This document shows, piece by piece, positions 1 through 52,953 of a stretch of 52,953 bases of DNA (its first letter is position 1; the number at the start of each line of letters is the position of its first letter). Below the pieces are notes generated by a model, which worked only from the letters and a program-made list of their open reading frames with translations, had not been told where the DNA came from and made no database searches. Origin of the DNA: a virus. The stretch spans positions 1 through 52,953 of the IMG/VR virus record IMGVR_UViG_3300031730_000007, one strand, 5' to 3'. A program made the translations under genes and the position numbers.

Positions 1-6796: not shown

Positions 6797-8344
6797 ATGG
6801 CGGACCAATATGTTTCCTCGGTTGGATATGCCGCCGTCGGGCAATGGGCCGCGCTTGCCGTTCTTGCCGCGAACTCCATCGTTCGTCAATTGGCTGTGCC
6901 TACAGATGCAAATGCTCGCTGCTTTCAAACGGCAACGGGCGGAACTACCGGCGCAGCGGAACCGGCGTGGGTTTTGACGGCGGGCAGCACATCACCGACC
7001 GATGGCACAATCACAGATTGGAAAGAGGTTACCGGGAAGGCTGCGCTGGCGCTGACCGCGCCGCATTCGCGTATCCAAAATTCCCTTGTCGCGGGATGGG
7101 CTGGCGCGGGCGATACGTCATGGGTTGCGGACAATCATAGCTATATCGCGGGCGCGAATTATACTGTTTTACCTTTGGGCACTTCGGCTTCGCCGTCAAA
7201 AATAATATGCTTCGATCATACGACTGGAAACAACCCGCCGCTGACTGCCGATCTTAGAACCGGCGCGGTCGATGGCGCGGGTGCGTTTGCTTACGTTTTC
7301 GGTAACGGTACTGGCGTCGTTTACGGCTATGGTGTGACTTCAAAATCAGGCAGCGGTTCAACAGTCGCAAACAATGCGATCAGTCCTATTTATGGGTGCT
7401 TCGAGAATTGGACTTTCCAAAATGCAAACACGTCTGGTAGCGGTGTCACAAAATTCGGGATAGCAAATTCAGCCGGTGGCGCAATAGAATTAATAAATCC
7501 GACATGGAACAACAGCGCCACCAGCAACAGCTTTTCTTTCACCGGTGGCAATTTTCATTCTCGCGGTGGTTCTTTGACGGGTTCGGTACCGACAACGTTA
7601 TTTGGAGCTGGGGGTTCGCAACTTCCTACTTATTTTATAATGGAAGGCTTTGATGCCAGCATTATGGGCAGTGGGAAAAACCTGTGTGCTGGGTTTGCCC
7701 CCGCTGTAAACGCGCAACTGCTAAACTGGAAGCTTGGCACGAGTGTCGGCGTCATGTCTTCCGCGCCAACGGCGATGCACAACGCTAGAATAGATTTAAT
7801 TTCGAGTGACAGTACAACAAATGCCTCACGCTGCGAGCGGTACACCTATGAGGGCACACTCACTACCGAAACAACCATTGTCGCCACCGGTGGCGCGACA
7901 GATGGAACAACCCCCTATTCATGGAAGGTCGTTACCAACGCCAACCCAGAACCGTACTTCGGGTATTTTGAAACCTTTGAGCTTGCCGAACTGAATGTAA
8001 TTTCCGGTTCATTCAGCAATTCGTCCATGACGGCGACAGTGGAAATCGTTAACGACGGCACGACCCTTCAAAACATCGAAATATGGTTAGAAGCGCAATA
8101 CATCAATGGTGCATCCGTTCCTTTGTGTATCTTAGCTTCCAGCGGCCCTGCCGACATTCTTGCGGCGGGATCGAACATCGCGACTTCAACAGCCGCATGG
8201 ACTACGACAGGGATCACCACGCCAGTAACGCAAAAAATGCAGGTCACATTCACACCGGCTATGAATGGAATTATCCGTTTTGTGGTGAAGGTGGCGAAGG
8301 TAAGCAAAACAATCTGGATTGACCCGAAAGTTACGCTTACATGA
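6797..8344 (+). CDS. Putative receptor-binding or tail fibre protein
   Basis: A 515-residue, Gly/Ser/Thr/Asn-rich protein lacking long helices. The N-terminal part (AKxVxRQLAVPT...CFQTATGGTTGAAEPAW) resembles the repeated 'NGR.Y..TTAGTSG..EP.W' modules at the base of phage fibres. The middle (about 130-330) reads like a right-handed beta-helix or pectate-lyase-like fold, and the last third like a beta-sandwich. It could be a spike with depolymerase activity, but no catalytic residues can be named. It overlaps the next gene by four bases. Confidence 0.55.
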   Translation: MADQYVSSVGYAAVGQWAALAVLAANSIVRQLAVPTDANARCFQTATGGTTGAAEPAWVLTAGSTSPTDGTITDWKEVTGKAALALTAPHSRIQNSLVAGWAGAGDTSWVADNHSYIAGANYTVLPLGTSASPSKIICFDHTTGNNPPLTADLRTGAVDGAGAFAYVFGNGTGVVYGYGVTSKSGSGSTVANNAISPIYGCFENWTFQNANTSGSGVTKFGIANSAGGAIELINPTWNNSATSNSFSFTGGNFHSRGGSLTGSVPTTLFGAGGSQLPTYFIMEGFDASIMGSGKNLCAGFAPAVNAQLLNWKLGTSVGVMSSAPTAMHNARIDLISSDSTTNASRCERYTYEGTLTTETTIVATGGATDGTTPYSWKVVTNANPEPYFGYFETFELAELNVISGSFSNSSMTATVEIVNDGTTLQNIEIWLEAQYINGASVPLCILASSGPADILAAGSNIATSTAAWTTTGITTPVTQKMQVTFTPAMNGIIRFVVKVAKVSKTIWIDPKVTLT

Positions 8345-9171
8345 CCGCTAAACAATATGTCGTGGGCGGTGGACTTCGCGCGTTTTCTTATCAGGAAACA
8401 AAAAGCCTTCAACCAAATGCGGCGGGCGTTGTTGTAAACGACTCCAATTCTGGCGGAACAATTTATTCTGTTTCGATTTCTGAAAGCGCAAGCGCGGGTG
8501 ATACCCTTTCCAACATTGGTACATTTCCTTCGGCGGTGAATGAAAACGGTTCGGCTGCCGATACCGTCACATCAAAAATGATCTTCCCCAGTAGCATCGC
8601 GGAAGCCGCAAGCGCGGCCAACACGCAAAGCAGCACTGGCGCATTGCCTAGCACGGTCGGGGAAGCAGCGGGCGCTGCCGACACCGTATCCAACGTCGCC
8701 ACGCTGCCCAACACCATCACCGAAGCGGCAAACGCCCAGGATAGCGAAGACGCGCCGCCTGTCGGGGTCGCCGCGATTGTCGAAGTGATGAATGCGGTAG
8801 ACGTGGTGTCGGCGGTGGTGGTGATGCCGGTGAACATCGCGGAAGCCGCAAGCGCGGCCAGCACACAGGGCAGCACGGGAATTTTGCCTGGAAGCGTGAC
8901 CGAAAGTGCGCCGATAACCGATACGGTGTCGGCAAAGCTAATCGGCGTTGCGGCCATTGCGGAAAATGCGACCGCGACCGATGCTTATATTTCGCAATTG
9001 CTGGCGAATGCGGCCATTTTGGAAGCAGCGAATGCCGTGGATACCTTGACGGCCACGGCTGCGGTGCTTACCCCTTCAAAGTGTGATAGCCTGATGGTTC
9101 CGGCCATTGTGCGGTCGCTGTTTGTGCCTGAAATAATTCGGTCCTTAAGTGCGGGGTGTGGGTGTGCCTAA
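8341..9171 (+). CDS. Repeat protein with ten 20-residue units
   Basis: A 276-residue protein. Residues 46-245 consist of ten consecutive 20-residue repeats with consensus (I/V)xEAASAADTVSxxxxLPxx; examples are IAEAASAANTQSSTGALPST and VGEAAGAADTVSNVATLPNT. The exact periodicity suggests a beta-solenoid or fibrous shaft. A Cys-containing tail (SAGCGCA) ends it. Similar Ala/Ser repeats occur in virion proteins of alphaproteobacterial phages, though I know of no assigned function. The ATG is coupled to the upstream stop. Confidence 0.7.
   Translation: MTAKQYVVGGGLRAFSYQETKSLQPNAAGVVVNDSNSGGTIYSVSISESASAGDTLSNIGTFPSAVNENGSAADTVTSKMIFPSSIAEAASAANTQSSTGALPSTVGEAAGAADTVSNVATLPNTITEAANAQDSEDAPPVGVAAIVEVMNAVDVVSAVVVMPVNIAEAASAASTQGSTGILPGSVTESAPITDTVSAKLIGVAAIAENATATDAYISQLLANAAILEAANAVDTLTATAAVLTPSKCDSLMVPAIVRSLFVPEIIRSLSAGCGCA
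8476..9075 (+). repeat. Ten 60-base coding repeats
   Basis: The DNA behind residues 46-245 of the fibre-like protein at 8341. The repeats keep an exact 60-base register but have diverged at the nucleotide level. Units at residues 86-105 and 166-185 remain nearly identical (GCGGAAGCCGCAAGCGCGGC in both), which hints at recent duplication or gene conversion. Confidence 0.8.
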
Positions 9172-9523
9172 AGCGATAGGGGATTGGTCGCCGGTCAATT
9201 TCGGGGGTAGTCGTATTCTCGAATTGAATTACACCGATGCGTTAGCGCCGGGCGATACCGTGGCGTCGTTGGTGGGTTGGTCGTGTGTGATTGCAAGCGG
9301 CCAAGGCGACAATACACCTGCGAACCGTATTCTTACCCCGCCCAGTTTGACCGGCGCTAAGACCCAACAGAAATTTATTTCCCTGCCATCGGGGATCGTT
9401 ACGCCTATCGTTTATATTTGTCGTGCAGACGCTTTATCGACTTTCGGTGAAGACCTAGAAGCATGGTCTTATATCGCGTGTGTGCCGGTCGGTTGGTGCG
9501 GTCCTGTTCCGGGGTGTGTATAA
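9164..9523 (+). CDS. Hypothetical protein downstream of the repeat protein
   Basis: A 119-residue protein, last of the fibre-like cassette. The GTG at 9164 has GGGG seven bases upstream and overlaps the previous stop; GTG codons at 9149 and 9158 are alternatives. The fold looks all-beta with several Cys (SWSCVIAS, VYICRAD, SYIACVPVGWCGPVPGC). Its stop overlaps the portal ATG by one base. It may be a capping or attachment partner of the repeat protein (inference). Confidence 0.5.
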   Translation: MPKAIGDWSPVNFGGSRILELNYTDALAPGDTVASLVGWSCVIASGQGDNTPANRILTPPSLTGAKTQQKFISLPSGIVTPIVYICRADALSTFGEDLEAWSYIACVPVGWCGPVPGCV

Positions 9524-11238
9524 TGCTGAAAAATCTTTTGCGCCGTTGGTTGGATATTCCCGAACCGGTTAAAACCGTGCCAGCGAAAACGCGCGGGTTT
9601 TTCGATACGACTCAGGCCGGACCGCCCGTGATTGCCGACGCGACTTGGAACGAAACGCTTAAGAAAATTGAAGGCGTCGTGGTCCAAGCGAAAGCCCCGA
9701 CTCAGTTCGCGCGGGAGGCTATCGGTCAAGACGGCGCGATAACGGTTGCGATGGACGATATTTGCGATAGCGGCGGCGCGATTACCAAGAGTTACGGCCT
9801 AGGCGGCTGGGATGGTCTGCCGTTCGCGCAAATGGAATGGTACGCCAAGCAATCGTTCATCGGTTACCAGCTTTGTGCCATGTTGCTGCAAAATTGGTTT
9901 ATCAACAAAGCTTGTACGATGCCCGCGCGCGATGCGGCCCGGAACGGTTTTGAAATCAAACGCGGCGACGGCGAAACACTTGATCCGAAAATGGCGAAAG
10001 TAATCGCCAAGCTGGACAAAAAGTTCAAGCTGAAAAAGAATTTGATCGAAGGCGTCCGCATGATGCGGTGCTTTGGTATCCGAATCGTGCTGTTTCAGGT
10101 GAACAGCTTAGACCCCGATTACTATGTGAAGCCCTTCAATCCTGACGGGATCACACCGGGCAGCTATAAGGGAATGACCCAGGTTGATCCTTATTGGATC
10201 ACGCCCGAACTGAATTTTGACGCATCGGCCAATCCCGCATCACAACATTTTTACGAACCGACCTATTGGCGGATCAACGGTCAACGGTATCACCGGACGC
10301 ATTTGATCGTATTGACCGGGCCGGAAGTGCCGGACGTGTTGAAGCCAACATACAACTACGGCGGCATTCCGCTTCCGCAGATGGTGTTTGAACGGGTGTA
10401 CGCGGCCACGCGCACGACCGACGAAGCGCCCGTGCTGGCGATGACCAAACGCATGACTTCGGTTACTGGCGTGGACATGGTTGCCGCTATGGCCAATCCG
10501 AAGATTTTCAACGACCGCATCAAAGCTTTTACCCAGCTTCGCGACAATCACGGAATTTATATGTTGGGCAATGAAGAAGCGATTGCCCAAACCGATACGA
10601 CGTTGACGGACTTTGACGCGCTGATAATGACCCAATGGCAGCTTGCTTGTTCGATTGTGGAAGTCCCCGGAACGAAAATGATGGGCACTCAGCCCAAGGG
10701 CTTCAATGCGACCGGCGACTATGAAGAATCGTCATACCGCGAAATGTTGGAAAGCTTGCAAGAACACGACTTCACCCCGATTGTGGAGCGCCACCATATT
10801 TGTATCATGCGTTCAAACGTCATGCCGATGTTCAAGTTGAACGCGCCGTTTGAATTGATTATCGAATGGGCCGAATGCGATCCCGAAACCGGTAAGGAAA
10901 AATCGGACCGTGAAAAAGCCGACGCCGACCGCGACAAATCGTTGGTGGATACCGGCGCGATTGACGGCACCGACGTTCGCGACCGGCTGCGGAAAGACCC
11001 GCAAAGCTCTTATTTCAACATTGAAGCGGGTGTGCCAGAAACCGAACCGACGGTTATCACCGCACCGGACGGCACTCAGGTTTCGCACCCGCCCCCGCCT
11101 GGGCAGAAAGCCGGTGCCGGGCCGGGCAATGGCGCGACGCCGCCCGTGAAGCCGGGAAGCGCAGCAGTCCCGGCGCACGCCAACCCGTTCGCAAAGAAGC
11201 CTGACAGCCCGCCGCCGGTCGCTGCAAAGCCGAACTGA
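9523..11238 (+). CDS. Portal protein (DUF1073 type)
   Basis: The dodecameric portal forms the DNA channel at one capsid vertex. It has 571 residues. The region from about 130 to 430 matches the DUF1073 portal family: LIEGVRMMRCFGIRIVL, DPYWITPEL, HFYEPTYWRING, and the stem segment with NFxATGDYEESSYREMLESLQ. The C-terminal 80 residues are Pro/Gly-rich and disordered. The ATG at 9523 (TAATG overlap) replaces an earlier in-frame start at 9463 that would run back into the previous gene. Confidence 0.9.
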   Translation: MLKNLLRRWLDIPEPVKTVPAKTRGFFDTTQAGPPVIADATWNETLKKIEGVVVQAKAPTQFAREAIGQDGAITVAMDDICDSGGAITKSYGLGGWDGLPFAQMEWYAKQSFIGYQLCAMLLQNWFINKACTMPARDAARNGFEIKRGDGETLDPKMAKVIAKLDKKFKLKKNLIEGVRMMRCFGIRIVLFQVNSLDPDYYVKPFNPDGITPGSYKGMTQVDPYWITPELNFDASANPASQHFYEPTYWRINGQRYHRTHLIVLTGPEVPDVLKPTYNYGGIPLPQMVFERVYAATRTTDEAPVLAMTKRMTSVTGVDMVAAMANPKIFNDRIKAFTQLRDNHGIYMLGNEEAIAQTDTTLTDFDALIMTQWQLACSIVEVPGTKMMGTQPKGFNATGDYEESSYREMLESLQEHDFTPIVERHHICIMRSNVMPMFKLNAPFELIIEWAECDPETGKEKSDREKADADRDKSLVDTGAIDGTDVRDRLRKDPQSSYFNIEAGVPETEPTVITAPDGTQVSHPPPPGQKAGAGPGNGATPPVKPGSAAVPAHANPFAKKPDSPPPVAAKPN

Positions 11239-11615
11239 TGGCCCGGCTATCGGCAACCCTCAGAAGCGTTGAAGACGGGGGAATTGCCTTCTACTGCCCC
11301 GGCTGCAATAGCGCGCATGTGATCTATACCGGCGCGGGTGCCGGATCGCGTTGGGGGTACAACGGCAACCCGGAATCCCCGACCTTCACGCCGTCCGTGT
11401 TGGTGCGATCCGGGCATTTCGTGCCGGGGCATGAAGCCGGAACGGATTGTTGGTGTACTTGGAAGGACAAAGACGAATTTACCGAAATGAAATGCACCGT
11501 CTGTCATTCCTTCGTCACCAACGGACAAATTTTGTTCTTGGGCGATTGCACGCACCCGCTGGCGGGCCAAACGGTGCCGCTTCCTGAATTTCCTAACGAC
11601 TACGCGGTGAACTGA
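11238..11615 (+). CDS. DUF6527-like zinc-binding protein
   Basis: A 125-residue protein overlapping its neighbours by one base on each side. It carries CPGC at 20-23, WGYNGNPESPTFTPSVLV, two further Cys in CWCTW and a final CHSFVTNGQILFLGDCTHPLAGQTVPLP. This pattern matches a small phage family I know as DUF6527, repeatedly located between portal and head genes. Function is unknown; the Cys pairs suggest a metal site. Confidence 0.7.
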   Translation: MARLSATLRSVEDGGIAFYCPGCNSAHVIYTGAGAGSRWGYNGNPESPTFTPSVLVRSGHFVPGHEAGTDCWCTWKDKDEFTEMKCTVCHSFVTNGQILFLGDCTHPLAGQTVPLPEFPNDYAVN

Positions 11616-12514
11616 TGGCCCGTCGCATTCTCAGTCGTGGCCGGGCCGATTATTTGCGTTGGCAGAAGCATGGCGGGGTGATGCGGGGAAATCCGTTGCG
11701 CTACCCGGCTGGAGTGATGGAGCGTTATCAGCGCGAGCTTGAGCATTTAACCGCGACTATGTGCCTGACGACACAACGCGAGTTTGAGAAGCTTTTCAGG
11801 CACCCCGATGTTGTGGAATTTGTTTCGACCCGGCACGACGTTGAAGCCGTCGCGATGGATATTAGCCCAGCCTCCCAGGCGCGATTGCTGGCGGCAAAGT
11901 TGCGGGCGCAATTTGAACAGCTATTTAGCGATCAATCGAAGCCCGTTGCCGACCGTATGGTGAACCAAGTAAATGCCGCCAGTGCGACCGCGACATACAA
12001 TAGCCTGAAAGAATTGTCCGGCGGTCTGACGTTAAATGTCAAAACGCTTTCGCCAGATATTTTGGAGGCGATGAAATTGGCGGTTGCCAATAACGTATCG
12101 CTTATCAAATCCATTCCTTCGCAATACTTCACCAAAGTTGAAGGCGCGGTATATCGGTCATTGACCGGCGGTAACGGTCTTCAAGACCTGCAAGAATTTT
12201 TCGTCAAGCAGTACGGTGAAGAAGGCCGACGCGCGAAAAACATCGCGTTGGATCAAACGCGCAAAGCTTACAATAATCTGAACAAAGAGCGGATGAAAAA
12301 ACACGGCGTTGGGAAATTCGAGTGGTTACATTCCGGTGGCGGTCTTCACCCGCGTCCGCTTCATCAGTCCTATCACGGGCGCGTCTTTTCTTTTGGCAAC
12401 TTACCGATTATAGATGAAGCGACGGGTGAACGGGGCATTCCGGGACAAGCCGTCAACTGTGGTTGTACGATGGTGCCGGTGATTGAATTTGAACAGGGTG
12501 AAGCGATCAAATGA
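11615..12514 (+). CDS. Minor head protein (Mu F / SPP1 gp7 family)
   Basis: A 299-residue protein. The C-terminal domain (about 205-290) has the family pattern DQTRKAYNNLNKERMKKHGVGKFEWLHSGGGLHPRPLH...IPGQAVNCGCTMVPV. The N-terminal half is helical. In SPP1 and Mu the homologue is a few-copy head component involved in assembly or DNA entry. Its place after the portal and its four-base overlap with the protease gene fit a head-morphogenesis operon. Confidence 0.85.
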   Translation: MARRILSRGRADYLRWQKHGGVMRGNPLRYPAGVMERYQRELEHLTATMCLTTQREFEKLFRHPDVVEFVSTRHDVEAVAMDISPASQARLLAAKLRAQFEQLFSDQSKPVADRMVNQVNAASATATYNSLKELSGGLTLNVKTLSPDILEAMKLAVANNVSLIKSIPSQYFTKVEGAVYRSLTGGNGLQDLQEFFVKQYGEEGRRAKNIALDQTRKAYNNLNKERMKKHGVGKFEWLHSGGGLHPRPLHQSYHGRVFSFGNLPIIDEATGERGIPGQAVNCGCTMVPVIEFEQGEAIK

Positions 12515-14112
12515 CCGCGCGTAAAAAAGACGTAAATGGGTACTTTGAAATTGACGCCAACCCCATCAGCGCCGTGGGTGTGTTCGACTATACCGCCGCT
12601 TCCACGCGCGCGCCCGGCCACGAAACCAACCCCCACCGCATCATCAAAGTTTACCGGCCCGCAGAAGAACTTTCCGACCCCGAAGCCCTGGACAGTTTCA
12701 AGCTGGTGCCGTGGGTCAACGACCATACAATGCTTGGAAACCCCGAAAGCGATTCAGCCCTTACGGCTGCGGAAAAGAAGGGTGTTCATGGCACAACGGG
12801 AGAACGGGTTTACTTCGATAAATCCGACCGGACCATGAAAGCGAATTTGCGTCTTTGGTCCCCCAGTTTGGACGATGCGATTGCCGCTGGGAAAAAAGAC
12901 CTTTCCCTTGGCTACCGTTGCGTGTATGACTTCACGCCGGGAGAATTTGAGGGTAAGCGTTACGACGCAATTCAACGAAGGCTTCGGGGCAATCATTTAG
13001 CTTCGGTGGACTTCGGACGAATGGGCAAGGGGGTTTCAGTTCTTGACCATGCGACGTTCACGTTTGACTCGGCAGATTTAAGGGAAGTTCAACCGATGCC
13101 GAAGGCGACACGCCGTATTGTCCTAGCCGCCAAGTTAGGCGTTGCCGTGGACGCGCTTGCCGCCACCCTTTGCATGGACAAAGCCGAACCGGCGGCGCTT
13201 GCCGCCTGGAATGCGGAAATGGACGCCGAAGTTCTTCCCGCGCCTGTAGACCCAAACACGCCGCCCGGTGATACGAGCAAGCTGCCGGTCAATCCGAATG
13301 CGCCGCCCGCCGTACCCGACACCAAGTTTGCGGCTGCGGTCGAAATGGTGAAGTCGGTCATTGGGCCGGTCGCCGAACTTCAAACCGCTCTTGCCACTTT
13401 GTCGGCAACACCGATGCACCCCACCGCGCCGCCTGCGGTGCAAGACCCGCTTGACCCGCCGGACGATTCGGTTATGGATTCGGCAACGATCATTGACCCC
13501 GCAACAGGAAAACCCAAAATGAACGCCAAGACCCCGACCGCTGCCCTTGCCGCGTGCGATAGCGCCATTAAGGCGTTGAAGGCGACAAGCGCCGCCGCGC
13601 ACAAGACGTTGCCCGCTGGCACCACTGCTCCGGCTGAATTGGTCGCGCTGGACGCGGCGATTGTTCAGGCCGAAACCACGCACGCCGCTGCGGTCGAAGC
13701 CAGTAAGACCGGCACCGTGGCCGTCAGTACCACCGCGCTTGACGCCGCATTGGTCCGGTTGGGCGAAGTTGAAACCAAGTTGGCCACCGTCACCGACGCG
13801 AAGCCGATTACTTTCGCCGACGTGGCAAAGCAGATTGCCGCGCGTGACGCGTTGGCCAAGCAGGTGTCACCGTTCGTCGGTTCGTTTGATGCGTCCGAAA
13901 TGGATGAAAACGCGGTTGCGGTTTATGCCGCCGACAAGCTGGAACTGAAAGCGCCCGCCGGTTCCGAATTGGCCTACGTCAAGGGTTATCTTTCCAACCG
14001 CAGTACGCCGGAAGCGGCGCGGCCCGCGTCGGCCTTCGCGCTTGACGCCGGTACGAAACCTTCCAGCCGTGCCGCCGACTTCATCGCGGGCAAGACCGAA
14101 GCCGCCGCTTAA
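12511..14112 (+). CDS. DUF2213 prohead protease with fused scaffold-like C-terminus
   Basis: A 533-residue protein. Residues 1-190 match the DUF2213 phage protease type (PWVNDHTMLG, KKDLSLGYRCVYD, RLRGNHLASVDFGRMGKGVSVLD), which matures the capsid. Residues 200-325 are Ala/Pro-rich linker. Residues 337-533 are helical and Ala/Glu/Lys-rich, as in internal scaffolds. An in-frame ATG at 13519 with AGGAA nine bases upstream could give a separate 197-residue scaffold, as seen with nested protease-scaffold genes in other phages. Confidence 0.8.
   Translation: MTARKKDVNGYFEIDANPISAVGVFDYTAASTRAPGHETNPHRIIKVYRPAEELSDPEALDSFKLVPWVNDHTMLGNPESDSALTAAEKKGVHGTTGERVYFDKSDRTMKANLRLWSPSLDDAIAAGKKDLSLGYRCVYDFTPGEFEGKRYDAIQRRLRGNHLASVDFGRMGKGVSVLDHATFTFDSADLREVQPMPKATRRIVLAAKLGVAVDALAATLCMDKAEPAALAAWNAEMDAEVLPAPVDPNTPPGDTSKLPVNPNAPPAVPDTKFAAAVEMVKSVIGPVAELQTALATLSATPMHPTAPPAVQDPLDPPDDSVMDSATIIDPATGKPKMNAKTPTAALAACDSAIKALKATSAAAHKTLPAGTTAPAELVALDAAIVQAETTHAAAVEASKTGTVAVSTTALDAALVRLGEVETKLATVTDAKPITFADVAKQIAARDALAKQVSPFVGSFDASEMDENAVAVYAADKLELKAPAGSELAYVKGYLSNRSTPEAARPASAFALDAGTKPSSRAADFIAGKTEAAA
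13519..14112 (+). CDS. Possible nested scaffold protein from an internal start
   Basis: In frame with the protease gene, beginning MNAKTPTAALAACDSAIKAL. The AGGAA at 13505-13509 is suitably spaced. The 197-residue product is mostly alpha-helical with coiled-coil tendency and would copy the arrangement of lambda C/Nu3. This is inference from the ribosome site and composition; both products may exist. Confidence 0.4.
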   Translation: MNAKTPTAALAACDSAIKALKATSAAAHKTLPAGTTAPAELVALDAAIVQAETTHAAAVEASKTGTVAVSTTALDAALVRLGEVETKLATVTDAKPITFADVAKQIAARDALAKQVSPFVGSFDASEMDENAVAVYAADKLELKAPAGSELAYVKGYLSNRSTPEAARPASAFALDAGTKPSSRAADFIAGKTEAAA

Positions 14113-14147
14113 CGCAACGCATTCGACTTTAAAGGGGATTTTCGACC

Positions 14148-14885
14148 ATGACTTTTCAACAGACTGTTGCCGCGAATATGTCGGCGGGCGTTGTCGGTGA
14201 ACTGTTCAAGGGTAGCGTGTGGCGTTGCCAACCCGGCGTTATTGATTCGGTCGGCACGACCAATTTGAACGAAGTCGGTCGCGTGTTTACGCAGACCTTG
14301 AATACGGACAATCATTGCGGCGTCGGTGGTGCGATTGCCGAGGGGACGCCCTTCTACGGCATTCTTTGCAATCCCAAGGAATACGTGAATTTGGGCACTG
14401 TTGCGGGCGGCACACTCGCGCCGTCGCTGGCGCTGCCGCAGTACGCCAAGGGCTCGTTCTGCAAAAACACGAACGGAATTTTCGTGCCGTTCCAGCAAGC
14501 GGGTCTTATCGGCGATTTTGTGGATTTCGACACCACGACCGGCCTTCTTTGGCCGCGTCAGGCGTTGGGTGCGCTTGGTGCCGCCACACTGGCGATTACC
14601 TCCAATGTCGGCACCGTCGCCGGATTTGTCGCGGGTTCCGCGCCTATCGGTATCGGCACGGTATTCAACACGCTTGCCGGTCCGGCCACCGTCATTTCGC
14701 TGGGCACCGGTACCGGCGGCAACGGCACCTACAATCTGTCCGTGATTGCCAACCAAGGCGCGACCGCGAATACCACCTACACCACGACGGCCCCGACGGG
14801 CCGTGCCCAGGTGCCGGGCGCGCGGGTCGAATTTTACAACATTCCTGCCGCCGGTCTTGGCGTCATGTCTTTGAACAACGGTTAA
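14148..14885 (+). CDS. Structural cement / head decoration protein
   Basis: A 245-residue protein between protease and major capsid with AAGGGG upstream. The N-terminal part (MTFQQTVAANMSAGVVGELFKG...QPGVID...NEVGRVFTQ) and the beta-rich PxGRAQVPGARVEFYNI end match the gp24-like 'structural cement' proteins that coat DUF2184-type capsids. A Gly/Thr-rich insert sits at about 150-225. Role in stabilising the shell is by family and position. Confidence 0.75.
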   Translation: MTFQQTVAANMSAGVVGELFKGSVWRCQPGVIDSVGTTNLNEVGRVFTQTLNTDNHCGVGGAIAEGTPFYGILCNPKEYVNLGTVAGGTLAPSLALPQYAKGSFCKNTNGIFVPFQQAGLIGDFVDFDTTTGLLWPRQALGALGAATLAITSNVGTVAGFVAGSAPIGIGTVFNTLAGPATVISLGTGTGGNGTYNLSVIANQGATANTTYTTTAPTGRAQVPGARVEFYNIPAAGLGVMSLNNG

Positions 14886-14904
14886 ACAAGGGGCCAGTTA
14901 GAAC

Positions 14905-16077
14905 ATGAAAGCCAGTTCAGTTTTGCGGTCCGTTGGACCGCGCGAAATGCGTCCCTTTGCGTTCGCTTCGGACGGTGCGGCCTTTGCGGAAGATTTTGCC
15001 GCTATGGTCCGCGCCGACAAAACCGGCGTTACCGGTCTTGAGCGAATCGGCATCAGCGGTTTTACGCCGCAGATGGTTGGCCGCATGATGCAGAACGTGG
15101 CGAACGCGGGCTGGGGCATGGACTCGGCTTTGCCGGTCGCCATCACCGCCGCCAGCATCGCCGCGCCGGTCCAGTTCCTTCAATCTTTCCTGCCCGGCTT
15201 GGTCAATGTTTTGACTCAGGCGCTCAAGATTGACGAAGTGGTTGGTGTTTCCACCGTGGGCCGCTGGCACGACGAAGAAATCATTCAGGGCTTGCTCGAA
15301 AATACCGGCACGGCCCTTCTGTATGGGGACTTGAACAATGTCCCCTACGCAAGCTGGAACAACGGCTATGAACGCCGCACCATCGTTCGTGCCGAAGAAG
15401 GCATGCGCGTTGGTCGTCTGGAAGAACTGCGTTCGGCAGAAATCGGTATCAACAGCCCGGAAGCCAAGCGCCAGTCGGCGACGCTCGCGCTGGATATTTT
15501 CCGCAACGATGTGGGGTTCAACGGCTACAACGGCGGCAACGGTCGCACCTACGGCCTATTGAACGACCCCGGCTTGAATGCAGCCGTGGCGTTCCCCGCG
15601 ACCGGCGCGGGCGCGACAACCACATGGTCAACCAAGACCTTCCTGAACATCGTGGCCGATATTCGGTTGATGATTTCCGCCCTTCGCGTTCAGATGGGCG
15701 ACAATATTGACGTGAAGAAAGTCCCGATCACCCTTGCGCTTGCGACCGGCGTTGTAGATTTCTTGTCCGTTACGTCCGACTTCGGCATTAGCGTTCAGGA
15801 TTGGCTGAACAAGACCTACCCGAATATCCGGGTGGTGTCGGCACCGCAGTTCACCGCCGCGATTTCCGGCCAGAACGCGGCATTTATGTTCGCTGAAACC
15901 GTGCCGGACGACCGCAGCACCGACGACAAGAAGACCTGGGCGCAGCTTGTGCCTACCCGCTTCATGTTGGTGGGCACGTCGCAACAGACGAAGGGCATTG
16001 AAGAAGACTATTCCAACGCCACCGCTGGCGTTCTTCTGAAACGCCCTTATGCCGTCGTGCGGTATTACGGCAACTAA
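14905..16077 (+). CDS. Major capsid protein (DUF2184 family)
   Basis: A 390-residue shell protein. The N-terminal arm, FLPGLVNVLTQALKIDEVVGVSTVGRWHDEEIIQG, YGDLNNVPYASWNNGYERRTIVRAEEGMRVG and the C-terminal GVLLKRPYAVVRYYG fit the DUF2184 major capsid family with an HK97-like fold. Length is typical. The gene lies directly after the cement protein, as usual. No truncation is seen. Confidence 0.9.
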   Translation: MKASSVLRSVGPREMRPFAFASDGAAFAEDFAAMVRADKTGVTGLERIGISGFTPQMVGRMMQNVANAGWGMDSALPVAITAASIAAPVQFLQSFLPGLVNVLTQALKIDEVVGVSTVGRWHDEEIIQGLLENTGTALLYGDLNNVPYASWNNGYERRTIVRAEEGMRVGRLEELRSAEIGINSPEAKRQSATLALDIFRNDVGFNGYNGGNGRTYGLLNDPGLNAAVAFPATGAGATTTWSTKTFLNIVADIRLMISALRVQMGDNIDVKKVPITLALATGVVDFLSVTSDFGISVQDWLNKTYPNIRVVSAPQFTAAISGQNAAFMFAETVPDDRSTDDKKTWAQLVPTRFMLVGTSQQTKGIEEDYSNATAGVLLKRPYAVVRYYGN

Positions 16078-16130
16078 TCGGGCGGCGTGCGCGTTATCCG
16101 GCCACGCTGAACCACTTGGGAGATTGAACG

Positions 16131-16646
16131 ATGACGCGCATTCATTCCAATGAACCGACCGCTTTGGCCTATGACGGTACGCCCGAACTGGGCGACTTGG
16201 ACCCTAAGGTTCCGGCGGGTTCGCGAGTGGTGATTCATCCTGGCGTCAATGATGTGTCGGACAATGATTTCGCGATCTTGGGTGCGGATCGCAATTTTGT
16301 GTTGCACTATGAACGCGGTATCCATCATTTTTTGAAGGATGATGGTGCCGCGGTCGAACGCGGCAGCGAGCCCAAGACGCCAGAGTATGTTCCGATCGTT
16401 GCGCCCGAATCGGTCGAACTGCACCCGGAAAATCTTGCCGCCGATCCGCGCGCTCGTCTGGACGGCGAAAAAGACAAAGCCTATGCCGCGCGCATGAAGG
16501 CCCTGGACGCCAGCGAGGCGACCGGGAAGGAAGTGGAGGATTATTTCAGCCTGACGCCCGACGAACGCGCCGCGATGTACGCCGCGCTTTCGCCCGAAGC
16601 CAAGGCGCTGGTGGATGCGGACGACCGCAGCAAGGCGACCGCCTAA
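16131..16646 (+). CDS. Hypothetical head-region protein
   Basis: A 171-residue protein preceded by GGGAGA. The first 90 residues look like a small beta domain (VPAGSRVVIHPGVNDVSDNDFAIL) and the C-terminal half is helical, acidic and Ala-rich. It overlaps the next gene by one base. The position after the capsid gene suggests a head accessory or completion role; family not recognised. Confidence 0.5.
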   Translation: MTRIHSNEPTALAYDGTPELGDLDPKVPAGSRVVIHPGVNDVSDNDFAILGADRNFVLHYERGIHHFLKDDGAAVERGSEPKTPEYVPIVAPESVELHPENLAADPRARLDGEKDKAYAARMKALDASEATGKEVEDYFSLTPDERAAMYAALSPEAKALVDADDRSKATA

Positions 16647-17047
16647 TGTTCATCGCCAGCACCGCAACGACCCCGATTGCTTTCGTTCGCTACGCCGAAC
16701 AGACCGACGACAATATGCTCGCAGTCGAATTGCAGCGCGTCGTTATCAAGGGCGGCGCGAACCTTGCCGACAAGAATCTGTTCACCCCGCGCGGCGTCGT
16801 GACGAAGATTTCCGACAAAGATTGGGAAATGCTTTGCCAAGACAAGAAGTTCGCGGAAATGGTGGAAGCCGGATTCATGACGGTGCTTACGGACATTGGC
16901 AGCAAGGACGCGGCGATTGCCGATCTGACGCCAAAAGACCGCAGCGCCCCCAGGACCGAAGCCGATTACCGCAATCTTGAAAACAATCATGGCGGGCGAG
17001 GCATCAACGTGGGCCGGACAGCGGAAACGATTGCCGCGCCCCACTAA
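16646..17047 (+). CDS. Hypothetical head-region protein
   Basis: A 133-residue protein coupled to the previous gene by a one-base overlap. Beta strands (PIAFVRYAEQ, ELQRVVIKGGANL) are followed by DKDWEMLCQDKKFAEMVEAGFMTVL and a basic, Gly-rich tail. The layout resembles small head proteins that bind capsid or neck, but no family can be named from sequence alone. Confidence 0.5.
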   Translation: MFIASTATTPIAFVRYAEQTDDNMLAVELQRVVIKGGANLADKNLFTPRGVVTKISDKDWEMLCQDKKFAEMVEAGFMTVLTDIGSKDAAIADLTPKDRSAPRTEADYRNLENNHGGRGINVGRTAETIAAPH

Positions 17048-17056
17048 GGGGACCGA

Positions 17057-17506
17057 ATGACCACGATTGCGTTTGATTCCGCCGCGTTTCGGGTGGCGTT
17101 TCCATTCTTCGCCGATCAACAGTGCTTTTCCGACGCGACCTTGAGCGGGTTCTTCGCGATTGGTTCTCAGTATGTGACTAATACCGATTCATCCTGTTAT
17201 GTCGTCAACGGCGATAGCCGCGTGCTGGCTTGCAATCTGATGACCGCACATGTGGGCTTCATGTATAATGCCGCCGCCAAGGGCTTGCCGACCGGCGTTA
17301 TTATTCAAGCGACCGTTGATAAAATTTCGGTCATGGCCAAATCCCCGGAAATTCAGAAGGGGTCCATGTTCCAATACTGGCTCGCGCAATCGCCTTACGG
17401 TCAACAGCTTCTCGCGTTGCTGGGCATGGCGGCAGCGGGCGGGCTATATATCGGCGGATCGCCCGTGCGGGCGTCGTTTAGGGGCCTTCGCGGCGGGTTT
17501 GGGTGA
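17057..17506 (+). CDS. DUF4054 head-tail connector protein
   Basis: A 149-residue protein with AGGGGACC before its ATG. AFRVAFPFFADQQCFSDATLSGFFAIGSQYV, VLACNLMTAHVGFM and QKGSMFQYWLAQSPYGQQLLALLG match DUF4054, a helical adaptor family of phage necks. It would attach to the portal and start the connector. The Gly/Arg-rich tail (RASFRGLRGGFG) is typical. Confidence 0.8.
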   Translation: MTTIAFDSAAFRVAFPFFADQQCFSDATLSGFFAIGSQYVTNTDSSCYVVNGDSRVLACNLMTAHVGFMYNAAAKGLPTGVIIQATVDKISVMAKSPEIQKGSMFQYWLAQSPYGQQLLALLGMAAAGGLYIGGSPVRASFRGLRGGFG

Positions 17507-17513
17507 TAAGGGC

Positions 17514-18032
17514 ATGGCAACCGTCAAGCGTGTCCCAGGCCCCGCCGCAGCGCCCTTAAAAGCCGCCTTGGCCCAATTGGATAAGGTGGAAGGGCGGGTG
17601 GGCTGGTTTAGCAACGCCAAATACCCCGATAACGGCCCGCCGGTCGCCTATGTCGCCGCGATCCAAGAACATGGGTCGCCGGAAAACAACATTCCCCCGC
17701 GCCTAGGCATGCGGTCCACCGCCCGCGACAATCAAGGCAAGTGGGCGGCACTTAGCGAAGGTCTTGCCCGTCAGGTAGTCGCCGGGAAGACGACGGCCAA
17801 CGCCATGATGGATTTGTTGGGGCAGAAGGCGGCGGGCGACATACGCAAGCACATTACCGGCCCGATCACCCCGCCACTGAAACCCGCGACCGTGAAAGCT
17901 CGCTTGCGCCGGTACGCGCCGGGCAGCATCGGAAAGAAAGTTATCAGCGTGACCGTCGCGCACCCTTTGACCGATACCAAGCATTTGCTGAACACGCTTA
18001 CAAACACCGTTGAACCGTCAGGGGGTCAATAA
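17514..18032 (+). CDS. Neck/tail completion protein
   Basis: A 172-residue protein. The start at 17514 gives MATVKRVPGPA; an earlier in-frame start lies inside DUF4054. VGWFSNAKYPDNGPPVAYVAAIQEHGSPENNIPPRLGMRSTA followed by a helical region and ITPPLKPATVKARLRRY matches the gp10/virion-morphogenesis type of tail-completion proteins in contractile and siphovirus necks. It overlaps the next gene by one base. Confidence 0.7.
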   Translation: MATVKRVPGPAAAPLKAALAQLDKVEGRVGWFSNAKYPDNGPPVAYVAAIQEHGSPENNIPPRLGMRSTARDNQGKWAALSEGLARQVVAGKTTANAMMDLLGQKAAGDIRKHITGPITPPLKPATVKARLRRYAPGSIGKKVISVTVAHPLTDTKHLLNTLTNTVEPSGGQ

Positions 18033-18406
18033 TGTTGGTCCCCGGCGGAAATTTGCTGAACTTGGCGCACAATTTAATCGCCTTTCAGACGATCCGGCTT
18101 TACCGCAACCAAGCGACCGTCGCGGGCGCTGATGGGGTGAACACTCCCGTTTATCAACCGCCGGTCACGGTGAATTGCAGTGTGCAGGAAGTGCCGAATC
18201 AGTTTTACCAAATGCTTGGGCTGGACCTGAACAAAGATTACAAGATGGTTTATTCGTCGGTGGAAATGAAGGACGTTCGCCGCGATAAATGCCCTGATGC
18301 CTTTGACTTCAACGGTTTTAGATATGTTGTGGAAGCGAATACCGATTGGCGAAGTCAAGATGGCTGGGCTGCTTCGGTGTGTGTGAACCAAGGGAAAACA
18401 CCTTGA
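18032..18406 (+). CDS. Neck/collar protein
   Basis: A 124-residue, beta-rich protein in the place of the head-closure or collar gene. LAHNLIAFQTIRLYRN, TVNCSVQEVPNQFYQMLGLDLNKDYKMVYSS and FNGFRYVVEANTDWRSQDGWA fit small phage collar proteins found before tail terminators. Its stop overlaps a TTG start of the next gene. Assignment is mainly by context. Confidence 0.6.
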   Translation: MLVPGGNLLNLAHNLIAFQTIRLYRNQATVAGADGVNTPVYQPPVTVNCSVQEVPNQFYQMLGLDLNKDYKMVYSSVEMKDVRRDKCPDAFDFNGFRYVVEANTDWRSQDGWAASVCVNQGKTP

Positions 18407-18951
18407 CCGAACAGCAATTTTTTACACTGCTGAAAAAGGTTTTGGACGACGGTTTAGCCGCGCGGGCCATCGTTGGCGTTCAAGTCGAACAGGGCTACCA
18501 ACCGCGCATTCAGGGCGCACCCGACGGCATGGCGCTTTTGCTATGGAAGGTCAACCTCCATCCTTACGGTTGCCCATTTGTGAAGGACTCTTGGACGATC
18601 ACACCACCGGCCAAGATGACCCATACGGAAAAACAGATTTATGAAATCACTATTCAGGTACAGGGCAGTGTAAAACAACCGGCGGCACCGACGGCACTTC
18701 TGCCTTATACTACTGGGGATTTGTGTAAGATCGCTGGTCGCATCCTGCAATCGGTCGCGGGCTTGGATGCGCTTCGGGTGGGGGGCGTTGGGGTTCAACG
18801 GTTGGTTGGAATGCCTCAATCCTATTTCAAGGACGATTCCGACGCTTTCGCTCAAAGCCCCCATTTCACGCTTGTTTTCACTTTCACCGACGTTGACGTG
18901 ACGGAAGTCCCGATTGTCGTTGAAACCGTCTTGGAAATCATTCCCGTATAA
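18403..18951 (+). CDS. Tail terminator/neck protein, TTG start
   Basis: A 182-residue protein. The TTG at 18403 overlaps the preceding stop and has GGGA eight bases upstream, which favours it over an ORF start inside the previous gene. LLKKVLDDGLAARAIVGVQVEQGYQPR..., YEITIQVQG and FTLVFTFTDVDVTEVPIVVETVLEIIPV resemble phage neck terminator proteins that cap the tail tube. It lies immediately before the sheath gene. Confidence 0.65.
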   Translation: MTEQQFFTLLKKVLDDGLAARAIVGVQVEQGYQPRIQGAPDGMALLLWKVNLHPYGCPFVKDSWTITPPAKMTHTEKQIYEITIQVQGSVKQPAAPTALLPYTTGDLCKIAGRILQSVAGLDALRVGGVGVQRLVGMPQSYFKDDSDAFAQSPHFTLVFTFTDVDVTEVPIVVETVLEIIPV

Positions 18952-18983
18952 TGTAGGTTGCGCCAGCTAAGAGGGGTTCGGGT

Positions 18984-20492
18984 ATGTCGATTCGATTTAC
19001 CAAGTACATCAACATCACCAGCGGGGTCATTGGCCAGGGTGGTGTAGTTGACCGGTCTTTCTGCGGTCGGTTCTTCACCGATAACAATCTTTTGCCGCCG
19101 CAGACGATGGCGGAATTTACAAGTGCCGCGTCCGTTGGGACATATTTTGGCACCGCATCCGAAGAATACCTGCGAGCCGTTCAATACTTTGGTTTTGTTT
19201 CCAAACAAATCAAACAGGCGTCCGCGATCCAGTTCGCGCGTTGGGTTGACGTTGCTGTTGCCCCGATGATTTTCGGCGGCACTGCCGCGAAGTTGCTCGC
19301 GACTTTGCAGCTTGTTACCGCTGGCGGGTTTACCTTATCGCTTGGTGGTGTGCCGTTGGTGGCGACCGCCTTGAATTTGTCCGGTGCTGCCGATCTGAAC
19401 GCGGTTGCTGCGTTGATGCAGACCAAGATTCGCACCGGCACCGGCACCGTCTTTACCGCCGCAACCGTCACCTATGACGCCGTGACCAATCGTTTCAATT
19501 TTGTCGGTGGTGCCACGGGTGCGTCGGCGGTTGTCTTGACGGACGGCGCGCAAACTCCGTTGGCCGCATTCGGCTGGGCACCCTCCACCACGACCGGCTT
19601 GATTGTCGCCAACGGTTCGGCAATCGAAGCGCCGGAAGCGGCGTTTAATGCCAGCGTGGCGGCGAACAACAATTTCGGTTCGTTCCTATATATGCCCGCC
19701 GTGACGCAAGCTCAAATGCTGGCACTTGCTGCCGCTAACTATGCGTTGAACGTGCAATTCCTGATGTGCCAAGATGTATCGGTTGCCAACGCGGCAGCTT
19801 GGGCGGGTGCGGCGGGTGCGATTGGCGGTCAAGCCATGACTCTTTCGCCAATCACTACCGAATACCCTGAGCAAGACCCCATGATGATTTTGGCGTCTAC
19901 GAACTACAATCTTCGTAACGCCGCGCAAAACTATATGTACCAGCAATTCGCGAGCCAAACGCCCAGTGTCACCGACGACACCAATAGCGACGCTTACGAT
20001 GCTTTGGTGATTAACTACTACGGCCAAACAATGAAGAATGGCCGGGTAATCAACTTCTACCAGCGCGGCCTTATGTTCGGCGGCATCAATGATGCCCGCG
20101 ACATTGGCATTTACTGCAACGAAATGTGGTTGAAGTCGTACATGGGCGGCAAGCTTATGGACGTGCTGCTTGCATTGACGCAGATTCCGGCCACGCAGGA
20201 AGGTCGTGGAATCCTTCTATCCAATTCGCTGGCGGTCGTGCAATTGGCGTTGTTGAACGGGACTATCCAGCCCGGCAAGACGCTTACGGCTTTGCAGAAA
20301 ACCGCTATCACTCAGGCGACCGGCGACGACAAGGCTTGGTATCAGGTGCAAACAATCGGTTATTGGCTGGATTGGACGATTGCGCCTTTCACTAATTCGG
20401 GTGGTGTCGTGGAATACCGGGCGACTTATATCCTTGCCTATTCCAAGGACGACGTTGTTCGTTCGATCACCGGCACGCACGCGCTGGTTTAA
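18984..20492 (+). CDS. Tail sheath protein (DUF3383)
   Basis: The contractile sheath subunit, 502 residues. YINITSGVIGQGGVVDRSFCGRFFT at the N-terminus, LNLSGAADLNAVAALMQTKI, the middle NSDAYDALVINYYGQTMKNG and the C-terminal TIGYWLDWTIAPFTNSGGVVEYRATYILAYSKDDVVRSITGTH match the DUF3383 sheath family found in small myoviruses. It classifies the phage as a contractile-tail type. AAGAGGGG precedes the start. Confidence 0.85.
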   Translation: MSIRFTKYINITSGVIGQGGVVDRSFCGRFFTDNNLLPPQTMAEFTSAASVGTYFGTASEEYLRAVQYFGFVSKQIKQASAIQFARWVDVAVAPMIFGGTAAKLLATLQLVTAGGFTLSLGGVPLVATALNLSGAADLNAVAALMQTKIRTGTGTVFTAATVTYDAVTNRFNFVGGATGASAVVLTDGAQTPLAAFGWAPSTTTGLIVANGSAIEAPEAAFNASVAANNNFGSFLYMPAVTQAQMLALAAANYALNVQFLMCQDVSVANAAAWAGAAGAIGGQAMTLSPITTEYPEQDPMMILASTNYNLRNAAQNYMYQQFASQTPSVTDDTNSDAYDALVINYYGQTMKNGRVINFYQRGLMFGGINDARDIGIYCNEMWLKSYMGGKLMDVLLALTQIPATQEGRGILLSNSLAVVQLALLNGTIQPGKTLTALQKTAITQATGDDKAWYQVQTIGYWLDWTIAPFTNSGGVVEYRATYILAYSKDDVVRSITGTHALV

Positions 20493-20509
20493 TATAAGGG
20501 GCCTTGCCA

Positions 20510-20965
20510 ATGAGCGTTCAGGACGTTTCTGCCTTCGGGACCAATGTCTATTTGGTCGCGAGTAACACTTTTCCGGCGGGTATCAAGTTAGGCCAATGGG
20601 CCGACGACGCCGATCCGGTGGATTCGCCGAACGTCCAAATTGGCGATGCCGCCGTGGGCGTCAATGGCGACTTGATCGTTTGGGCCAAGGGCGTTCCGTT
20701 GCCCCTGACGATCAATTGCGTTCCGGGCAGCGACGACGACCGTAACTTACAGATTTTGTGGGAAGCGAACCGTGTCGGCCAAGGCAAGTCCAGCGCCCGC
20801 GATATTATCACAGCGACCATCATTTACCCGAACGGCGTTCAGGTGACGCTTGATACCGGCAAAATTACCAGCGGCCCGGCGGCGGGCAGCGTGGCGAGCG
20901 CCGGTCGCCTCAAGACCAAGACCTACGAGTTCAAATTCCAGAACCGGACCGGCGGCGCGTCGTGA
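20510..20965 (+). CDS. Tail tube protein
   Basis: A 151-residue protein right after the sheath, with AAGGGG nine bases before the ATG at 20510. It has the alternating strand pattern of tube proteins (FPAGIKLGQWADDADPVDSPNVQIGDAAVGVNG, LPLTINCVPGSDDDRNLQILWEANR, TATIIYPNGVQVTLDTGKI). Its last codons overlap the GTG of the chaperone gene. Position and fold pattern support the call. Confidence 0.75.
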   Translation: MSVQDVSAFGTNVYLVASNTFPAGIKLGQWADDADPVDSPNVQIGDAAVGVNGDLIVWAKGVPLPLTINCVPGSDDDRNLQILWEANRVGQGKSSARDIITATIIYPNGVQVTLDTGKITSGPAAGSVASAGRLKTKTYEFKFQNRTGGAS

Positions 20966-21435
20966 AGTTGACCGCCGAATTTTTGGAAGCGAAGGAAATC
21001 ACGGTCACGACCCAAGCCAAGGTTGAGCGGGTCTATATGATTTCCAAATTTGACGCGATCCTTGGCCGCGAAATGGTGGCAAAATATCCCGTCGCCAATG
21101 TGCCGAAGCTGGGCGATTATGCGGTAAGTGAAGCTTGCATGTTCAAACTTATGACGTGCGTCGCGGCCAAGCAACCGAACGGCGATTTTATCGTGCTTGA
21201 GACACCAGACCTTTACCGCAATCACGTTCCCGATTGGGAAACCGGCGCGAAACTAGAGGGGGCTATGTGGGAATACAATTGCTCTTTTTTCGCCGACGGA
21301 AAGACCTTGGATTTCTTCGGCGGTATCGCCCAAAATTTCAAGGGGTGGATTATCTCAACATTGACGGCGTTGTTGGAACAGTCATCAGTTCAGGACGCGC
21401 TACGCTCCAAGAACTCAGAACGGTCTATACGTTAG
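20962..21435 (+). CDS. Tail assembly chaperone, short form (gpG-like)
   Basis: A 157-residue zero-frame product beginning with GTG in a GTGA overlap. Located between tube and tape measure, it holds the place of lambda gpG. A slippery heptamer at 21333-21339 lets a share of ribosomes enter the -1 frame after residue 126. Chaperones of this type coat the tape measure protein during tail assembly and are absent from the mature virion. Confidence 0.75.
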   Translation: MKLTAEFLEAKEITVTTQAKVERVYMISKFDAILGREMVAKYPVANVPKLGDYAVSEACMFKLMTCVAAKQPNGDFIVLETPDLYRNHVPDWETGAKLEGAMWEYNCSFFADGKTLDFFGGIAQNFKGWIISTLTALLEQSSVQDALRSKNSERSIR

Positions 21436-21518
21436 AAGATTTATTTTTGCTTTGGGAAGCGATCATAATTCCCCGATGGAATGAGTATCTAGCGAACGAA
21501 GCCGCGAAGGGCAAATGA
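20962..21518 (+). CDS. Tail assembly chaperone, -1 frameshift fusion (gpGT-like)
   Basis: The long form reads residues 1-126 in the zero frame and, after slipping at A AAT TTC, continues from the base at 21339 in the -1 frame for 59 residues (QGVDYLNIDGVVGTVISS...), giving 185 residues. The -1 frame ends in a helical segment TLEDLFLLWEAIIIPRWNEYL, like other T extensions. It stops three bases before the tape measure start. This is the classical G/GT arrangement. Confidence 0.75.
21333..21339 (+). other. Slippery heptamer for -1 frameshifting
   Basis: AAATTTC lies in the frame X XXY YYZ (A AAT TTC) of the chaperone gene. After a one-base slip both tRNAs re-pair (AAA TTT). The open -1 frame running from here to 21518 supports a functional site. 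I did not find a clear downstream pseudoknot. Confidence 0.75.
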
Positions 21519-21521
21519 ACC

Positions 21522-23213
21522 GTGGCAATCCTAGATACCTTCTATTTGCTGTTCAAGACGAACGCCGACGAAGCCCGAAAGGGCATGCAAGGCGCTGAAC
21601 AGGCGACCAAGGTTTTCGATTCACAATTAGGCCGGACAGACGCGCACGTTGCCGCCGTCGGCTCGCACATCGTTTCAGTTTTTGAAAATGTCGCAATTCG
21701 GATCGCGGCAGCTTTTGCAATTGAGCGGATCGCGGAATTTACTTTCAGAACAATTGAAGTCAACGGCGCGTTGCAAGACACGTCCGAACGCATCGGCGTG
21801 GCCGTGGAAGACCTTTCGGCGCTGGGCGGCGCGGCGAAGTATTTTGGCGGCAGCGTTGAAGGCGCTACGCAATCGCTAGATTTTTTGAATAAGGGTATGG
21901 CCGATATTGCCGTGAAAGGCACGTCCAGGCTCAAGCCTTTCTTTGATGAATTGAAGATCAACCCATTAACAGCGGCGGGGAAGGTCAAGCCGTTACTTGA
22001 AGTCTACAAAGAACTGGCGGGAGCGTTTGAAAAAATGACCGCGCAAGAACGCGCCGGTTACGGTGAAAAATTTGGTATCGACCAAGGTTTGTTGCTCGCG
22101 CTTGCGAGTGGGCGACGGGGTTTTGAAGATATTATTGAACGTCAAAAACAACTTGGTGCTGTCACTGAAAAAGACGCCGAAGCCGCCGACCGGTTTGACA
22201 AGCAGATGACGGATTTGGGTACCGTTCTTCGCCATGTCAGTACCATTGTCACGACAGCAATTGTGCCAGCACTGGGCGAAATGGTGGACGGGCTAATAAC
22301 TTTCGTTCAGTTTATCGAAACACATCACGGCCTAGTTGAAGGATTTTTTGCCGGTGCGGGCGGGATCATCGCGACGTTTTACACGCCCGCGATTATTCGG
22401 GCGACGGTGGCTACGCTTGGGTTTCTTGCCGAATGGCTGTTAGTCCCTGCGTTGATCGCAGCGGCTGGCGCGGCCTTTGCGTTTCTGTACGATGACATTA
22501 AAGCCTTCCTGTCCGGCAATAATTCCGTCATCGGCGAATTGTCAAAAAAGTGGCCTATGGTCGGTGAAGTGGTCCGCGAAATGGCCAAGGATGCGGTTGC
22601 CGCTTTTCATTGGATGAAAGATGGTATTCAAAATTCGTTTGCTTTGATTGGTTCCATTATCAATGTCGGCGTGGCGATCTTCCGGCGTTTTGGCCCGGCG
22701 GTCGGGAACATGGCGCGGGAAATCGTTCACGCTTGGGCGCAATCGTTCCCGCAGCTATTCGCCTTTGTTGAAAAGCTTGGGCACGCGCTGGAATGGCTCG
22801 CCGGTATAGCGGGCAAGATACTGGGCTGGTTTGCAAAAGGCTTTGCCGACATTCCCAAGGCGCTTGGGAATTGGTCGAAGGATTTGGACAAAACCGCAAT
22901 GGAAATCGGCGGTCCGAAGCTTGCGATTTCTGGTATTCGTGCGGGCGTTACCCCCGCGCAAACCGTCGCTGCCGTGCGAGCCGGTCAAGATCACCTAGCG
23001 ACGGCCAATGCCGCACCAATCAATTCCCACACCACCAACAGCATGGCGGATCATTCGCGCACGTCCCATAAGACCGTCAATGTGAAAGTGGAAAAAGTGG
23101 AAGTTATGACCCAAGCGACCGACGCGAAAGGTGTGGCGACAGCCGTCGGCGATCATCTAACCGAACAGCTTCGCCAAGCCGTGAACCACCATGATGATGG
23201 GGTTGACCGCTAA
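21522..23213 (+). CDS. Tape measure protein
   Basis: A 563-residue protein that sets tail length, with a GTG start four bases after the chaperone. The N-terminal 110 residues are helical (LLFKTNADEARKGMQGAEQATKVFDSQLGR...). The middle has hydrophobic segments typical of tape measures (GFFAGAGGIIATFYTPAIIRATVATLGFLAEWLLVPALIAAAGAAFAFLY at about 270-325), followed by amphipathic repeats and a basic tail. The length implies a short tail, roughly 80-90 nm by the usual 1.5 angstrom per residue. Confidence 0.85.
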   Translation: MAILDTFYLLFKTNADEARKGMQGAEQATKVFDSQLGRTDAHVAAVGSHIVSVFENVAIRIAAAFAIERIAEFTFRTIEVNGALQDTSERIGVAVEDLSALGGAAKYFGGSVEGATQSLDFLNKGMADIAVKGTSRLKPFFDELKINPLTAAGKVKPLLEVYKELAGAFEKMTAQERAGYGEKFGIDQGLLLALASGRRGFEDIIERQKQLGAVTEKDAEAADRFDKQMTDLGTVLRHVSTIVTTAIVPALGEMVDGLITFVQFIETHHGLVEGFFAGAGGIIATFYTPAIIRATVATLGFLAEWLLVPALIAAAGAAFAFLYDDIKAFLSGNNSVIGELSKKWPMVGEVVREMAKDAVAAFHWMKDGIQNSFALIGSIINVGVAIFRRFGPAVGNMAREIVHAWAQSFPQLFAFVEKLGHALEWLAGIAGKILGWFAKGFADIPKALGNWSKDLDKTAMEIGGPKLAISGIRAGVTPAQTVAAVRAGQDHLATANAAPINSHTTNSMADHSRTSHKTVNVKVEKVEVMTQATDAKGVATAVGDHLTEQLRQAVNHHDDGVDR

Positions 23214-23749
23214 TGAGTGATCCAGGCACCGCCGCACAAGATGTTGTGGGAGTTTTTGACGAAGGGTTTAATCAACTTTTCGTCTTGGCCCGCCCTTTAC
23301 GCGTGTTGATCCGTGATGGGTCCAAACTGATGAAGCATCCGATTGAAACGGGCGGCACGATTGCCGATCACCGCGTGTTTGAACCTATCGGTGCCGAACT
23401 CCATTTGATTCTTGATCCCGACGAATACCAGAATACTTTTCAAGAAATCAAAACGGCGCACAAGGACAATAAAAAATTGACCGTGCAAACTCGCGTGGAC
23501 ACCTACGCGAATATGGTAATTTTAGAAGTGCCGCACGATGAAACGGGCGACATTCTTGACACCGTGGCCGTTGGGTTGAAACTGGAAGAAGCGATTTTCG
23601 TTGATCCTCAGTACGCCCAGTTGCCGCCCGAAAAGGTGGCGAAAAAATCCAATTCTTCCACGGCCAAGACTGGGCAGAAACAAGCGGCACCGGCCACGGG
23701 GAAACAAAATTCGGCAGCTTTCGATTTGGTTTTTGGGAACGGCAAGTAA
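23213..23749 (+). CDS. Dit-like baseplate/tail protein
   Basis: A 178-residue protein whose ATG overlaps the tape measure stop by one base. It fits a Dit-like N-terminal domain family of small myoviruses: VLIRDGSKLMKHPIETGGTIADHRVFEPIGAELHLILDPDEYQNTFQEI...KLTVQTRVDTYANMVILEVPHDE. A disordered Lys/Ser/Gln-rich stretch follows and the last residues are FDLVFGNGK. It probably joins the tube end to the baseplate hub. Confidence 0.75.
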   Translation: MSDPGTAAQDVVGVFDEGFNQLFVLARPLRVLIRDGSKLMKHPIETGGTIADHRVFEPIGAELHLILDPDEYQNTFQEIKTAHKDNKKLTVQTRVDTYANMVILEVPHDETGDILDTVAVGLKLEEAIFVDPQYAQLPPEKVAKKSNSSTAKTGQKQAAPATGKQNSAAFDLVFGNGK

Positions 23750-24072
23750 TGCAAGTTATCAACGATCTTCAAGCGTTGCCCAAGCAGCAATTCACTATTG
23801 CGCTGGACAATACGCTTTATGAAATAGCGATCCGCGAAACCGCCGGGTGCATGTCTGCGGACGTGACGCGCGGTGGTGATCCTACGCCGGTCGTATCGGG
23901 CTATCGCTGCGTCGCGGGTGAATTGGTGCTGCCGGAAGATCGCGAAAATGGGTACGGAAATTTTATGTTCTTGACCCTAGATGGCGACTTGCCGTGGTGG
24001 GAAAGCTTCGGCACCACTCAGCTTTTAGTTTACGCCAGTCCGGCGGAATTGGCGGCGGTTCGTAATGGCTGA
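23749..24072 (+). CDS. Baseplate plug protein (Pam3 gp18-like)
   Basis: A 107-residue, all-beta protein. QQFTIALDNTLYEIAIRET...CVAGELVLPEDRENGYGNFMFLTLDGDLPWWESFGTTQLLVYASPAELAAVR matches the plug protein of cyanophage Pam3-like simple baseplates. It overlaps the hub gene by eight bases. Together with its neighbours it points to a Pam3-type baseplate. Confidence 0.75.
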   Translation: MQVINDLQALPKQQFTIALDNTLYEIAIRETAGCMSADVTRGGDPTPVVSGYRCVAGELVLPEDRENGYGNFMFLTLDGDLPWWESFGTTQLLVYASPAELAAVRNG

Positions 24073-24955
24073 ACTGGACCCCCGATTGATTACCGTTAGT
24101 GTCGAAATAGACGGACAACTTAAAAAGTTCGATCAAAACTTTGCGCTGGCGGCGCACGGGCAGAAGTTCGCAAACCCGTTGCAGAACGAAGCGACGGTGA
24201 AGATCGCGAACTTGACGCGTGCCGACATGGATTACCTGTTGACCGAAACCAGCCCATTCAACAAAAAGCGGTCGTCAAAGAAGGTCATCATTGAAGCGGG
24301 CCGCGTATCCACCGGCACCAGCAAAATTTATGAAGGCAACATTTCGACTTGTATTCCGTCGGAACCGCCCGACGTTTGGCTTGAATTTAAATGCCAAACC
24401 GGGCAGTTCCTAAAGGGTAAGTTGGTGGCCAGTAACCAGCCAAGCCAATCGAAACTTTCGGCCATTGCCGCGTTGATCGCCTCGCAAACCGGACTGAACC
24501 TGAATTTCCAAGCGACCGACAAAAACATTTCCAACTATGCCTTCAACGGTGGCGCGTTGAAACAGGTGGACAAGCTGGGGTCGCTGGGCGCGGTGTCGGC
24601 GTATGTGGATGACGGGCAATTGGTGGTGAAGGATATTCACCTACCGTTGAAGGGGCAAATTCGCATTCTTAATAAAGACAGCGGCATGATTGGCATTCCG
24701 GCGGCGACCGAATTTGGCGTGAAAGTGAAATACCTTTTGGACAAACAGACCGTCCTTGGCGGCGCGTTGGAAATCAAATCGGTGATGTACCCGGCTATGA
24801 ACGGCAAGTACGTCATCTATAAATTGGGTTTTGAAATCGCCAGCCGCGACACACCGTTTTATTGGGACGCCGAAGGTATCCGCGTGACCGACGCGGGTCA
24901 AATCGAAATTGCTTCTAATGTTCCCAAACAGAAGAAAAAGCCGAAACATAAATGA
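24065..24955 (+). CDS. Baseplate hub protein
   Basis: A 296-residue protein holding the hub (gp27/gpD-like) position between plug and spike. ITVSVEIDGQLKKFDQNFALAAHGQKFANPLQNEATVKIANLTRADMDYLLT opens it, with LIASQTGLNLNFQATDKNISNYAFNGGALKQVDKLG in the middle, typical of phage hub proteins. The tail is Lys-rich (KQKKKPKHK). Its stop overlaps the spike ATG. Confidence 0.75.
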   Translation: MAELDPRLITVSVEIDGQLKKFDQNFALAAHGQKFANPLQNEATVKIANLTRADMDYLLTETSPFNKKRSSKKVIIEAGRVSTGTSKIYEGNISTCIPSEPPDVWLEFKCQTGQFLKGKLVASNQPSQSKLSAIAALIASQTGLNLNFQATDKNISNYAFNGGALKQVDKLGSLGAVSAYVDDGQLVVKDIHLPLKGQIRILNKDSGMIGIPAATEFGVKVKYLLDKQTVLGGALEIKSVMYPAMNGKYVIYKLGFEIASRDTPFYWDAEGIRVTDAGQIEIASNVPKQKKKPKHK

Positions 24956-25698
24956 GTGACCCCGGCGAAAATACTCCGTCAATTGGCCAAGACCCGCCTA
25001 GCACTGGCGGGTTAGGTGGCGCGTTTGGTTTCATCTTCAAGAAATTGATGCAGAACACCGACGGCATGTTGCCTTGCAAGGTGATTGCGACCACGACAGA
25101 TGGGAAACGCGATTATGTAAAAGTGCAGCCGTTGGTTCAGATGGTGGGAACTGGCGGTACGAAAATGGACCGCGCGCAAATTGCGAAGGTGCCGTGCCTC
25201 GCGATGGGGGCGGGGAATTGGGTAATGAGTTTTCCCTCCAAGCCGGGCGACCTAGGTTGGATCATCGCCAGCGACCGCGACATTTCGCTATACCTTCAAG
25301 CGAACGCCGCCGCGCCGCCGAACACTTCACGCATTCATTCCTTTGAAGACGGGTTGTTCGTTCCTGACAAAGCGCGGCAATGGACCTTGGACGGTGCCGA
25401 CGCAGACAAGGCCGTGTGGCAATCGCTGGACGGCACGACCAAAATTACTTTGGGCACCGATAAAATTTCTATTGTTCATCCCGCGTTGGTTGAAATGACG
25501 ACGCCGCACGGCACCGTTATAAGCGGTGATTGGAAAGTGGAAAAAGGGATTGCTTTTTGGAATCACGCGGTCCCTGGATCACAGCCCGCCGTCACCGGGG
25601 CGCTATCGGCGGTCACGGATGCGAACGCGAAGGCGGTTTTAACTTCCATAAAAAACATTATGGTGGCATGTGGGCAAGCCACGGATGGGACGACATGA
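24952..25698 (+). CDS. Baseplate spike protein (Gp138 N-terminal domain)
   Basis: A 248-residue protein. The first 110 residues match the OB-fold domain of gp138-like spikes (MLPCKVIATTTDGKRDYVKVQPLVQMV...CLAMGAGNWVMSFPSKPGDLGWIIASDRDI). A beta-helical tip region follows (TKITLGTDKISIVHPALVEMTTPHGTVISGDWKVEK). It pierces the outer membrane on contraction. The stop overlaps the next ATG (ATGA). Confidence 0.8.
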   Translation: MSDPGENTPSIGQDPPSTGGLGGAFGFIFKKLMQNTDGMLPCKVIATTTDGKRDYVKVQPLVQMVGTGGTKMDRAQIAKVPCLAMGAGNWVMSFPSKPGDLGWIIASDRDISLYLQANAAAPPNTSRIHSFEDGLFVPDKARQWTLDGADADKAVWQSLDGTTKITLGTDKISIVHPALVEMTTPHGTVISGDWKVEKGIAFWNHAVPGSQPAVTGALSAVTDANAKAVLTSIKNIMVACGQATDGTT

Positions 25699-26051
25699 CC
25701 TGTATTGCCGAAAACGCGACGCGCGATATGTACCTGACGGGGACAAAGAACCTTGCCCTGAACACCGGCTTGGAACAGTGCGGCCAATGCTGCAAATCCA
25801 CGGTTGAAGTCGTGTTGGGTGAATGCGTTTTGAACCTTGGCAAAGGGCTTCCCTACGATCAAACCATGTGGACCCGCTACCTTCCCCGGTCCTTTGAAAG
25901 CGCAGCACGGGCGGCAATTTTGGCGGTGCTAAATGTTCAATCTGTGGTAAGCTTCAATCTTCAACGGGCTGGTGATAAGGCGACCTACCAAGCCGTCATC
26001 AAGACGAATTTTGGCCTAACGTCGGTCGCGGGGGTGATTCCAATTGTCTAG
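25695..26051 (+). CDS. Baseplate wedge protein (gp25-like position)
   Basis: A 118-residue protein with an ATG coupled to the spike stop. It occupies the place of gp25/DUF2634-type wedge proteins between spike and baseplate J. AENATRDMYLTGTKNLALNTGLEQCGQCCKSTVEVVLGECVLNLGKGLPYDQTMW, with its EVVLGECV...GLPYDQTMW core, fits this group. Four Cys near 30-50 are unusual for a wedge protein. Confidence 0.65.
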   Translation: MTCIAENATRDMYLTGTKNLALNTGLEQCGQCCKSTVEVVLGECVLNLGKGLPYDQTMWTRYLPRSFESAARAAILAVLNVQSVVSFNLQRAGDKATYQAVIKTNFGLTSVAGVIPIV

Positions 26052-27252
26052 CACCGGCTATGATTTTCTGACGACAACGGGCGTTATTGTCCCTGATACT
26101 GCGGACCTTCAAGCCGAAGTCGGTAGCGAGTACCGGACCGCGTTCAACGACGCAAACATGCCGGTGGACCCTGATACCCCGCAAGGCGCGTTGATTACCG
26201 CCGAAACCGAAGCGCGGGCGGCGGTGCTAGCCAACAATGCCGCCGTGGCCAACCAAATAAATCCGAACGTCGCGGGCGGCATCTTCCTTGAAGCCCTTTG
26301 CCGGTTGACCGGCCTTGTGCCGCCGGTCGCCACCCCGACGGTCATCACGGGCGTTAATGCGACGGGCATTAGCGGGGCCTTGATCCCTCAAGGTAGCCTA
26401 TGCGCGCCTACCAGCGCCCCCGACGCCCCTTTATTTGCCACTACGTCGCCCGTGTCCATCGTGGGCGGCGTCGCGCTGGTGAACTTGCAAGCGGTCGTGC
26501 CGGGGCCTACCGCCGCCCCATCCGGGGCTTGGGTCATCGTGTCCAATGTCCTGGGATGGGAGACAATCACCAATAGCGCGGGTGTCGTTGTGGTTGGGAC
26601 GGCCAAACTTAGCGACGCGGCCCTGCGGACCCTGCGGAAAGCAACCTTGGCCCTTCAAGGCACCAGCCTTTCGGAATCCATCACGTCGGCGCTGAACGAC
26701 ACACCCGGCGTCCAGTCTTTGCAGTTCTTGGAAAATGTTGCCGACACCACTCAAACGATAAGCACTATTTCACTTGTCGCCCATTCGATTTGGGCTTGCG
26801 TGGCCGGTGGCACCGATTTAGATGTAGCGACGGCGCTACTTCGTACCAAGTCGCTGGGCGCAAACTGGAATGGCGCGGTAACTCAGAACGTCACCGACCC
26901 CACTAGCGGGCAAGTTTACCCGGTGAAGTTTGACCGGCCTACGACCCAAAACATTTGGGTTCGGGTGACATACAATACCGGGACGGTCACGGGGGATGCT
27001 GACGCGCTGATAAAGCAAGCGTTGTTGGATTATCAGTCGGGGTTAATCCAAGGAATGCCTGGCTTCACGGTCGGCACCGACGTTTCGCCGTTTGAACTTG
27101 CGGGTGCGGTGACTTACGAACTGCCCGGAATCTTCATCACCAAAGTTGAAGTTTCAACTGACGGCACGACCTACGTCACGACACAAATCGTTATTCCGAT
27201 AAATTATATTGCCTTGGTCGCGTTGGCGCGGATTTCAACGGTTGCGGTATGA
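26044..27252 (+). CDS. Baseplate J/gp47-like wedge protein, TTG start
   Basis: A 402-residue protein. The family pattern is clear: GVIVPDTADLQAEVGSEYRTAFNDANMPVDPDTPQGALITAETEARAAV and, later, SDAALRTLRKATLALQGTSLSESITSALNDTPGVQSLQFLEN. The TTG at 26044 has GGGGGTGA six bases upstream, which decides the start. J-type proteins form the outer ring of the baseplate and carry fibres. It overlaps the next gene by four bases. Confidence 0.9.
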   Translation: MSSTGYDFLTTTGVIVPDTADLQAEVGSEYRTAFNDANMPVDPDTPQGALITAETEARAAVLANNAAVANQINPNVAGGIFLEALCRLTGLVPPVATPTVITGVNATGISGALIPQGSLCAPTSAPDAPLFATTSPVSIVGGVALVNLQAVVPGPTAAPSGAWVIVSNVLGWETITNSAGVVVVGTAKLSDAALRTLRKATLALQGTSLSESITSALNDTPGVQSLQFLENVADTTQTISTISLVAHSIWACVAGGTDLDVATALLRTKSLGANWNGAVTQNVTDPTSGQVYPVKFDRPTTQNIWVRVTYNTGTVTGDADALIKQALLDYQSGLIQGMPGFTVGTDVSPFELAGAVTYELPGIFITKVEVSTDGTTYVTTQIVIPINYIALVALARISTVAV

Positions 27253-27902
27253 AAAATCAGCTTTTCGATTTTTCGGTTGATCTTCTGAAAGCTTTGTTGT
27301 GGCGGCACAACGAAGCGGTTCACCTTACATCGGTGCTGCAACAAAAACAAAATTGGTACGACGACAATCAAGAGGGATTTTGGACCGATTGGTTCACCAA
27401 CATATTCGATCTAAAGACGGCGAATGCCTTCGGGTGTGCCGTATGGGCGATTATCCTTGGCATACCTTTGGCGGTGATCTTGCCGCCCGCGACGCGCCCG
27501 ACGTTTGGCTTTGGGGCTTTTCACCGGAATTTCACGCGCGGCAACTTCGCGCCCATATCCCAAAACGTCATGCCTTTGACCTTACCGCAACAACGGTTGG
27601 TCTTGCGGCTACGGTACGCGCAATTGATTTCGCGCGGCAACGTCGTGGATATAAACCGGATAGTGCAGTACATTTTCACCGAAAACGGATACGGGCAAGT
27701 GTATGTTTTGGATGGGCTGAACATGACGTGCAACTACGTCTTTACCTTCGCCCTCCCCAGCCCCTTGCAATTTGTGCTAACAAACTATGATATATTGCCG
27801 CGACCGGCTGGTGTGCGGATCAATTTTGTCGTGACTACCCGTTTGACGTTCGGCTTTGGGGCATTCCATGCCAACTTCACGCGGGGCAACTTCGGGGCGT
27901 AA
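27249..27902 (+). CDS. DUF2612 baseplate/tail protein with duplicated aromatic motif
   Basis: A 217-residue protein after baseplate J, the usual DUF2612 place (gpI-like). VDLLKALLWRHNEAVHLTSVLQQKQNWYDDNQEGFWTDWFTNIFDLKTAN and LRLRYAQLISRGNVVDINRIVQYIFT fit the family. A 16-residue motif TFGFGAFHxNFTRGNF occurs at 85-100 and again at 200-215, the very C-terminus, suggesting strand swapping or a fibre docking site. Confidence 0.8.
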   Translation: MKNQLFDFSVDLLKALLWRHNEAVHLTSVLQQKQNWYDDNQEGFWTDWFTNIFDLKTANAFGCAVWAIILGIPLAVILPPATRPTFGFGAFHRNFTRGNFAPISQNVMPLTLPQQRLVLRLRYAQLISRGNVVDINRIVQYIFTENGYGQVYVLDGLNMTCNYVFTFALPSPLQFVLTNYDILPRPAGVRINFVVTTRLTFGFGAFHANFTRGNFGA

Positions 27903-27905
27903 AAC

Positions 27906-28916
27906 ATGGTTTCATCCTACAAGTATTTCCGGTTCCCTTTTGCGGTATCCGGCACCGTGGCCGCGATCCCTGATACTGTCCAGGGGGATGGTTCGGTTTC
28001 ATATCCGGAAGGTTTTGGACCGGATTACGCATTGGACCCGGCCACGCAGCCCGCCGCGCTGAATATCCCGCGCGATAAATCCAACCAATTGTATTTCGAT
28101 ATTACCGACGCATTGCAATACATTCAGCAAGGCGGAATTGCGGAATGGATTACGAATGCCGATAACGGCGGTTCGGCGTTTAGTTACGCAAAAAATTCTA
28201 CTGTTCTTTATACGGACGGTATTATTTATCAGTCCTTGATTGCGGCGAATAATGTTGTTCCGGGGACAGATGCGACAAAGTGGATTCCGGTTGGGGCGGT
28301 TGGTAGTCAAGCCCAGGCAGGTAATTGGGCGACTGAAACAGGTTCAGGCAATGCGTTTGTTATCGCGCCGCTTCCTGCAATTGCGGCTTATGCAAACGGG
28401 CAAGTTTTTCGATTCGCGCCAACGCACGTTAATACCGCAGCGGCAACGCTTGCGGTCAATGGCTTGGCTGCAAAATCAATTGTTCTTTCCAACGGGGACG
28501 CCCTTCGTCCTGGCGATATTCCGTCTGGCGGTGTTTCGGAAGTCATATATAACGCCACACTTGGAAAATTTGTTCTGACTTCGCCGGGAACGCCCGTTTA
28601 TTCGGTTGGGTCGTCTGGTTATCTTCGTATTCCCGGCACGCCTTTTATTTTGCAATGGGCGTCTTGGTCATTTTCCCCGGCCAACACGACAAACGTTCCG
28701 CCTAACACTGTTTGGGCAACCGGTACCGTGAGTTGGCCGATAACTTTTCCGGTGGGTGGCCTTATTGCATGGGCGGCACCGATAATCACAACTAACGGGC
28801 AATATGTGTTTGCTTCCACGAATGCCCTTACGGCAACAAACGTTGCGGTGGCGGTGAACACCTTCAACACGGCAACCCTTCCCGTAACCGGAACCGTCTT
28901 TGCGTTAGGAACCTAA
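27906..28916 (+). CDS. Tail fibre protein
   Basis: A 336-residue protein at the end of the baseplate operon. A short N-terminal attachment region precedes a Gly/Ser/Thr-rich shaft (about 60-220) and a C-terminal beta-sandwich (GYLRIPGTPFILQWASWSFSPANTT...) like the gp53-type fibre tip, probably the receptor-binding part. The fibre assembly protein follows directly. Confidence 0.8.
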   Translation: MVSSYKYFRFPFAVSGTVAAIPDTVQGDGSVSYPEGFGPDYALDPATQPAALNIPRDKSNQLYFDITDALQYIQQGGIAEWITNADNGGSAFSYAKNSTVLYTDGIIYQSLIAANNVVPGTDATKWIPVGAVGSQAQAGNWATETGSGNAFVIAPLPAIAAYANGQVFRFAPTHVNTAAATLAVNGLAAKSIVLSNGDALRPGDIPSGGVSEVIYNATLGKFVLTSPGTPVYSVGSSGYLRIPGTPFILQWASWSFSPANTTNVPPNTVWATGTVSWPITFPVGGLIAWAAPIITTNGQYVFASTNALTATNVAVAVNTFNTATLPVTGTVFALGT

Positions 28917-28919
28917 CCC

Positions 28920-29342
28920 ATGAAAATTTATTATAGCGCCAAAACGGGCGGATTTTATAACGACACAATTTACGAGTCGGTACAAATTCCAACTGATGCA
29001 TTGGAATTGACTAAGACAGAATACGACGCATTGTTTTCTGCACAAGCGGAAGGAAAGCGCATTACCCACAACCTTAAGGGCTTTCCGATCATTGCGGATC
29101 AGCCTTCCGTAACAGATGACGAAGCAATGGCAAACTTACGTGCGACTAGGAATAACAAATTGACAGAAACGGATGCCGCCGTTGCGCGCCATCGCGACGA
29201 AAGGGATTCAGGTACGGCCACGACTTTAGCCAGCATTGAGTTCGTGCAATTGCTAAAAGATCGTCAGGCTTTGCGTGATCTTCCGTCAAATTCAAAAGAC
29301 CCGTGGGCGGATCACATGGCGTTGTTGAGGCCGACGAAATGA
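28920..29342 (+). CDS. Tail fibre assembly-like protein
   Basis: A 140-residue protein three bases after the fibre gene. The N-terminal segment KIYYSAKTGGFYNDTIYE...IPTDALELTKTEYDALFSAQAEGKRI is typical of fibre-assembly chaperones, and the C-terminal region (ATRNNKLTETDAAVARHRDE...FVQLLKDRQALRDLP) is the DUF4376-like helical domain. It helps fibre trimers fold and may remain at the tip. Confidence 0.75.
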   Translation: MKIYYSAKTGGFYNDTIYESVQIPTDALELTKTEYDALFSAQAEGKRITHNLKGFPIIADQPSVTDDEAMANLRATRNNKLTETDAAVARHRDERDSGTATTLASIEFVQLLKDRQALRDLPSNSKDPWADHMALLRPTK

Positions 29343-30523
29343 CCCGGAAATTGATTTGGATTTTATCGTTTCTATTTTTGGCACCGGCTGCCCATGCCCA
29401 GCCATCCGCGCCGCCCGCGATCTATGATACTTTCAATCATCCAGATGGAACATTGATAGGCGGCGTTGTGGCCATGTCAGGCAACACCGTTTGGGAAGAT
29501 AATCTAAACGGATGGTCCGGCAATGGCGTTATCAAAAAAGGCGTTTTGAATAATACAGGCAACACCTATTCGTCCTTCCCCAATACCGCGACGCCGGGTG
29601 GTTCGCTAATACCGATAAAAAGTTTTGGTGGCACATTCAAAATTTTGGCCGCAAATGCCGGAATGCCTATGGCGTTGATCGCCGATCTTGCGAATGGTAC
29701 TGGCGGTTTGTCCAATATGATTCACATAAATTTAGGACAAACTCGCGCCGATGCAACATTCAGCGCGACGGGGTATTCGGCCTTTACACCGTTAGCCGGG
29801 CAAAGTTACGCCCCACTTATTGTCGGCGCTTCCTACTCAGTTTCTATGGACTTTGATTCTGTTGCCAACAAGGTAACAATTCATTGGCCCGACGGCACGA
29901 CCAGCACCGTGGCAATCCCCGCGTCTATTTCATCGCTCTATTATGCGCGTTACCAGCTTGGCGGGTATTCAACGCCCGGCGTCGCGGTATGGACTTACGC
30001 ATGGTCGGGCCAAAACACCGCTGAACGTTTTGTTGCTTCTGGTGGGGCCGCGCCAATGGTGGACGTGACCAAGCTTAACCAGATGAACAATCAAATCAGC
30101 GGCGCAAAGAGCAACCTTCCGCTAGGATCGCCGACTCTGTTTGCTACATTTTTAATGCCTGGGGCGCAATCGGGCGACCGTCTTATGGTAAGCACTCAAA
30201 CACTAGTAGAATCCGGGGCGTTGCCCGGCGTGGCGATGGACATAGAGGACGTTGAAATTCCAATTTTTAGCGCGGCATGCTGTAACCAAATGGGTTCGGT
30301 CAAAGTTATAAATTCCAATCCTCAGAATACATCAGGTGTTTGCTTTTCGGCACCAATCACCGCGTCAATTTCCGGTACGCCTGGAAGTGCTTACACTGTT
30401 TCTCTATATTCCACGCCGTCAGTTTATGGCGGGTGTCCGAATAACGGATACATCACCGGGGCTAGGCTGAATTACACCGTGAAAGCGCAAGGTGATTCAG
30501 GCGGCGTACTGTCGGCGCAATAA
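29339..30523 (+). CDS. Exported protein with signal peptide
   Basis: A 394-residue protein whose ATG overlaps the fibre-assembly stop. Residues 1-20 form a clear Sec signal (basic TRK, hydrophobic core LIWILSFLFLAP, AHA cleavage site before QP). The mature part is beta-rich: 20-240 resembles a lectin or concanavalin-like jelly roll (SAPPAIYDTFNHPDGTLIGG...), and the C-terminal part contains a Cys-rich segment. A host-envelope or released protein encoded between fibre and lysis genes is uncommon; the function is unknown. Confidence 0.65.
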   Translation: MTRKLIWILSFLFLAPAAHAQPSAPPAIYDTFNHPDGTLIGGVVAMSGNTVWEDNLNGWSGNGVIKKGVLNNTGNTYSSFPNTATPGGSLIPIKSFGGTFKILAANAGMPMALIADLANGTGGLSNMIHINLGQTRADATFSATGYSAFTPLAGQSYAPLIVGASYSVSMDFDSVANKVTIHWPDGTTSTVAIPASISSLYYARYQLGGYSTPGVAVWTYAWSGQNTAERFVASGGAAPMVDVTKLNQMNNQISGAKSNLPLGSPTLFATFLMPGAQSGDRLMVSTQTLVESGALPGVAMDIEDVEIPIFSAACCNQMGSVKVINSNPQNTSGVCFSAPITASISGTPGSAYTVSLYSTPSVYGGCPNNGYITGARLNYTVKAQGDSGGVLSAQ

Positions 30524-30533
30524 GGGTGTCCTA

Positions 30534-31049
30534 ATGACCGACGCGGACCTTGAAGCCCTGAACATTTATCAGGAAGCGGGCGGCGAACCCGACGAAGGAA
30601 AAGCCGCCGTCGCTCGCGTGGTCCGTAATCGTATGCGCCGGAAATTTTTTAGCGATGGCACTGTGGCCGGGACGGTCTTGGCCAAGGATCAATTTTCTTG
30701 GGCGTGGTTTGCGTTTGTTGCTGCGCCGATGACCGGCCACGCCAACCCAGGCAAGCATCTTCACGAATATGTCCGACTGGCCTACACCCGCACTGAGGCG
30801 CAAGGACTGGCCGACGCCTTGTTGAAACGGGTCGTCCCTAAGATACTGGCGCATTGTCACGATATTGCCGGGCAAGTTGCGTCCGGCACCTACTACGGGC
30901 CGGGGTATGCCAAGCTGGGCAATGATGCGGTTTCTTATTTGAACCCGCGTATTTTGACGAAGCTGCCGAATTGGGCTACATCAGACCGGTTTATTGTATC
31001 CATCGGTCACCACGATTTTTACCGGTCGGAACCGGCGTTAATAAGTTAG
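30534..31049 (+). CDS. Endolysin, SleB-like cell wall hydrolase
   Basis: A 171-residue enzyme. LEALNIYQEAGGEPDEGKAAVARVVRNRM at 6-34 is the N-terminus of the Hydrolase_2/SleB family, with Glu14 as expected catalytic residue; DQFSWAW and a C-terminal GTYYGPGYA region agree. It lacks a signal peptide, so release should need the holin encoded next. The ATG at 30534 is chosen because it begins the domain. Confidence 0.85.
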   Translation: MTDADLEALNIYQEAGGEPDEGKAAVARVVRNRMRRKFFSDGTVAGTVLAKDQFSWAWFAFVAAPMTGHANPGKHLHEYVRLAYTRTEAQGLADALLKRVVPKILAHCHDIAGQVASGTYYGPGYAKLGNDAVSYLNPRILTKLPNWATSDRFIVSIGHHDFYRSEPALIS

Positions 31050-31059
31050 GGGCGAGGCA

Positions 31060-31470
31060 ATGACAAACGTGGACGCGAACACTTCAACGGCACCTATGCC
31101 GCCCGTTCTTGCGATGGTGCTTGCGGCTTTTCGGTCGTTGTTAATAGCAACCGGCGGCGTGCTTGCGGCGCTCCATTGGGATCATTCCGAAACCTACAAA
31201 TGGTTGATCGAAGCCGCCGCTGGGGTGATGATCGTCGGCCCTGCAGTGTGGGCGATGTGGAACGCCGGGTTCAAATTTTACAAGTTGATGGCCGCTGCCG
31301 TTCAGGCTGGTATCAATTTAACTATTTCCGGGCAAGCCGTGGATTCATCCGGCAATCCCGTTTCAAAATTTGCGTCTGACGCAAGCCCACCGAAACCGGT
31401 AACGGTTGAGTCCGCTACGCAGATCGTTGCGAATTTTGCACCCCCAACGGCTTCCATAGCCAAGTCATAA
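31060..31470 (+). CDS. Putative holin (Pam3 gp28-like)
   Basis: A 136-residue protein following the endolysin, with AGGGGCGAGG upstream. Two hydrophobic stretches (about 16-38 AMVLAAFRSLLIATGGVLAAL and 49-68 IEAAAGVMIVGPAVWAMW) span the inner membrane, and a Ser/Ala/Pro-rich tail follows. The pattern fits the holins of Pam3-like phages. It forms holes that let the endolysin reach the wall. Confidence 0.7.
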   Translation: MTNVDANTSTAPMPPVLAMVLAAFRSLLIATGGVLAALHWDHSETYKWLIEAAAGVMIVGPAVWAMWNAGFKFYKLMAAAVQAGINLTISGQAVDSSGNPVSKFASDASPPKPVTVESATQIVANFAPPTASIAKS

Positions 31471-31485
31471 GAAAAGGAAAAGTTC

Positions 31486-31872
31486 ATGGGACTTTTGAAG
31501 CGTGGTATTACCGCCGTGCTACTTACCGGCGGTCTTATGCTTGGCGGCTGCACATCGGCGCGGGAGGGGCTTGCTGATGTTGCTACTTCGGCCACGACTA
31601 CCAGCCCGGCACAAGCCAAGACATTGGGCGATGCAATTCAACTTGCGACAGCCGCCGAAAAATCGCTTGACGTGCTGGTTGTGGCGGGCGTCCTGCCAAC
31701 GGCATGGCTGGACGAATTGAAAATTCTGGTGCCGCCGGTCCACAACGCCTTGAAGAAGGCCGAAGCCGCCCAGCGCGCGGGCAACAGCCCGTTAGTCGCT
31801 GCGGCCCTTGACGGCTTCAACGAAGCGTTGACCGCACTCAACACCTACAAAGCAACGAAAGGCATCAAATGA
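31486..31872 (+). CDS. Lipoprotein
   Basis: A 128-residue lipoprotein with AAAAGGAAAAG before its ATG. A signal peptide with lipobox LGGC ends at Cys22; the mature chain is helical and Ala-rich. Its place in the lysis cassette makes an outer-membrane spanin-like role possible, though no inner-membrane partner is obvious. It overlaps the next gene by four bases. Confidence 0.7.
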   Translation: MGLLKRGITAVLLTGGLMLGGCTSAREGLADVATSATTTSPAQAKTLGDAIQLATAAEKSLDVLVVAGVLPTAWLDELKILVPPVHNALKKAEAAQRAGNSPLVAAALDGFNEALTALNTYKATKGIK

Positions 31873-32147
31873 CCCGCGAACAATTTTTATCCGGCCTTAA
31901 GGCCGCTGGTGCCGTTATCGCACAAGTCGCAAGCGTTGCGAGCGCGGCGGGTCTTCCCGTTGCGGGCGCTGTTTCAACCGGTATCAAGATCGCATTAGGC
32001 GTGGCCGATGAAGTGCCCGAAGCTGTAGCCCTATGGAGTCAATTCCAAAGCGGCACGATGCCTTCCCAGGCAGACCTTGACGCCTACGCGACCGCAGAAG
32101 ATGGCGCATATGCCAAGCTAATGGCCGACATAAACGCCGCATCGTAA
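31869..32147 (+). CDS. Hypothetical protein in the lysis cassette
   Basis: A 92-residue protein. The first 60 residues contain hydrophobic Ala/Val/Gly-rich helices (AAGAVIAQVASVASAAGLPVAGAVSTGIKIALGVA), compatible with membrane association, followed by an acidic end. It is coupled by ATGA to the lipoprotein gene. No family recognised. Confidence 0.55.
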   Translation: MTREQFLSGLKAAGAVIAQVASVASAAGLPVAGAVSTGIKIALGVADEVPEAVALWSQFQSGTMPSQADLDAYATAEDGAYAKLMADINAAS

Positions 32148-32176
32148 TTTAGCCGGATTTTCAGGGGGACAATTCG

Positions 32177-32485
32177 GTGGGAAACGGCGCATTGAATCTT
32201 TTCATAGGTCGTAGCGACGCGGAACAAATAGCGTTACGGCGACTTATTGAGCGGGAAGATAAGATATTTTCTCTACAGCCCAACGAGGAAACCCAACCTA
32301 GGGAACACGCTAGGGCCGACATAGCGAGGTTTCAGCTATTGAACGCCCGTGCAAAATTGGCCGAAGCGACAAGCGAGCGTAAAAGTGATCGCAATTTTTA
32401 TGCGACCGTGATTCTCGGCGTGGCGATCTTTGTAAAAAGCGGCGTGTCGTGGGCCGACATTTTTCATTTTTTCGCGACCCTGTGA
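32177..32485 (+). CDS. C-terminally anchored membrane protein
   Basis: A 102-residue protein with a GTG start and AGGGGGAC upstream. Residues 15-70 are charged and helical with coiled-coil tendency; the C-terminus (FYATVILGVAIFVKSGVSWADIFHFFATL) is one hydrophobic anchor. Such architecture fits lysis accessory proteins (holin regulators or inner-membrane spanins), but no signature proves it. Confidence 0.55.
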   Translation: MGNGALNLFIGRSDAEQIALRRLIEREDKIFSLQPNEETQPREHARADIARFQLLNARAKLAEATSERKSDRNFYATVILGVAIFVKSGVSWADIFHFFATL

Positions 32486-32647
32486 ATGGGTGAAGACGAA
32501 CCGATTGCCCCGCCTATCATTGCGAGGCATTTTGACTTGCCGACCGAACAAAAGCCCGCATCAAACGCCGAGGCCTTAAAGCCCGCGACCGGCGAAAATT
32601 TGACCTTGCTAAAGCTATTGCGTGGCCATAAGGTTCCGTCGTCTTGA
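32486..32647 (+). CDS. 53-residue hypothetical protein
   Basis: A short frame starting one base after the previous stop: MGEDEPIAPPIIARHFDLP... ending KLLRGHKVPSS. It is hydrophilic and Pro-rich. The tight spacing and the codon use, identical to its neighbours, support a real gene, and it ends just before an intrinsic terminator. Function unknown. Confidence 0.5.
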   Translation: MGEDEPIAPPIIARHFDLPTEQKPASNAEALKPATGENLTLLKLLRGHKVPSS

Positions 32648-32678
32648 TTTGAGACACCCCACCATTACCCAGCACCTT

Positions 32679-32714
32679 GACCCGCTAGGATTGCTCCCGG
32701 CGGGTCTTTTCTTT
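32679..32714 (+). terminator. Intrinsic terminator of the late operon
   Basis: GACCCGC at 32679-32685 pairs with GCGGGTC at 32700-32706, followed by TTTTCTTT. It lies 31 bases after the last gene of the lysis cassette. Confidence 0.8.
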
Positions 32715-32722
32715 GTGATAAT

Positions 32723-32735
32723 CTGGTGGTAGCGT
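32723..32735 (+). promoter_or_regulatory. 13-base intergenic motif, copy 2
   Basis: CTGGTGGTAGCGT, identical to 2732-2744, sits between the terminator and the next gene. Being downstream of a terminator, it may lie in the promoter of the following short transcript. Confidence 0.35.
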
Positions 32736-32744
32736 ATTGTCGCC

Positions 32745-33083
32745 ATGCGAATCTCATTCGACCTTAACGTAGAATTTGGTCCCCGAACTTTAGGGGTCTT
32801 GCGCGAATTGGTCGTTGTGGGCCGCTCCATCTTGAAAAAGGAAACCGCCATTATGAAAACGCTTGCCGATTTGGAAGCCGACGTTGCTTCCGAAACTGAC
32901 GCGGTAAATTCCGCTTCGACTCTTTTGTCCGGCCTGTCGGCTCAAATTGCCGACTTGAAAAACAACCAGACCGACCCGACGACCGCCGCGCGTATTGATG
33001 CCCTGGCGGCTTCCGTTGAAAGTGCCCGTGACACCTTGGCTGCCGCCGTGGTTGCCAATACCCCGGCTGCGCCCGGCTCGTAA
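32745..33083 (+). CDS. Small coiled-coil protein between two terminators
   Basis: A 112-residue protein. Residues 37-112 form a helical repeat region (LADLEADVASETDAVNSASTLLSGLSAQIADL...) like small coiled-coil proteins common near phage structural genes; the first 36 residues begin MRISFDLNVEFGPRTLG. The ATG at 32853 has AAGGAAA nine bases upstream and would give only the coiled coil; both starts are plausible. Because terminators lie on both sides it is probably transcribed separately and highly. Confidence 0.65.
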   Translation: MRISFDLNVEFGPRTLGVLRELVVVGRSILKKETAIMKTLADLEADVASETDAVNSASTLLSGLSAQIADLKNNQTDPTTAARIDALAASVESARDTLAAAVVANTPAAPGS

Positions 33084-33111
33084 CGACCCGGCCCGATGTA
33101 GCAATACCGAA

Positions 33112-33140
33112 AGCCCTGCCTCAACTGGCAGGGCTTTTTT
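33112..33140 (+). terminator. Intrinsic terminator at the arm junction
   Basis: AGCCCTGCC (33112-33120) pairs with GGCAGGGCT (33127-33135) around a six-base loop, followed by six T. It separates the rightward genes from the converging leftward DNA polymerase gene and would stop rightward transcription. Confidence 0.85.
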
Positions 33141-33142
33141 GT

Positions 33143-35503
33143 TTAGTCCTTCCGGTATCGGTGCCCCCGCCAACCGCCCTTCGCAACGATAGGCCAGCCA
33201 GTCGCCCAGGCGGGCATAATCGACATAAGCGATTCAAATTCTTCAATGCTGCCTTGGCCGGTTTCCACTTCGGCCACGATTTCATCGTGAACCCGCAACA
33301 CGACCGGGTAGCCGGTTTGGCGAAACCGAATGACGGCATCGCGAAGAATATCGCGGGCGGTCGCCTGGACAACGTTTTCAGCAAGCTTGCCGCCGTAAGT
33401 TTCCATTTGGCACCAACCCATCATTCCCATTTTCGGGTTGCTGTTCCATCCCATGAAGGTGATGGACAACGCGCCGTGTTGCGCCCACGGGCCTTTGCCG
33501 CCGGGGACCAAGCGGGGCCGGTGGTACGCAAGTGGGCGACCCGATGGCAGGATACAATAAAGAACATCGTTGCGGACGACGTATTTGATCGGTCGTGCGT
33601 CTTTGTGCGCGGCATGAAATACAAATTCGGTTCCGGGGTTCAGTATCGCTTGAACCGCTGCGCCTTCTAGGCCGAAGTATTCTTTGTAAATTGTCGCCGG
33701 TCGCCACGGGTTGCCCCGGAATTGACCGCCCCACATTTCTGGAATTTCGGGCGATGCGGCACGCCATGCCAATATATTGACCCGCATTTCATCTTCGGTC
33801 AAAAACTTGTCGCCGCCGAAACTGATAATCGAACCAATCCAGCCGCCGTAGCCCAACGCAAGTTCCAAAATTTTCCCTAACTGGCGGTCGGGATGGTGAT
33901 TGCCGTTGTCCCTTTTGTACTGGATATACCATTCGTATGTTCTGCCGGTGATCCGCGCAATTGAAACCAAGTAAATATCTTTGCCCGAAGCGAAAGCTTC
34001 CAAGCGCCACGCGCACCCGGAAAGGACCGCAGTAACCACCGCTTCAATGGCGCTATAGTCGCTTGCGATGAAATCGTGGCCGGGACCGGAAATGATGAAT
34101 GCACGAAGGCAACCAATGATCGTCAAGAACGCATCACCAAAAACATATTCAACAAAATCAAGCGACCGCGTAGCGATACAGGCCACCGCATCTTCTGCCG
34201 CAAGATAATTCCACTCGCGCGGTTTTTCGTTGGGTGCTTTCAGGTAGGTGGTGCCGCACCAACCGCAGGACGGTTCAATTTTGGGTTTATCGCCAAACCA
34301 CCGCTTGCATTTGCGGCAGCACCACACGTCCGGCCCGGCTTTGGGAAGATTTTGTGTTTGTGCGTCTTTGCCGCCGTCGCGACCCGTACGGGCGGCATGG
34401 TAGTTGATTAGATCGTGAATGCGATTCCATACCGACATTTGGTTGCGGATCGTGAATAGCTTTTTGATACTGGCGCTTCCGACCTTGGCCCGAAGTTCTA
34501 GGGTGCGGCGTGCGTCGTCTGGTATCCATTCATCCAACAACGCGGCTTCAACCGCGTCTTCGTCCATAGATGACATTTGTACGCCACGGGTGAAAAGCCA
34601 TTCTTTCAATTTTTCGGTTTGTGATCCCTGGACGACCGCGCCGCCCGTGATCCGTGCCAGTTCGCCATTGTAGCGTTCAAAGACCTGTTCAACGATGGTG
34701 ATTGCGTCGGCGATAGCTTCGGCGTCAACGGCCACGCCTCTATAGTTTATCTCTTGGTCGCAAAGCCAGTATTCCAGTTCGTCGGTGTCAAGATCGGGGA
34801 TGCGGCTAGAAGCTTCCGCTTCGCTTTCAATGTCGGTTTCGTTGTAGCGGTATAGACGTTCAGCGTCTTCGGGTTCTTCTTCTGGAATTATCCGGCGGCG
34901 CTTGTCCTTCTGTGTGGGATCGCGCGGGATACTGAATTTTTTTAACAGCCGGTCGCCATCTTTGTCCTTGCGAATTTCTAGCCGCAGCACGTCAGCAAGA
35001 TTTCCCAATGCGGCGGGCAGCGCGTGTGCCCGCGCTTTCGCCATGCTGCACCGTAGCTGCCGAATGGGCAGCGGTGGCCAGCCCAGTTTTGGGACGGCGA
35101 CATGATTCCATATCCAGTGTTCAAAGCCGCTGTTGTGGGCTTCCAGAAGTTGACCGGCGGCGATATGGGCGAATAGGTCTAGTGGCGGCGGATCGCTGGC
35201 GGTGTAGTGCCTGGGTATCCAGCGGCGGCGTCCAAGGCCGTCTTTTAGATCGTATGCGAGTGAAAGAATTTCGGTTGTCGGGTGGGCTGCATAAACAGCA
35301 GCGCCGACAATCCCGATTCCTTTTTTCTGCCCAGGTGCGCCGGGCAAGCATGTCCATTTTTGCCGGGCGTCATCCCAAACAAAACCGGCTTCGCTAAAAG
35401 TCTCAAAATCGAGATCAGGTAAGACCGTGGAAACGCCAAGTCCGGCCTTTAGGTGATACCCCGCCGGAAGCGTCGCCAATGCTGGCGGCGGGGGTGCTAT
35501 CAC
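33143..35503 (-). CDS. Family A DNA polymerase with 3'-5' exonuclease
   Basis: A 786-residue replicative polymerase. Exonuclease motifs are LDFET (Asp32, Glu34), EAHNSGFE (121-128) and YNETDIE (220-226). Polymerase motif A is DYSAIE (482-487), motif B PDRQLGKILELALGYGG (about 538-554) and motif C VHDE (738-741). A cysteine cluster CCRKC...CGWC at 395-416 is an insert not present in Pol I. The GTG at 35503 overlaps the upstream stop (GTGA), the local rule; an ATG at 35545 would overlap by 46 bases. Confidence 0.9.
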   Translation of the reverse strand: MIAPPPPALATLPAGYHLKAGLGVSTVLPDLDFETFSEAGFVWDDARQKWTCLPGAPGQKKGIGIVGAAVYAAHPTTEILSLAYDLKDGLGRRRWIPRHYTASDPPPLDLFAHIAAGQLLEAHNSGFEHWIWNHVAVPKLGWPPLPIRQLRCSMAKARAHALPAALGNLADVLRLEIRKDKDGDRLLKKFSIPRDPTQKDKRRRIIPEEEPEDAERLYRYNETDIESEAEASSRIPDLDTDELEYWLCDQEINYRGVAVDAEAIADAITIVEQVFERYNGELARITGGAVVQGSQTEKLKEWLFTRGVQMSSMDEDAVEAALLDEWIPDDARRTLELRAKVGSASIKKLFTIRNQMSVWNRIHDLINYHAARTGRDGGKDAQTQNLPKAGPDVWCCRKCKRWFGDKPKIEPSCGWCGTTYLKAPNEKPREWNYLAAEDAVACIATRSLDFVEYVFGDAFLTIIGCLRAFIISGPGHDFIASDYSAIEAVVTAVLSGCAWRLEAFASGKDIYLVSIARITGRTYEWYIQYKRDNGNHHPDRQLGKILELALGYGGWIGSIISFGGDKFLTEDEMRVNILAWRAASPEIPEMWGGQFRGNPWRPATIYKEYFGLEGAAVQAILNPGTEFVFHAAHKDARPIKYVVRNDVLYCILPSGRPLAYHRPRLVPGGKGPWAQHGALSITFMGWNSNPKMGMMGWCQMETYGGKLAENVVQATARDILRDAVIRFRQTGYPVVLRVHDEIVAEVETGQGSIEEFESLMSIMPAWATGWPIVAKGGWRGHRYRKD

Positions 35504-36435
35504 GCGGACATAAGGCCGTGCTGGATCAACTGGGCGTCTGTCCATCCCGACCCGATATACTTGTCATAGGTATATTCGGCCTTGGCGGTCATTGCCCGGC
35601 CCGCTGGCGGGGGCGGTGCGGCTGCGGCGGCTGGCGGCGGGGGTGCCGCAGCCGGGGGCTGTAGGATCGTCTGATGCGGTGCCACGGGCTGCGGCGCGGG
35701 CGGGGCGGCAACCGTGGCCGGTGGGGCAACAGGAGCGGCAGGGCCGGGCGCTGGCGGCGCTGCGACGGTGGGGGCTACTGGTGCCGGGGCGGGCAAGGCA
35801 GCCGGTGCAGCCATAGGCGTTGCGCTTGCACCGGGCGGCAAAGGCTCGCCCCCAAACCCAGCTTCATCGGGATCAAGGCCGGTCGTGATCGGCGGGCCAT
35901 AGGCGACAAGGCAGACGATGCCGGGATTGATATAGATGCCGGGCGAATCGGTCCGTTTGTTGCCGACAATGGTTGCGGCGACTTGGACCCAGCTACCCAA
36001 TTGCACATAGCCTTCTTGTAGAACTCGAACCGGCTTGCCGGGCCGCGACGGGTCCAGCAAAGAAACCACGTCGGGCAAGAAGCTGGACGAAAATTTGATG
36101 ATCCAGTTGCCGGGGTATCCTTCGCGGTCTTTGTTCATTCGGCCACGTTTGTTCGGCACCACCGAATCGCCGTCTTCGATTTTCCAGGCGAATTGCGGGT
36201 GCTGGTAATTGCTTGGCATATCCGCCGCGCCTTGGTTGTAAATTTCCAAGCCCCAAGGCGTGTTCCACCACCACGCTTCACCCTTCTTCGGGATCGCGAT
36301 AGCGAAATAGCTGGACATGACGGGTTTGCCGTCCTTGTCCAATTTTGGATTGTTGTTTTGGTCTTTGGAGGGTGAAAGCTTGTAAAGACCGCCGCTAACA
36401 AGCCGTGCGCTGGGAAGTGTTTTGTTCAATGGCAT
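35500..36435 (-). CDS. Single-stranded DNA-binding protein-like (DUF2815 type)
   Basis: A 311-residue protein. The first 190 residues match the DUF2815/phage SSB group (LPSARLVSGGLYKLSPSKD...SYFAIAIPKKGE, GWIIKFSSSF-like strand order, SWVQVAATIVGNKRTDSPGIYINPGIVCLVAYG). Residues 195-280 are an Ala/Pro linker, and the C-terminal 30 residues form a conserved tip ending DAQLIQHGLMSA, as expected for partner contacts. It sits between the DUF2800 nuclease and PolA. Confidence 0.7.
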   Translation of the reverse strand: MPLNKTLPSARLVSGGLYKLSPSKDQNNNPKLDKDGKPVMSSYFAIAIPKKGEAWWWNTPWGLEIYNQGAADMPSNYQHPQFAWKIEDGDSVVPNKRGRMNKDREGYPGNWIIKFSSSFLPDVVSLLDPSRPGKPVRVLQEGYVQLGSWVQVAATIVGNKRTDSPGIYINPGIVCLVAYGPPITTGLDPDEAGFGGEPLPPGASATPMAAPAALPAPAPVAPTVAAPPAPGPAAPVAPPATVAAPPAPQPVAPHQTILQPPAAAPPPPAAAAAPPPPAGRAMTAKAEYTYDKYIGSGWTDAQLIQHGLMSA

Positions 36436-37583
36436 TATGAAAAAGTCCTTCTTAGGGTTGCATCATCAATTTGCGAAAGTTTCAGTGCGCCCTGCGGTCG
36501 GGCGGAATAAGCTTTAATCGTTTCGGCGTCCACACCGGCTTTGCGCGCCTGTTCAGGTGTGATCGGTTTTTGGTTGCGAAGATCAACGCCGAACGCTTCA
36601 CCAAGGGCAAAGACTTCCGTTGCATCCTTCGTCCATTGCTCGCGCGCCTGTCCTGAGACAAGACCGAAGCCCGGCACGCGGCGACCGGCGCGGATCGTGG
36701 ATAAAGCTTGTTCTTCAAGACCGGTCGCGCGGGCGTCAAGGGCCTTTTGCGCTTTGCGGATCATTGAAAGTTCGGTGCCTAGCGCGTCGTCGGGCAGAAC
36801 AACCGGCGTCATGGCACTGGCAAAATCCATCGCCGCATAAGTCGCTTGGGAAAGCGTGTCGCACGCATGACGGCCCTTACAGTCTTGGCATTCACCGTTG
36901 ACGTGGCAAACAGGATTTGCGCCGAACGATGCGGCGTAGGCCGCGCTAAGGGTCGTCCAATAGGGTATTAGTTTGTCGGCGGTCACGACCCATTCACGCA
37001 CTGGGCCGGGGATGGTGTAATTTCGCGGTTGGTAAATGCTCAAACGAAGCTCAATACTCGCGCGCGGGATATTGGCAAATTCCGGGCGGGAAAGAATGCC
37101 GCCAGAGTAAGCGATCAATTGCCAGTTTTCAAAAGCTTCAACACGGCGATGACCGTACTTATAATCCTGAATGTCGATATAGGCACCGACATTCGGACGG
37201 ATCGCGGCCCACCACACGTCGGGCGTACCGTAGCATTCGGGATGGATGGCGGGCGCGGCCACGGTTTCTTCAACGTGCATCCGGTCAACGGCGTCGGTCC
37301 CGATACGGTCGATTATATGTTCAATGAAACCTTCGGCGGCTTCGCACATTTCGTCGGTTAGGATGATGCCGTTCGGTGCGACTTCACCCGCCGCAATCGT
37401 GCGGGCTTGGCCGTGTTCCTTCATGCTTTTCAGCGTGGCCGATGCGACGTAGTGGGAAGCGTCGCCTTCGCGGGCTTCTTCCGTCTGTTGTTCTTCGGGG
37501 TTCAACGATTCCAAAGCGCCCGACCCGTTACAGGCGACAAGGCGTGCGGCTGAACTGGGCGGGCGCTTGGAATGTTGGGCCAT
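36435..37583 (-). CDS. DUF2800 PD-(D/E)XK nuclease
   Basis: A 382-residue protein. The core YGTPDVWWA...VGAYIDIQDYKYGHRRVEA at about 118-150 gives the GTPD and D-x-K active-site residues of the RecB/Cas4-like nuclease fold. A cysteine group CHVNGECQDCKGRHAC near 230-245 could hold an iron-sulphur cluster as in Cas4/AddB-type enzymes. Members occur with phage SSB and PolA, probably in recombination or replication-end processing. It overlaps its neighbour by one base. Confidence 0.8.
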   Translation of the reverse strand: MAQHSKRPPSSAARLVACNGSGALESLNPEEQQTEEAREGDASHYVASATLKSMKEHGQARTIAAGEVAPNGIILTDEMCEAAEGFIEHIIDRIGTDAVDRMHVEETVAAPAIHPECYGTPDVWWAAIRPNVGAYIDIQDYKYGHRRVEAFENWQLIAYSGGILSRPEFANIPRASIELRLSIYQPRNYTIPGPVREWVVTADKLIPYWTTLSAAYAASFGANPVCHVNGECQDCKGRHACDTLSQATYAAMDFASAMTPVVLPDDALGTELSMIRKAQKALDARATGLEEQALSTIRAGRRVPGFGLVSGQAREQWTKDATEVFALGEAFGVDLRNQKPITPEQARKAGVDAETIKAYSARPQGALKLSQIDDATLRRTFS

Positions 37584-37585
37584 GA

Positions 37586-38299
37586 TTAAGCCGCCACCTT
37601 GGCGTCAATCATTTGGTCAAGCATGGGGAAATATGTCGCTTTATCCGGCGACTTGTTCATGTCCACCAGCGACGGGAAACCAAGTTCTTGGCACATGGTC
37701 TGAATATCAACCATTGTGATTTTTTTGGCTGCCATAAGCGGCGTCACTTTCTGCATCAGCTTGGGAAGATCGGCAGCCGGTCCTGACGCAGCGGGGGGAG
37801 GCGGCGGTGCCGATGCGGCGGGTGGGGACGGCGGTGCGCGACGATCTAATGACGCGGGAATATCGTCATTGGGAGGCGGGGGCGGTGCCGATGCAGCGGG
37901 TGTCGGCGGCGCGGAGCGCAATTCTGCTTCGACCTTGGCCACAACAGCATCTTGAACGCCACGGCGCTTTTTCCAACTGCCGTCTTGATTGGTGCCCTTG
38001 GTGCCGGAATGAATACGTTCATCCCAAGGAAGGCCCTTGGAATCGAAAATAGCGGAAGTCGCGGACGGGGCGCTGTTCAGTTGTTCGGAAATCTGCCGAC
38101 CAGCTTCGCTTACCGGCTGAAATCCGGCATCGTCTGCATTGACGGGGGCAACAATATCGCCCAGGCCGGGAATACTGGGCAGCAAATTGCACGCTTCGTT
38201 GAAAACGTTGGCACCGGCCAAAACGAAAATAATCCGCAAGGCGGTTGCGCATTGTTCAGCGTTAGGCTTGTCGGGCAGATGAATGGAAAGGATATTCAT
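37586..38299 (-). CDS. Hypothetical replication-module protein
   Basis: A 237-residue protein. The ATG at 38299 with AGAAGGAA nine bases upstream is preferred to an upstream ATG at 38350. Residues 85-125 carry DSKGLPWDERIHSGTKGTNQDGSWKKRRGV, a pattern recurring in phage proteins encoded next to SSB and recombination genes. Two Ala/Pro-rich linkers flank it, and a helical C-terminal domain (LMQKVTPLMAAKKITMVDIQTMCQELG) resembles a thumb-like or SAP-like element. Role unproven. Confidence 0.6.
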   Translation of the reverse strand: MNILSIHLPDKPNAEQCATALRIIFVLAGANVFNEACNLLPSIPGLGDIVAPVNADDAGFQPVSEAGRQISEQLNSAPSATSAIFDSKGLPWDERIHSGTKGTNQDGSWKKRRGVQDAVVAKVEAELRSAPPTPAASAPPPPPNDDIPASLDRRAPPSPPAASAPPPPPAASGPAADLPKLMQKVTPLMAAKKITMVDIQTMCQELGFPSLVDMNKSPDKATYFPMLDQMIDAKVAA

Positions 38300-38366
38300 A
38301 GGCGGGCGGTTCCTTCTGTTGAAAATGGATTGGAAAAATTTGCGGATCATCTGGCAAGGTTTACAG

Positions 38367-38387
38367 CTTATTGAACGCGCCCGTCAA
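38367..38387 (-). promoter_or_regulatory. Repeated dyad motif, copy 2 (operator candidate)
   Basis: Read leftward: TTGACGG-N4-GTTCAA then TAAG. It overlaps the stop of the PrimPol gene and lies about 68 bases upstream of the gene at 38299, where a promoter for the SSB-PolA operon would be. GTAAAC sits 17 bases after TTGACG. Confidence 0.6.
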
Positions 38388-40792
38388 GTACCCGTTGCAG
38401 CATTTTGAACGGCAGCGTCAGTTTGGTCCTGTTCATATCTTTTTGCGATCGCGCGAGGGTCGGTAAGGTTCGCTTTTATGTGACCTTTTTTGATAAATAG
38501 ACGTGGGCGGCTGCCTTCGGGTTTAACCGTAATTGTCGCCCGGCCTTGGTCAAATGCCGGGTGCCAGTCGTAACCGATACCCATAAGAATTTCGCGGCGT
38601 TTGCGGGGTGGAATACGACGGTGCAGCCCGATTCGTTCAAGTAGCCGGTCAAACATAATCGAAGAAATCCAGCCGCCCGCAAAGCCCGGCAAACCCTGTT
38701 CAACAGCTTCCATAATTTCCTGTTCAATGGTGCCCGCGCTGAGTTCAATCGCTTCGGCGGTGCTACTTGTCTTCGGCGCGCGGTGCAAGCCGCTGGCGGG
38801 GTTGTATTCAGTTTTGATCGCGTAAGTCCGAAGAAAATTGTTGATGACGGCAAAACCGTTCGTATTGTGATACCGGCCACGACCTTGGCACCAATCCCAA
38901 AGGTCTGGCATATAGTTTCCATCCATTCCGTCGCGCTCTAAGTCGCCGTCGTTCTGTTGCGCGGTGTAGAAAATACCCCATCGCCGGTCCTTGGTCGTCT
39001 TGGGTATGGCGTCTTTGTGATTGCTGCAAGCGATGATGTTCGCGCGATTGTCGCCGGTTACTTGGTCAACGCCCTTCGCCTGGATTTCCACGCGGCTATT
39101 GGTGATGATCGCTTTAAGCGTTTCGACCATGTTGCGCTTGTCATCGGTGCGAACTTCTTCAAAGCCAATAAAAATTTTCCCCTTTAACCATGCCGTGAAT
39201 TTTCCGCCGCTGTTTGCTAAGTCGTCAATGTTGGGAAGGTGGGTATAGCGTTCGCCGACGGCGCGGGAAATTGCGGTGATGATTAGGGTTTTGCCGTTGC
39301 CTTCTATCCCCTGAATGAGTGGTGCCCATTGGAATTTGTAGCCGGGATATTGCACAATTGCCGCAAGATAGGACGTTAGAATTTCGCGGTCACGTTCATC
39401 AGGGAATAGCTTTGCGATGTGGTTGGTGAAGGGCGTCGCGTCGCCTTCAAGGCATGGCGTATTGATTGGCCACCAGCTATTTGCAAGGACGCGGCCCGAA
39501 TCTTCAATGATGGCAGCGGGTGGGAGTTCTGGCCGAAAAACAAGATCGTGGGCGATGGGGCGTCGCAACGCTTTGTTTTGTGTGAAGGCTTCCCATGCAT
39601 CGCTAGAGATTTTTTCGTTCCGGTCGTCCATCAAGAAGGAATAACCGCCGTACACCACGCGGAAGGTTTCGGGCTTGATAATGTCGCCGCCGGGTATCAG
39701 CACGCGGTTTTGTGATTGGATATAAACGCAGCCCTTGAACATTGTCTGTTGGTCGGCAAGCGAAACAAACGTGCTGCCTTCCACCAATCGGGGCGCTGGC
39801 GCGTCTGTCGTGGCCGGTAGCGCCGACGAAACCAATTCAACCGGCTTGTCCTGCAATACCGCTGTTTGTCTGCCTACGGCGTTTTTGATCGTCAGTGTAA
39901 GGTATGTGCCTTGTGGTCGTGGACTGTCCCACTTCTCGCGCACCAATGCGCTTCGGCGCATCAGGCGTTCCATTCGTTCACAATCCTTGCCGGTCCAGAA
40001 TGCGAGGGCCTGGGCGAGTGATCCGTCCGCAGACGATTGATTGTAGCCGACGCCACCAGATTCCGGCCAATACTTCGCGAGGGCTTCCGCGTCACCGTCC
40101 CATAATTCGCGGAAGGTCGCTTTAAAGCCCAGTGCCGCCGACGCGCCGCCGACGGAATCGACCATGCGGGCAATCAATTCGTCGTCATCAGTATTGCCAC
40201 GCCAGTCCGGCACCGGGCCGGTGGACCATTCGCCGGTTATTTCATTGGGATCGCGTGTGAGATATTCGGCGACAAGCTGGGTGATTGCGTCGGTATGATC
40301 CGTAGCAACATCGCCTAAAGCGTCGCGGCCTGTAAGGGCGCAGAAACGGCCTGATGAATAGAACTCAAACCATTGGCCGTAGCGGGTTTTGTGATTGGGC
40401 GGCACGCTGCCAAGCCCTAGAAGGTGAAGACCCTCACCGGACGAACTGACTTCGACCGCGCAACCTGGGAAGCGACCAAGCAACGCGAGTGCATGCGGCA
40501 TCCACACACCGTCGGCGGCGCATTTGTCAATATCCATGAACCAAAACGGGTCGGTCGCGGTGATGACAAAGCCCACGCCGTATTCAGGGCCAAGTGATTC
40601 GGCTATCACGGCGGCTTCTTCCCACGTCAACCACATTGCTGGATCGTGCGCGCTTACAACGTCATGGGGTGGTGTTGGCCTAATGGGCCATTTGTCGGTC
40701 TTGCCCGGCCTAGACGCCGACGGCACCAACTTAAAGACGATAAATTGCCTGTACGCCCCAAGCATTGCCTGGGACGGGTGCAGTACAAACAT
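38384..40792 (-). CDS. PrimPol-helicase (NrS-1 polymerase-like)
   Basis: An 802-residue replication protein. The N-terminal archaeo-eukaryotic primase-polymerase domain has WFMDIDK (Asp87, Asp89) and VSSSGEGLHLLG (His123), the metal and nucleotide-binding motifs. A middle region leads to a superfamily 3 helicase domain with Walker A GIEGNGKT (495-502) and Walker B near 543-548 (KIFIGFEE). The C-terminal 150 residues are winged-helix-like. NrS-1 type enzymes initiate synthesis without a separate primer, which is notable as PolA is also present. Confidence 0.9.
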   Translation of the reverse strand: MFVLHPSQAMLGAYRQFIVFKLVPSASRPGKTDKWPIRPTPPHDVVSAHDPAMWLTWEEAAVIAESLGPEYGVGFVITATDPFWFMDIDKCAADGVWMPHALALLGRFPGCAVEVSSSGEGLHLLGLGSVPPNHKTRYGQWFEFYSSGRFCALTGRDALGDVATDHTDAITQLVAEYLTRDPNEITGEWSTGPVPDWRGNTDDDELIARMVDSVGGASAALGFKATFRELWDGDAEALAKYWPESGGVGYNQSSADGSLAQALAFWTGKDCERMERLMRRSALVREKWDSPRPQGTYLTLTIKNAVGRQTAVLQDKPVELVSSALPATTDAPAPRLVEGSTFVSLADQQTMFKGCVYIQSQNRVLIPGGDIIKPETFRVVYGGYSFLMDDRNEKISSDAWEAFTQNKALRRPIAHDLVFRPELPPAAIIEDSGRVLANSWWPINTPCLEGDATPFTNHIAKLFPDERDREILTSYLAAIVQYPGYKFQWAPLIQGIEGNGKTLIITAISRAVGERYTHLPNIDDLANSGGKFTAWLKGKIFIGFEEVRTDDKRNMVETLKAIITNSRVEIQAKGVDQVTGDNRANIIACSNHKDAIPKTTKDRRWGIFYTAQQNDGDLERDGMDGNYMPDLWDWCQGRGRYHNTNGFAVINNFLRTYAIKTEYNPASGLHRAPKTSSTAEAIELSAGTIEQEIMEAVEQGLPGFAGGWISSIMFDRLLERIGLHRRIPPRKRREILMGIGYDWHPAFDQGRATITVKPEGSRPRLFIKKGHIKANLTDPRAIAKRYEQDQTDAAVQNAATGT

Positions 40793-40807
40793 GAAAAATC
40801 CAGCCCG

Positions 40808-41167
40808 TTAAGCCAGCGTTGCCACGGCTAATTTTCTAACTTTTATTGGTGCGTTCAGCGCAAGCGCGTCCCGCGCAACGATACCTTGTGCAATGATAGG
40901 CAGCACAGAATTTTTTACGGCTTCGCGCATCACCGCCCGTTTCAATGCGGGCATTGTCGCCCAACGCAAAGAAATTAGACCGATGGAGCAACCAGCTTTT
41001 AAGGCAATATCATCGCGGGTCATCGTGTTATAGCCTTTAGTTACGGCCACGACTAAGGCGGCGTCCAAAATTTCACCCGCGCGATTAACGGGTTTTAGCC
41101 GTTTTGATTTGCGAATGCGCTTCTTCGGTTTTGCTCGCTTGGTCTTTTGCTTTTTCTTAGTCGGCAT
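40808..41167 (-). CDS. TetR-like DNA-binding protein, no ligand domain
   Basis: A 119-residue protein. A very basic N-terminus (PTKKKQKTKRAKPKKRIRKSKR) precedes a TetR-type helix-turn-helix (AGEILDAALVVAVTKGYNTMTRDDIALKAGCSIGLISLRWATMPALKRAVMREAVKNS at about 30-87). The protein stops shortly after, so it lacks the usual ligand-binding dimerisation domain. It is the best candidate for a phage regulator, and a copy of the dyad motif lies 15 bases upstream of its start. Confidence 0.75.
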   Translation of the reverse strand: MPTKKKQKTKRAKPKKRIRKSKRLKPVNRAGEILDAALVVAVTKGYNTMTRDDIALKAGCSIGLISLRWATMPALKRAVMREAVKNSVLPIIAQGIVARDALALNAPIKVRKLAVATLA

Positions 41168-41181
41168 TTAAACCCCGGTGT

Positions 41182-41202
41182 TGTACGGCGGTATTCAATA
41201 AG
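41182..41202 (+). promoter_or_regulatory. Repeated dyad motif, degenerate copy 3
   Basis: TGTACGG-N4-ATTCAA then TAAG, matching the motif at 14 of 17 fixed positions. It lies 15 bases upstream of the TetR-like gene and overlaps the end of the previous one. The left half-site is damaged, so affinity may be lower. Confidence 0.4.
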
Positions 41203-41440
41203 GCGTTTCGTGCATTATGTCCAGTTCGTTGCGAGCGCCCGGAACCGGGGAATAAAACCCGTTTGCGTACCAGACATTGACCCACGGTTCGGGGTCCAGA
41301 ACAAGGCCCTTCCAAAATAAATGACCTTCAATTCGCAATTCTTCTGTGATGAACGCCCGAAGCCCAGCCCGCAAAACGTAGCAACCGCCGATTTCGGGGC
41401 GCATAGCGACGCCGTGGTGGTAAACGGGGGCGTCGGTCAT
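41195..41440 (-). CDS. Small hypothetical protein
   Basis: An 81-residue protein starting at the ATG that overlaps the MazG-like stop (ATGA). Beta-like strands (GGCYVLRAGLRAFITEELRIEGHLFWKGLVLD) and several aromatic residues suggest a small barrel. It was formerly readable from 41461, but the coupled start is preferred. Family not recognised. Confidence 0.55.
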   Translation of the reverse strand: MTDAPVYHHGVAMRPEIGGCYVLRAGLRAFITEELRIEGHLFWKGLVLDPEPWVNVWYANGFYSPVPGARNELDIMHETPY

Positions 41441-41754
41441 GGCCGGATAAGCTTGAGCCATGCTTGCTTGTGTGCGAGTTTTTCAGCGACACGGTTCGGG
41501 TCGATTTGTCGGTTAAAATGTTCTTCGGCAAGAATGGACATTGCGCGGGCGTCGGCCATTTCTTCAAATATCGCGTCTTCATTCGGCTTTCCGGTTTTCG
41601 GATCAAGGCCGATGATTCCTTGAATTGTCGCGCGATGGCATATCGTGCTGAGTTCGGCGGCTTCTTCACCCAGTTTTCCAATAACCGCAACGGTGACTGG
41701 ATCACGTTCAGTTTGCCAATCGCTTGGCGCTTTCAGTTTCCCAGTGTCAACCAT
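41437..41754 (-). CDS. MazG-like nucleotide pyrophosphohydrolase
   Basis: A 105-residue helical protein. KLGEEAAELSTICHRA and IFEEMADARAMSILAEEHF supply the EExxE...ExxD metal-binding motifs of MazG-like all-alpha NTP pyrophosphatases. Phages use such enzymes to clear non-canonical dNTPs or lower (p)ppGpp. It lies close to ThyX, suggesting nucleotide-pool control. It overlaps its downstream neighbour by four bases. Confidence 0.75.
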   Translation of the reverse strand: MVDTGKLKAPSDWQTERDPVTVAVIGKLGEEAAELSTICHRATIQGIIGLDPKTGKPNEDAIFEEMADARAMSILAEEHFNRQIDPNRVAEKLAHKQAWLKLIRP

Positions 41755-41755
41755 T

Positions 41756-41839
41756 TTAGTACCCCAAAATTCTAAGGATCATTGCAGCCATGAAAAAGGC
41801 CGAACCGATAAAGCAAAGCCAGTCGGGAGCATGTGTCAT
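41756..41839 (-). CDS. 27-residue membrane microprotein
   Basis: A tiny frame MTHAPDWLCFIGSAFFMAAM... ending ILRILGY, hydrophobic throughout. The ATG overlaps the previous stop (ATGA) and it ends one base before the MazG-like ATG, so it fits the operon exactly. A membrane peptide is implied; function unknown. Confidence 0.5.
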   Translation of the reverse strand: MTHAPDWLCFIGSAFFMAAMILRILGY

Positions 41840-42066
41840 TCGTCTGCATCGTCCTTACCGTTGGGCACGCATTCAGCCTTGAACCATTGGTTATTGCGCT
41901 GCCGCCAGCCATATGCGCGAGCTTCGGCGCGAAGCTTTATAAAATCCGGCCCGCTATAGGCGTCGGCATGTGCGCGGCAGCCGGGCGCGTCGCATGAAAA
42001 TATAATGCACAATTCGCCCTCGCGAAGAACCTGCGTCGTTTTGATGCAAAGAATCGCTTGGCCCAT
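41836..42066 (-). CDS. Small zinc-ribbon-like protein
   Basis: A 76-residue protein. CDAPGCRAHADAYSGPDF...ARAYGWRQRNNQWFKAECVPN carries Cys pairs and a GW motif. The same layout (CDYPGCRATHKA...AKAAGWL...WLHFC) occurs in the protein at 44967 on the other strand, so the two appear to be diverged paralogues. A nucleic-acid or protein-binding zinc module is likely. ATG coupled by TAATG. Confidence 0.6.
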   Translation of the reverse strand: MGQAILCIKTTQVLREGELCIIFSCDAPGCRAHADAYSGPDFIKLRAEARAYGWRQRNNQWFKAECVPNGKDDADE

Positions 42067-42305
42067 TAGCGAATCGACATGACGACGTAACCGGCTTCAA
42101 TACCAAAAGCGGGACCGCGCAAGATATAGATGACCGCCCGCGTTGTGGTGCGTCCGGTGTAGGCTCGCAATTCCGGTTCATATTCTTGCAGTTCCAGCCA
42201 ATCGCCTTCATTAAAAATCCGGTCGTCCTTACGCACTTCAAAGGTCTTGCGCCCGTCCATGATGGCGACGAAAGAAGCGGGCCAAATTTTCAGCTTATGA
42301 ATCAT
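42066..42305 (-). CDS. DUF3850/ASCH-PUA-like RNA-binding protein
   Basis: A 79-residue protein. HKLKIWPASFVAIMDGRKTFEVRKDDRIFNEGDWLELQEYEPELRAYTGRTTTRAVIYIL...GIEAGYVVMSI matches the DUF3850 family, a PUA/ASCH-type beta-barrel thought to bind RNA or modified bases. Length is normal. Its stop overlaps the next ATG by one base. Confidence 0.8.
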   Translation of the reverse strand: MIHKLKIWPASFVAIMDGRKTFEVRKDDRIFNEGDWLELQEYEPELRAYTGRTTTRAVIYILRGPAFGIEAGYVVMSIR

Positions 42306-42787
42306 ATTGTGCTTTCATCCGTGATAAATTTCGCGTCGCCGCCCGCTTGGGTCACCAACTCAATCCATCGCAATTGAGCCTGTTCGCGCGGGGTGTCCTT
42401 GTACTGCCAATTTTGGTCCTTGACTTCCAGACTGACAAACTGCCCGATGGTCAAGCCGACGTGCCGCCCGGTTATCCGAATCGGGCGAATACCGATTAGA
42501 TCGCCCGATTTTATTTTTTCGTTCAGTGCCTTGGTGTCGTTGGCCAACCCGAATCGGATGAACCCGCCGCCGTCCGCGCGTTCAAACGCGCCGACGTTAT
42601 TGCGCCATAGGTGAAGGCCGCGCCGGGCCGCTTCAAGCCGGACTTGTGCCGACACCGCCGCTTCGGATGCGCCGGTAATACCGGTCGGCGAATGGGCATA
42701 TACGCCGTCCATGCCCCACATGGCGCGAAGCTCTTGGACCGCTGATGCGGATACGTTGTGCCGTGCTGCCCAGGTGCCTAGGTTCAT
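42302..42787 (-). CDS. VRR-NUC domain nuclease
   Basis: A 161-residue protein. After a helical N-terminal segment with a helix-turn-helix look (WAARHNVSASAVQELRAMWG), residues 48-150 match VRR-NUC: EAARRGLHLWRNNVGAFER...IKSGDLIGIRPIRI...GQFVSLEVKDQNW...REQAQLRWIELVTQAGGDAKFI, including the GD(L)...LEVK active-site residues. Standalone VRR-NUC proteins resolve branched DNA in phages. The N-terminal extension is unusual. Confidence 0.8.
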   Translation of the reverse strand: MNLGTWAARHNVSASAVQELRAMWGMDGVYAHSPTGITGASEAAVSAQVRLEAARRGLHLWRNNVGAFERADGGGFIRFGLANDTKALNEKIKSGDLIGIRPIRITGRHVGLTIGQFVSLEVKDQNWQYKDTPREQAQLRWIELVTQAGGDAKFITDESTI

Positions 42788-43182
42788 ACCGGTTCCGTTG
42801 TATAGTCAGCATGTTTTGTTTTCATGTGTGCGGCTAGATTGCTGAATGACCGCGTACAACATGGGCAAACGCCATTCCCGATTCGGCGCTTAACGCGAGT
42901 AACTACGCCTTTTGTCGCCGCCAAGCGGTTGGTGGTGTGCTTATGACTTTCCCGTTCTGTGTTCAAACGGTCTTGGTAAAATTGCGCGTCATGCTGGGCG
43001 GCGGCAAGTTTACGCTTCAATTTTTCTTCTTCGCTTTCCGTCGGGTAACTTTGCTTATGCCCGTTTGGGCACCACATGGTTGAATGATCGTTACGCTTCG
43101 CATGGTCCCATTCGGCTGGCACGGCAAAAGAAATGCCGCAGCTAGAGACACAACAGGTTTGAACAACGTATCCAACTAGCAT
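42784..43182 (-). CDS. Zinc-finger protein with coiled coil
   Basis: A 132-residue protein. The N-terminal CCVSSCG...MWCPNGH forms one metal site; residues about 48-100 are a coiled coil (EEEKLKRKLAAAQHDAQFYQDRLNTERESHKHTTNRLAATKG); the C-terminal CPCCTRSFSNLAAHMKTKH is a classical C2H2 finger. The ATG at 43182 sits inside the ThyX end. A DNA-binding early protein is inferred; similar proteins are widespread in phages. Confidence 0.7.
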   Translation of the reverse strand: MLVGYVVQTCCVSSCGISFAVPAEWDHAKRNDHSTMWCPNGHKQSYPTESEEEKLKRKLAAAQHDAQFYQDRLNTERESHKHTTNRLAATKGVVTRVKRRIGNGVCPCCTRSFSNLAAHMKTKHADYTTEPV

Positions 43183-43856
43183 TTCTGTTCCCACGCGGCC
43201 ACGCACACCGGCACGATTGGCCGGATTAAATCAAGCATGGCGTCGGCGTACACTCGAATTTCGCGCTGGGCGTGGCTGTCGCACCGCAGCGTCAGAAATT
43301 TGAATAGATTTAGAAGATCGACCGTCGCGAACATATGGCTATAGGTACAGAGCGGCAGCACGGCGCGAGCAAGTTCGCGCGGCCAACCGGACACCAAGAA
43401 CTCGCGATACAGCGCGAAGGCGTTAGAGCAATGCGCGTCGTACTTCACAATTTCTTCTTCCCGCAAAAGCCGCGTGGCGTCGTCTAGTTCGGTCAACTCG
43501 CGTGCTTGCTTGGTGCTTGTCGATTGCATCCCAATATCTTCGGGACGCGGGGTAAAGAAAATTTCCGGCAACTCCCGATAGCGTGCGGACAGTTCGTTGT
43601 ATGTCTGCGTCCGGTGCCGAAGCCACTGGCGAAAGGTAAAAATAGGCGCAAACACTTCAAAGGTGAACGTCACCGTTTCAAAGGGCGTTGTATGCTGGTT
43701 TCGCCAAAGGTAACGAATCAATTTGCTATCGCTGCCTTCATCTTCACCGGCCCGCCACGCCGCGTCGTAGGATACGCGGGCGGCGCGCACCACCGACAAG
43801 TCGGACCCCATGTGATCCACCAGCCGGACAAAGCCTTTGTCAAGAACGTCGGTCAT
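43176..43856 (-). CDS. thyX: Flavin-dependent thymidylate synthase ThyX
   Basis: A 226-residue enzyme making dTMP from dUMP with FAD, folate and NADPH. The signature RHR-x7-S reads RHRTQTYNELS at 80-90; FTFEVFAPIFTFRQW precedes it and YSHMFATVDLLNLFKFLTLR and AQREIRVYADAM follow as in the family. It is complete and of normal length. The neighbours DUF3310 and GapR are coupled to it. It supplies thymidine for phage DNA. Confidence 0.95.
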   Translation of the reverse strand: MTDVLDKGFVRLVDHMGSDLSVVRAARVSYDAAWRAGEDEGSDSKLIRYLWRNQHTTPFETVTFTFEVFAPIFTFRQWLRHRTQTYNELSARYRELPEIFFTPRPEDIGMQSTSTKQARELTELDDATRLLREEEIVKYDAHCSNAFALYREFLVSGWPRELARAVLPLCTYSHMFATVDLLNLFKFLTLRCDSHAQREIRVYADAMLDLIRPIVPVCVAAWEQKC

Positions 43857-44062
43857 CCGTTTTTGATTTCTTCATCAATATACCAACGCGCTTTTTTAAG
43901 GTCTTCAATTCGTTTCGTTGAATCCTTTTTCCCGGCGCGTGCGATATATTTTACCGCGTTTCCCAAGCAGAATCCAAGGCCCCATGCCCAAAGAACTTTA
44001 ATGACTTCGTAAGGATTATTTTCGCCGCCATAATGGTCGGGATCGTTCACTGGGTCGGACAT
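43853..44062 (-). CDS. DUF3310 protein
   Basis: A 69-residue protein. DPVNDPDHYGGENNPYEVIKVLWAWGLGFCLGNAVKYIARAGKKDSTKRIEDLKKARWYIDEEI matches DUF3310, the C-terminal part of T7 gp1.7-like nucleotide kinases. As a stand-alone unit its activity is unknown, but it is usually found among nucleotide-metabolism genes as here. The start at 44062 overlaps the GapR stop. Confidence 0.85.
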   Translation of the reverse strand: MSDPVNDPDHYGGENNPYEVIKVLWAWGLGFCLGNAVKYIARAGKKDSTKRIEDLKKARWYIDEEIKNG

Positions 44063-44328
44063 TAGCGCATATCCATCGCGGTTAAGTACAAATCCATCAT
44101 GGCTTCTTTTTCCTGAAAATCTGATTTGTCCAATTTTCGGCACCGGACGACGGCGCGCATAATAACCGTATCAAAGCCGGTGCCCTTGGCTTCGGAATAG
44201 ACTTCGCGAATGTCGGCAGTCAAAGCGGCTTTTTCTTCTTCCAGGCGTTCAATGCGCGCGATGAAAGACTTTAATTGCCCCTTGGCGAAGCCAGATTTTA
44301 CCTTGCTATTGTGACCAATACCTACCAT
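44062..44328 (-). CDS. GapR-family nucleoid protein (DUF2312)
   Basis: An 88-residue coiled-coil protein beginning GIGHNSKVKSGFAKGQLKSFIARIERLEEEKAALTADIREVYSEAKGTGFD, the hallmark of DUF2312/GapR. Caulobacter GapR encircles overtwisted DNA ahead of replication forks and stimulates topoisomerases. A phage copy may guard its own fast replication or subvert host chromosome dynamics. It starts 12 bases from a dyad motif shared with the divergent gene. Confidence 0.9.
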   Translation of the reverse strand: MVGIGHNSKVKSGFAKGQLKSFIARIERLEEEKAALTADIREVYSEAKGTGFDTVIMRAVVRCRKLDKSDFQEKEAMMDLYLTAMDMR

Positions 44329-44339
44329 TCGGACGCCTC

Positions 44340-44360
44340 TTGACGGTTGTGTTCAATAAC
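44340..44360 (+). promoter_or_regulatory. Repeated dyad motif, copy 4 (operator candidate)
   Basis: TTGACGG-N4-GTTCAA then TAAC in the 38-base gap between the divergent GapR gene and the rightward gene at 44367. The position makes it a likely shared control element for both directions. Its presence is also why the TTG at 44340 is rejected as a start. Confidence 0.6.
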
Positions 44361-44366
44361 GGCAAT

Positions 44367-44648
44367 ATGCCCGCGAATTTCAAGGATGACAAGCCCCCAA
44401 TGGGAACACGCGAAAACCCTGGCCGATTCGACGGATATGGCAAAGCCGAATCGAACGAACCGGTATTTACGTTGATAGGCCGCGATCCCGCCGCGCCGAA
44501 GTTAATTCGCGATTGGGTCAATCTGCACCGCGACGCCAAGACGGACGGCACGCAATTGATGGAAGCATTAGCCGTGGCCGATGCGATGGATAAGTACCGC
44601 ATGGAACGCAACGCCCGGCCACGTCCCCCGGTGCTTGACGCAGACTGA
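44367..44648 (+). CDS. Hypothetical protein, first of the inner rightward block
   Basis: A 93-residue protein beginning MPANFKDDKPPMGTRENPGRFDG. It has mixed alpha/beta character with LIRDWVNLHRDAKTDGTQLMEALAVADAMDKYRMER near the end. The ATG at 44367 is used because the only earlier codon lies in the dyad motif; no good Shine-Dalgarno is visible. Family not recognised. Confidence 0.55.
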   Translation: MPANFKDDKPPMGTRENPGRFDGYGKAESNEPVFTLIGRDPAAPKLIRDWVNLHRDAKTDGTQLMEALAVADAMDKYRMERNARPRPPVLDAD

Positions 44649-44794
44649 TGGAAGAACGTCGCATTCCCCGCCATGACGATAAACCGTGCGCGGTGTGCGA
44701 GGGGCGGCGCTGGGTTAAACGTCAGTATCCGAACGGCGACACTTATACCGCGCCATGCCCGGCATGCGTGCCGCCGAGGTCAAGCGAACGATGA
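44648..44794 (+). CDS. 48-residue zinc-binding protein
   Basis: A short frame with ATG overlapping the previous stop and its own stop overlapping the next ATG. CAVCEGRRWVKRQY...YTAPCPACVP gives two CxxC pairs spaced as in a DnaJ-type or rubredoxin-like zinc knuckle, with basic residues between. A small nucleic-acid-binding protein is possible. Confidence 0.6.
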   Translation: MEERRIPRHDDKPCAVCEGRRWVKRQYPNGDTYTAPCPACVPPRSSER

Positions 44795-44970
44795 CCCGTC
44801 CGGGCAACCCTGCGAACTATGAATGCAAAGGCCGCATGAAAGAATCGCGCGGGTATACCGTGCATCATTGGAAATTAGAAAACGGGATTGCACGTTGTTT
44901 GAACAAAGGGTGCGGCGTGGTGCTTTCGTTTGACGACACTGTTGATTTAACGACGACGCCGCGCCGATGA
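44791..44970 (+). CDS. 59-residue hypothetical protein
   Basis: A small protein MTRPGNPANYECKGRMKES... coupled on both sides by four-base overlaps. It has Cys at two positions (YECKGR, ARCLNKGCG) and a beta-like TVHHWKLENGIARC stretch. A zinc ribbon is possible. Family not recognised. Confidence 0.5.
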   Translation: MTRPGNPANYECKGRMKESRGYTVHHWKLENGIARCLNKGCGVVLSFDDTVDLTTTPRR

Positions 44971-45218
44971 CCAATCGCAAAGCCGGGCGGATCATTATTT
45001 ACCGGTGCGACTATCCGGGGTGTAGGGCGACGCACAAAGCCCCGACGACGAATTTTGCGCAAGCATGGCCGCACGCAAAAGCTGCCGGATGGTTATGCGC
45101 GAAGCTTGGTAGCCGATGGCTTCATTTTTGTTCGTGGGTTCATCGCCCCGCGAATGATCGTCAACTACAGGAAGTTGTGGACGGCAAAACGCCGGGCTTG
45201 GTTGTTTATAAAAAGTAA
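44967..45218 (+). CDS. Zinc-ribbon-like protein, paralogue of 41836
   Basis: An 83-residue protein. RCDYPGCRATHKAPTTNFAQAWPHAKAAGWLCAKLGSRWLHFCSWVH has the same CxxxGC...GW...W.hFC arrangement as the protein at 41836 on the other strand. Both are preceded by a strand that ends in the first Cys. The two are probably diverged copies of one module. Confidence 0.6.
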   Translation: MTNRKAGRIIIYRCDYPGCRATHKAPTTNFAQAWPHAKAAGWLCAKLGSRWLHFCSWVHRPANDRQLQEVVDGKTPGLVVYKK

Positions 45219-45280
45219 GATGTGAATGGGCACGAAAAGCCCGACTACCTACTGCTATTGGAAGGTGCTAAAATGCCGAA

Positions 45281-45595
45281 ATGGCGGACGAAAGGGAAAC
45301 GGGGAATATCCTTGCTAGGTTGGCGCGCGCCGAATCTGATCTAATCAAATTGGGTGAACGGACGCACCGGCATTCTAGTTTGCTTACTTCGGTTGAATTG
45401 AACACGGAAGTTTTGAAAAAGATGGTTGGCCGTATCGAGGGGACTGCAACGGAAATAGATTTGTCTGCATTGGAAGGCCGCATTGTGGTTTTAGAAAACC
45501 TACAGAATAAAAGCAGCTATCGGTTGGGTGTCGCGTTGGGTGTTGCTGCGGTCATTGGTGGCATTATATCGCGCGTCTTGAATATATTTTTATAG
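45281..45595 (+). CDS. Coiled-coil protein with C-terminal membrane anchor
   Basis: A 104-residue protein. Residues 1-78 are a charged coiled coil (LARLARAESDLIKLGERTHRHSS..., VVLENLQNKSS), residues 81-103 a hydrophobic anchor (GVALGVAAVIGGIISRVLNIFL). The plan is that of XhlA-type haemolysin/holin-associated proteins. GGAAGG lies 17 bases upstream, further than ideal, nearer to an overlapping 23-codon frame. Confidence 0.55.
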   Translation: MADERETGNILARLARAESDLIKLGERTHRHSSLLTSVELNTEVLKKMVGRIEGTATEIDLSALEGRIVVLENLQNKSSYRLGVALGVAAVIGGIISRVLNIFL

Positions 45596-45677
45596 AGAGT
45601 GAGCGCATCGCGCGGTCGATCAGTTCGCCGCCACCACGCATCAGCTAATCGACAAGAATTGAATGGAGCGTCTGCAC

Positions 45678-45863
45678 ATGCCTGGCGAAAATCTTAGTTA
45701 TCAACTTTTGATTGATGGGCGTGCGGCTGGTCCAGTGCGCGAGGTTTGGGATGAAGCAGCGCGGGATGCTGTGAGTGCTGGCGTCGCAGTCTGGCACGGC
45801 GATGGGATCAAGTTCGGCGCTGAGACTGGCGCGGAAATTCAACGTCAACGGACTGAGAAATAG
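45678..45863 (+). CDS. Hypothetical protein, first gene of the GGAGCG block
   Basis: A 61-residue protein MPGENLSYQLLIDGRAAGPV... preceded by ATGGAGCGTCTGCAC, so GGAGCG at 45665 serves the ATG at 45678 (an ATG at 45663 is less likely). The same leader occurs before the gene at 46659. GAG and GAA codons are mixed, unlike the rest of the phage. Family not recognised. Confidence 0.55.
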   Translation: MPGENLSYQLLIDGRAAGPVREVWDEAARDAVSAGVAVWHGDGIKFGAETGAEIQRQRTEK

Positions 45864-45873
45864 GAGCCCCCAC

Positions 45874-46212
45874 ATGACAGATGAACCGCGCAAGACTTTG
45901 ACCGATGGCAGGCAGATTTATCCTGAGCATCGCGACAAGATCACCGGGGGCCCGCGCGCTGGCCAGCAACAGGATTATGTGGTGCTGGCCGATGAAGAAC
46001 GCGCCAAGGGTTTTGTCCGACCGGTGCGCCGATCCTACACGCACGCAAAATGCGGCGGCGTCACCACCATGGGCCAAACCCTGGCTGAGACTTATGCCCG
46101 CCAGCCTAATTTCTACAGCGGGACATTCTGCAGCCACTGCGGCGCACATTTCCCGGTCGGCGAGGACGGCGAGTTTGTCTGGACCGGCACCGCCGAAAAG
46201 GTTGGAGCCTAG
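45874..46212 (+). CDS. Hypothetical zinc-binding protein of the inserted block
   Basis: A 112-residue protein with TAGGAGCCC before the ATG. HAKCGGVTTM...FCSHCGAHFPVGEDGEFVWTGT gives four metal-binding Cys and one His. The N-terminal half includes ITGGPRAGQQQDYVVLADEERAKG. It resembles small proteins of unknown function in Alphaproteobacteria and their phages. Confidence 0.55.
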   Translation: MTDEPRKTLTDGRQIYPEHRDKITGGPRAGQQQDYVVLADEERAKGFVRPVRRSYTHAKCGGVTTMGQTLAETYARQPNFYSGTFCSHCGAHFPVGEDGEFVWTGTAEKVGA

Positions 46213-46214
46213 CG

Positions 46215-46394
46215 ATGGCATCACGGCCTCCGTTTCAGAAATGTTTGGTGTGCGGTGAGCGGCTGCAATTCGTGGCCGTCGATAGGCCAAATCCTCGCCG
46301 CCTGATGCGCCCCACCGAATACGACCAGCTTCCGCACGAATGCCCGGCTGCTGCTGTCGAGGCTTTCAAGAAACAGATCGGGGCAGGCACATGA
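46215..46394 (+). CDS. 59-residue zinc-finger-like protein
   Basis: A small protein MASRPPFQKCLVCGERLQFV... with CLVCG at 10-14 and later HECP, a possible C2HC site, ending in a helical EAFKKQIGAGT. It is preceded by TGGAGCC and its stop overlaps the next ATG. Function unknown. Confidence 0.55.
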   Translation: MASRPPFQKCLVCGERLQFVAVDRPNPRRLMRPTEYDQLPHECPAAAVEAFKKQIGAGT

Positions 46395-46645
46395 GAAGGA
46401 TAGAGCCAACGGCGGCACACAGGGCCTTTCGTGACGACATGATCGAAGTCCTGCGAAAACATGGAGCCAGTCTGGCATCGTGGGAATTGCTGGCGCTATC
46501 GGCCCACCTGACCGGACAAATTATCGCGCTACAGGATCAGCGCACCATGTCGCCAGAAGCGGCCATGAACATCGTCGCGGAGAATATCGAAAAGGGAAAC
46601 AAGGAAGTGATCGACGGGCTGGCAAACCCGTTGGGCACCTCCTAG
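46391..46645 (+). CDS. Hypothetical helical protein
   Basis: An 84-residue protein with its ATG coupled (ATGA). It is helical with an amphipathic core (FRDDMIEVLRKHGASLASWELLALSAHLTGQIIALQDQRTMSPEAAMNIVAENIEKGN). Helix length and charge pattern suggest a dimeric helical bundle. Family not recognised. Confidence 0.55.
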   Translation: MRRIEPTAAHRAFRDDMIEVLRKHGASLASWELLALSAHLTGQIIALQDQRTMSPEAAMNIVAENIEKGNKEVIDGLANPLGTS

Positions 46646-46658
46646 GGGAGCGTTCGAT

Positions 46659-46910
46659 ATGGAGCGTCTGGAAATGCCACTCTACAAAACCGCGCGCGCC
46701 GATTTCGAGTATCTCGAAACACTGGCAGAATTGGAGGATCAGGTTGACCTTGACAGCCAGCGCGAAGCTTTGATGCAGAGCCCGACCAAGGCGACTGCTC
46801 GCGATCTATATTGCCAAGCCGTTGGGCTTTGGCTTGGCGAACACAAGCAAGAATTTGCCGACGATCCGAAGGTGAAGCGGATGCTCACCCGGTACGACGG
46901 CTATTACTGA
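46659..46910 (+). CDS. Hypothetical helical protein
   Basis: An 83-residue protein. GGGGAGCG six bases before the ATG at 46659 supports this start; the leader ATGGAGCGTCTGGAA then offers a second site for an ATG at 46674. The product is helical and acidic (FEYLETLAELEDQVDLDSQREALMQ...). No family recognised. Confidence 0.5.
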   Translation: MERLEMPLYKTARADFEYLETLAELEDQVDLDSQREALMQSPTKATARDLYCQAVGLWLGEHKQEFADDPKVKRMLTRYDGYY

Positions 46911-46920
46911 GGAGCGGACA

Positions 46921-47151
46921 ATGGGAAGAAAATGGCTTGTAAAAAAGTGTCCGTTCTGTGGTGCAGCACCCAGGATGGTGAATTGGCACGGCGGCGGTCC
47001 GGCGAAGGTCGCAATCCTGTGCCGTGATGATTATTGCGACGCCTCGCCAATGGTGACGGGGCATACGCCCGCTGTTGCCGCTCAACGCTGGAACGCACGC
47101 AAAACCACTCGCAAGATGGGCCTTCTGTCCGTCAGCACACACTTGGATTGA
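46921..47151 (+). CDS. Lar-like restriction alleviation protein
   Basis: A 76-residue protein with GGAGCG before the ATG. KKCPFCGAAPRMVNWHGGGPAKVAILCRDDYCDASPMV...AVAAQRWNARK carries the CPFCG, second Cys pair and final W-N-R of the Lar family, whose Rac prophage member Lar dampens type I restriction. Counter-defence is therefore plausible but many Lar-like proteins are untested. It ends eight bases from the converging helicase. Confidence 0.75.
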   Translation: MGRKWLVKKCPFCGAAPRMVNWHGGGPAKVAILCRDDYCDASPMVTGHTPAVAAQRWNARKTTRKMGLLSVSTHLD

Positions 47152-47159
47152 TGGAGCGT

Positions 47160-48797
47160 TTACGCGGTAGCTTCGGTCAAGGCAACATCGCCCGCGACCG
47201 CCATAGCTAATTCACCAGCTTCCCGCGCGCCCAGCGTTTGAGCGGTCATCACGTCAGTTCCGAACGTCAGGAAAAACAGCCGGTGAATTTCCCGGTCGGA
47301 CAGCCCGGCGTCGCGTTGATACCCGGCCCAAAGCTGAATCGACTTACGCAAGGGTGCCTGGGCTTGCTGGCGTTCAACATGGCGCTTATGGATGGCACCG
47401 GCAGCCGGGCCGCGCAACCCTTCCGGCACACGGCACACCCCGTCAATCCGGCTGATTTCGCCCCGAAGGGCTTTCAGGGTCGCCGGGTCTAGTTCCACTA
47501 GATCGCCGTCCACCATCTTCGGTTCGGACCGCCCGCGTGGTTCTGGCAGGGCTTCGCCGCAGAAGGGGCAGCAATCGCGGAAACGCTCAAACGCCCGTGT
47601 GCAGCCGATACAGGCCCGCAAAAGCTCGCGCCCAGCCATGACGTTGTAAGCGCCCCGCCGCTCGCGCCGGTCCAAGGTCCAATCGCGGTCGCGGTCGGGC
47701 AGCCCGTGGCGTTCCCAGTTGCCCACATGGTCTAGGATCGTGGCTTGCGTCTTGCCGTCCAGAAGCCGCAGCGCCCGCCCAAATTGCTGGGCGTACAGGG
47801 CATAAGAATCGGTCAAGCGGCCCATTGACACGCATTCGATTGCTGGCACGTCCACGCCTTCGCCCAGCAAGTCCACGTTCACTAGCTGCATCACGTCGCG
47901 CGACCGAAACCGGCGCATGATTGAAAATCGAAGGGTGTCGGGCGTCTTGGCCGTGACGCATTCAGCGGCGACACCAGCCGAACGGTAAGCCTGGGTAATC
48001 TCCTGGGCATGTTCCACGTCCACCGCGAAAGTGACGCCCAGTTGCCCGCGACAGTGCTTTAGATAGGTCTGTACGATGTCGCCGGTAATGTGGGCCTCAT
48101 GCGTTGCTTTCCGCAAGGCCGGTTGGGAGAAGTCGCCGTTCGCTGCGTGTGGAATATCGGCGGCGATCAAAGCCGACGGCGGGCACAATAATCGGTAGTC
48201 GGTCAAGTATCCCATTTCGATAAGCTCGCGCATGGATGGGCCGACAACCATTGCGTCCATGACACCATCAGCATGACGGCCAAGGCCATATCCATCGGCG
48301 CGTAAAGGCGTGGCCGTCCAACCTATGCCGCGTGCATTGGGAAACAGTTCAACGGCTTTGCCCCATTTGTTGTCGCGCAACAGATGGTGCGTTTCGTCGG
48401 TCTGCCAAAGAGTGACTTGCTTAAACCAAGGTTCGTCGCGGCGCACGAGCGTATCCACACCGGCCACGGCACAAAGCGAATTGCTATCGTAAAATGACCG
48501 GCCAAGTTCGTCCATGTGGATGCGGACGCAATTTCGCACCACGTCGTCGGAACCGATCACACGATGCCGGATGAAATTGCGCGCAAGCGATAGGGACATT
48601 TGCGAAACGAGTTCATGCCGGTGCGCGATCCCGACCGATGCGCCCCACCGGTTGTCTATGTGCTGCTTGAATTTCGCGGCCATGTTGACGGTCTTGCCGC
48701 CGCCGGTCGGGGCTACGGCGCACACGTTGCGATTACCGGCTGCCCATTCGCGGTCAATCGCATGGTCAATGTCTTGCTGATACGGGCGAAGGATCAT
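47160..48797 (-). CDS. DEAD/DEAH-box SF2 helicase with zinc site
   Basis: A 545-residue helicase. Motif I APTGGGKT at 29-36, DETH at 133-136, GWTATPLRADG, and motif VI QQFGRALR are all present, so it should be active. A CIGC...CCPFCGE cluster near 395-415 adds a zinc element, and the C-terminal 120 residues are helical. Such proteins act in replication restart or branch migration in phages. A 12-codon leader overlaps its start. Confidence 0.9.
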   Translation of the reverse strand: MILRPYQQDIDHAIDREWAAGNRNVCAVAPTGGGKTVNMAAKFKQHIDNRWGASVGIAHRHELVSQMSLSLARNFIRHRVIGSDDVVRNCVRIHMDELGRSFYDSNSLCAVAGVDTLVRRDEPWFKQVTLWQTDETHHLLRDNKWGKAVELFPNARGIGWTATPLRADGYGLGRHADGVMDAMVVGPSMRELIEMGYLTDYRLLCPPSALIAADIPHAANGDFSQPALRKATHEAHITGDIVQTYLKHCRGQLGVTFAVDVEHAQEITQAYRSAGVAAECVTAKTPDTLRFSIMRRFRSRDVMQLVNVDLLGEGVDVPAIECVSMGRLTDSYALYAQQFGRALRLLDGKTQATILDHVGNWERHGLPDRDRDWTLDRRERRGAYNVMAGRELLRACIGCTRAFERFRDCCPFCGEALPEPRGRSEPKMVDGDLVELDPATLKALRGEISRIDGVCRVPEGLRGPAAGAIHKRHVERQQAQAPLRKSIQLWAGYQRDAGLSDREIHRLFFLTFGTDVMTAQTLGAREAGELAMAVAGDVALTEATA

Positions 48798-48832
48798 CCG
48801 GCACGGAATGCGCGAGTGGTGCGGTAGGTCAT
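48794..48832 (-). CDS. Possible 12-residue leader peptide
   Basis: MTYRTTRAFRAG, with its stop overlapping the helicase ATG (ATGA) and GGCAGG upstream. Arg and Thr are over-represented. It may be a translational-coupling leader or chance; four-base overlap with the helicase is the local style. Confidence 0.3.
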   Translation of the reverse strand: MTYRTTRAFRAG

Positions 48833-48956
48833 TTGCCTGCCGTCAGAATGCAATATAATTTTGTGTGGCCAACCGCGCGGCAATCATGCCACCGATAAAT
48901 TTGCCACCACACAGAAAAAATTACCACGATGGAAAGAAGGACGGGTGCGACATATC

Positions 48957-49511
48957 TCACGGCTTGCCACCGCAGCGAATCCAAAGGCAAGTTGTGGCGT
49001 GCGGTTCGTTATCGGCTTCGCCGCAGAATATGCAATAATCCGGCGCACCGTCATAAGGATTCAACGCCGCGAACTCGCTTGCCGGGATCAGCACCGCCGG
49101 ATCGCCGTCGCGCAATGATGCTTCATACTGGCGACCGGCTTCAAATCCGGCCATGCGCACCGCCGCTTCCGCTGGTGTGTCTTTCGGATAATCGCGCGGG
49201 GTGTATACGTTCAGCACTCCGCTATGAATTTTCATGCTGGTGTTGGTCATGTGCCGAACGTCCCTATGAAGACAATATGAATTTTCGATTCGCGATGGCC
49301 ATAATAACCGCTGGCGCGGATCAGTGACAGTCTTTCCGTTTTTGTCGCATGTGGCAACTAATATCCGGCCAGCGAATTTTACTGGGTCCAGCACGATCAT
49401 AAACCGACGGCGTTTCATGTGGCGGCTGCGACCACCACTGTATATCGACTCGTAAATCTGCCCGCGCGCAATGTTGGTAAGATTGGGCCGATTGCTGCGC
49501 CGGGTTGTCAT
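48957..49511 (-). CDS. Hypothetical protein with zinc knuckle C-terminus
   Basis: A 184-residue protein starting at the ATG coupled to the upstream stop. The first 80 residues are basic and beta-like (RRRFMIVLDPVKFAGRILVATCDKNGKTVTDPRQR); the remainder is mixed and ends with YCIFCGEADNEPHATTCLWIRCGG, a four-Cys, one-His metal knuckle. No family recognised. 48798-48956 after it holds no other gene, only the leader and an AT-rich patch. Confidence 0.55.
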   Translation of the reverse strand: MTTRRSNRPNLTNIARGQIYESIYSGGRSRHMKRRRFMIVLDPVKFAGRILVATCDKNGKTVTDPRQRLLWPSRIENSYCLHRDVRHMTNTSMKIHSGVLNVYTPRDYPKDTPAEAAVRMAGFEAGRQYEASLRDGDPAVLIPASEFAALNPYDGAPDYCIFCGEADNEPHATTCLWIRCGGKP

Positions 49512-49771
49512 CCGAACGCCAGCGCAGCACCGACAGCCATCGCGCCCAGGCAAAGGATGCCAAACCATGTCGCAACAGCGTGGCCGTCTACGCGTGCCCT
49601 AGGCGGTGTGATACTGGATTTCTGAATGCGCGAAATCATACCGTCGGACGACCGTACTTCAATATCCCAAGCACGTTCGCGGCATTCGGCGGCGTACAAT
49701 GGATCACGAACGGGGATACCGGCGCGGCGGGCGTAGGTGGCAAGGCGTCCATAGGTTGGATGGGTGTTCAT
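49508..49771 (-). CDS. Small protein with C-terminal membrane segment
   Basis: An 87-residue protein: a hydrophilic, Arg-rich first part (ATYARRAGIPVRDPLYAAECRERAW) and a hydrophobic end (WFGILCLGAMAVGAALAFG) that should anchor it in the membrane. Coupled on both sides by four-base overlaps. Role unknown. Confidence 0.55.
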   Translation of the reverse strand: MNTHPTYGRLATYARRAGIPVRDPLYAAECRERAWDIEVRSSDGMISRIQKSSITPPRARVDGHAVATWFGILCLGAMAVGAALAFG

Positions 49772-49992
49772 TGGTCGGCCCCTTCTAAGATGCGTTTGTT
49801 ATTATATGCGCGCTCCAAGTCGTCTAGCAATTGCGCGCGATTCGTCGGCGCAAGGTCTTGAAGATCGCGCCACATACGCGACACCGGCCACGATCCAGCG
49901 GAATTGAGCTGCGGAAATAGATAGGTAAATAGCACGCCGAAGCGATGACGTTCAGCTTGGGCGGTCGTGCTGCGGTTGGGATGGTTGGCCAC
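49768..49992 (-). CDS. Hypothetical protein, GTG start
   Basis: A 74-residue helical protein (FGVLFTYLFPQLNSAGSWPVSRMWRDLQDLAPTNRAQLLDDLERAYNN). The GTG overlaps the upstream stop by one base (TAGTG). Family not recognised. Confidence 0.55.
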   Translation of the reverse strand: MANHPNRSTTAQAERHRFGVLFTYLFPQLNSAGSWPVSRMWRDLQDLAPTNRAQLLDDLERAYNNKRILEGADQ

Positions 49993-50465
49993 TATTCGCC
50001 CGCTCTTTCCGCACAGACAATAAGTGGGTTTAGTTTTTCGTTGATGGCGTCAATTTTGTCGTGGTATTCCGTTGTCATTTTACTGCAAGCATCGGACAAA
50101 ACGCGGCGTTCTTCGATTAACGACCGGGCTTCGGGGTCATATGTCGTACGATTGCGAAGTACCTCACCCTTGTCCGTGACGAACTTGAAGCCATAATTTG
50201 ATTTCTCCCGACCGACGATACGAACTGTTTGGATGATGAGGTTATTGCGGTCTTCGGGGTTGTGAATTTCTAAAATCACGTCGCGTGCTTCAAATCCAAT
50301 CGCGGGGTCAAGTTTGGTCGTGATGGATTCCCAGGACGGGCCGCTGAACTTTTGCGTTCCGATGGTGGCAACGAACAGAAGGTTTTTAAATCCTTCCACG
50401 CGGACTTCAACGCCGCGATAATTACCGACAACGGCGATTGTTTTCTGTTTTTCAGGGGTAGTCAT
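49992..50465 (-). CDS. Hypothetical protein of the early operon
   Basis: A 157-residue protein using the ATG at 50465 that overlaps the stop of the next upstream gene; a longer reading from 50672 would swallow that gene. It has a beta-rich first half (KTIAVVGNYRGVEVRVEGFKNLLFVATIGTQKF) and a helical C-terminal half (SLIEERRVLSDACSKMTTEYHDKIDAINEKLNPL). Family not recognised. Confidence 0.6.
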   Translation of the reverse strand: MTTPEKQKTIAVVGNYRGVEVRVEGFKNLLFVATIGTQKFSGPSWESITTKLDPAIGFEARDVILEIHNPEDRNNLIIQTVRIVGREKSNYGFKFVTDKGEVLRNRTTYDPEARSLIEERRVLSDACSKMTTEYHDKIDAINEKLNPLIVCAERAGE

Positions 50466-50620
50466 TTTGCGGATTTCTTTCGTTTGGTGGGGGTGATCGT
50501 GACAGGGATTGCTTTGGTCTTCCAGCATTTGCAAAATTCGCGGGACGGCTTTTTCCATTCCAAGGCTATTGGGCAAGAAGCGTTCGGTTCGGAAAATATA
50601 ATCCAGCCGGTCCACTTCAT
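50462..50620 (-). CDS. 52-residue basic protein
   Basis: A small protein MKWTGWIIFSEPNASCPIAL... ending TPTKRKKSAK, with AAGGA eight bases before the ATG at 50620. It resembles short phage proteins with an initial WxGWxxxS segment followed by a basic helix. It overlaps both neighbours by four bases. Function unknown. Confidence 0.55.
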   Translation of the reverse strand: MKWTGWIIFSEPNASCPIALEWKKPSREFCKCWKTKAIPVTITPTKRKKSAK

Positions 50621-50766
50621 TTCGCACGGTCCTTTTCTTTGCGTAGTCGAAGACGGGATTTTGCCAGCGCATTGCCGCGATGTTCGCCGGTCCATGCTTC
50701 TAGCGCCGCAATCACGTCTTCAAGCTCGCGTTGGGTGTAGCGGTTCAACTGGCGGCGGGGTTTCAT
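50617..50766 (-). CDS. 49-residue basic helical protein
   Basis: A short frame MKPRRQLNRYTQRELEDVIA... ending RLRLRKEKDRAK, rich in Arg and Lys, with an amphipathic helix. Overlaps of four bases at both ends argue that it is real. Possible nucleic-acid binder. Confidence 0.55.
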   Translation of the reverse strand: MKPRRQLNRYTQRELEDVIAALEAWTGEHRGNALAKSRLRLRKEKDRAK

Positions 50767-51653
50767 TCATTCTCCCAATTGTCGGCCACGTCTTGTAGTT
50801 CGGCGCGGGCTTTTTCTTCCGCCCGTTTGCTGGCTGCCCACGCCTTGCCGTCAATTTCGTCGGCGATTGCTTCCTGTATCAGTTCTTCAATCACCTTCGG
50901 ACTAAGGGCGTCCAATTCCCAGGATTGATTGCCGAACTTCTTCACGTACCCAGCCGCGCGGCTATCGGTCATCTTCGCGGGATTGGGCGGCGGGCGGTAT
51001 TGCTTCACTTGGTCAAAGTTCAGCGCAAGGCGCTTCACTTCAATGTCGGCACCCTCACCAAACAATTCCAGACGGGCGATATTATCGCGCGTCATGTCGA
51101 TACCGGACGGATCATGGTCGCCCAGGTGTAGGACTTTTACCGGCTGGCCGAAATCTTCATAGTATTCCTTCATACGAACGCCAGCACGCCATAATTCGGA
51201 TTGACTGACGTTGCCACGACACGCGAAATACGGGACGCGGTAGCGACCGGCGACGCGTTCAATCACGCCAACCAACGCTTCTTTTTCTACCCATATTTCA
51301 ATTCTGACGGGTTGCTTCAACCACCAATCATATTTGAATGTCTTCGCGCACGTTTCAATAATATCGGCGGGGCTGTTCCAAGTCGAAGGGCTTTCAAGAT
51401 TGCGCGTGCGGTCTTCAATCGCTTCCCAGTCGATAAGACCGGCAAGCCGACCATCGTTGATGATGGACCCGATTCGCTTGTAGTCCTTCATCGTATTGGC
51501 CGAAAGATCGCGCGCCACGAACTGATAATATAATTGCCGAAGCGTGAGTGTGTAGCCTTGCGCGCGATAGTCACTGATGATGACGTTCGCTTGGTCAATA
51601 ACGCGCTGACTGGAAGCGTTGAACCGTTTGGGGGTATAGGCGATATGGGGCAT
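50763..51653 (-). CDS. Spo11/topoisomerase VI-A-like Toprim protein
   Basis: A 296-residue protein. RQLYYQ at 39-44 occupies the place of the winged-helix catalytic tyrosine in Topo VI-A/Spo11; the Toprim domain supplies EIWVEKEAL (Glu113) and LGDHDPSGIDM (Asp169, Asp171). A QSELWRAG segment and helical C-terminus follow. No Topo VI-B partner is encoded here, matching single-subunit 'mini-A' proteins reported in mobile elements. It may cut DNA with 5' tyrosine linkages or act as a decatenation factor with host partners. Confidence 0.75.
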   Translation of the reverse strand: MPHIAYTPKRFNASSQRVIDQANVIISDYRAQGYTLTLRQLYYQFVARDLSANTMKDYKRIGSIINDGRLAGLIDWEAIEDRTRNLESPSTWNSPADIIETCAKTFKYDWWLKQPVRIEIWVEKEALVGVIERVAGRYRVPYFACRGNVSQSELWRAGVRMKEYYEDFGQPVKVLHLGDHDPSGIDMTRDNIARLELFGEGADIEVKRLALNFDQVKQYRPPPNPAKMTDSRAAGYVKKFGNQSWELDALSPKVIEELIQEAIADEIDGKAWAASKRAEEKARAELQDVADNWENE

Positions 51654-51820
51654 CACGCACCCCCTTTCAACAACGCATCATAGAAGACCGCCAGCACAAC
51701 GGACGGCATGTCGCGCATCCCGCGAATAACGTGGCGGGGGCCGTGGGCTGTATCTGGCAAAGCTTCTAGCGTAGCGATTAGAGCGGCGCGGACCTTCATT
51801 GCTTTTTCGCCGTCGGTCAT
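51653..51820 (-). CDS. 55-residue helical protein
   Basis: A short protein MTDGEKAMKVRAALIATLEA... ending VFYDALLKGGA, lying one base after the previous stop and overlapping the Spo11-like start. Helical, with an amphipathic pattern. Function unknown. Confidence 0.55.
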   Translation of the reverse strand: MTDGEKAMKVRAALIATLEALPDTAHGPRHVIRGMRDMPSVVLAVFYDALLKGGA

Positions 51821-51821
51821 C

Positions 51822-52070
51822 TTATGCGCCCTCCATCAGCTTGACCGCTTCGGCAAGCAAAGGCTTGATCGAAAATTCAGCCTTAACGCGCGTGCCGTCC
51901 GGCCCGTGGATTTCCACCATGTCGCCGAAAATCCAAATATCCAATTTGCCGACGGAGGATATGCACGACCCAACGTGCTGGCCGAAGCCCCGGAAGAAAT
52001 CGCGCTTGCGCGGGTCATACACGGCAACGTCGGTCGTTGCTGGCGCGGTCTTTATAATACCGTCGGTCAT
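51822..52070 (-). CDS. Hypothetical protein with promoter upstream
   Basis: An 82-residue protein MTDGIIKTAPATTDVAVYDP..., beta-rich (LDIWIFGDMVEIHGPDGTRVKAEF). It is the first gene after a gap holding a recognisable TATAAT/TTGACG promoter and thus begins a leftward transcript. Family not recognised. Confidence 0.6.
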   Translation of the reverse strand: MTDGIIKTAPATTDVAVYDPRKRDFFRGFGQHVGSCISSVGKLDIWIFGDMVEIHGPDGTRVKAEFSIKPLLAEAVKLMEGA

Positions 52071-52142
52071 CTAAAAATTCCCGCCCCTGAAAACCGCCGA
52101 GGCGCGCGGTCCGTGTGCAACCAAGCAAACGGTATGTCTGTT

Positions 52143-52169
52143 ATTATACGGTTCCGTCAGTAGCGTCAA
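52143..52169 (-). promoter_or_regulatory. Promoter candidate for the leftward operon
   Basis: Read leftward: TTGACG (52169-52164), 15 bases, then a perfect TATAAT (52148-52143). The spacing is short of the ideal 17. It lies 73 bases upstream of the gene at 52070 in the 95-base gap 52071-52165. Confidence 0.5.
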
Positions 52170-52273
52170 GGGGTGGGAACGAACACCAACACATCATTGA
52201 ACAGGCCCAATGCCACGACGGCCACCACGAACATTGCGCCATAGCAGAATGCACGGGCTTCACGGTCGTTCAT
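52166..52273 (-). CDS. 35-residue membrane microprotein
   Basis: MNDREARAFCYGAMFVVAVV... ending LVFVPTP, one hydrophobic segment behind a charged start. The ATG overlaps the previous microprotein stop (ATGA). Function unknown. Confidence 0.5.
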   Translation of the reverse strand: MNDREARAFCYGAMFVVAVVALGLFNDVLVFVPTP

Positions 52274-52377
52274 TGCATGGACCCAGCGGGCATGGACGCA
52301 AGGAACAGCACGAACCACCATAGAGCGGCGAATGCGCTTGCGCCCCCGACGATACAACAAATGCGCCACGTTTTCAT
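52270..52377 (-). CDS. 35-residue membrane microprotein
   Basis: MKTWRICCIVGGASAFAALW... ending ASMPAGSMQ, almost wholly hydrophobic. Its ATG overlaps the stop of the gene at 52377-52646 by one base and its stop overlaps the next ATG. The two adjacent membrane peptides may act as a pair. Confidence 0.5.
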   Translation of the reverse strand: MKTWRICCIVGGASAFAALWWFVLFLASMPAGSMQ

Positions 52378-52646
52378 TAAGCACCCCCGATGACGGTTGA
52401 AATAACTTCAAATTCAAAGTTTTTAAGTTCCGTGCGGCGGTCTTTCTTCGCCCAGCTATTATGGAAATTAAAATCTTGGGCTGCCGATTTCATGCCGCGT
52501 GCGTAAGCCTGACAAAAACCAGCGTTGCCGTGCATCTTACCTTCGGCGTCAACAGCCCACCAACGCCAAGCGTGGGAATAGTGGCGGCGGCTGTTCTTGA
52601 TGACGCGGGTTTGGCCGTTCGAGAAGGTGGCGACGATGCGGGCCAT
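52377..52646 (-). CDS. Hypothetical protein
   Basis: An 89-residue protein with AAGGA eight bases before its ATG. ARIVATFSNGQTRVIKNSRRHYSHAWRWWAVDAEGKMHGNAGF, then a charged helix. Basic and aromatic, possibly nucleic-acid binding. It is the first gene downstream of the dyad motif at 52707. Family not recognised. Confidence 0.6.
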   Translation of the reverse strand: MARIVATFSNGQTRVIKNSRRHYSHAWRWWAVDAEGKMHGNAGFCQAYARGMKSAAQDFNFHNSWAKKDRRTELKNFEFEVISTVIGGA

Positions 52647-52706
52647 TCGGATATTCCTTGCCCCTGAACGGTCCGAGGCGCAACCAACTCAAACAATATG
52701 GGCTAA

Positions 52707-52727
52707 CTGACGGCAGTGTTCAATAGC
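52707..52727 (+). promoter_or_regulatory. Repeated dyad motif, copy 5 (operator candidate)
   Basis: CTGACGG-N4-GTTCAA then TAGC, 61 bases upstream of the leftward gene at 52646. Read leftward it also supplies TTGAAC, 17 bases, CATATT (52723-52695), a usable promoter for that gene. One base differs from the perfect dyad. Confidence 0.55.
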
Positions 52728-52745
52728 GAAAACTGTAAAATCGCT

Positions 52746-52940
52746 TTACACTCTAGGTTTGAAGTCCCCCAATACTTTATTCATTTCCGCGATCATGGCC
52801 GCGCCCTTGGGGGTGATCGCGCCAAGTTCTAGCAGCCCCTCCCGTTCCAATAAAGCCGACGCACGCGGGCCGCGGCGCCGCACAAAGCCCGACCCACTGA
52901 CGGCGAACCGCACGATCCAATTTTGTTCTTCGGTCGTCAT
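52746..52940 (-). CDS. Small hypothetical protein spanning the repeat
   Basis: The complete 64-residue version of the gene cut at 1-193: MTTEEQNWIVRFAVSGSGFV... ending NKVLGDFKPRV. A short basic RRRGPR patch is followed by a helix-turn-helix-like SALLEREGLLELGAITPKGAAMIAEM, which resembles the recognition part of a winged helix. Its small size and early position hint at a regulator. Confidence 0.6.
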   Translation of the reverse strand: MTTEEQNWIVRFAVSGSGFVRRRGPRASALLEREGLLELGAITPKGAAMIAEMNKVLGDFKPRV

Positions 52941-52953
52941 AGCCGCACCGTCC
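52748..52953. repeat. Terminal direct repeat, right copy
   Basis: Matches 1-206 except for G at 52874 (A at 127), which changes residue 23 of the small leftward protein from Cys to Arg. See the left copy. Confidence 0.95.

Follow-up and report, generated by a model that had tools for sequence, protein, structure and literature searches.

A dispersed dyad at phage gene borders, a candidate operator that may double as the -35 element of sigma70-type promoters

Repressors of the TetR family (PF00440) bind dyad operators that overlap promoters, with frequent autoregulation, and their C-terminal part is usually a domain for ligand binding and dimerization, some 100 residues long or longer. The repressor and Cro proteins of lambda-type phages act through multiple dimer operators overlapping sigma70 promoters, and the host iron regulator RirA binds the IRO box, TGA-N9-TCA. 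For many lytic phages that depend on host RNA polymerase, we know of no established mechanism for shutting off early genes. In CtrA-controlled phages of Alphaproteobacteria, as excerpted from one report, a host regulator is used, with sites of the form TTAA-N7-TTAA repeated in phage intergenic regions (PMC9437464). Enc34/Nazgul-like phages possess a replication module with a putative transcription factor, for which the excerpted description gives no operator, target or promoter, and a transcriptional regulator beside primase is listed in an excerpt of PMC12518310.

The window analysed here, the whole 52,953-nucleotide stretch of IMG/VR record IMGVR_UViG_3300031730_000007, has a cast similar to that of the Enc34/Nazgul-like module and a recurring dyad, TTGA-N9-TCAA. 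The spacing of this dyad resembles that of the IRO box, whereas the N8 form found in other phages (below) differs. Like the operators of lambda repressor and Cro, the putative dimer operators of the window would overlap sigma70 promoters, but they are dispersed over the genome, one per border; no lysogeny genes were seen among the window proteins scanned, which were part of the ORFs. TetR-family repressors act on one local operator, whereas the phage genome holds many copies of the site. Repetition of a regulator's sites in phage intergenic regions is shared with the CtrA-controlled phages; the word itself differs from the CtrA site, and the regulator would be the phage's own rather than the host's (PMC9437464, in excerpt). 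The motif is not described in the main texts of the open papers searched, and term look-up in the accessible parts of PMC9007800, PMC12518310, PMC10276810, PMC8465730 and PMC7789013 gave no such motif.

A sequence-only reading of the window had listed five copies of the dyad, all at gene borders, and all five coordinates are correct. Four are strong: W1 at 3253..3273 (+; TTGACGGCCCTGTTCAATAGC), W2 on the minus strand at 38367..38387, read from 38387 to 38367 (TTGACGGGCGCGTTCAATAAG), W3 at 44340..44360 (+; TTGACGGTTGTGTTCAATAAC) and W4 at 52707..52727 (+; CTGACGGCAGTGTTCAATAGC), the last with its first base altered. W5 at 41182..41202 (+; TGTACGGCGGTATTCAATAAG) is degenerate. The reading had seen no copy beyond these; a scan of the window found a sixth, W6, at 52140..52160 on the minus strand (CTGACGGAACCGTATAATAAC), which is weak like W5. 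The scan matrix was derived from W1-W4, which match it by construction at 29-32 bits; W6 scores 17.1 bits, W5 16.6 and the next best match 13.4. An overlap of 206 bases with one mismatch joins the two ends of the record, so the record is circular and W4 does not lie near a true end. The two halves of the dyad are consistently unequal (TTGACGG versus TATTGAAC), unlike a perfect dimer site, and unbiased dyad searches with 6-mer and 5-mer halves did not single out the motif in the window.

The sixth site, like the other five, lies at a gene border, and by our own gene set all six contain at least 13 non-coding bases, as against 8.0% of all 17-mers in the window. Two of the strong dyads (3253 and 38387) overlap the stop codon of the preceding gene. 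W1 follows a gene at 2774-3256 whose TGA stop falls within TTGACGG; its flanks lengthen the dyad to CTATTGA-N9-TCAATAG, and a structured RNA lies about 80 bases beyond. W2 overlaps the stop codon of the DNA primase gene (38384..40792, minus strand; phrog_1829), which separates it from the TetR-like gene, and faces leftward. The unit behind it had been read as an SSB-PolA operon; both genes are there, but the unit starts with a gene of unknown function (37586..38350, minus strand; phrog_11133; likely start near 38299, with AGAAGGA upstream), followed by an exonuclease, a Gp2.5-like SSB and the DNA polymerase. Dyads occur at the matching border in phages KpV52, MSW-3 and Scuro.

W3 occupies a 38-base gap between a gapR homologue (44062..44328, minus strand), which heads a leftward unit and whose identity is borne out by PF10073 (7e-31), and a rightward gene opening at 44367 or 44400. 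A consensus promoter scan placed near this site, at 44392-44364, a promoter-like pair facing leftward (TTGTCA/CATATT); the scan returned six pairs, fewer than in its shuffles (mean 9.2). W4 precedes an unknown 89-aa gene (52377..52646, minus strand), W5 lies 15 bases ahead of the TetR-like gene, and W6 precedes the leftward gene at 52070, whose upstream region is similar to that of the 52646 gene. The leader word GCGCCTCG is common to the 52646 gene, the 52070 gene and two genes of a relative, L019.

L019 (IMG/VR; terminase 68% identical) carries three copies of TTGAC-N7-GTCAA with at most two mismatches in 13.3 kb, all three at gene borders by inspection. Two are syntenic with the window, and the third precedes a gene with a leader as in the window. 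The dyad at 3709, TTGACGCGGGCGGTCAA, is symmetrical and its place matches W1; that at 312 on the minus strand, TTGACGCCCACGTACAATAAG, shares its form with W6. The region upstream of the site at 840 (minus strand) is similar to that of W4, with the motif in the opposite orientation, which counts against the regulatory proposal made below.

Could the sites be chance repeats, or a functionless relic of small duplications? TTGACGG-N4-GTTCAATA is the sole spaced 7+8 word (spacings 3-6) with three copies in the window, but a triple of this kind is not extreme, since one of 60 dinucleotide shuffles of the window also yields one, and two copies (52707 and 52160) lie within similar leaders. Against this stand the border position of all six sites, the L019 dyads at matching places and a near-identical dyad on promoter-like sequences of other phages, and we give the idea almost no credence.

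Further relatives were few. Among 68 stretches containing the 19-base word, about the number expected by chance on our own estimate, L019 was alone in encoding relatives of several window proteins, out of 26 tried; L015, L027, L039 and L043 matched one of the 26 each. L007 and L008, the two matches of the 21-base pattern, place it inside large ORFs with matching ORF layouts and were set aside. Another relative, L208 (portal 60%), whose stretch begins at the portal, has one motif match at three mismatches, equal to the count for a control pattern. The RNA word CAAGCCCCCGANGGGCGG occurs in nine stretches, of which only L019 has window-protein matches. Single-protein searches of IMG/VR found nothing or missed L019, and loci retrieved with the terminase alignment included no close relative with the motif apart from L019.

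A word one base shorter, TTGACG-N3-CCGTCAATA, is found in some phages that have related replication genes; it lies on sigma70-like promoters whose -35 is the upstream half-site and whose TANNNT-like -10 comes about 17 bp beyond it. The spacing is thus TTGAC-N6-GTCAA there, against N7 in the window and L019, and otherwise the words are close. At E 1e-3 the window polymerase finds no counterpart in KpV52 or MSW-3, so what these phages share with the window is the primase, helicase, exonuclease and SSB genes. When all 6-mer halves at gaps 0-12 in non-coding sequence were searched without bias, the TTGAC-type N6 dyad came top or joint top in KpV52 (8 sites), Kp_cmc20193 (14), MSW-3 (6-7) and Scuro (6). 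In a second search, with 5-mer halves against a coding background, TTGAC-N6 was in the best four for three of the four phages, KpV52 being the exception. When KpV52, MSW-3, Scuro, SppYZU01 and MR14 were pooled, five phages chosen because they show the dyad, TTGAC-N6 ranked first of 1024 x 13, with 31 sites seen versus 3.4 expected and at least two sites in each of the five.

The dyads were then scored with an E. coli-type test for a -10 at N16-18 from the upstream half-site. Seven phages have at least three gap-6 dyads with a -10, our definition of dyad-positive; in these, a -10 accompanies 60 of 91 gap-6 dyads, as against 10 of 56 dyads with gaps of 3-5 and 8-10. The freest test of spacing used 80 loci picked by DNA-polymerase similarity, among the matches listed. 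These contain 215 TTGAC-Nx-GTCAA dyads at gap 6, 90 of them with a -10, whereas each of gaps 2-5 and 7-11 gives 24-50 dyads, 0-4 of them with a -10. Near-duplicates were kept (L252/L253 and L289/L290 give equal counts), so locus counts, the 80 here and the 58 below, overstate independence. In control loci retrieved by terminase, gap-6 dyads are likewise commoner than other gaps but hardly any have a -10: two of 61 in 79 loci, and one of 40 in a second set of 46 loci. The motif-picked loci L009-L074 show the expected excess at gap 7 (95 dyads, 14 with a -10), with 33 at gap 6, seven of them with a -10.

Both L019 and this comparison lend good support to the reading of a phage regulon with a dyad operator. 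We think it probable that the dyads are operators set in sigma70-type promoters, and that the repressor is most likely the phage-encoded TetR-type protein at 40808-41167. TTGAC and its mirror would together make up a dyad for a dimer, and the upstream half-site would also serve as the -35, with the -10 about 17 bases downstream. A regulator seated on the dyad would exclude sigma70 region 4; because the two cannot coexist there, the regulator most likely represses. We infer that such promoters would be active on entry and would close once the regulator accumulates, in many phages including its own promoter. The candidate double role of the half-site, and the spread of the motif beyond one phage, go further than the sequence-only reading had.

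In the window and L019 themselves, the -10 test was passed at two of nine sites, W4 and L019 840. At W4 the pair TTGAAC-N17-CATATT runs on the minus strand and faces the 52646 gene. W1, W5 and W6 have no -10 by the test used, and the hexamers at W2 (GTAAAC, 38364-38359) and W3 (CAATAT, 44363-44368) fail it. Failing sites in the two genomes have weak hexamers such as these and CTATAC. Weak -10 boxes are also what activator-dependent promoters have, and the consensus word keeps a fixed orientation (TTGACG first, TCAATA second). Both would suit a TetR-like protein or other factor that activates, the dyad recruiting polymerase as at activator-dependent middle promoters. Yet such a factor would sit over the -35 itself, and the TTGACG-N17-TANNNT arrangement seen elsewhere is so near the sigma70 consensus that it should need no activator; activation therefore strikes us as rather unlikely.

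The directional word ends in ATA(A/G)(C/G), reminiscent of the promoters of single-subunit polymerases, and could on that account be a promoter for a phage RNA polymerase or special sigma factor instead of an operator. Among all eight window ORFs of at least 500 aa, one of them without any match, there was no RNA polymerase match in PHROGs (smaller ORFs were partly scanned). The word is also a dyad, a symmetrical one at L019 3709, and in other phages it keeps a fixed distance to a sigma70-like -10. We hold this alternative to be very improbable. A T7-like directional promoter in particular, suggested by the right end TTCAATAG, was rejected on the same three counts (no such polymerase seen, a dyad, and a -10 at N17 elsewhere). 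Sigma54 and ECF promoters were also dropped, their consensus forms being a misfit by eye.

The repressor that we favour, the candidate TetR-type binder, is a 119-aa protein encoded next to the primase (40808..41167, minus strand; PF00440, phrog_8723). Like TetR-family repressors it has a TetR_N helix-turn-helix above the Pfam cut-off (residues 33-76; 26.8 bits, cut-off 24), and it matches PDB TetR-type chains 3mvp (E 0.0014) and 4uds (E 0.0077). It differs from them in that about 43 residues follow the helix-turn-helix, leaving no room for a C-terminal ligand-binding and dimer domain. Fifteen homologues span 77-166 aa, the two longest owing their length to extra N-terminal sequence. PF00440 exceeds the Pfam cut-off in four of seven homologues scanned; phrog_8723 matches the window protein at 1.7e-25 and all seven homologues, the weakest at 8.4e-10. 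A single-sequence structure model of the window protein was of low confidence (pLDDT 52) and was set aside.

The sequence-only reading had named this protein the obvious candidate binder, and the evidence cuts both ways. In its favour, 21 of 58 genomes or loci, close relatives included, have a dyad where the TetR-like gene starts, versus 2.05 expected; 15 of the 21 have a -10 in the gene's direction, and the window's own copy there is the degenerate W5. On the other side, the threshold of three dyads with a -10 is reached by only seven of the 18 homologue-bearing comparison phages. The remaining 11 stay below it, nine of them lying within one weakly supported clade; Psp6, which has the homologue, carries 12 dyads, none with a -10. 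A comparable dyad was sought in the homologue-bearing phages without dyad promoters, and for nine there was none. Some loci, moreover, have dyads but no TetR-like homologue within the stretch examined; dyads with a -10 number 0.45 per 10 kb in loci without a homologue versus 0.81 in those with one, a comparison confounded by locus length. MR14 and VP_EVC had been taken as TetR-negative controls and were found to carry homologues, leaving vsMR as the sole homologue-negative record among the named phages, with four gap-6 dyads, one with a -10. A recognition-helix glycine went with dyads across the 18 phages (seven of eight with it, none of ten without), a link not upheld in 40 further loci (14/23 versus 6/17, p = 0.20).

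The phages that lack dyad promoters and the loci that lack a homologue would also fit operators bound by a host regulator or by some other protein of the phage, with the TetR-like gene as just another target, and host control has a precedent in the use of CtrA by alphaproteobacterial phages (PMC9437464, in excerpt). Nearly the same word occurs, however, in phages of Klebsiella, Pectobacterium, Edwardsiella, Acinetobacter, Shewanella and Pseudomonas as well as in the window, and a host factor of one specificity across all these hosts seems less likely. Among the small proteins compared, the only regulator recognised in all of these phages is the TetR-like one, and the dyads favour its gene's own start. 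A different binder is thus unlikely in our judgement, if less so than activation.

Beyond the TetR-type repressor of this phage, we would put a wider proposal tentatively, at a little under even chances. In lytic phages of Gamma- and Alphaproteobacteria with related replication genes, a single minimal repressor of the TetR type, devoid of a ligand domain, may act as a genome-wide timer, with its operator fused to the -35 of early and middle promoters, often its own among them, and with protein and spacing (16 or 17 bp) co-evolving. Recognisable from sequence alone in phages both cultured and uncultured, and frequently found where one conserved small gene begins, such a motif would offer a direct handle on early shut-off. 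If the proposal holds, the motif would predict promoters, their direction and their regulator, would suggest a function for phrog_8723, a family listed as unknown, and would provide a compact repressor-promoter pair usable in the laboratory. Two phages added after the pattern had been noticed, PEAT2 and CKB-S1, both fit it, but the TetR-like protein of PEAT2 is nearly identical to that of the Klebsiella phages.

A re-scan of the window found the four strong copies of the dyad motif and its degenerate fifth copy exactly where the sequence-only reading had placed them; its statement that there was no other copy gave way to a sixth site at 52160-52140 (minus strand), about as strong as the fifth. 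In a matrix scan of the window, the strong copies scored 29-32 bits (high by construction, since the matrix was made from these four), the two weak sites 17.1 and 16.6, and the next best match 13.4. TTGACGG-N4-GTTCAATA is the sole spaced 7+8-base word seen three times in the window (spacings 3-6), and 1 of 60 dinucleotide shuffles contained some thrice-occurring word of this kind. The earlier claim that the sites occupy gene borders is borne out: judged against our own gene set, 13 or more of the 17 bases are non-genic at each of the six sites, versus 8.0% of window positions.

The ends of the record overlap by 206 bases, making it a circular virus genome (~52.7 kb) from a contractile-tailed phage with portal, protease, sheath and tape measure genes. 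It also encodes a primase, an exonuclease, a Gp2.5-like SSB, a DNA polymerase and a helicase for replication, together with ThyX and GapR, the last of which suggests an alphaproteobacterial host. None of the eight ORFs of at least 500 aa matches an RNA polymerase in PHROGs, so the host polymerase is the likely reader. The strong site at 38387 (minus strand) lies ahead of the exonuclease-SSB-polymerase unit; that at 44340 (plus) occupies a 38-base divergent gap adjoining gapR; and that at 3253 (plus) lies behind the gene next after terminase. The weak site at 41182 (plus) precedes the TetR-like gene, and the strong site at 52707 and the weak site at 52160 (minus) precede the small genes 52646 and 52070, whose leaders are alike. 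Elsewhere, an AT-rich divergent gap (619-961, between the 618 minus-strand and 962 plus-strand genes; a similar gap lies at ~1500-1900 in the relative L019) may be an origin or a main promoter region, and a small protein at 46921-47151 scores 26.7 bits, below the cut-off of 28.6, against PF14354 (restriction alleviation protein Lar).

Among 68 IMG/VR stretches containing the 19-base word, only in L019 were several window proteins matched by relatives (identity 68% for terminase, 56% for portal, 49% for protease and 39% for g190). Its 13.3 kb hold just three N7 dyads with at most two mismatches: TTGACGGTCGCGTTCAATAGT at 840 (minus), TTGACGCCCACGTACAATAAG at 312 (minus) and the symmetrical TTGACGCGGGCGGTCAA at 3709. 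The first two precede genes with leaders like those of window 52646 and 52070, and the third lies behind terminase and ahead of a structured RNA, as at window 3253. The 52707 site is oriented opposite to L019 840, which a dyad can accommodate. In all four of these small genes, the leader contains GCGCCTCG and then, ahead of the start codon, a G-rich stretch (L019 228-330 and 753-850; on the minus strand of the window, 52635-52745 and 52062-52180); this may form a stem-loop.

Further elements lie downstream of the sites. Just two copies of GATGACAAGCCCCC are present (44385-44398 and 3351-3364), and both follow strong sites; 6 of 100 shuffles gave two matches with at most two mismatches, so this recurrence may be chance. 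Downstream of 3253 lie two hairpin-like units (3354-3420 and 3520-3600) with GAYGGGCG...CGCCCAAAGGGTTT; L019 has a single comparable unit (3800-3890) behind its dyad. The window has no Rfam match at gathering scores; judged from sequence, these units are a candidate conserved phage RNA.

At E 0.01, 90 phage records hold a homologue of the TetR-like protein (window 40808-41167, minus); among the 60 matches listed, several of those examined have it adjoining primase. In one of these phages, Klebsiella phage KpV52, scanning the non-coding DNA directly for 21-mers like the motif found seven copies of a TTGACG-N4-CGTCAA form, and an unbiased dyad search returned the same dyad from a second Klebsiella phage, Edwardsiella MSW-3 and Acinetobacter Scuro; in a second version of that search it was among the top four dyads in three of the four phages. 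SppYZU01, MR14 and PEAT2 likewise carry it. In these phages, a -10-like hexamer (TAGAGT, TACACT, CATACT and TAATAT among them) lies at N17 downstream of the upstream half-site on one strand, usually that facing the next gene. Pooling the seven positive phages, a -10 at N16-18 accompanies 60 of 91 gap-6 dyads, versus 10 of 56 dyads at gaps 3-5 and 8-10. In two Jedunavirus genomes (L223 and L231), a second motif, ATATA-N3-TATAT, is enriched in non-coding regions (10 and 14 sites).

Dyad placement recurs as well. The dyad stands ahead of the TetR-like gene in KpV52 (41620), Kp_cmc (41495), MSW-3 (36927) and Scuro (21959); ahead of a unit with a window-like first gene, exonuclease and SSB in KpV52 (38170), MSW-3 (34326) and Scuro (26265), as at window 38387; and ahead of SSB in KpV52 (35500), MSW-3 (32079), Scuro (28350) and SppYZU01 (32535). 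KpV52, MSW-3, Scuro and SppYZU01 all match the window's exonuclease, SSB, helicase and first gene, and only the latter two match its DNA polymerase (E 1e-3).

We surveyed 80 IMG/VR loci picked by DNA-polymerase similarity (among the matches listed), without use of the motif. With at most one mismatch, TTGAC-N6-GTCAA occurred 215 times, 90 with a -10, compared with 24-50 occurrences at each of gaps 2-5 and 7-11, 0-4 with a -10 by the same rule. Terminase-chosen control loci showed a milder gap-6 excess and very rare -10 boxes (61 dyads, two with a -10, in 79 loci; 40, one with a -10, in 46 loci). At least two dyad promoters were present in 23 of the 80 loci. The consensus of 55 distinct sites, selected for having a -10 at N17, is TTGACG-NNN-CCGTCAATA; the window word TTGACGG-NNN-TGTTCAATA resembles it plus one base, a likeness that fits the conserved ATA outside the dyad noted in the sequence-only reading.

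One half-site doubles as the -35, so a protein bound to the dyad would have to compete with sigma70. In phages of Gammaproteobacteria, these near-consensus promoters should fire unaided, which would make repression the natural sign of regulation. Judged by the E. coli rule, the window's -10 boxes are poor, and 2 of the 9 sites in the window and L019 pass; some of the others, such as CTATAC at L019 3709, resemble alphaproteobacterial -10 boxes.

The TetR-like protein is a candidate binder. Among 58 genomes or loci that carry a homologue, 21 have a dyad at the start of the TetR-like gene, versus 2.05 expected, and 15 of these 21 have a -10 in the direction of that gene. Dyad promoters were found in 7 of 18 comparison phages with a homologue and were lacking in 11, nine of which form one weakly supported clade; for nine phages without promoters, no comparable dyad emerged. 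A recognition-helix glycine tracked dyad promoters among the comparison phages (7 of 8 versus 0 of 10), and failed as a marker in new loci (14 of 23 versus 6 of 17). For these reasons, the identity of the binder, the sign of regulation and its timing stand as inferences. The literature searched held no description of the dyad motif; passages of one paper (PMC5686142) refer to a putative transcription factor in a comparable module and give nothing more on it. The TetR-like proteins of Scuro (L228 21424-21924) and SppYZU01 (L224 38065-38565) are extended at the N terminus, and in both the family profile counts two domains, as if a second, degenerate copy were present.
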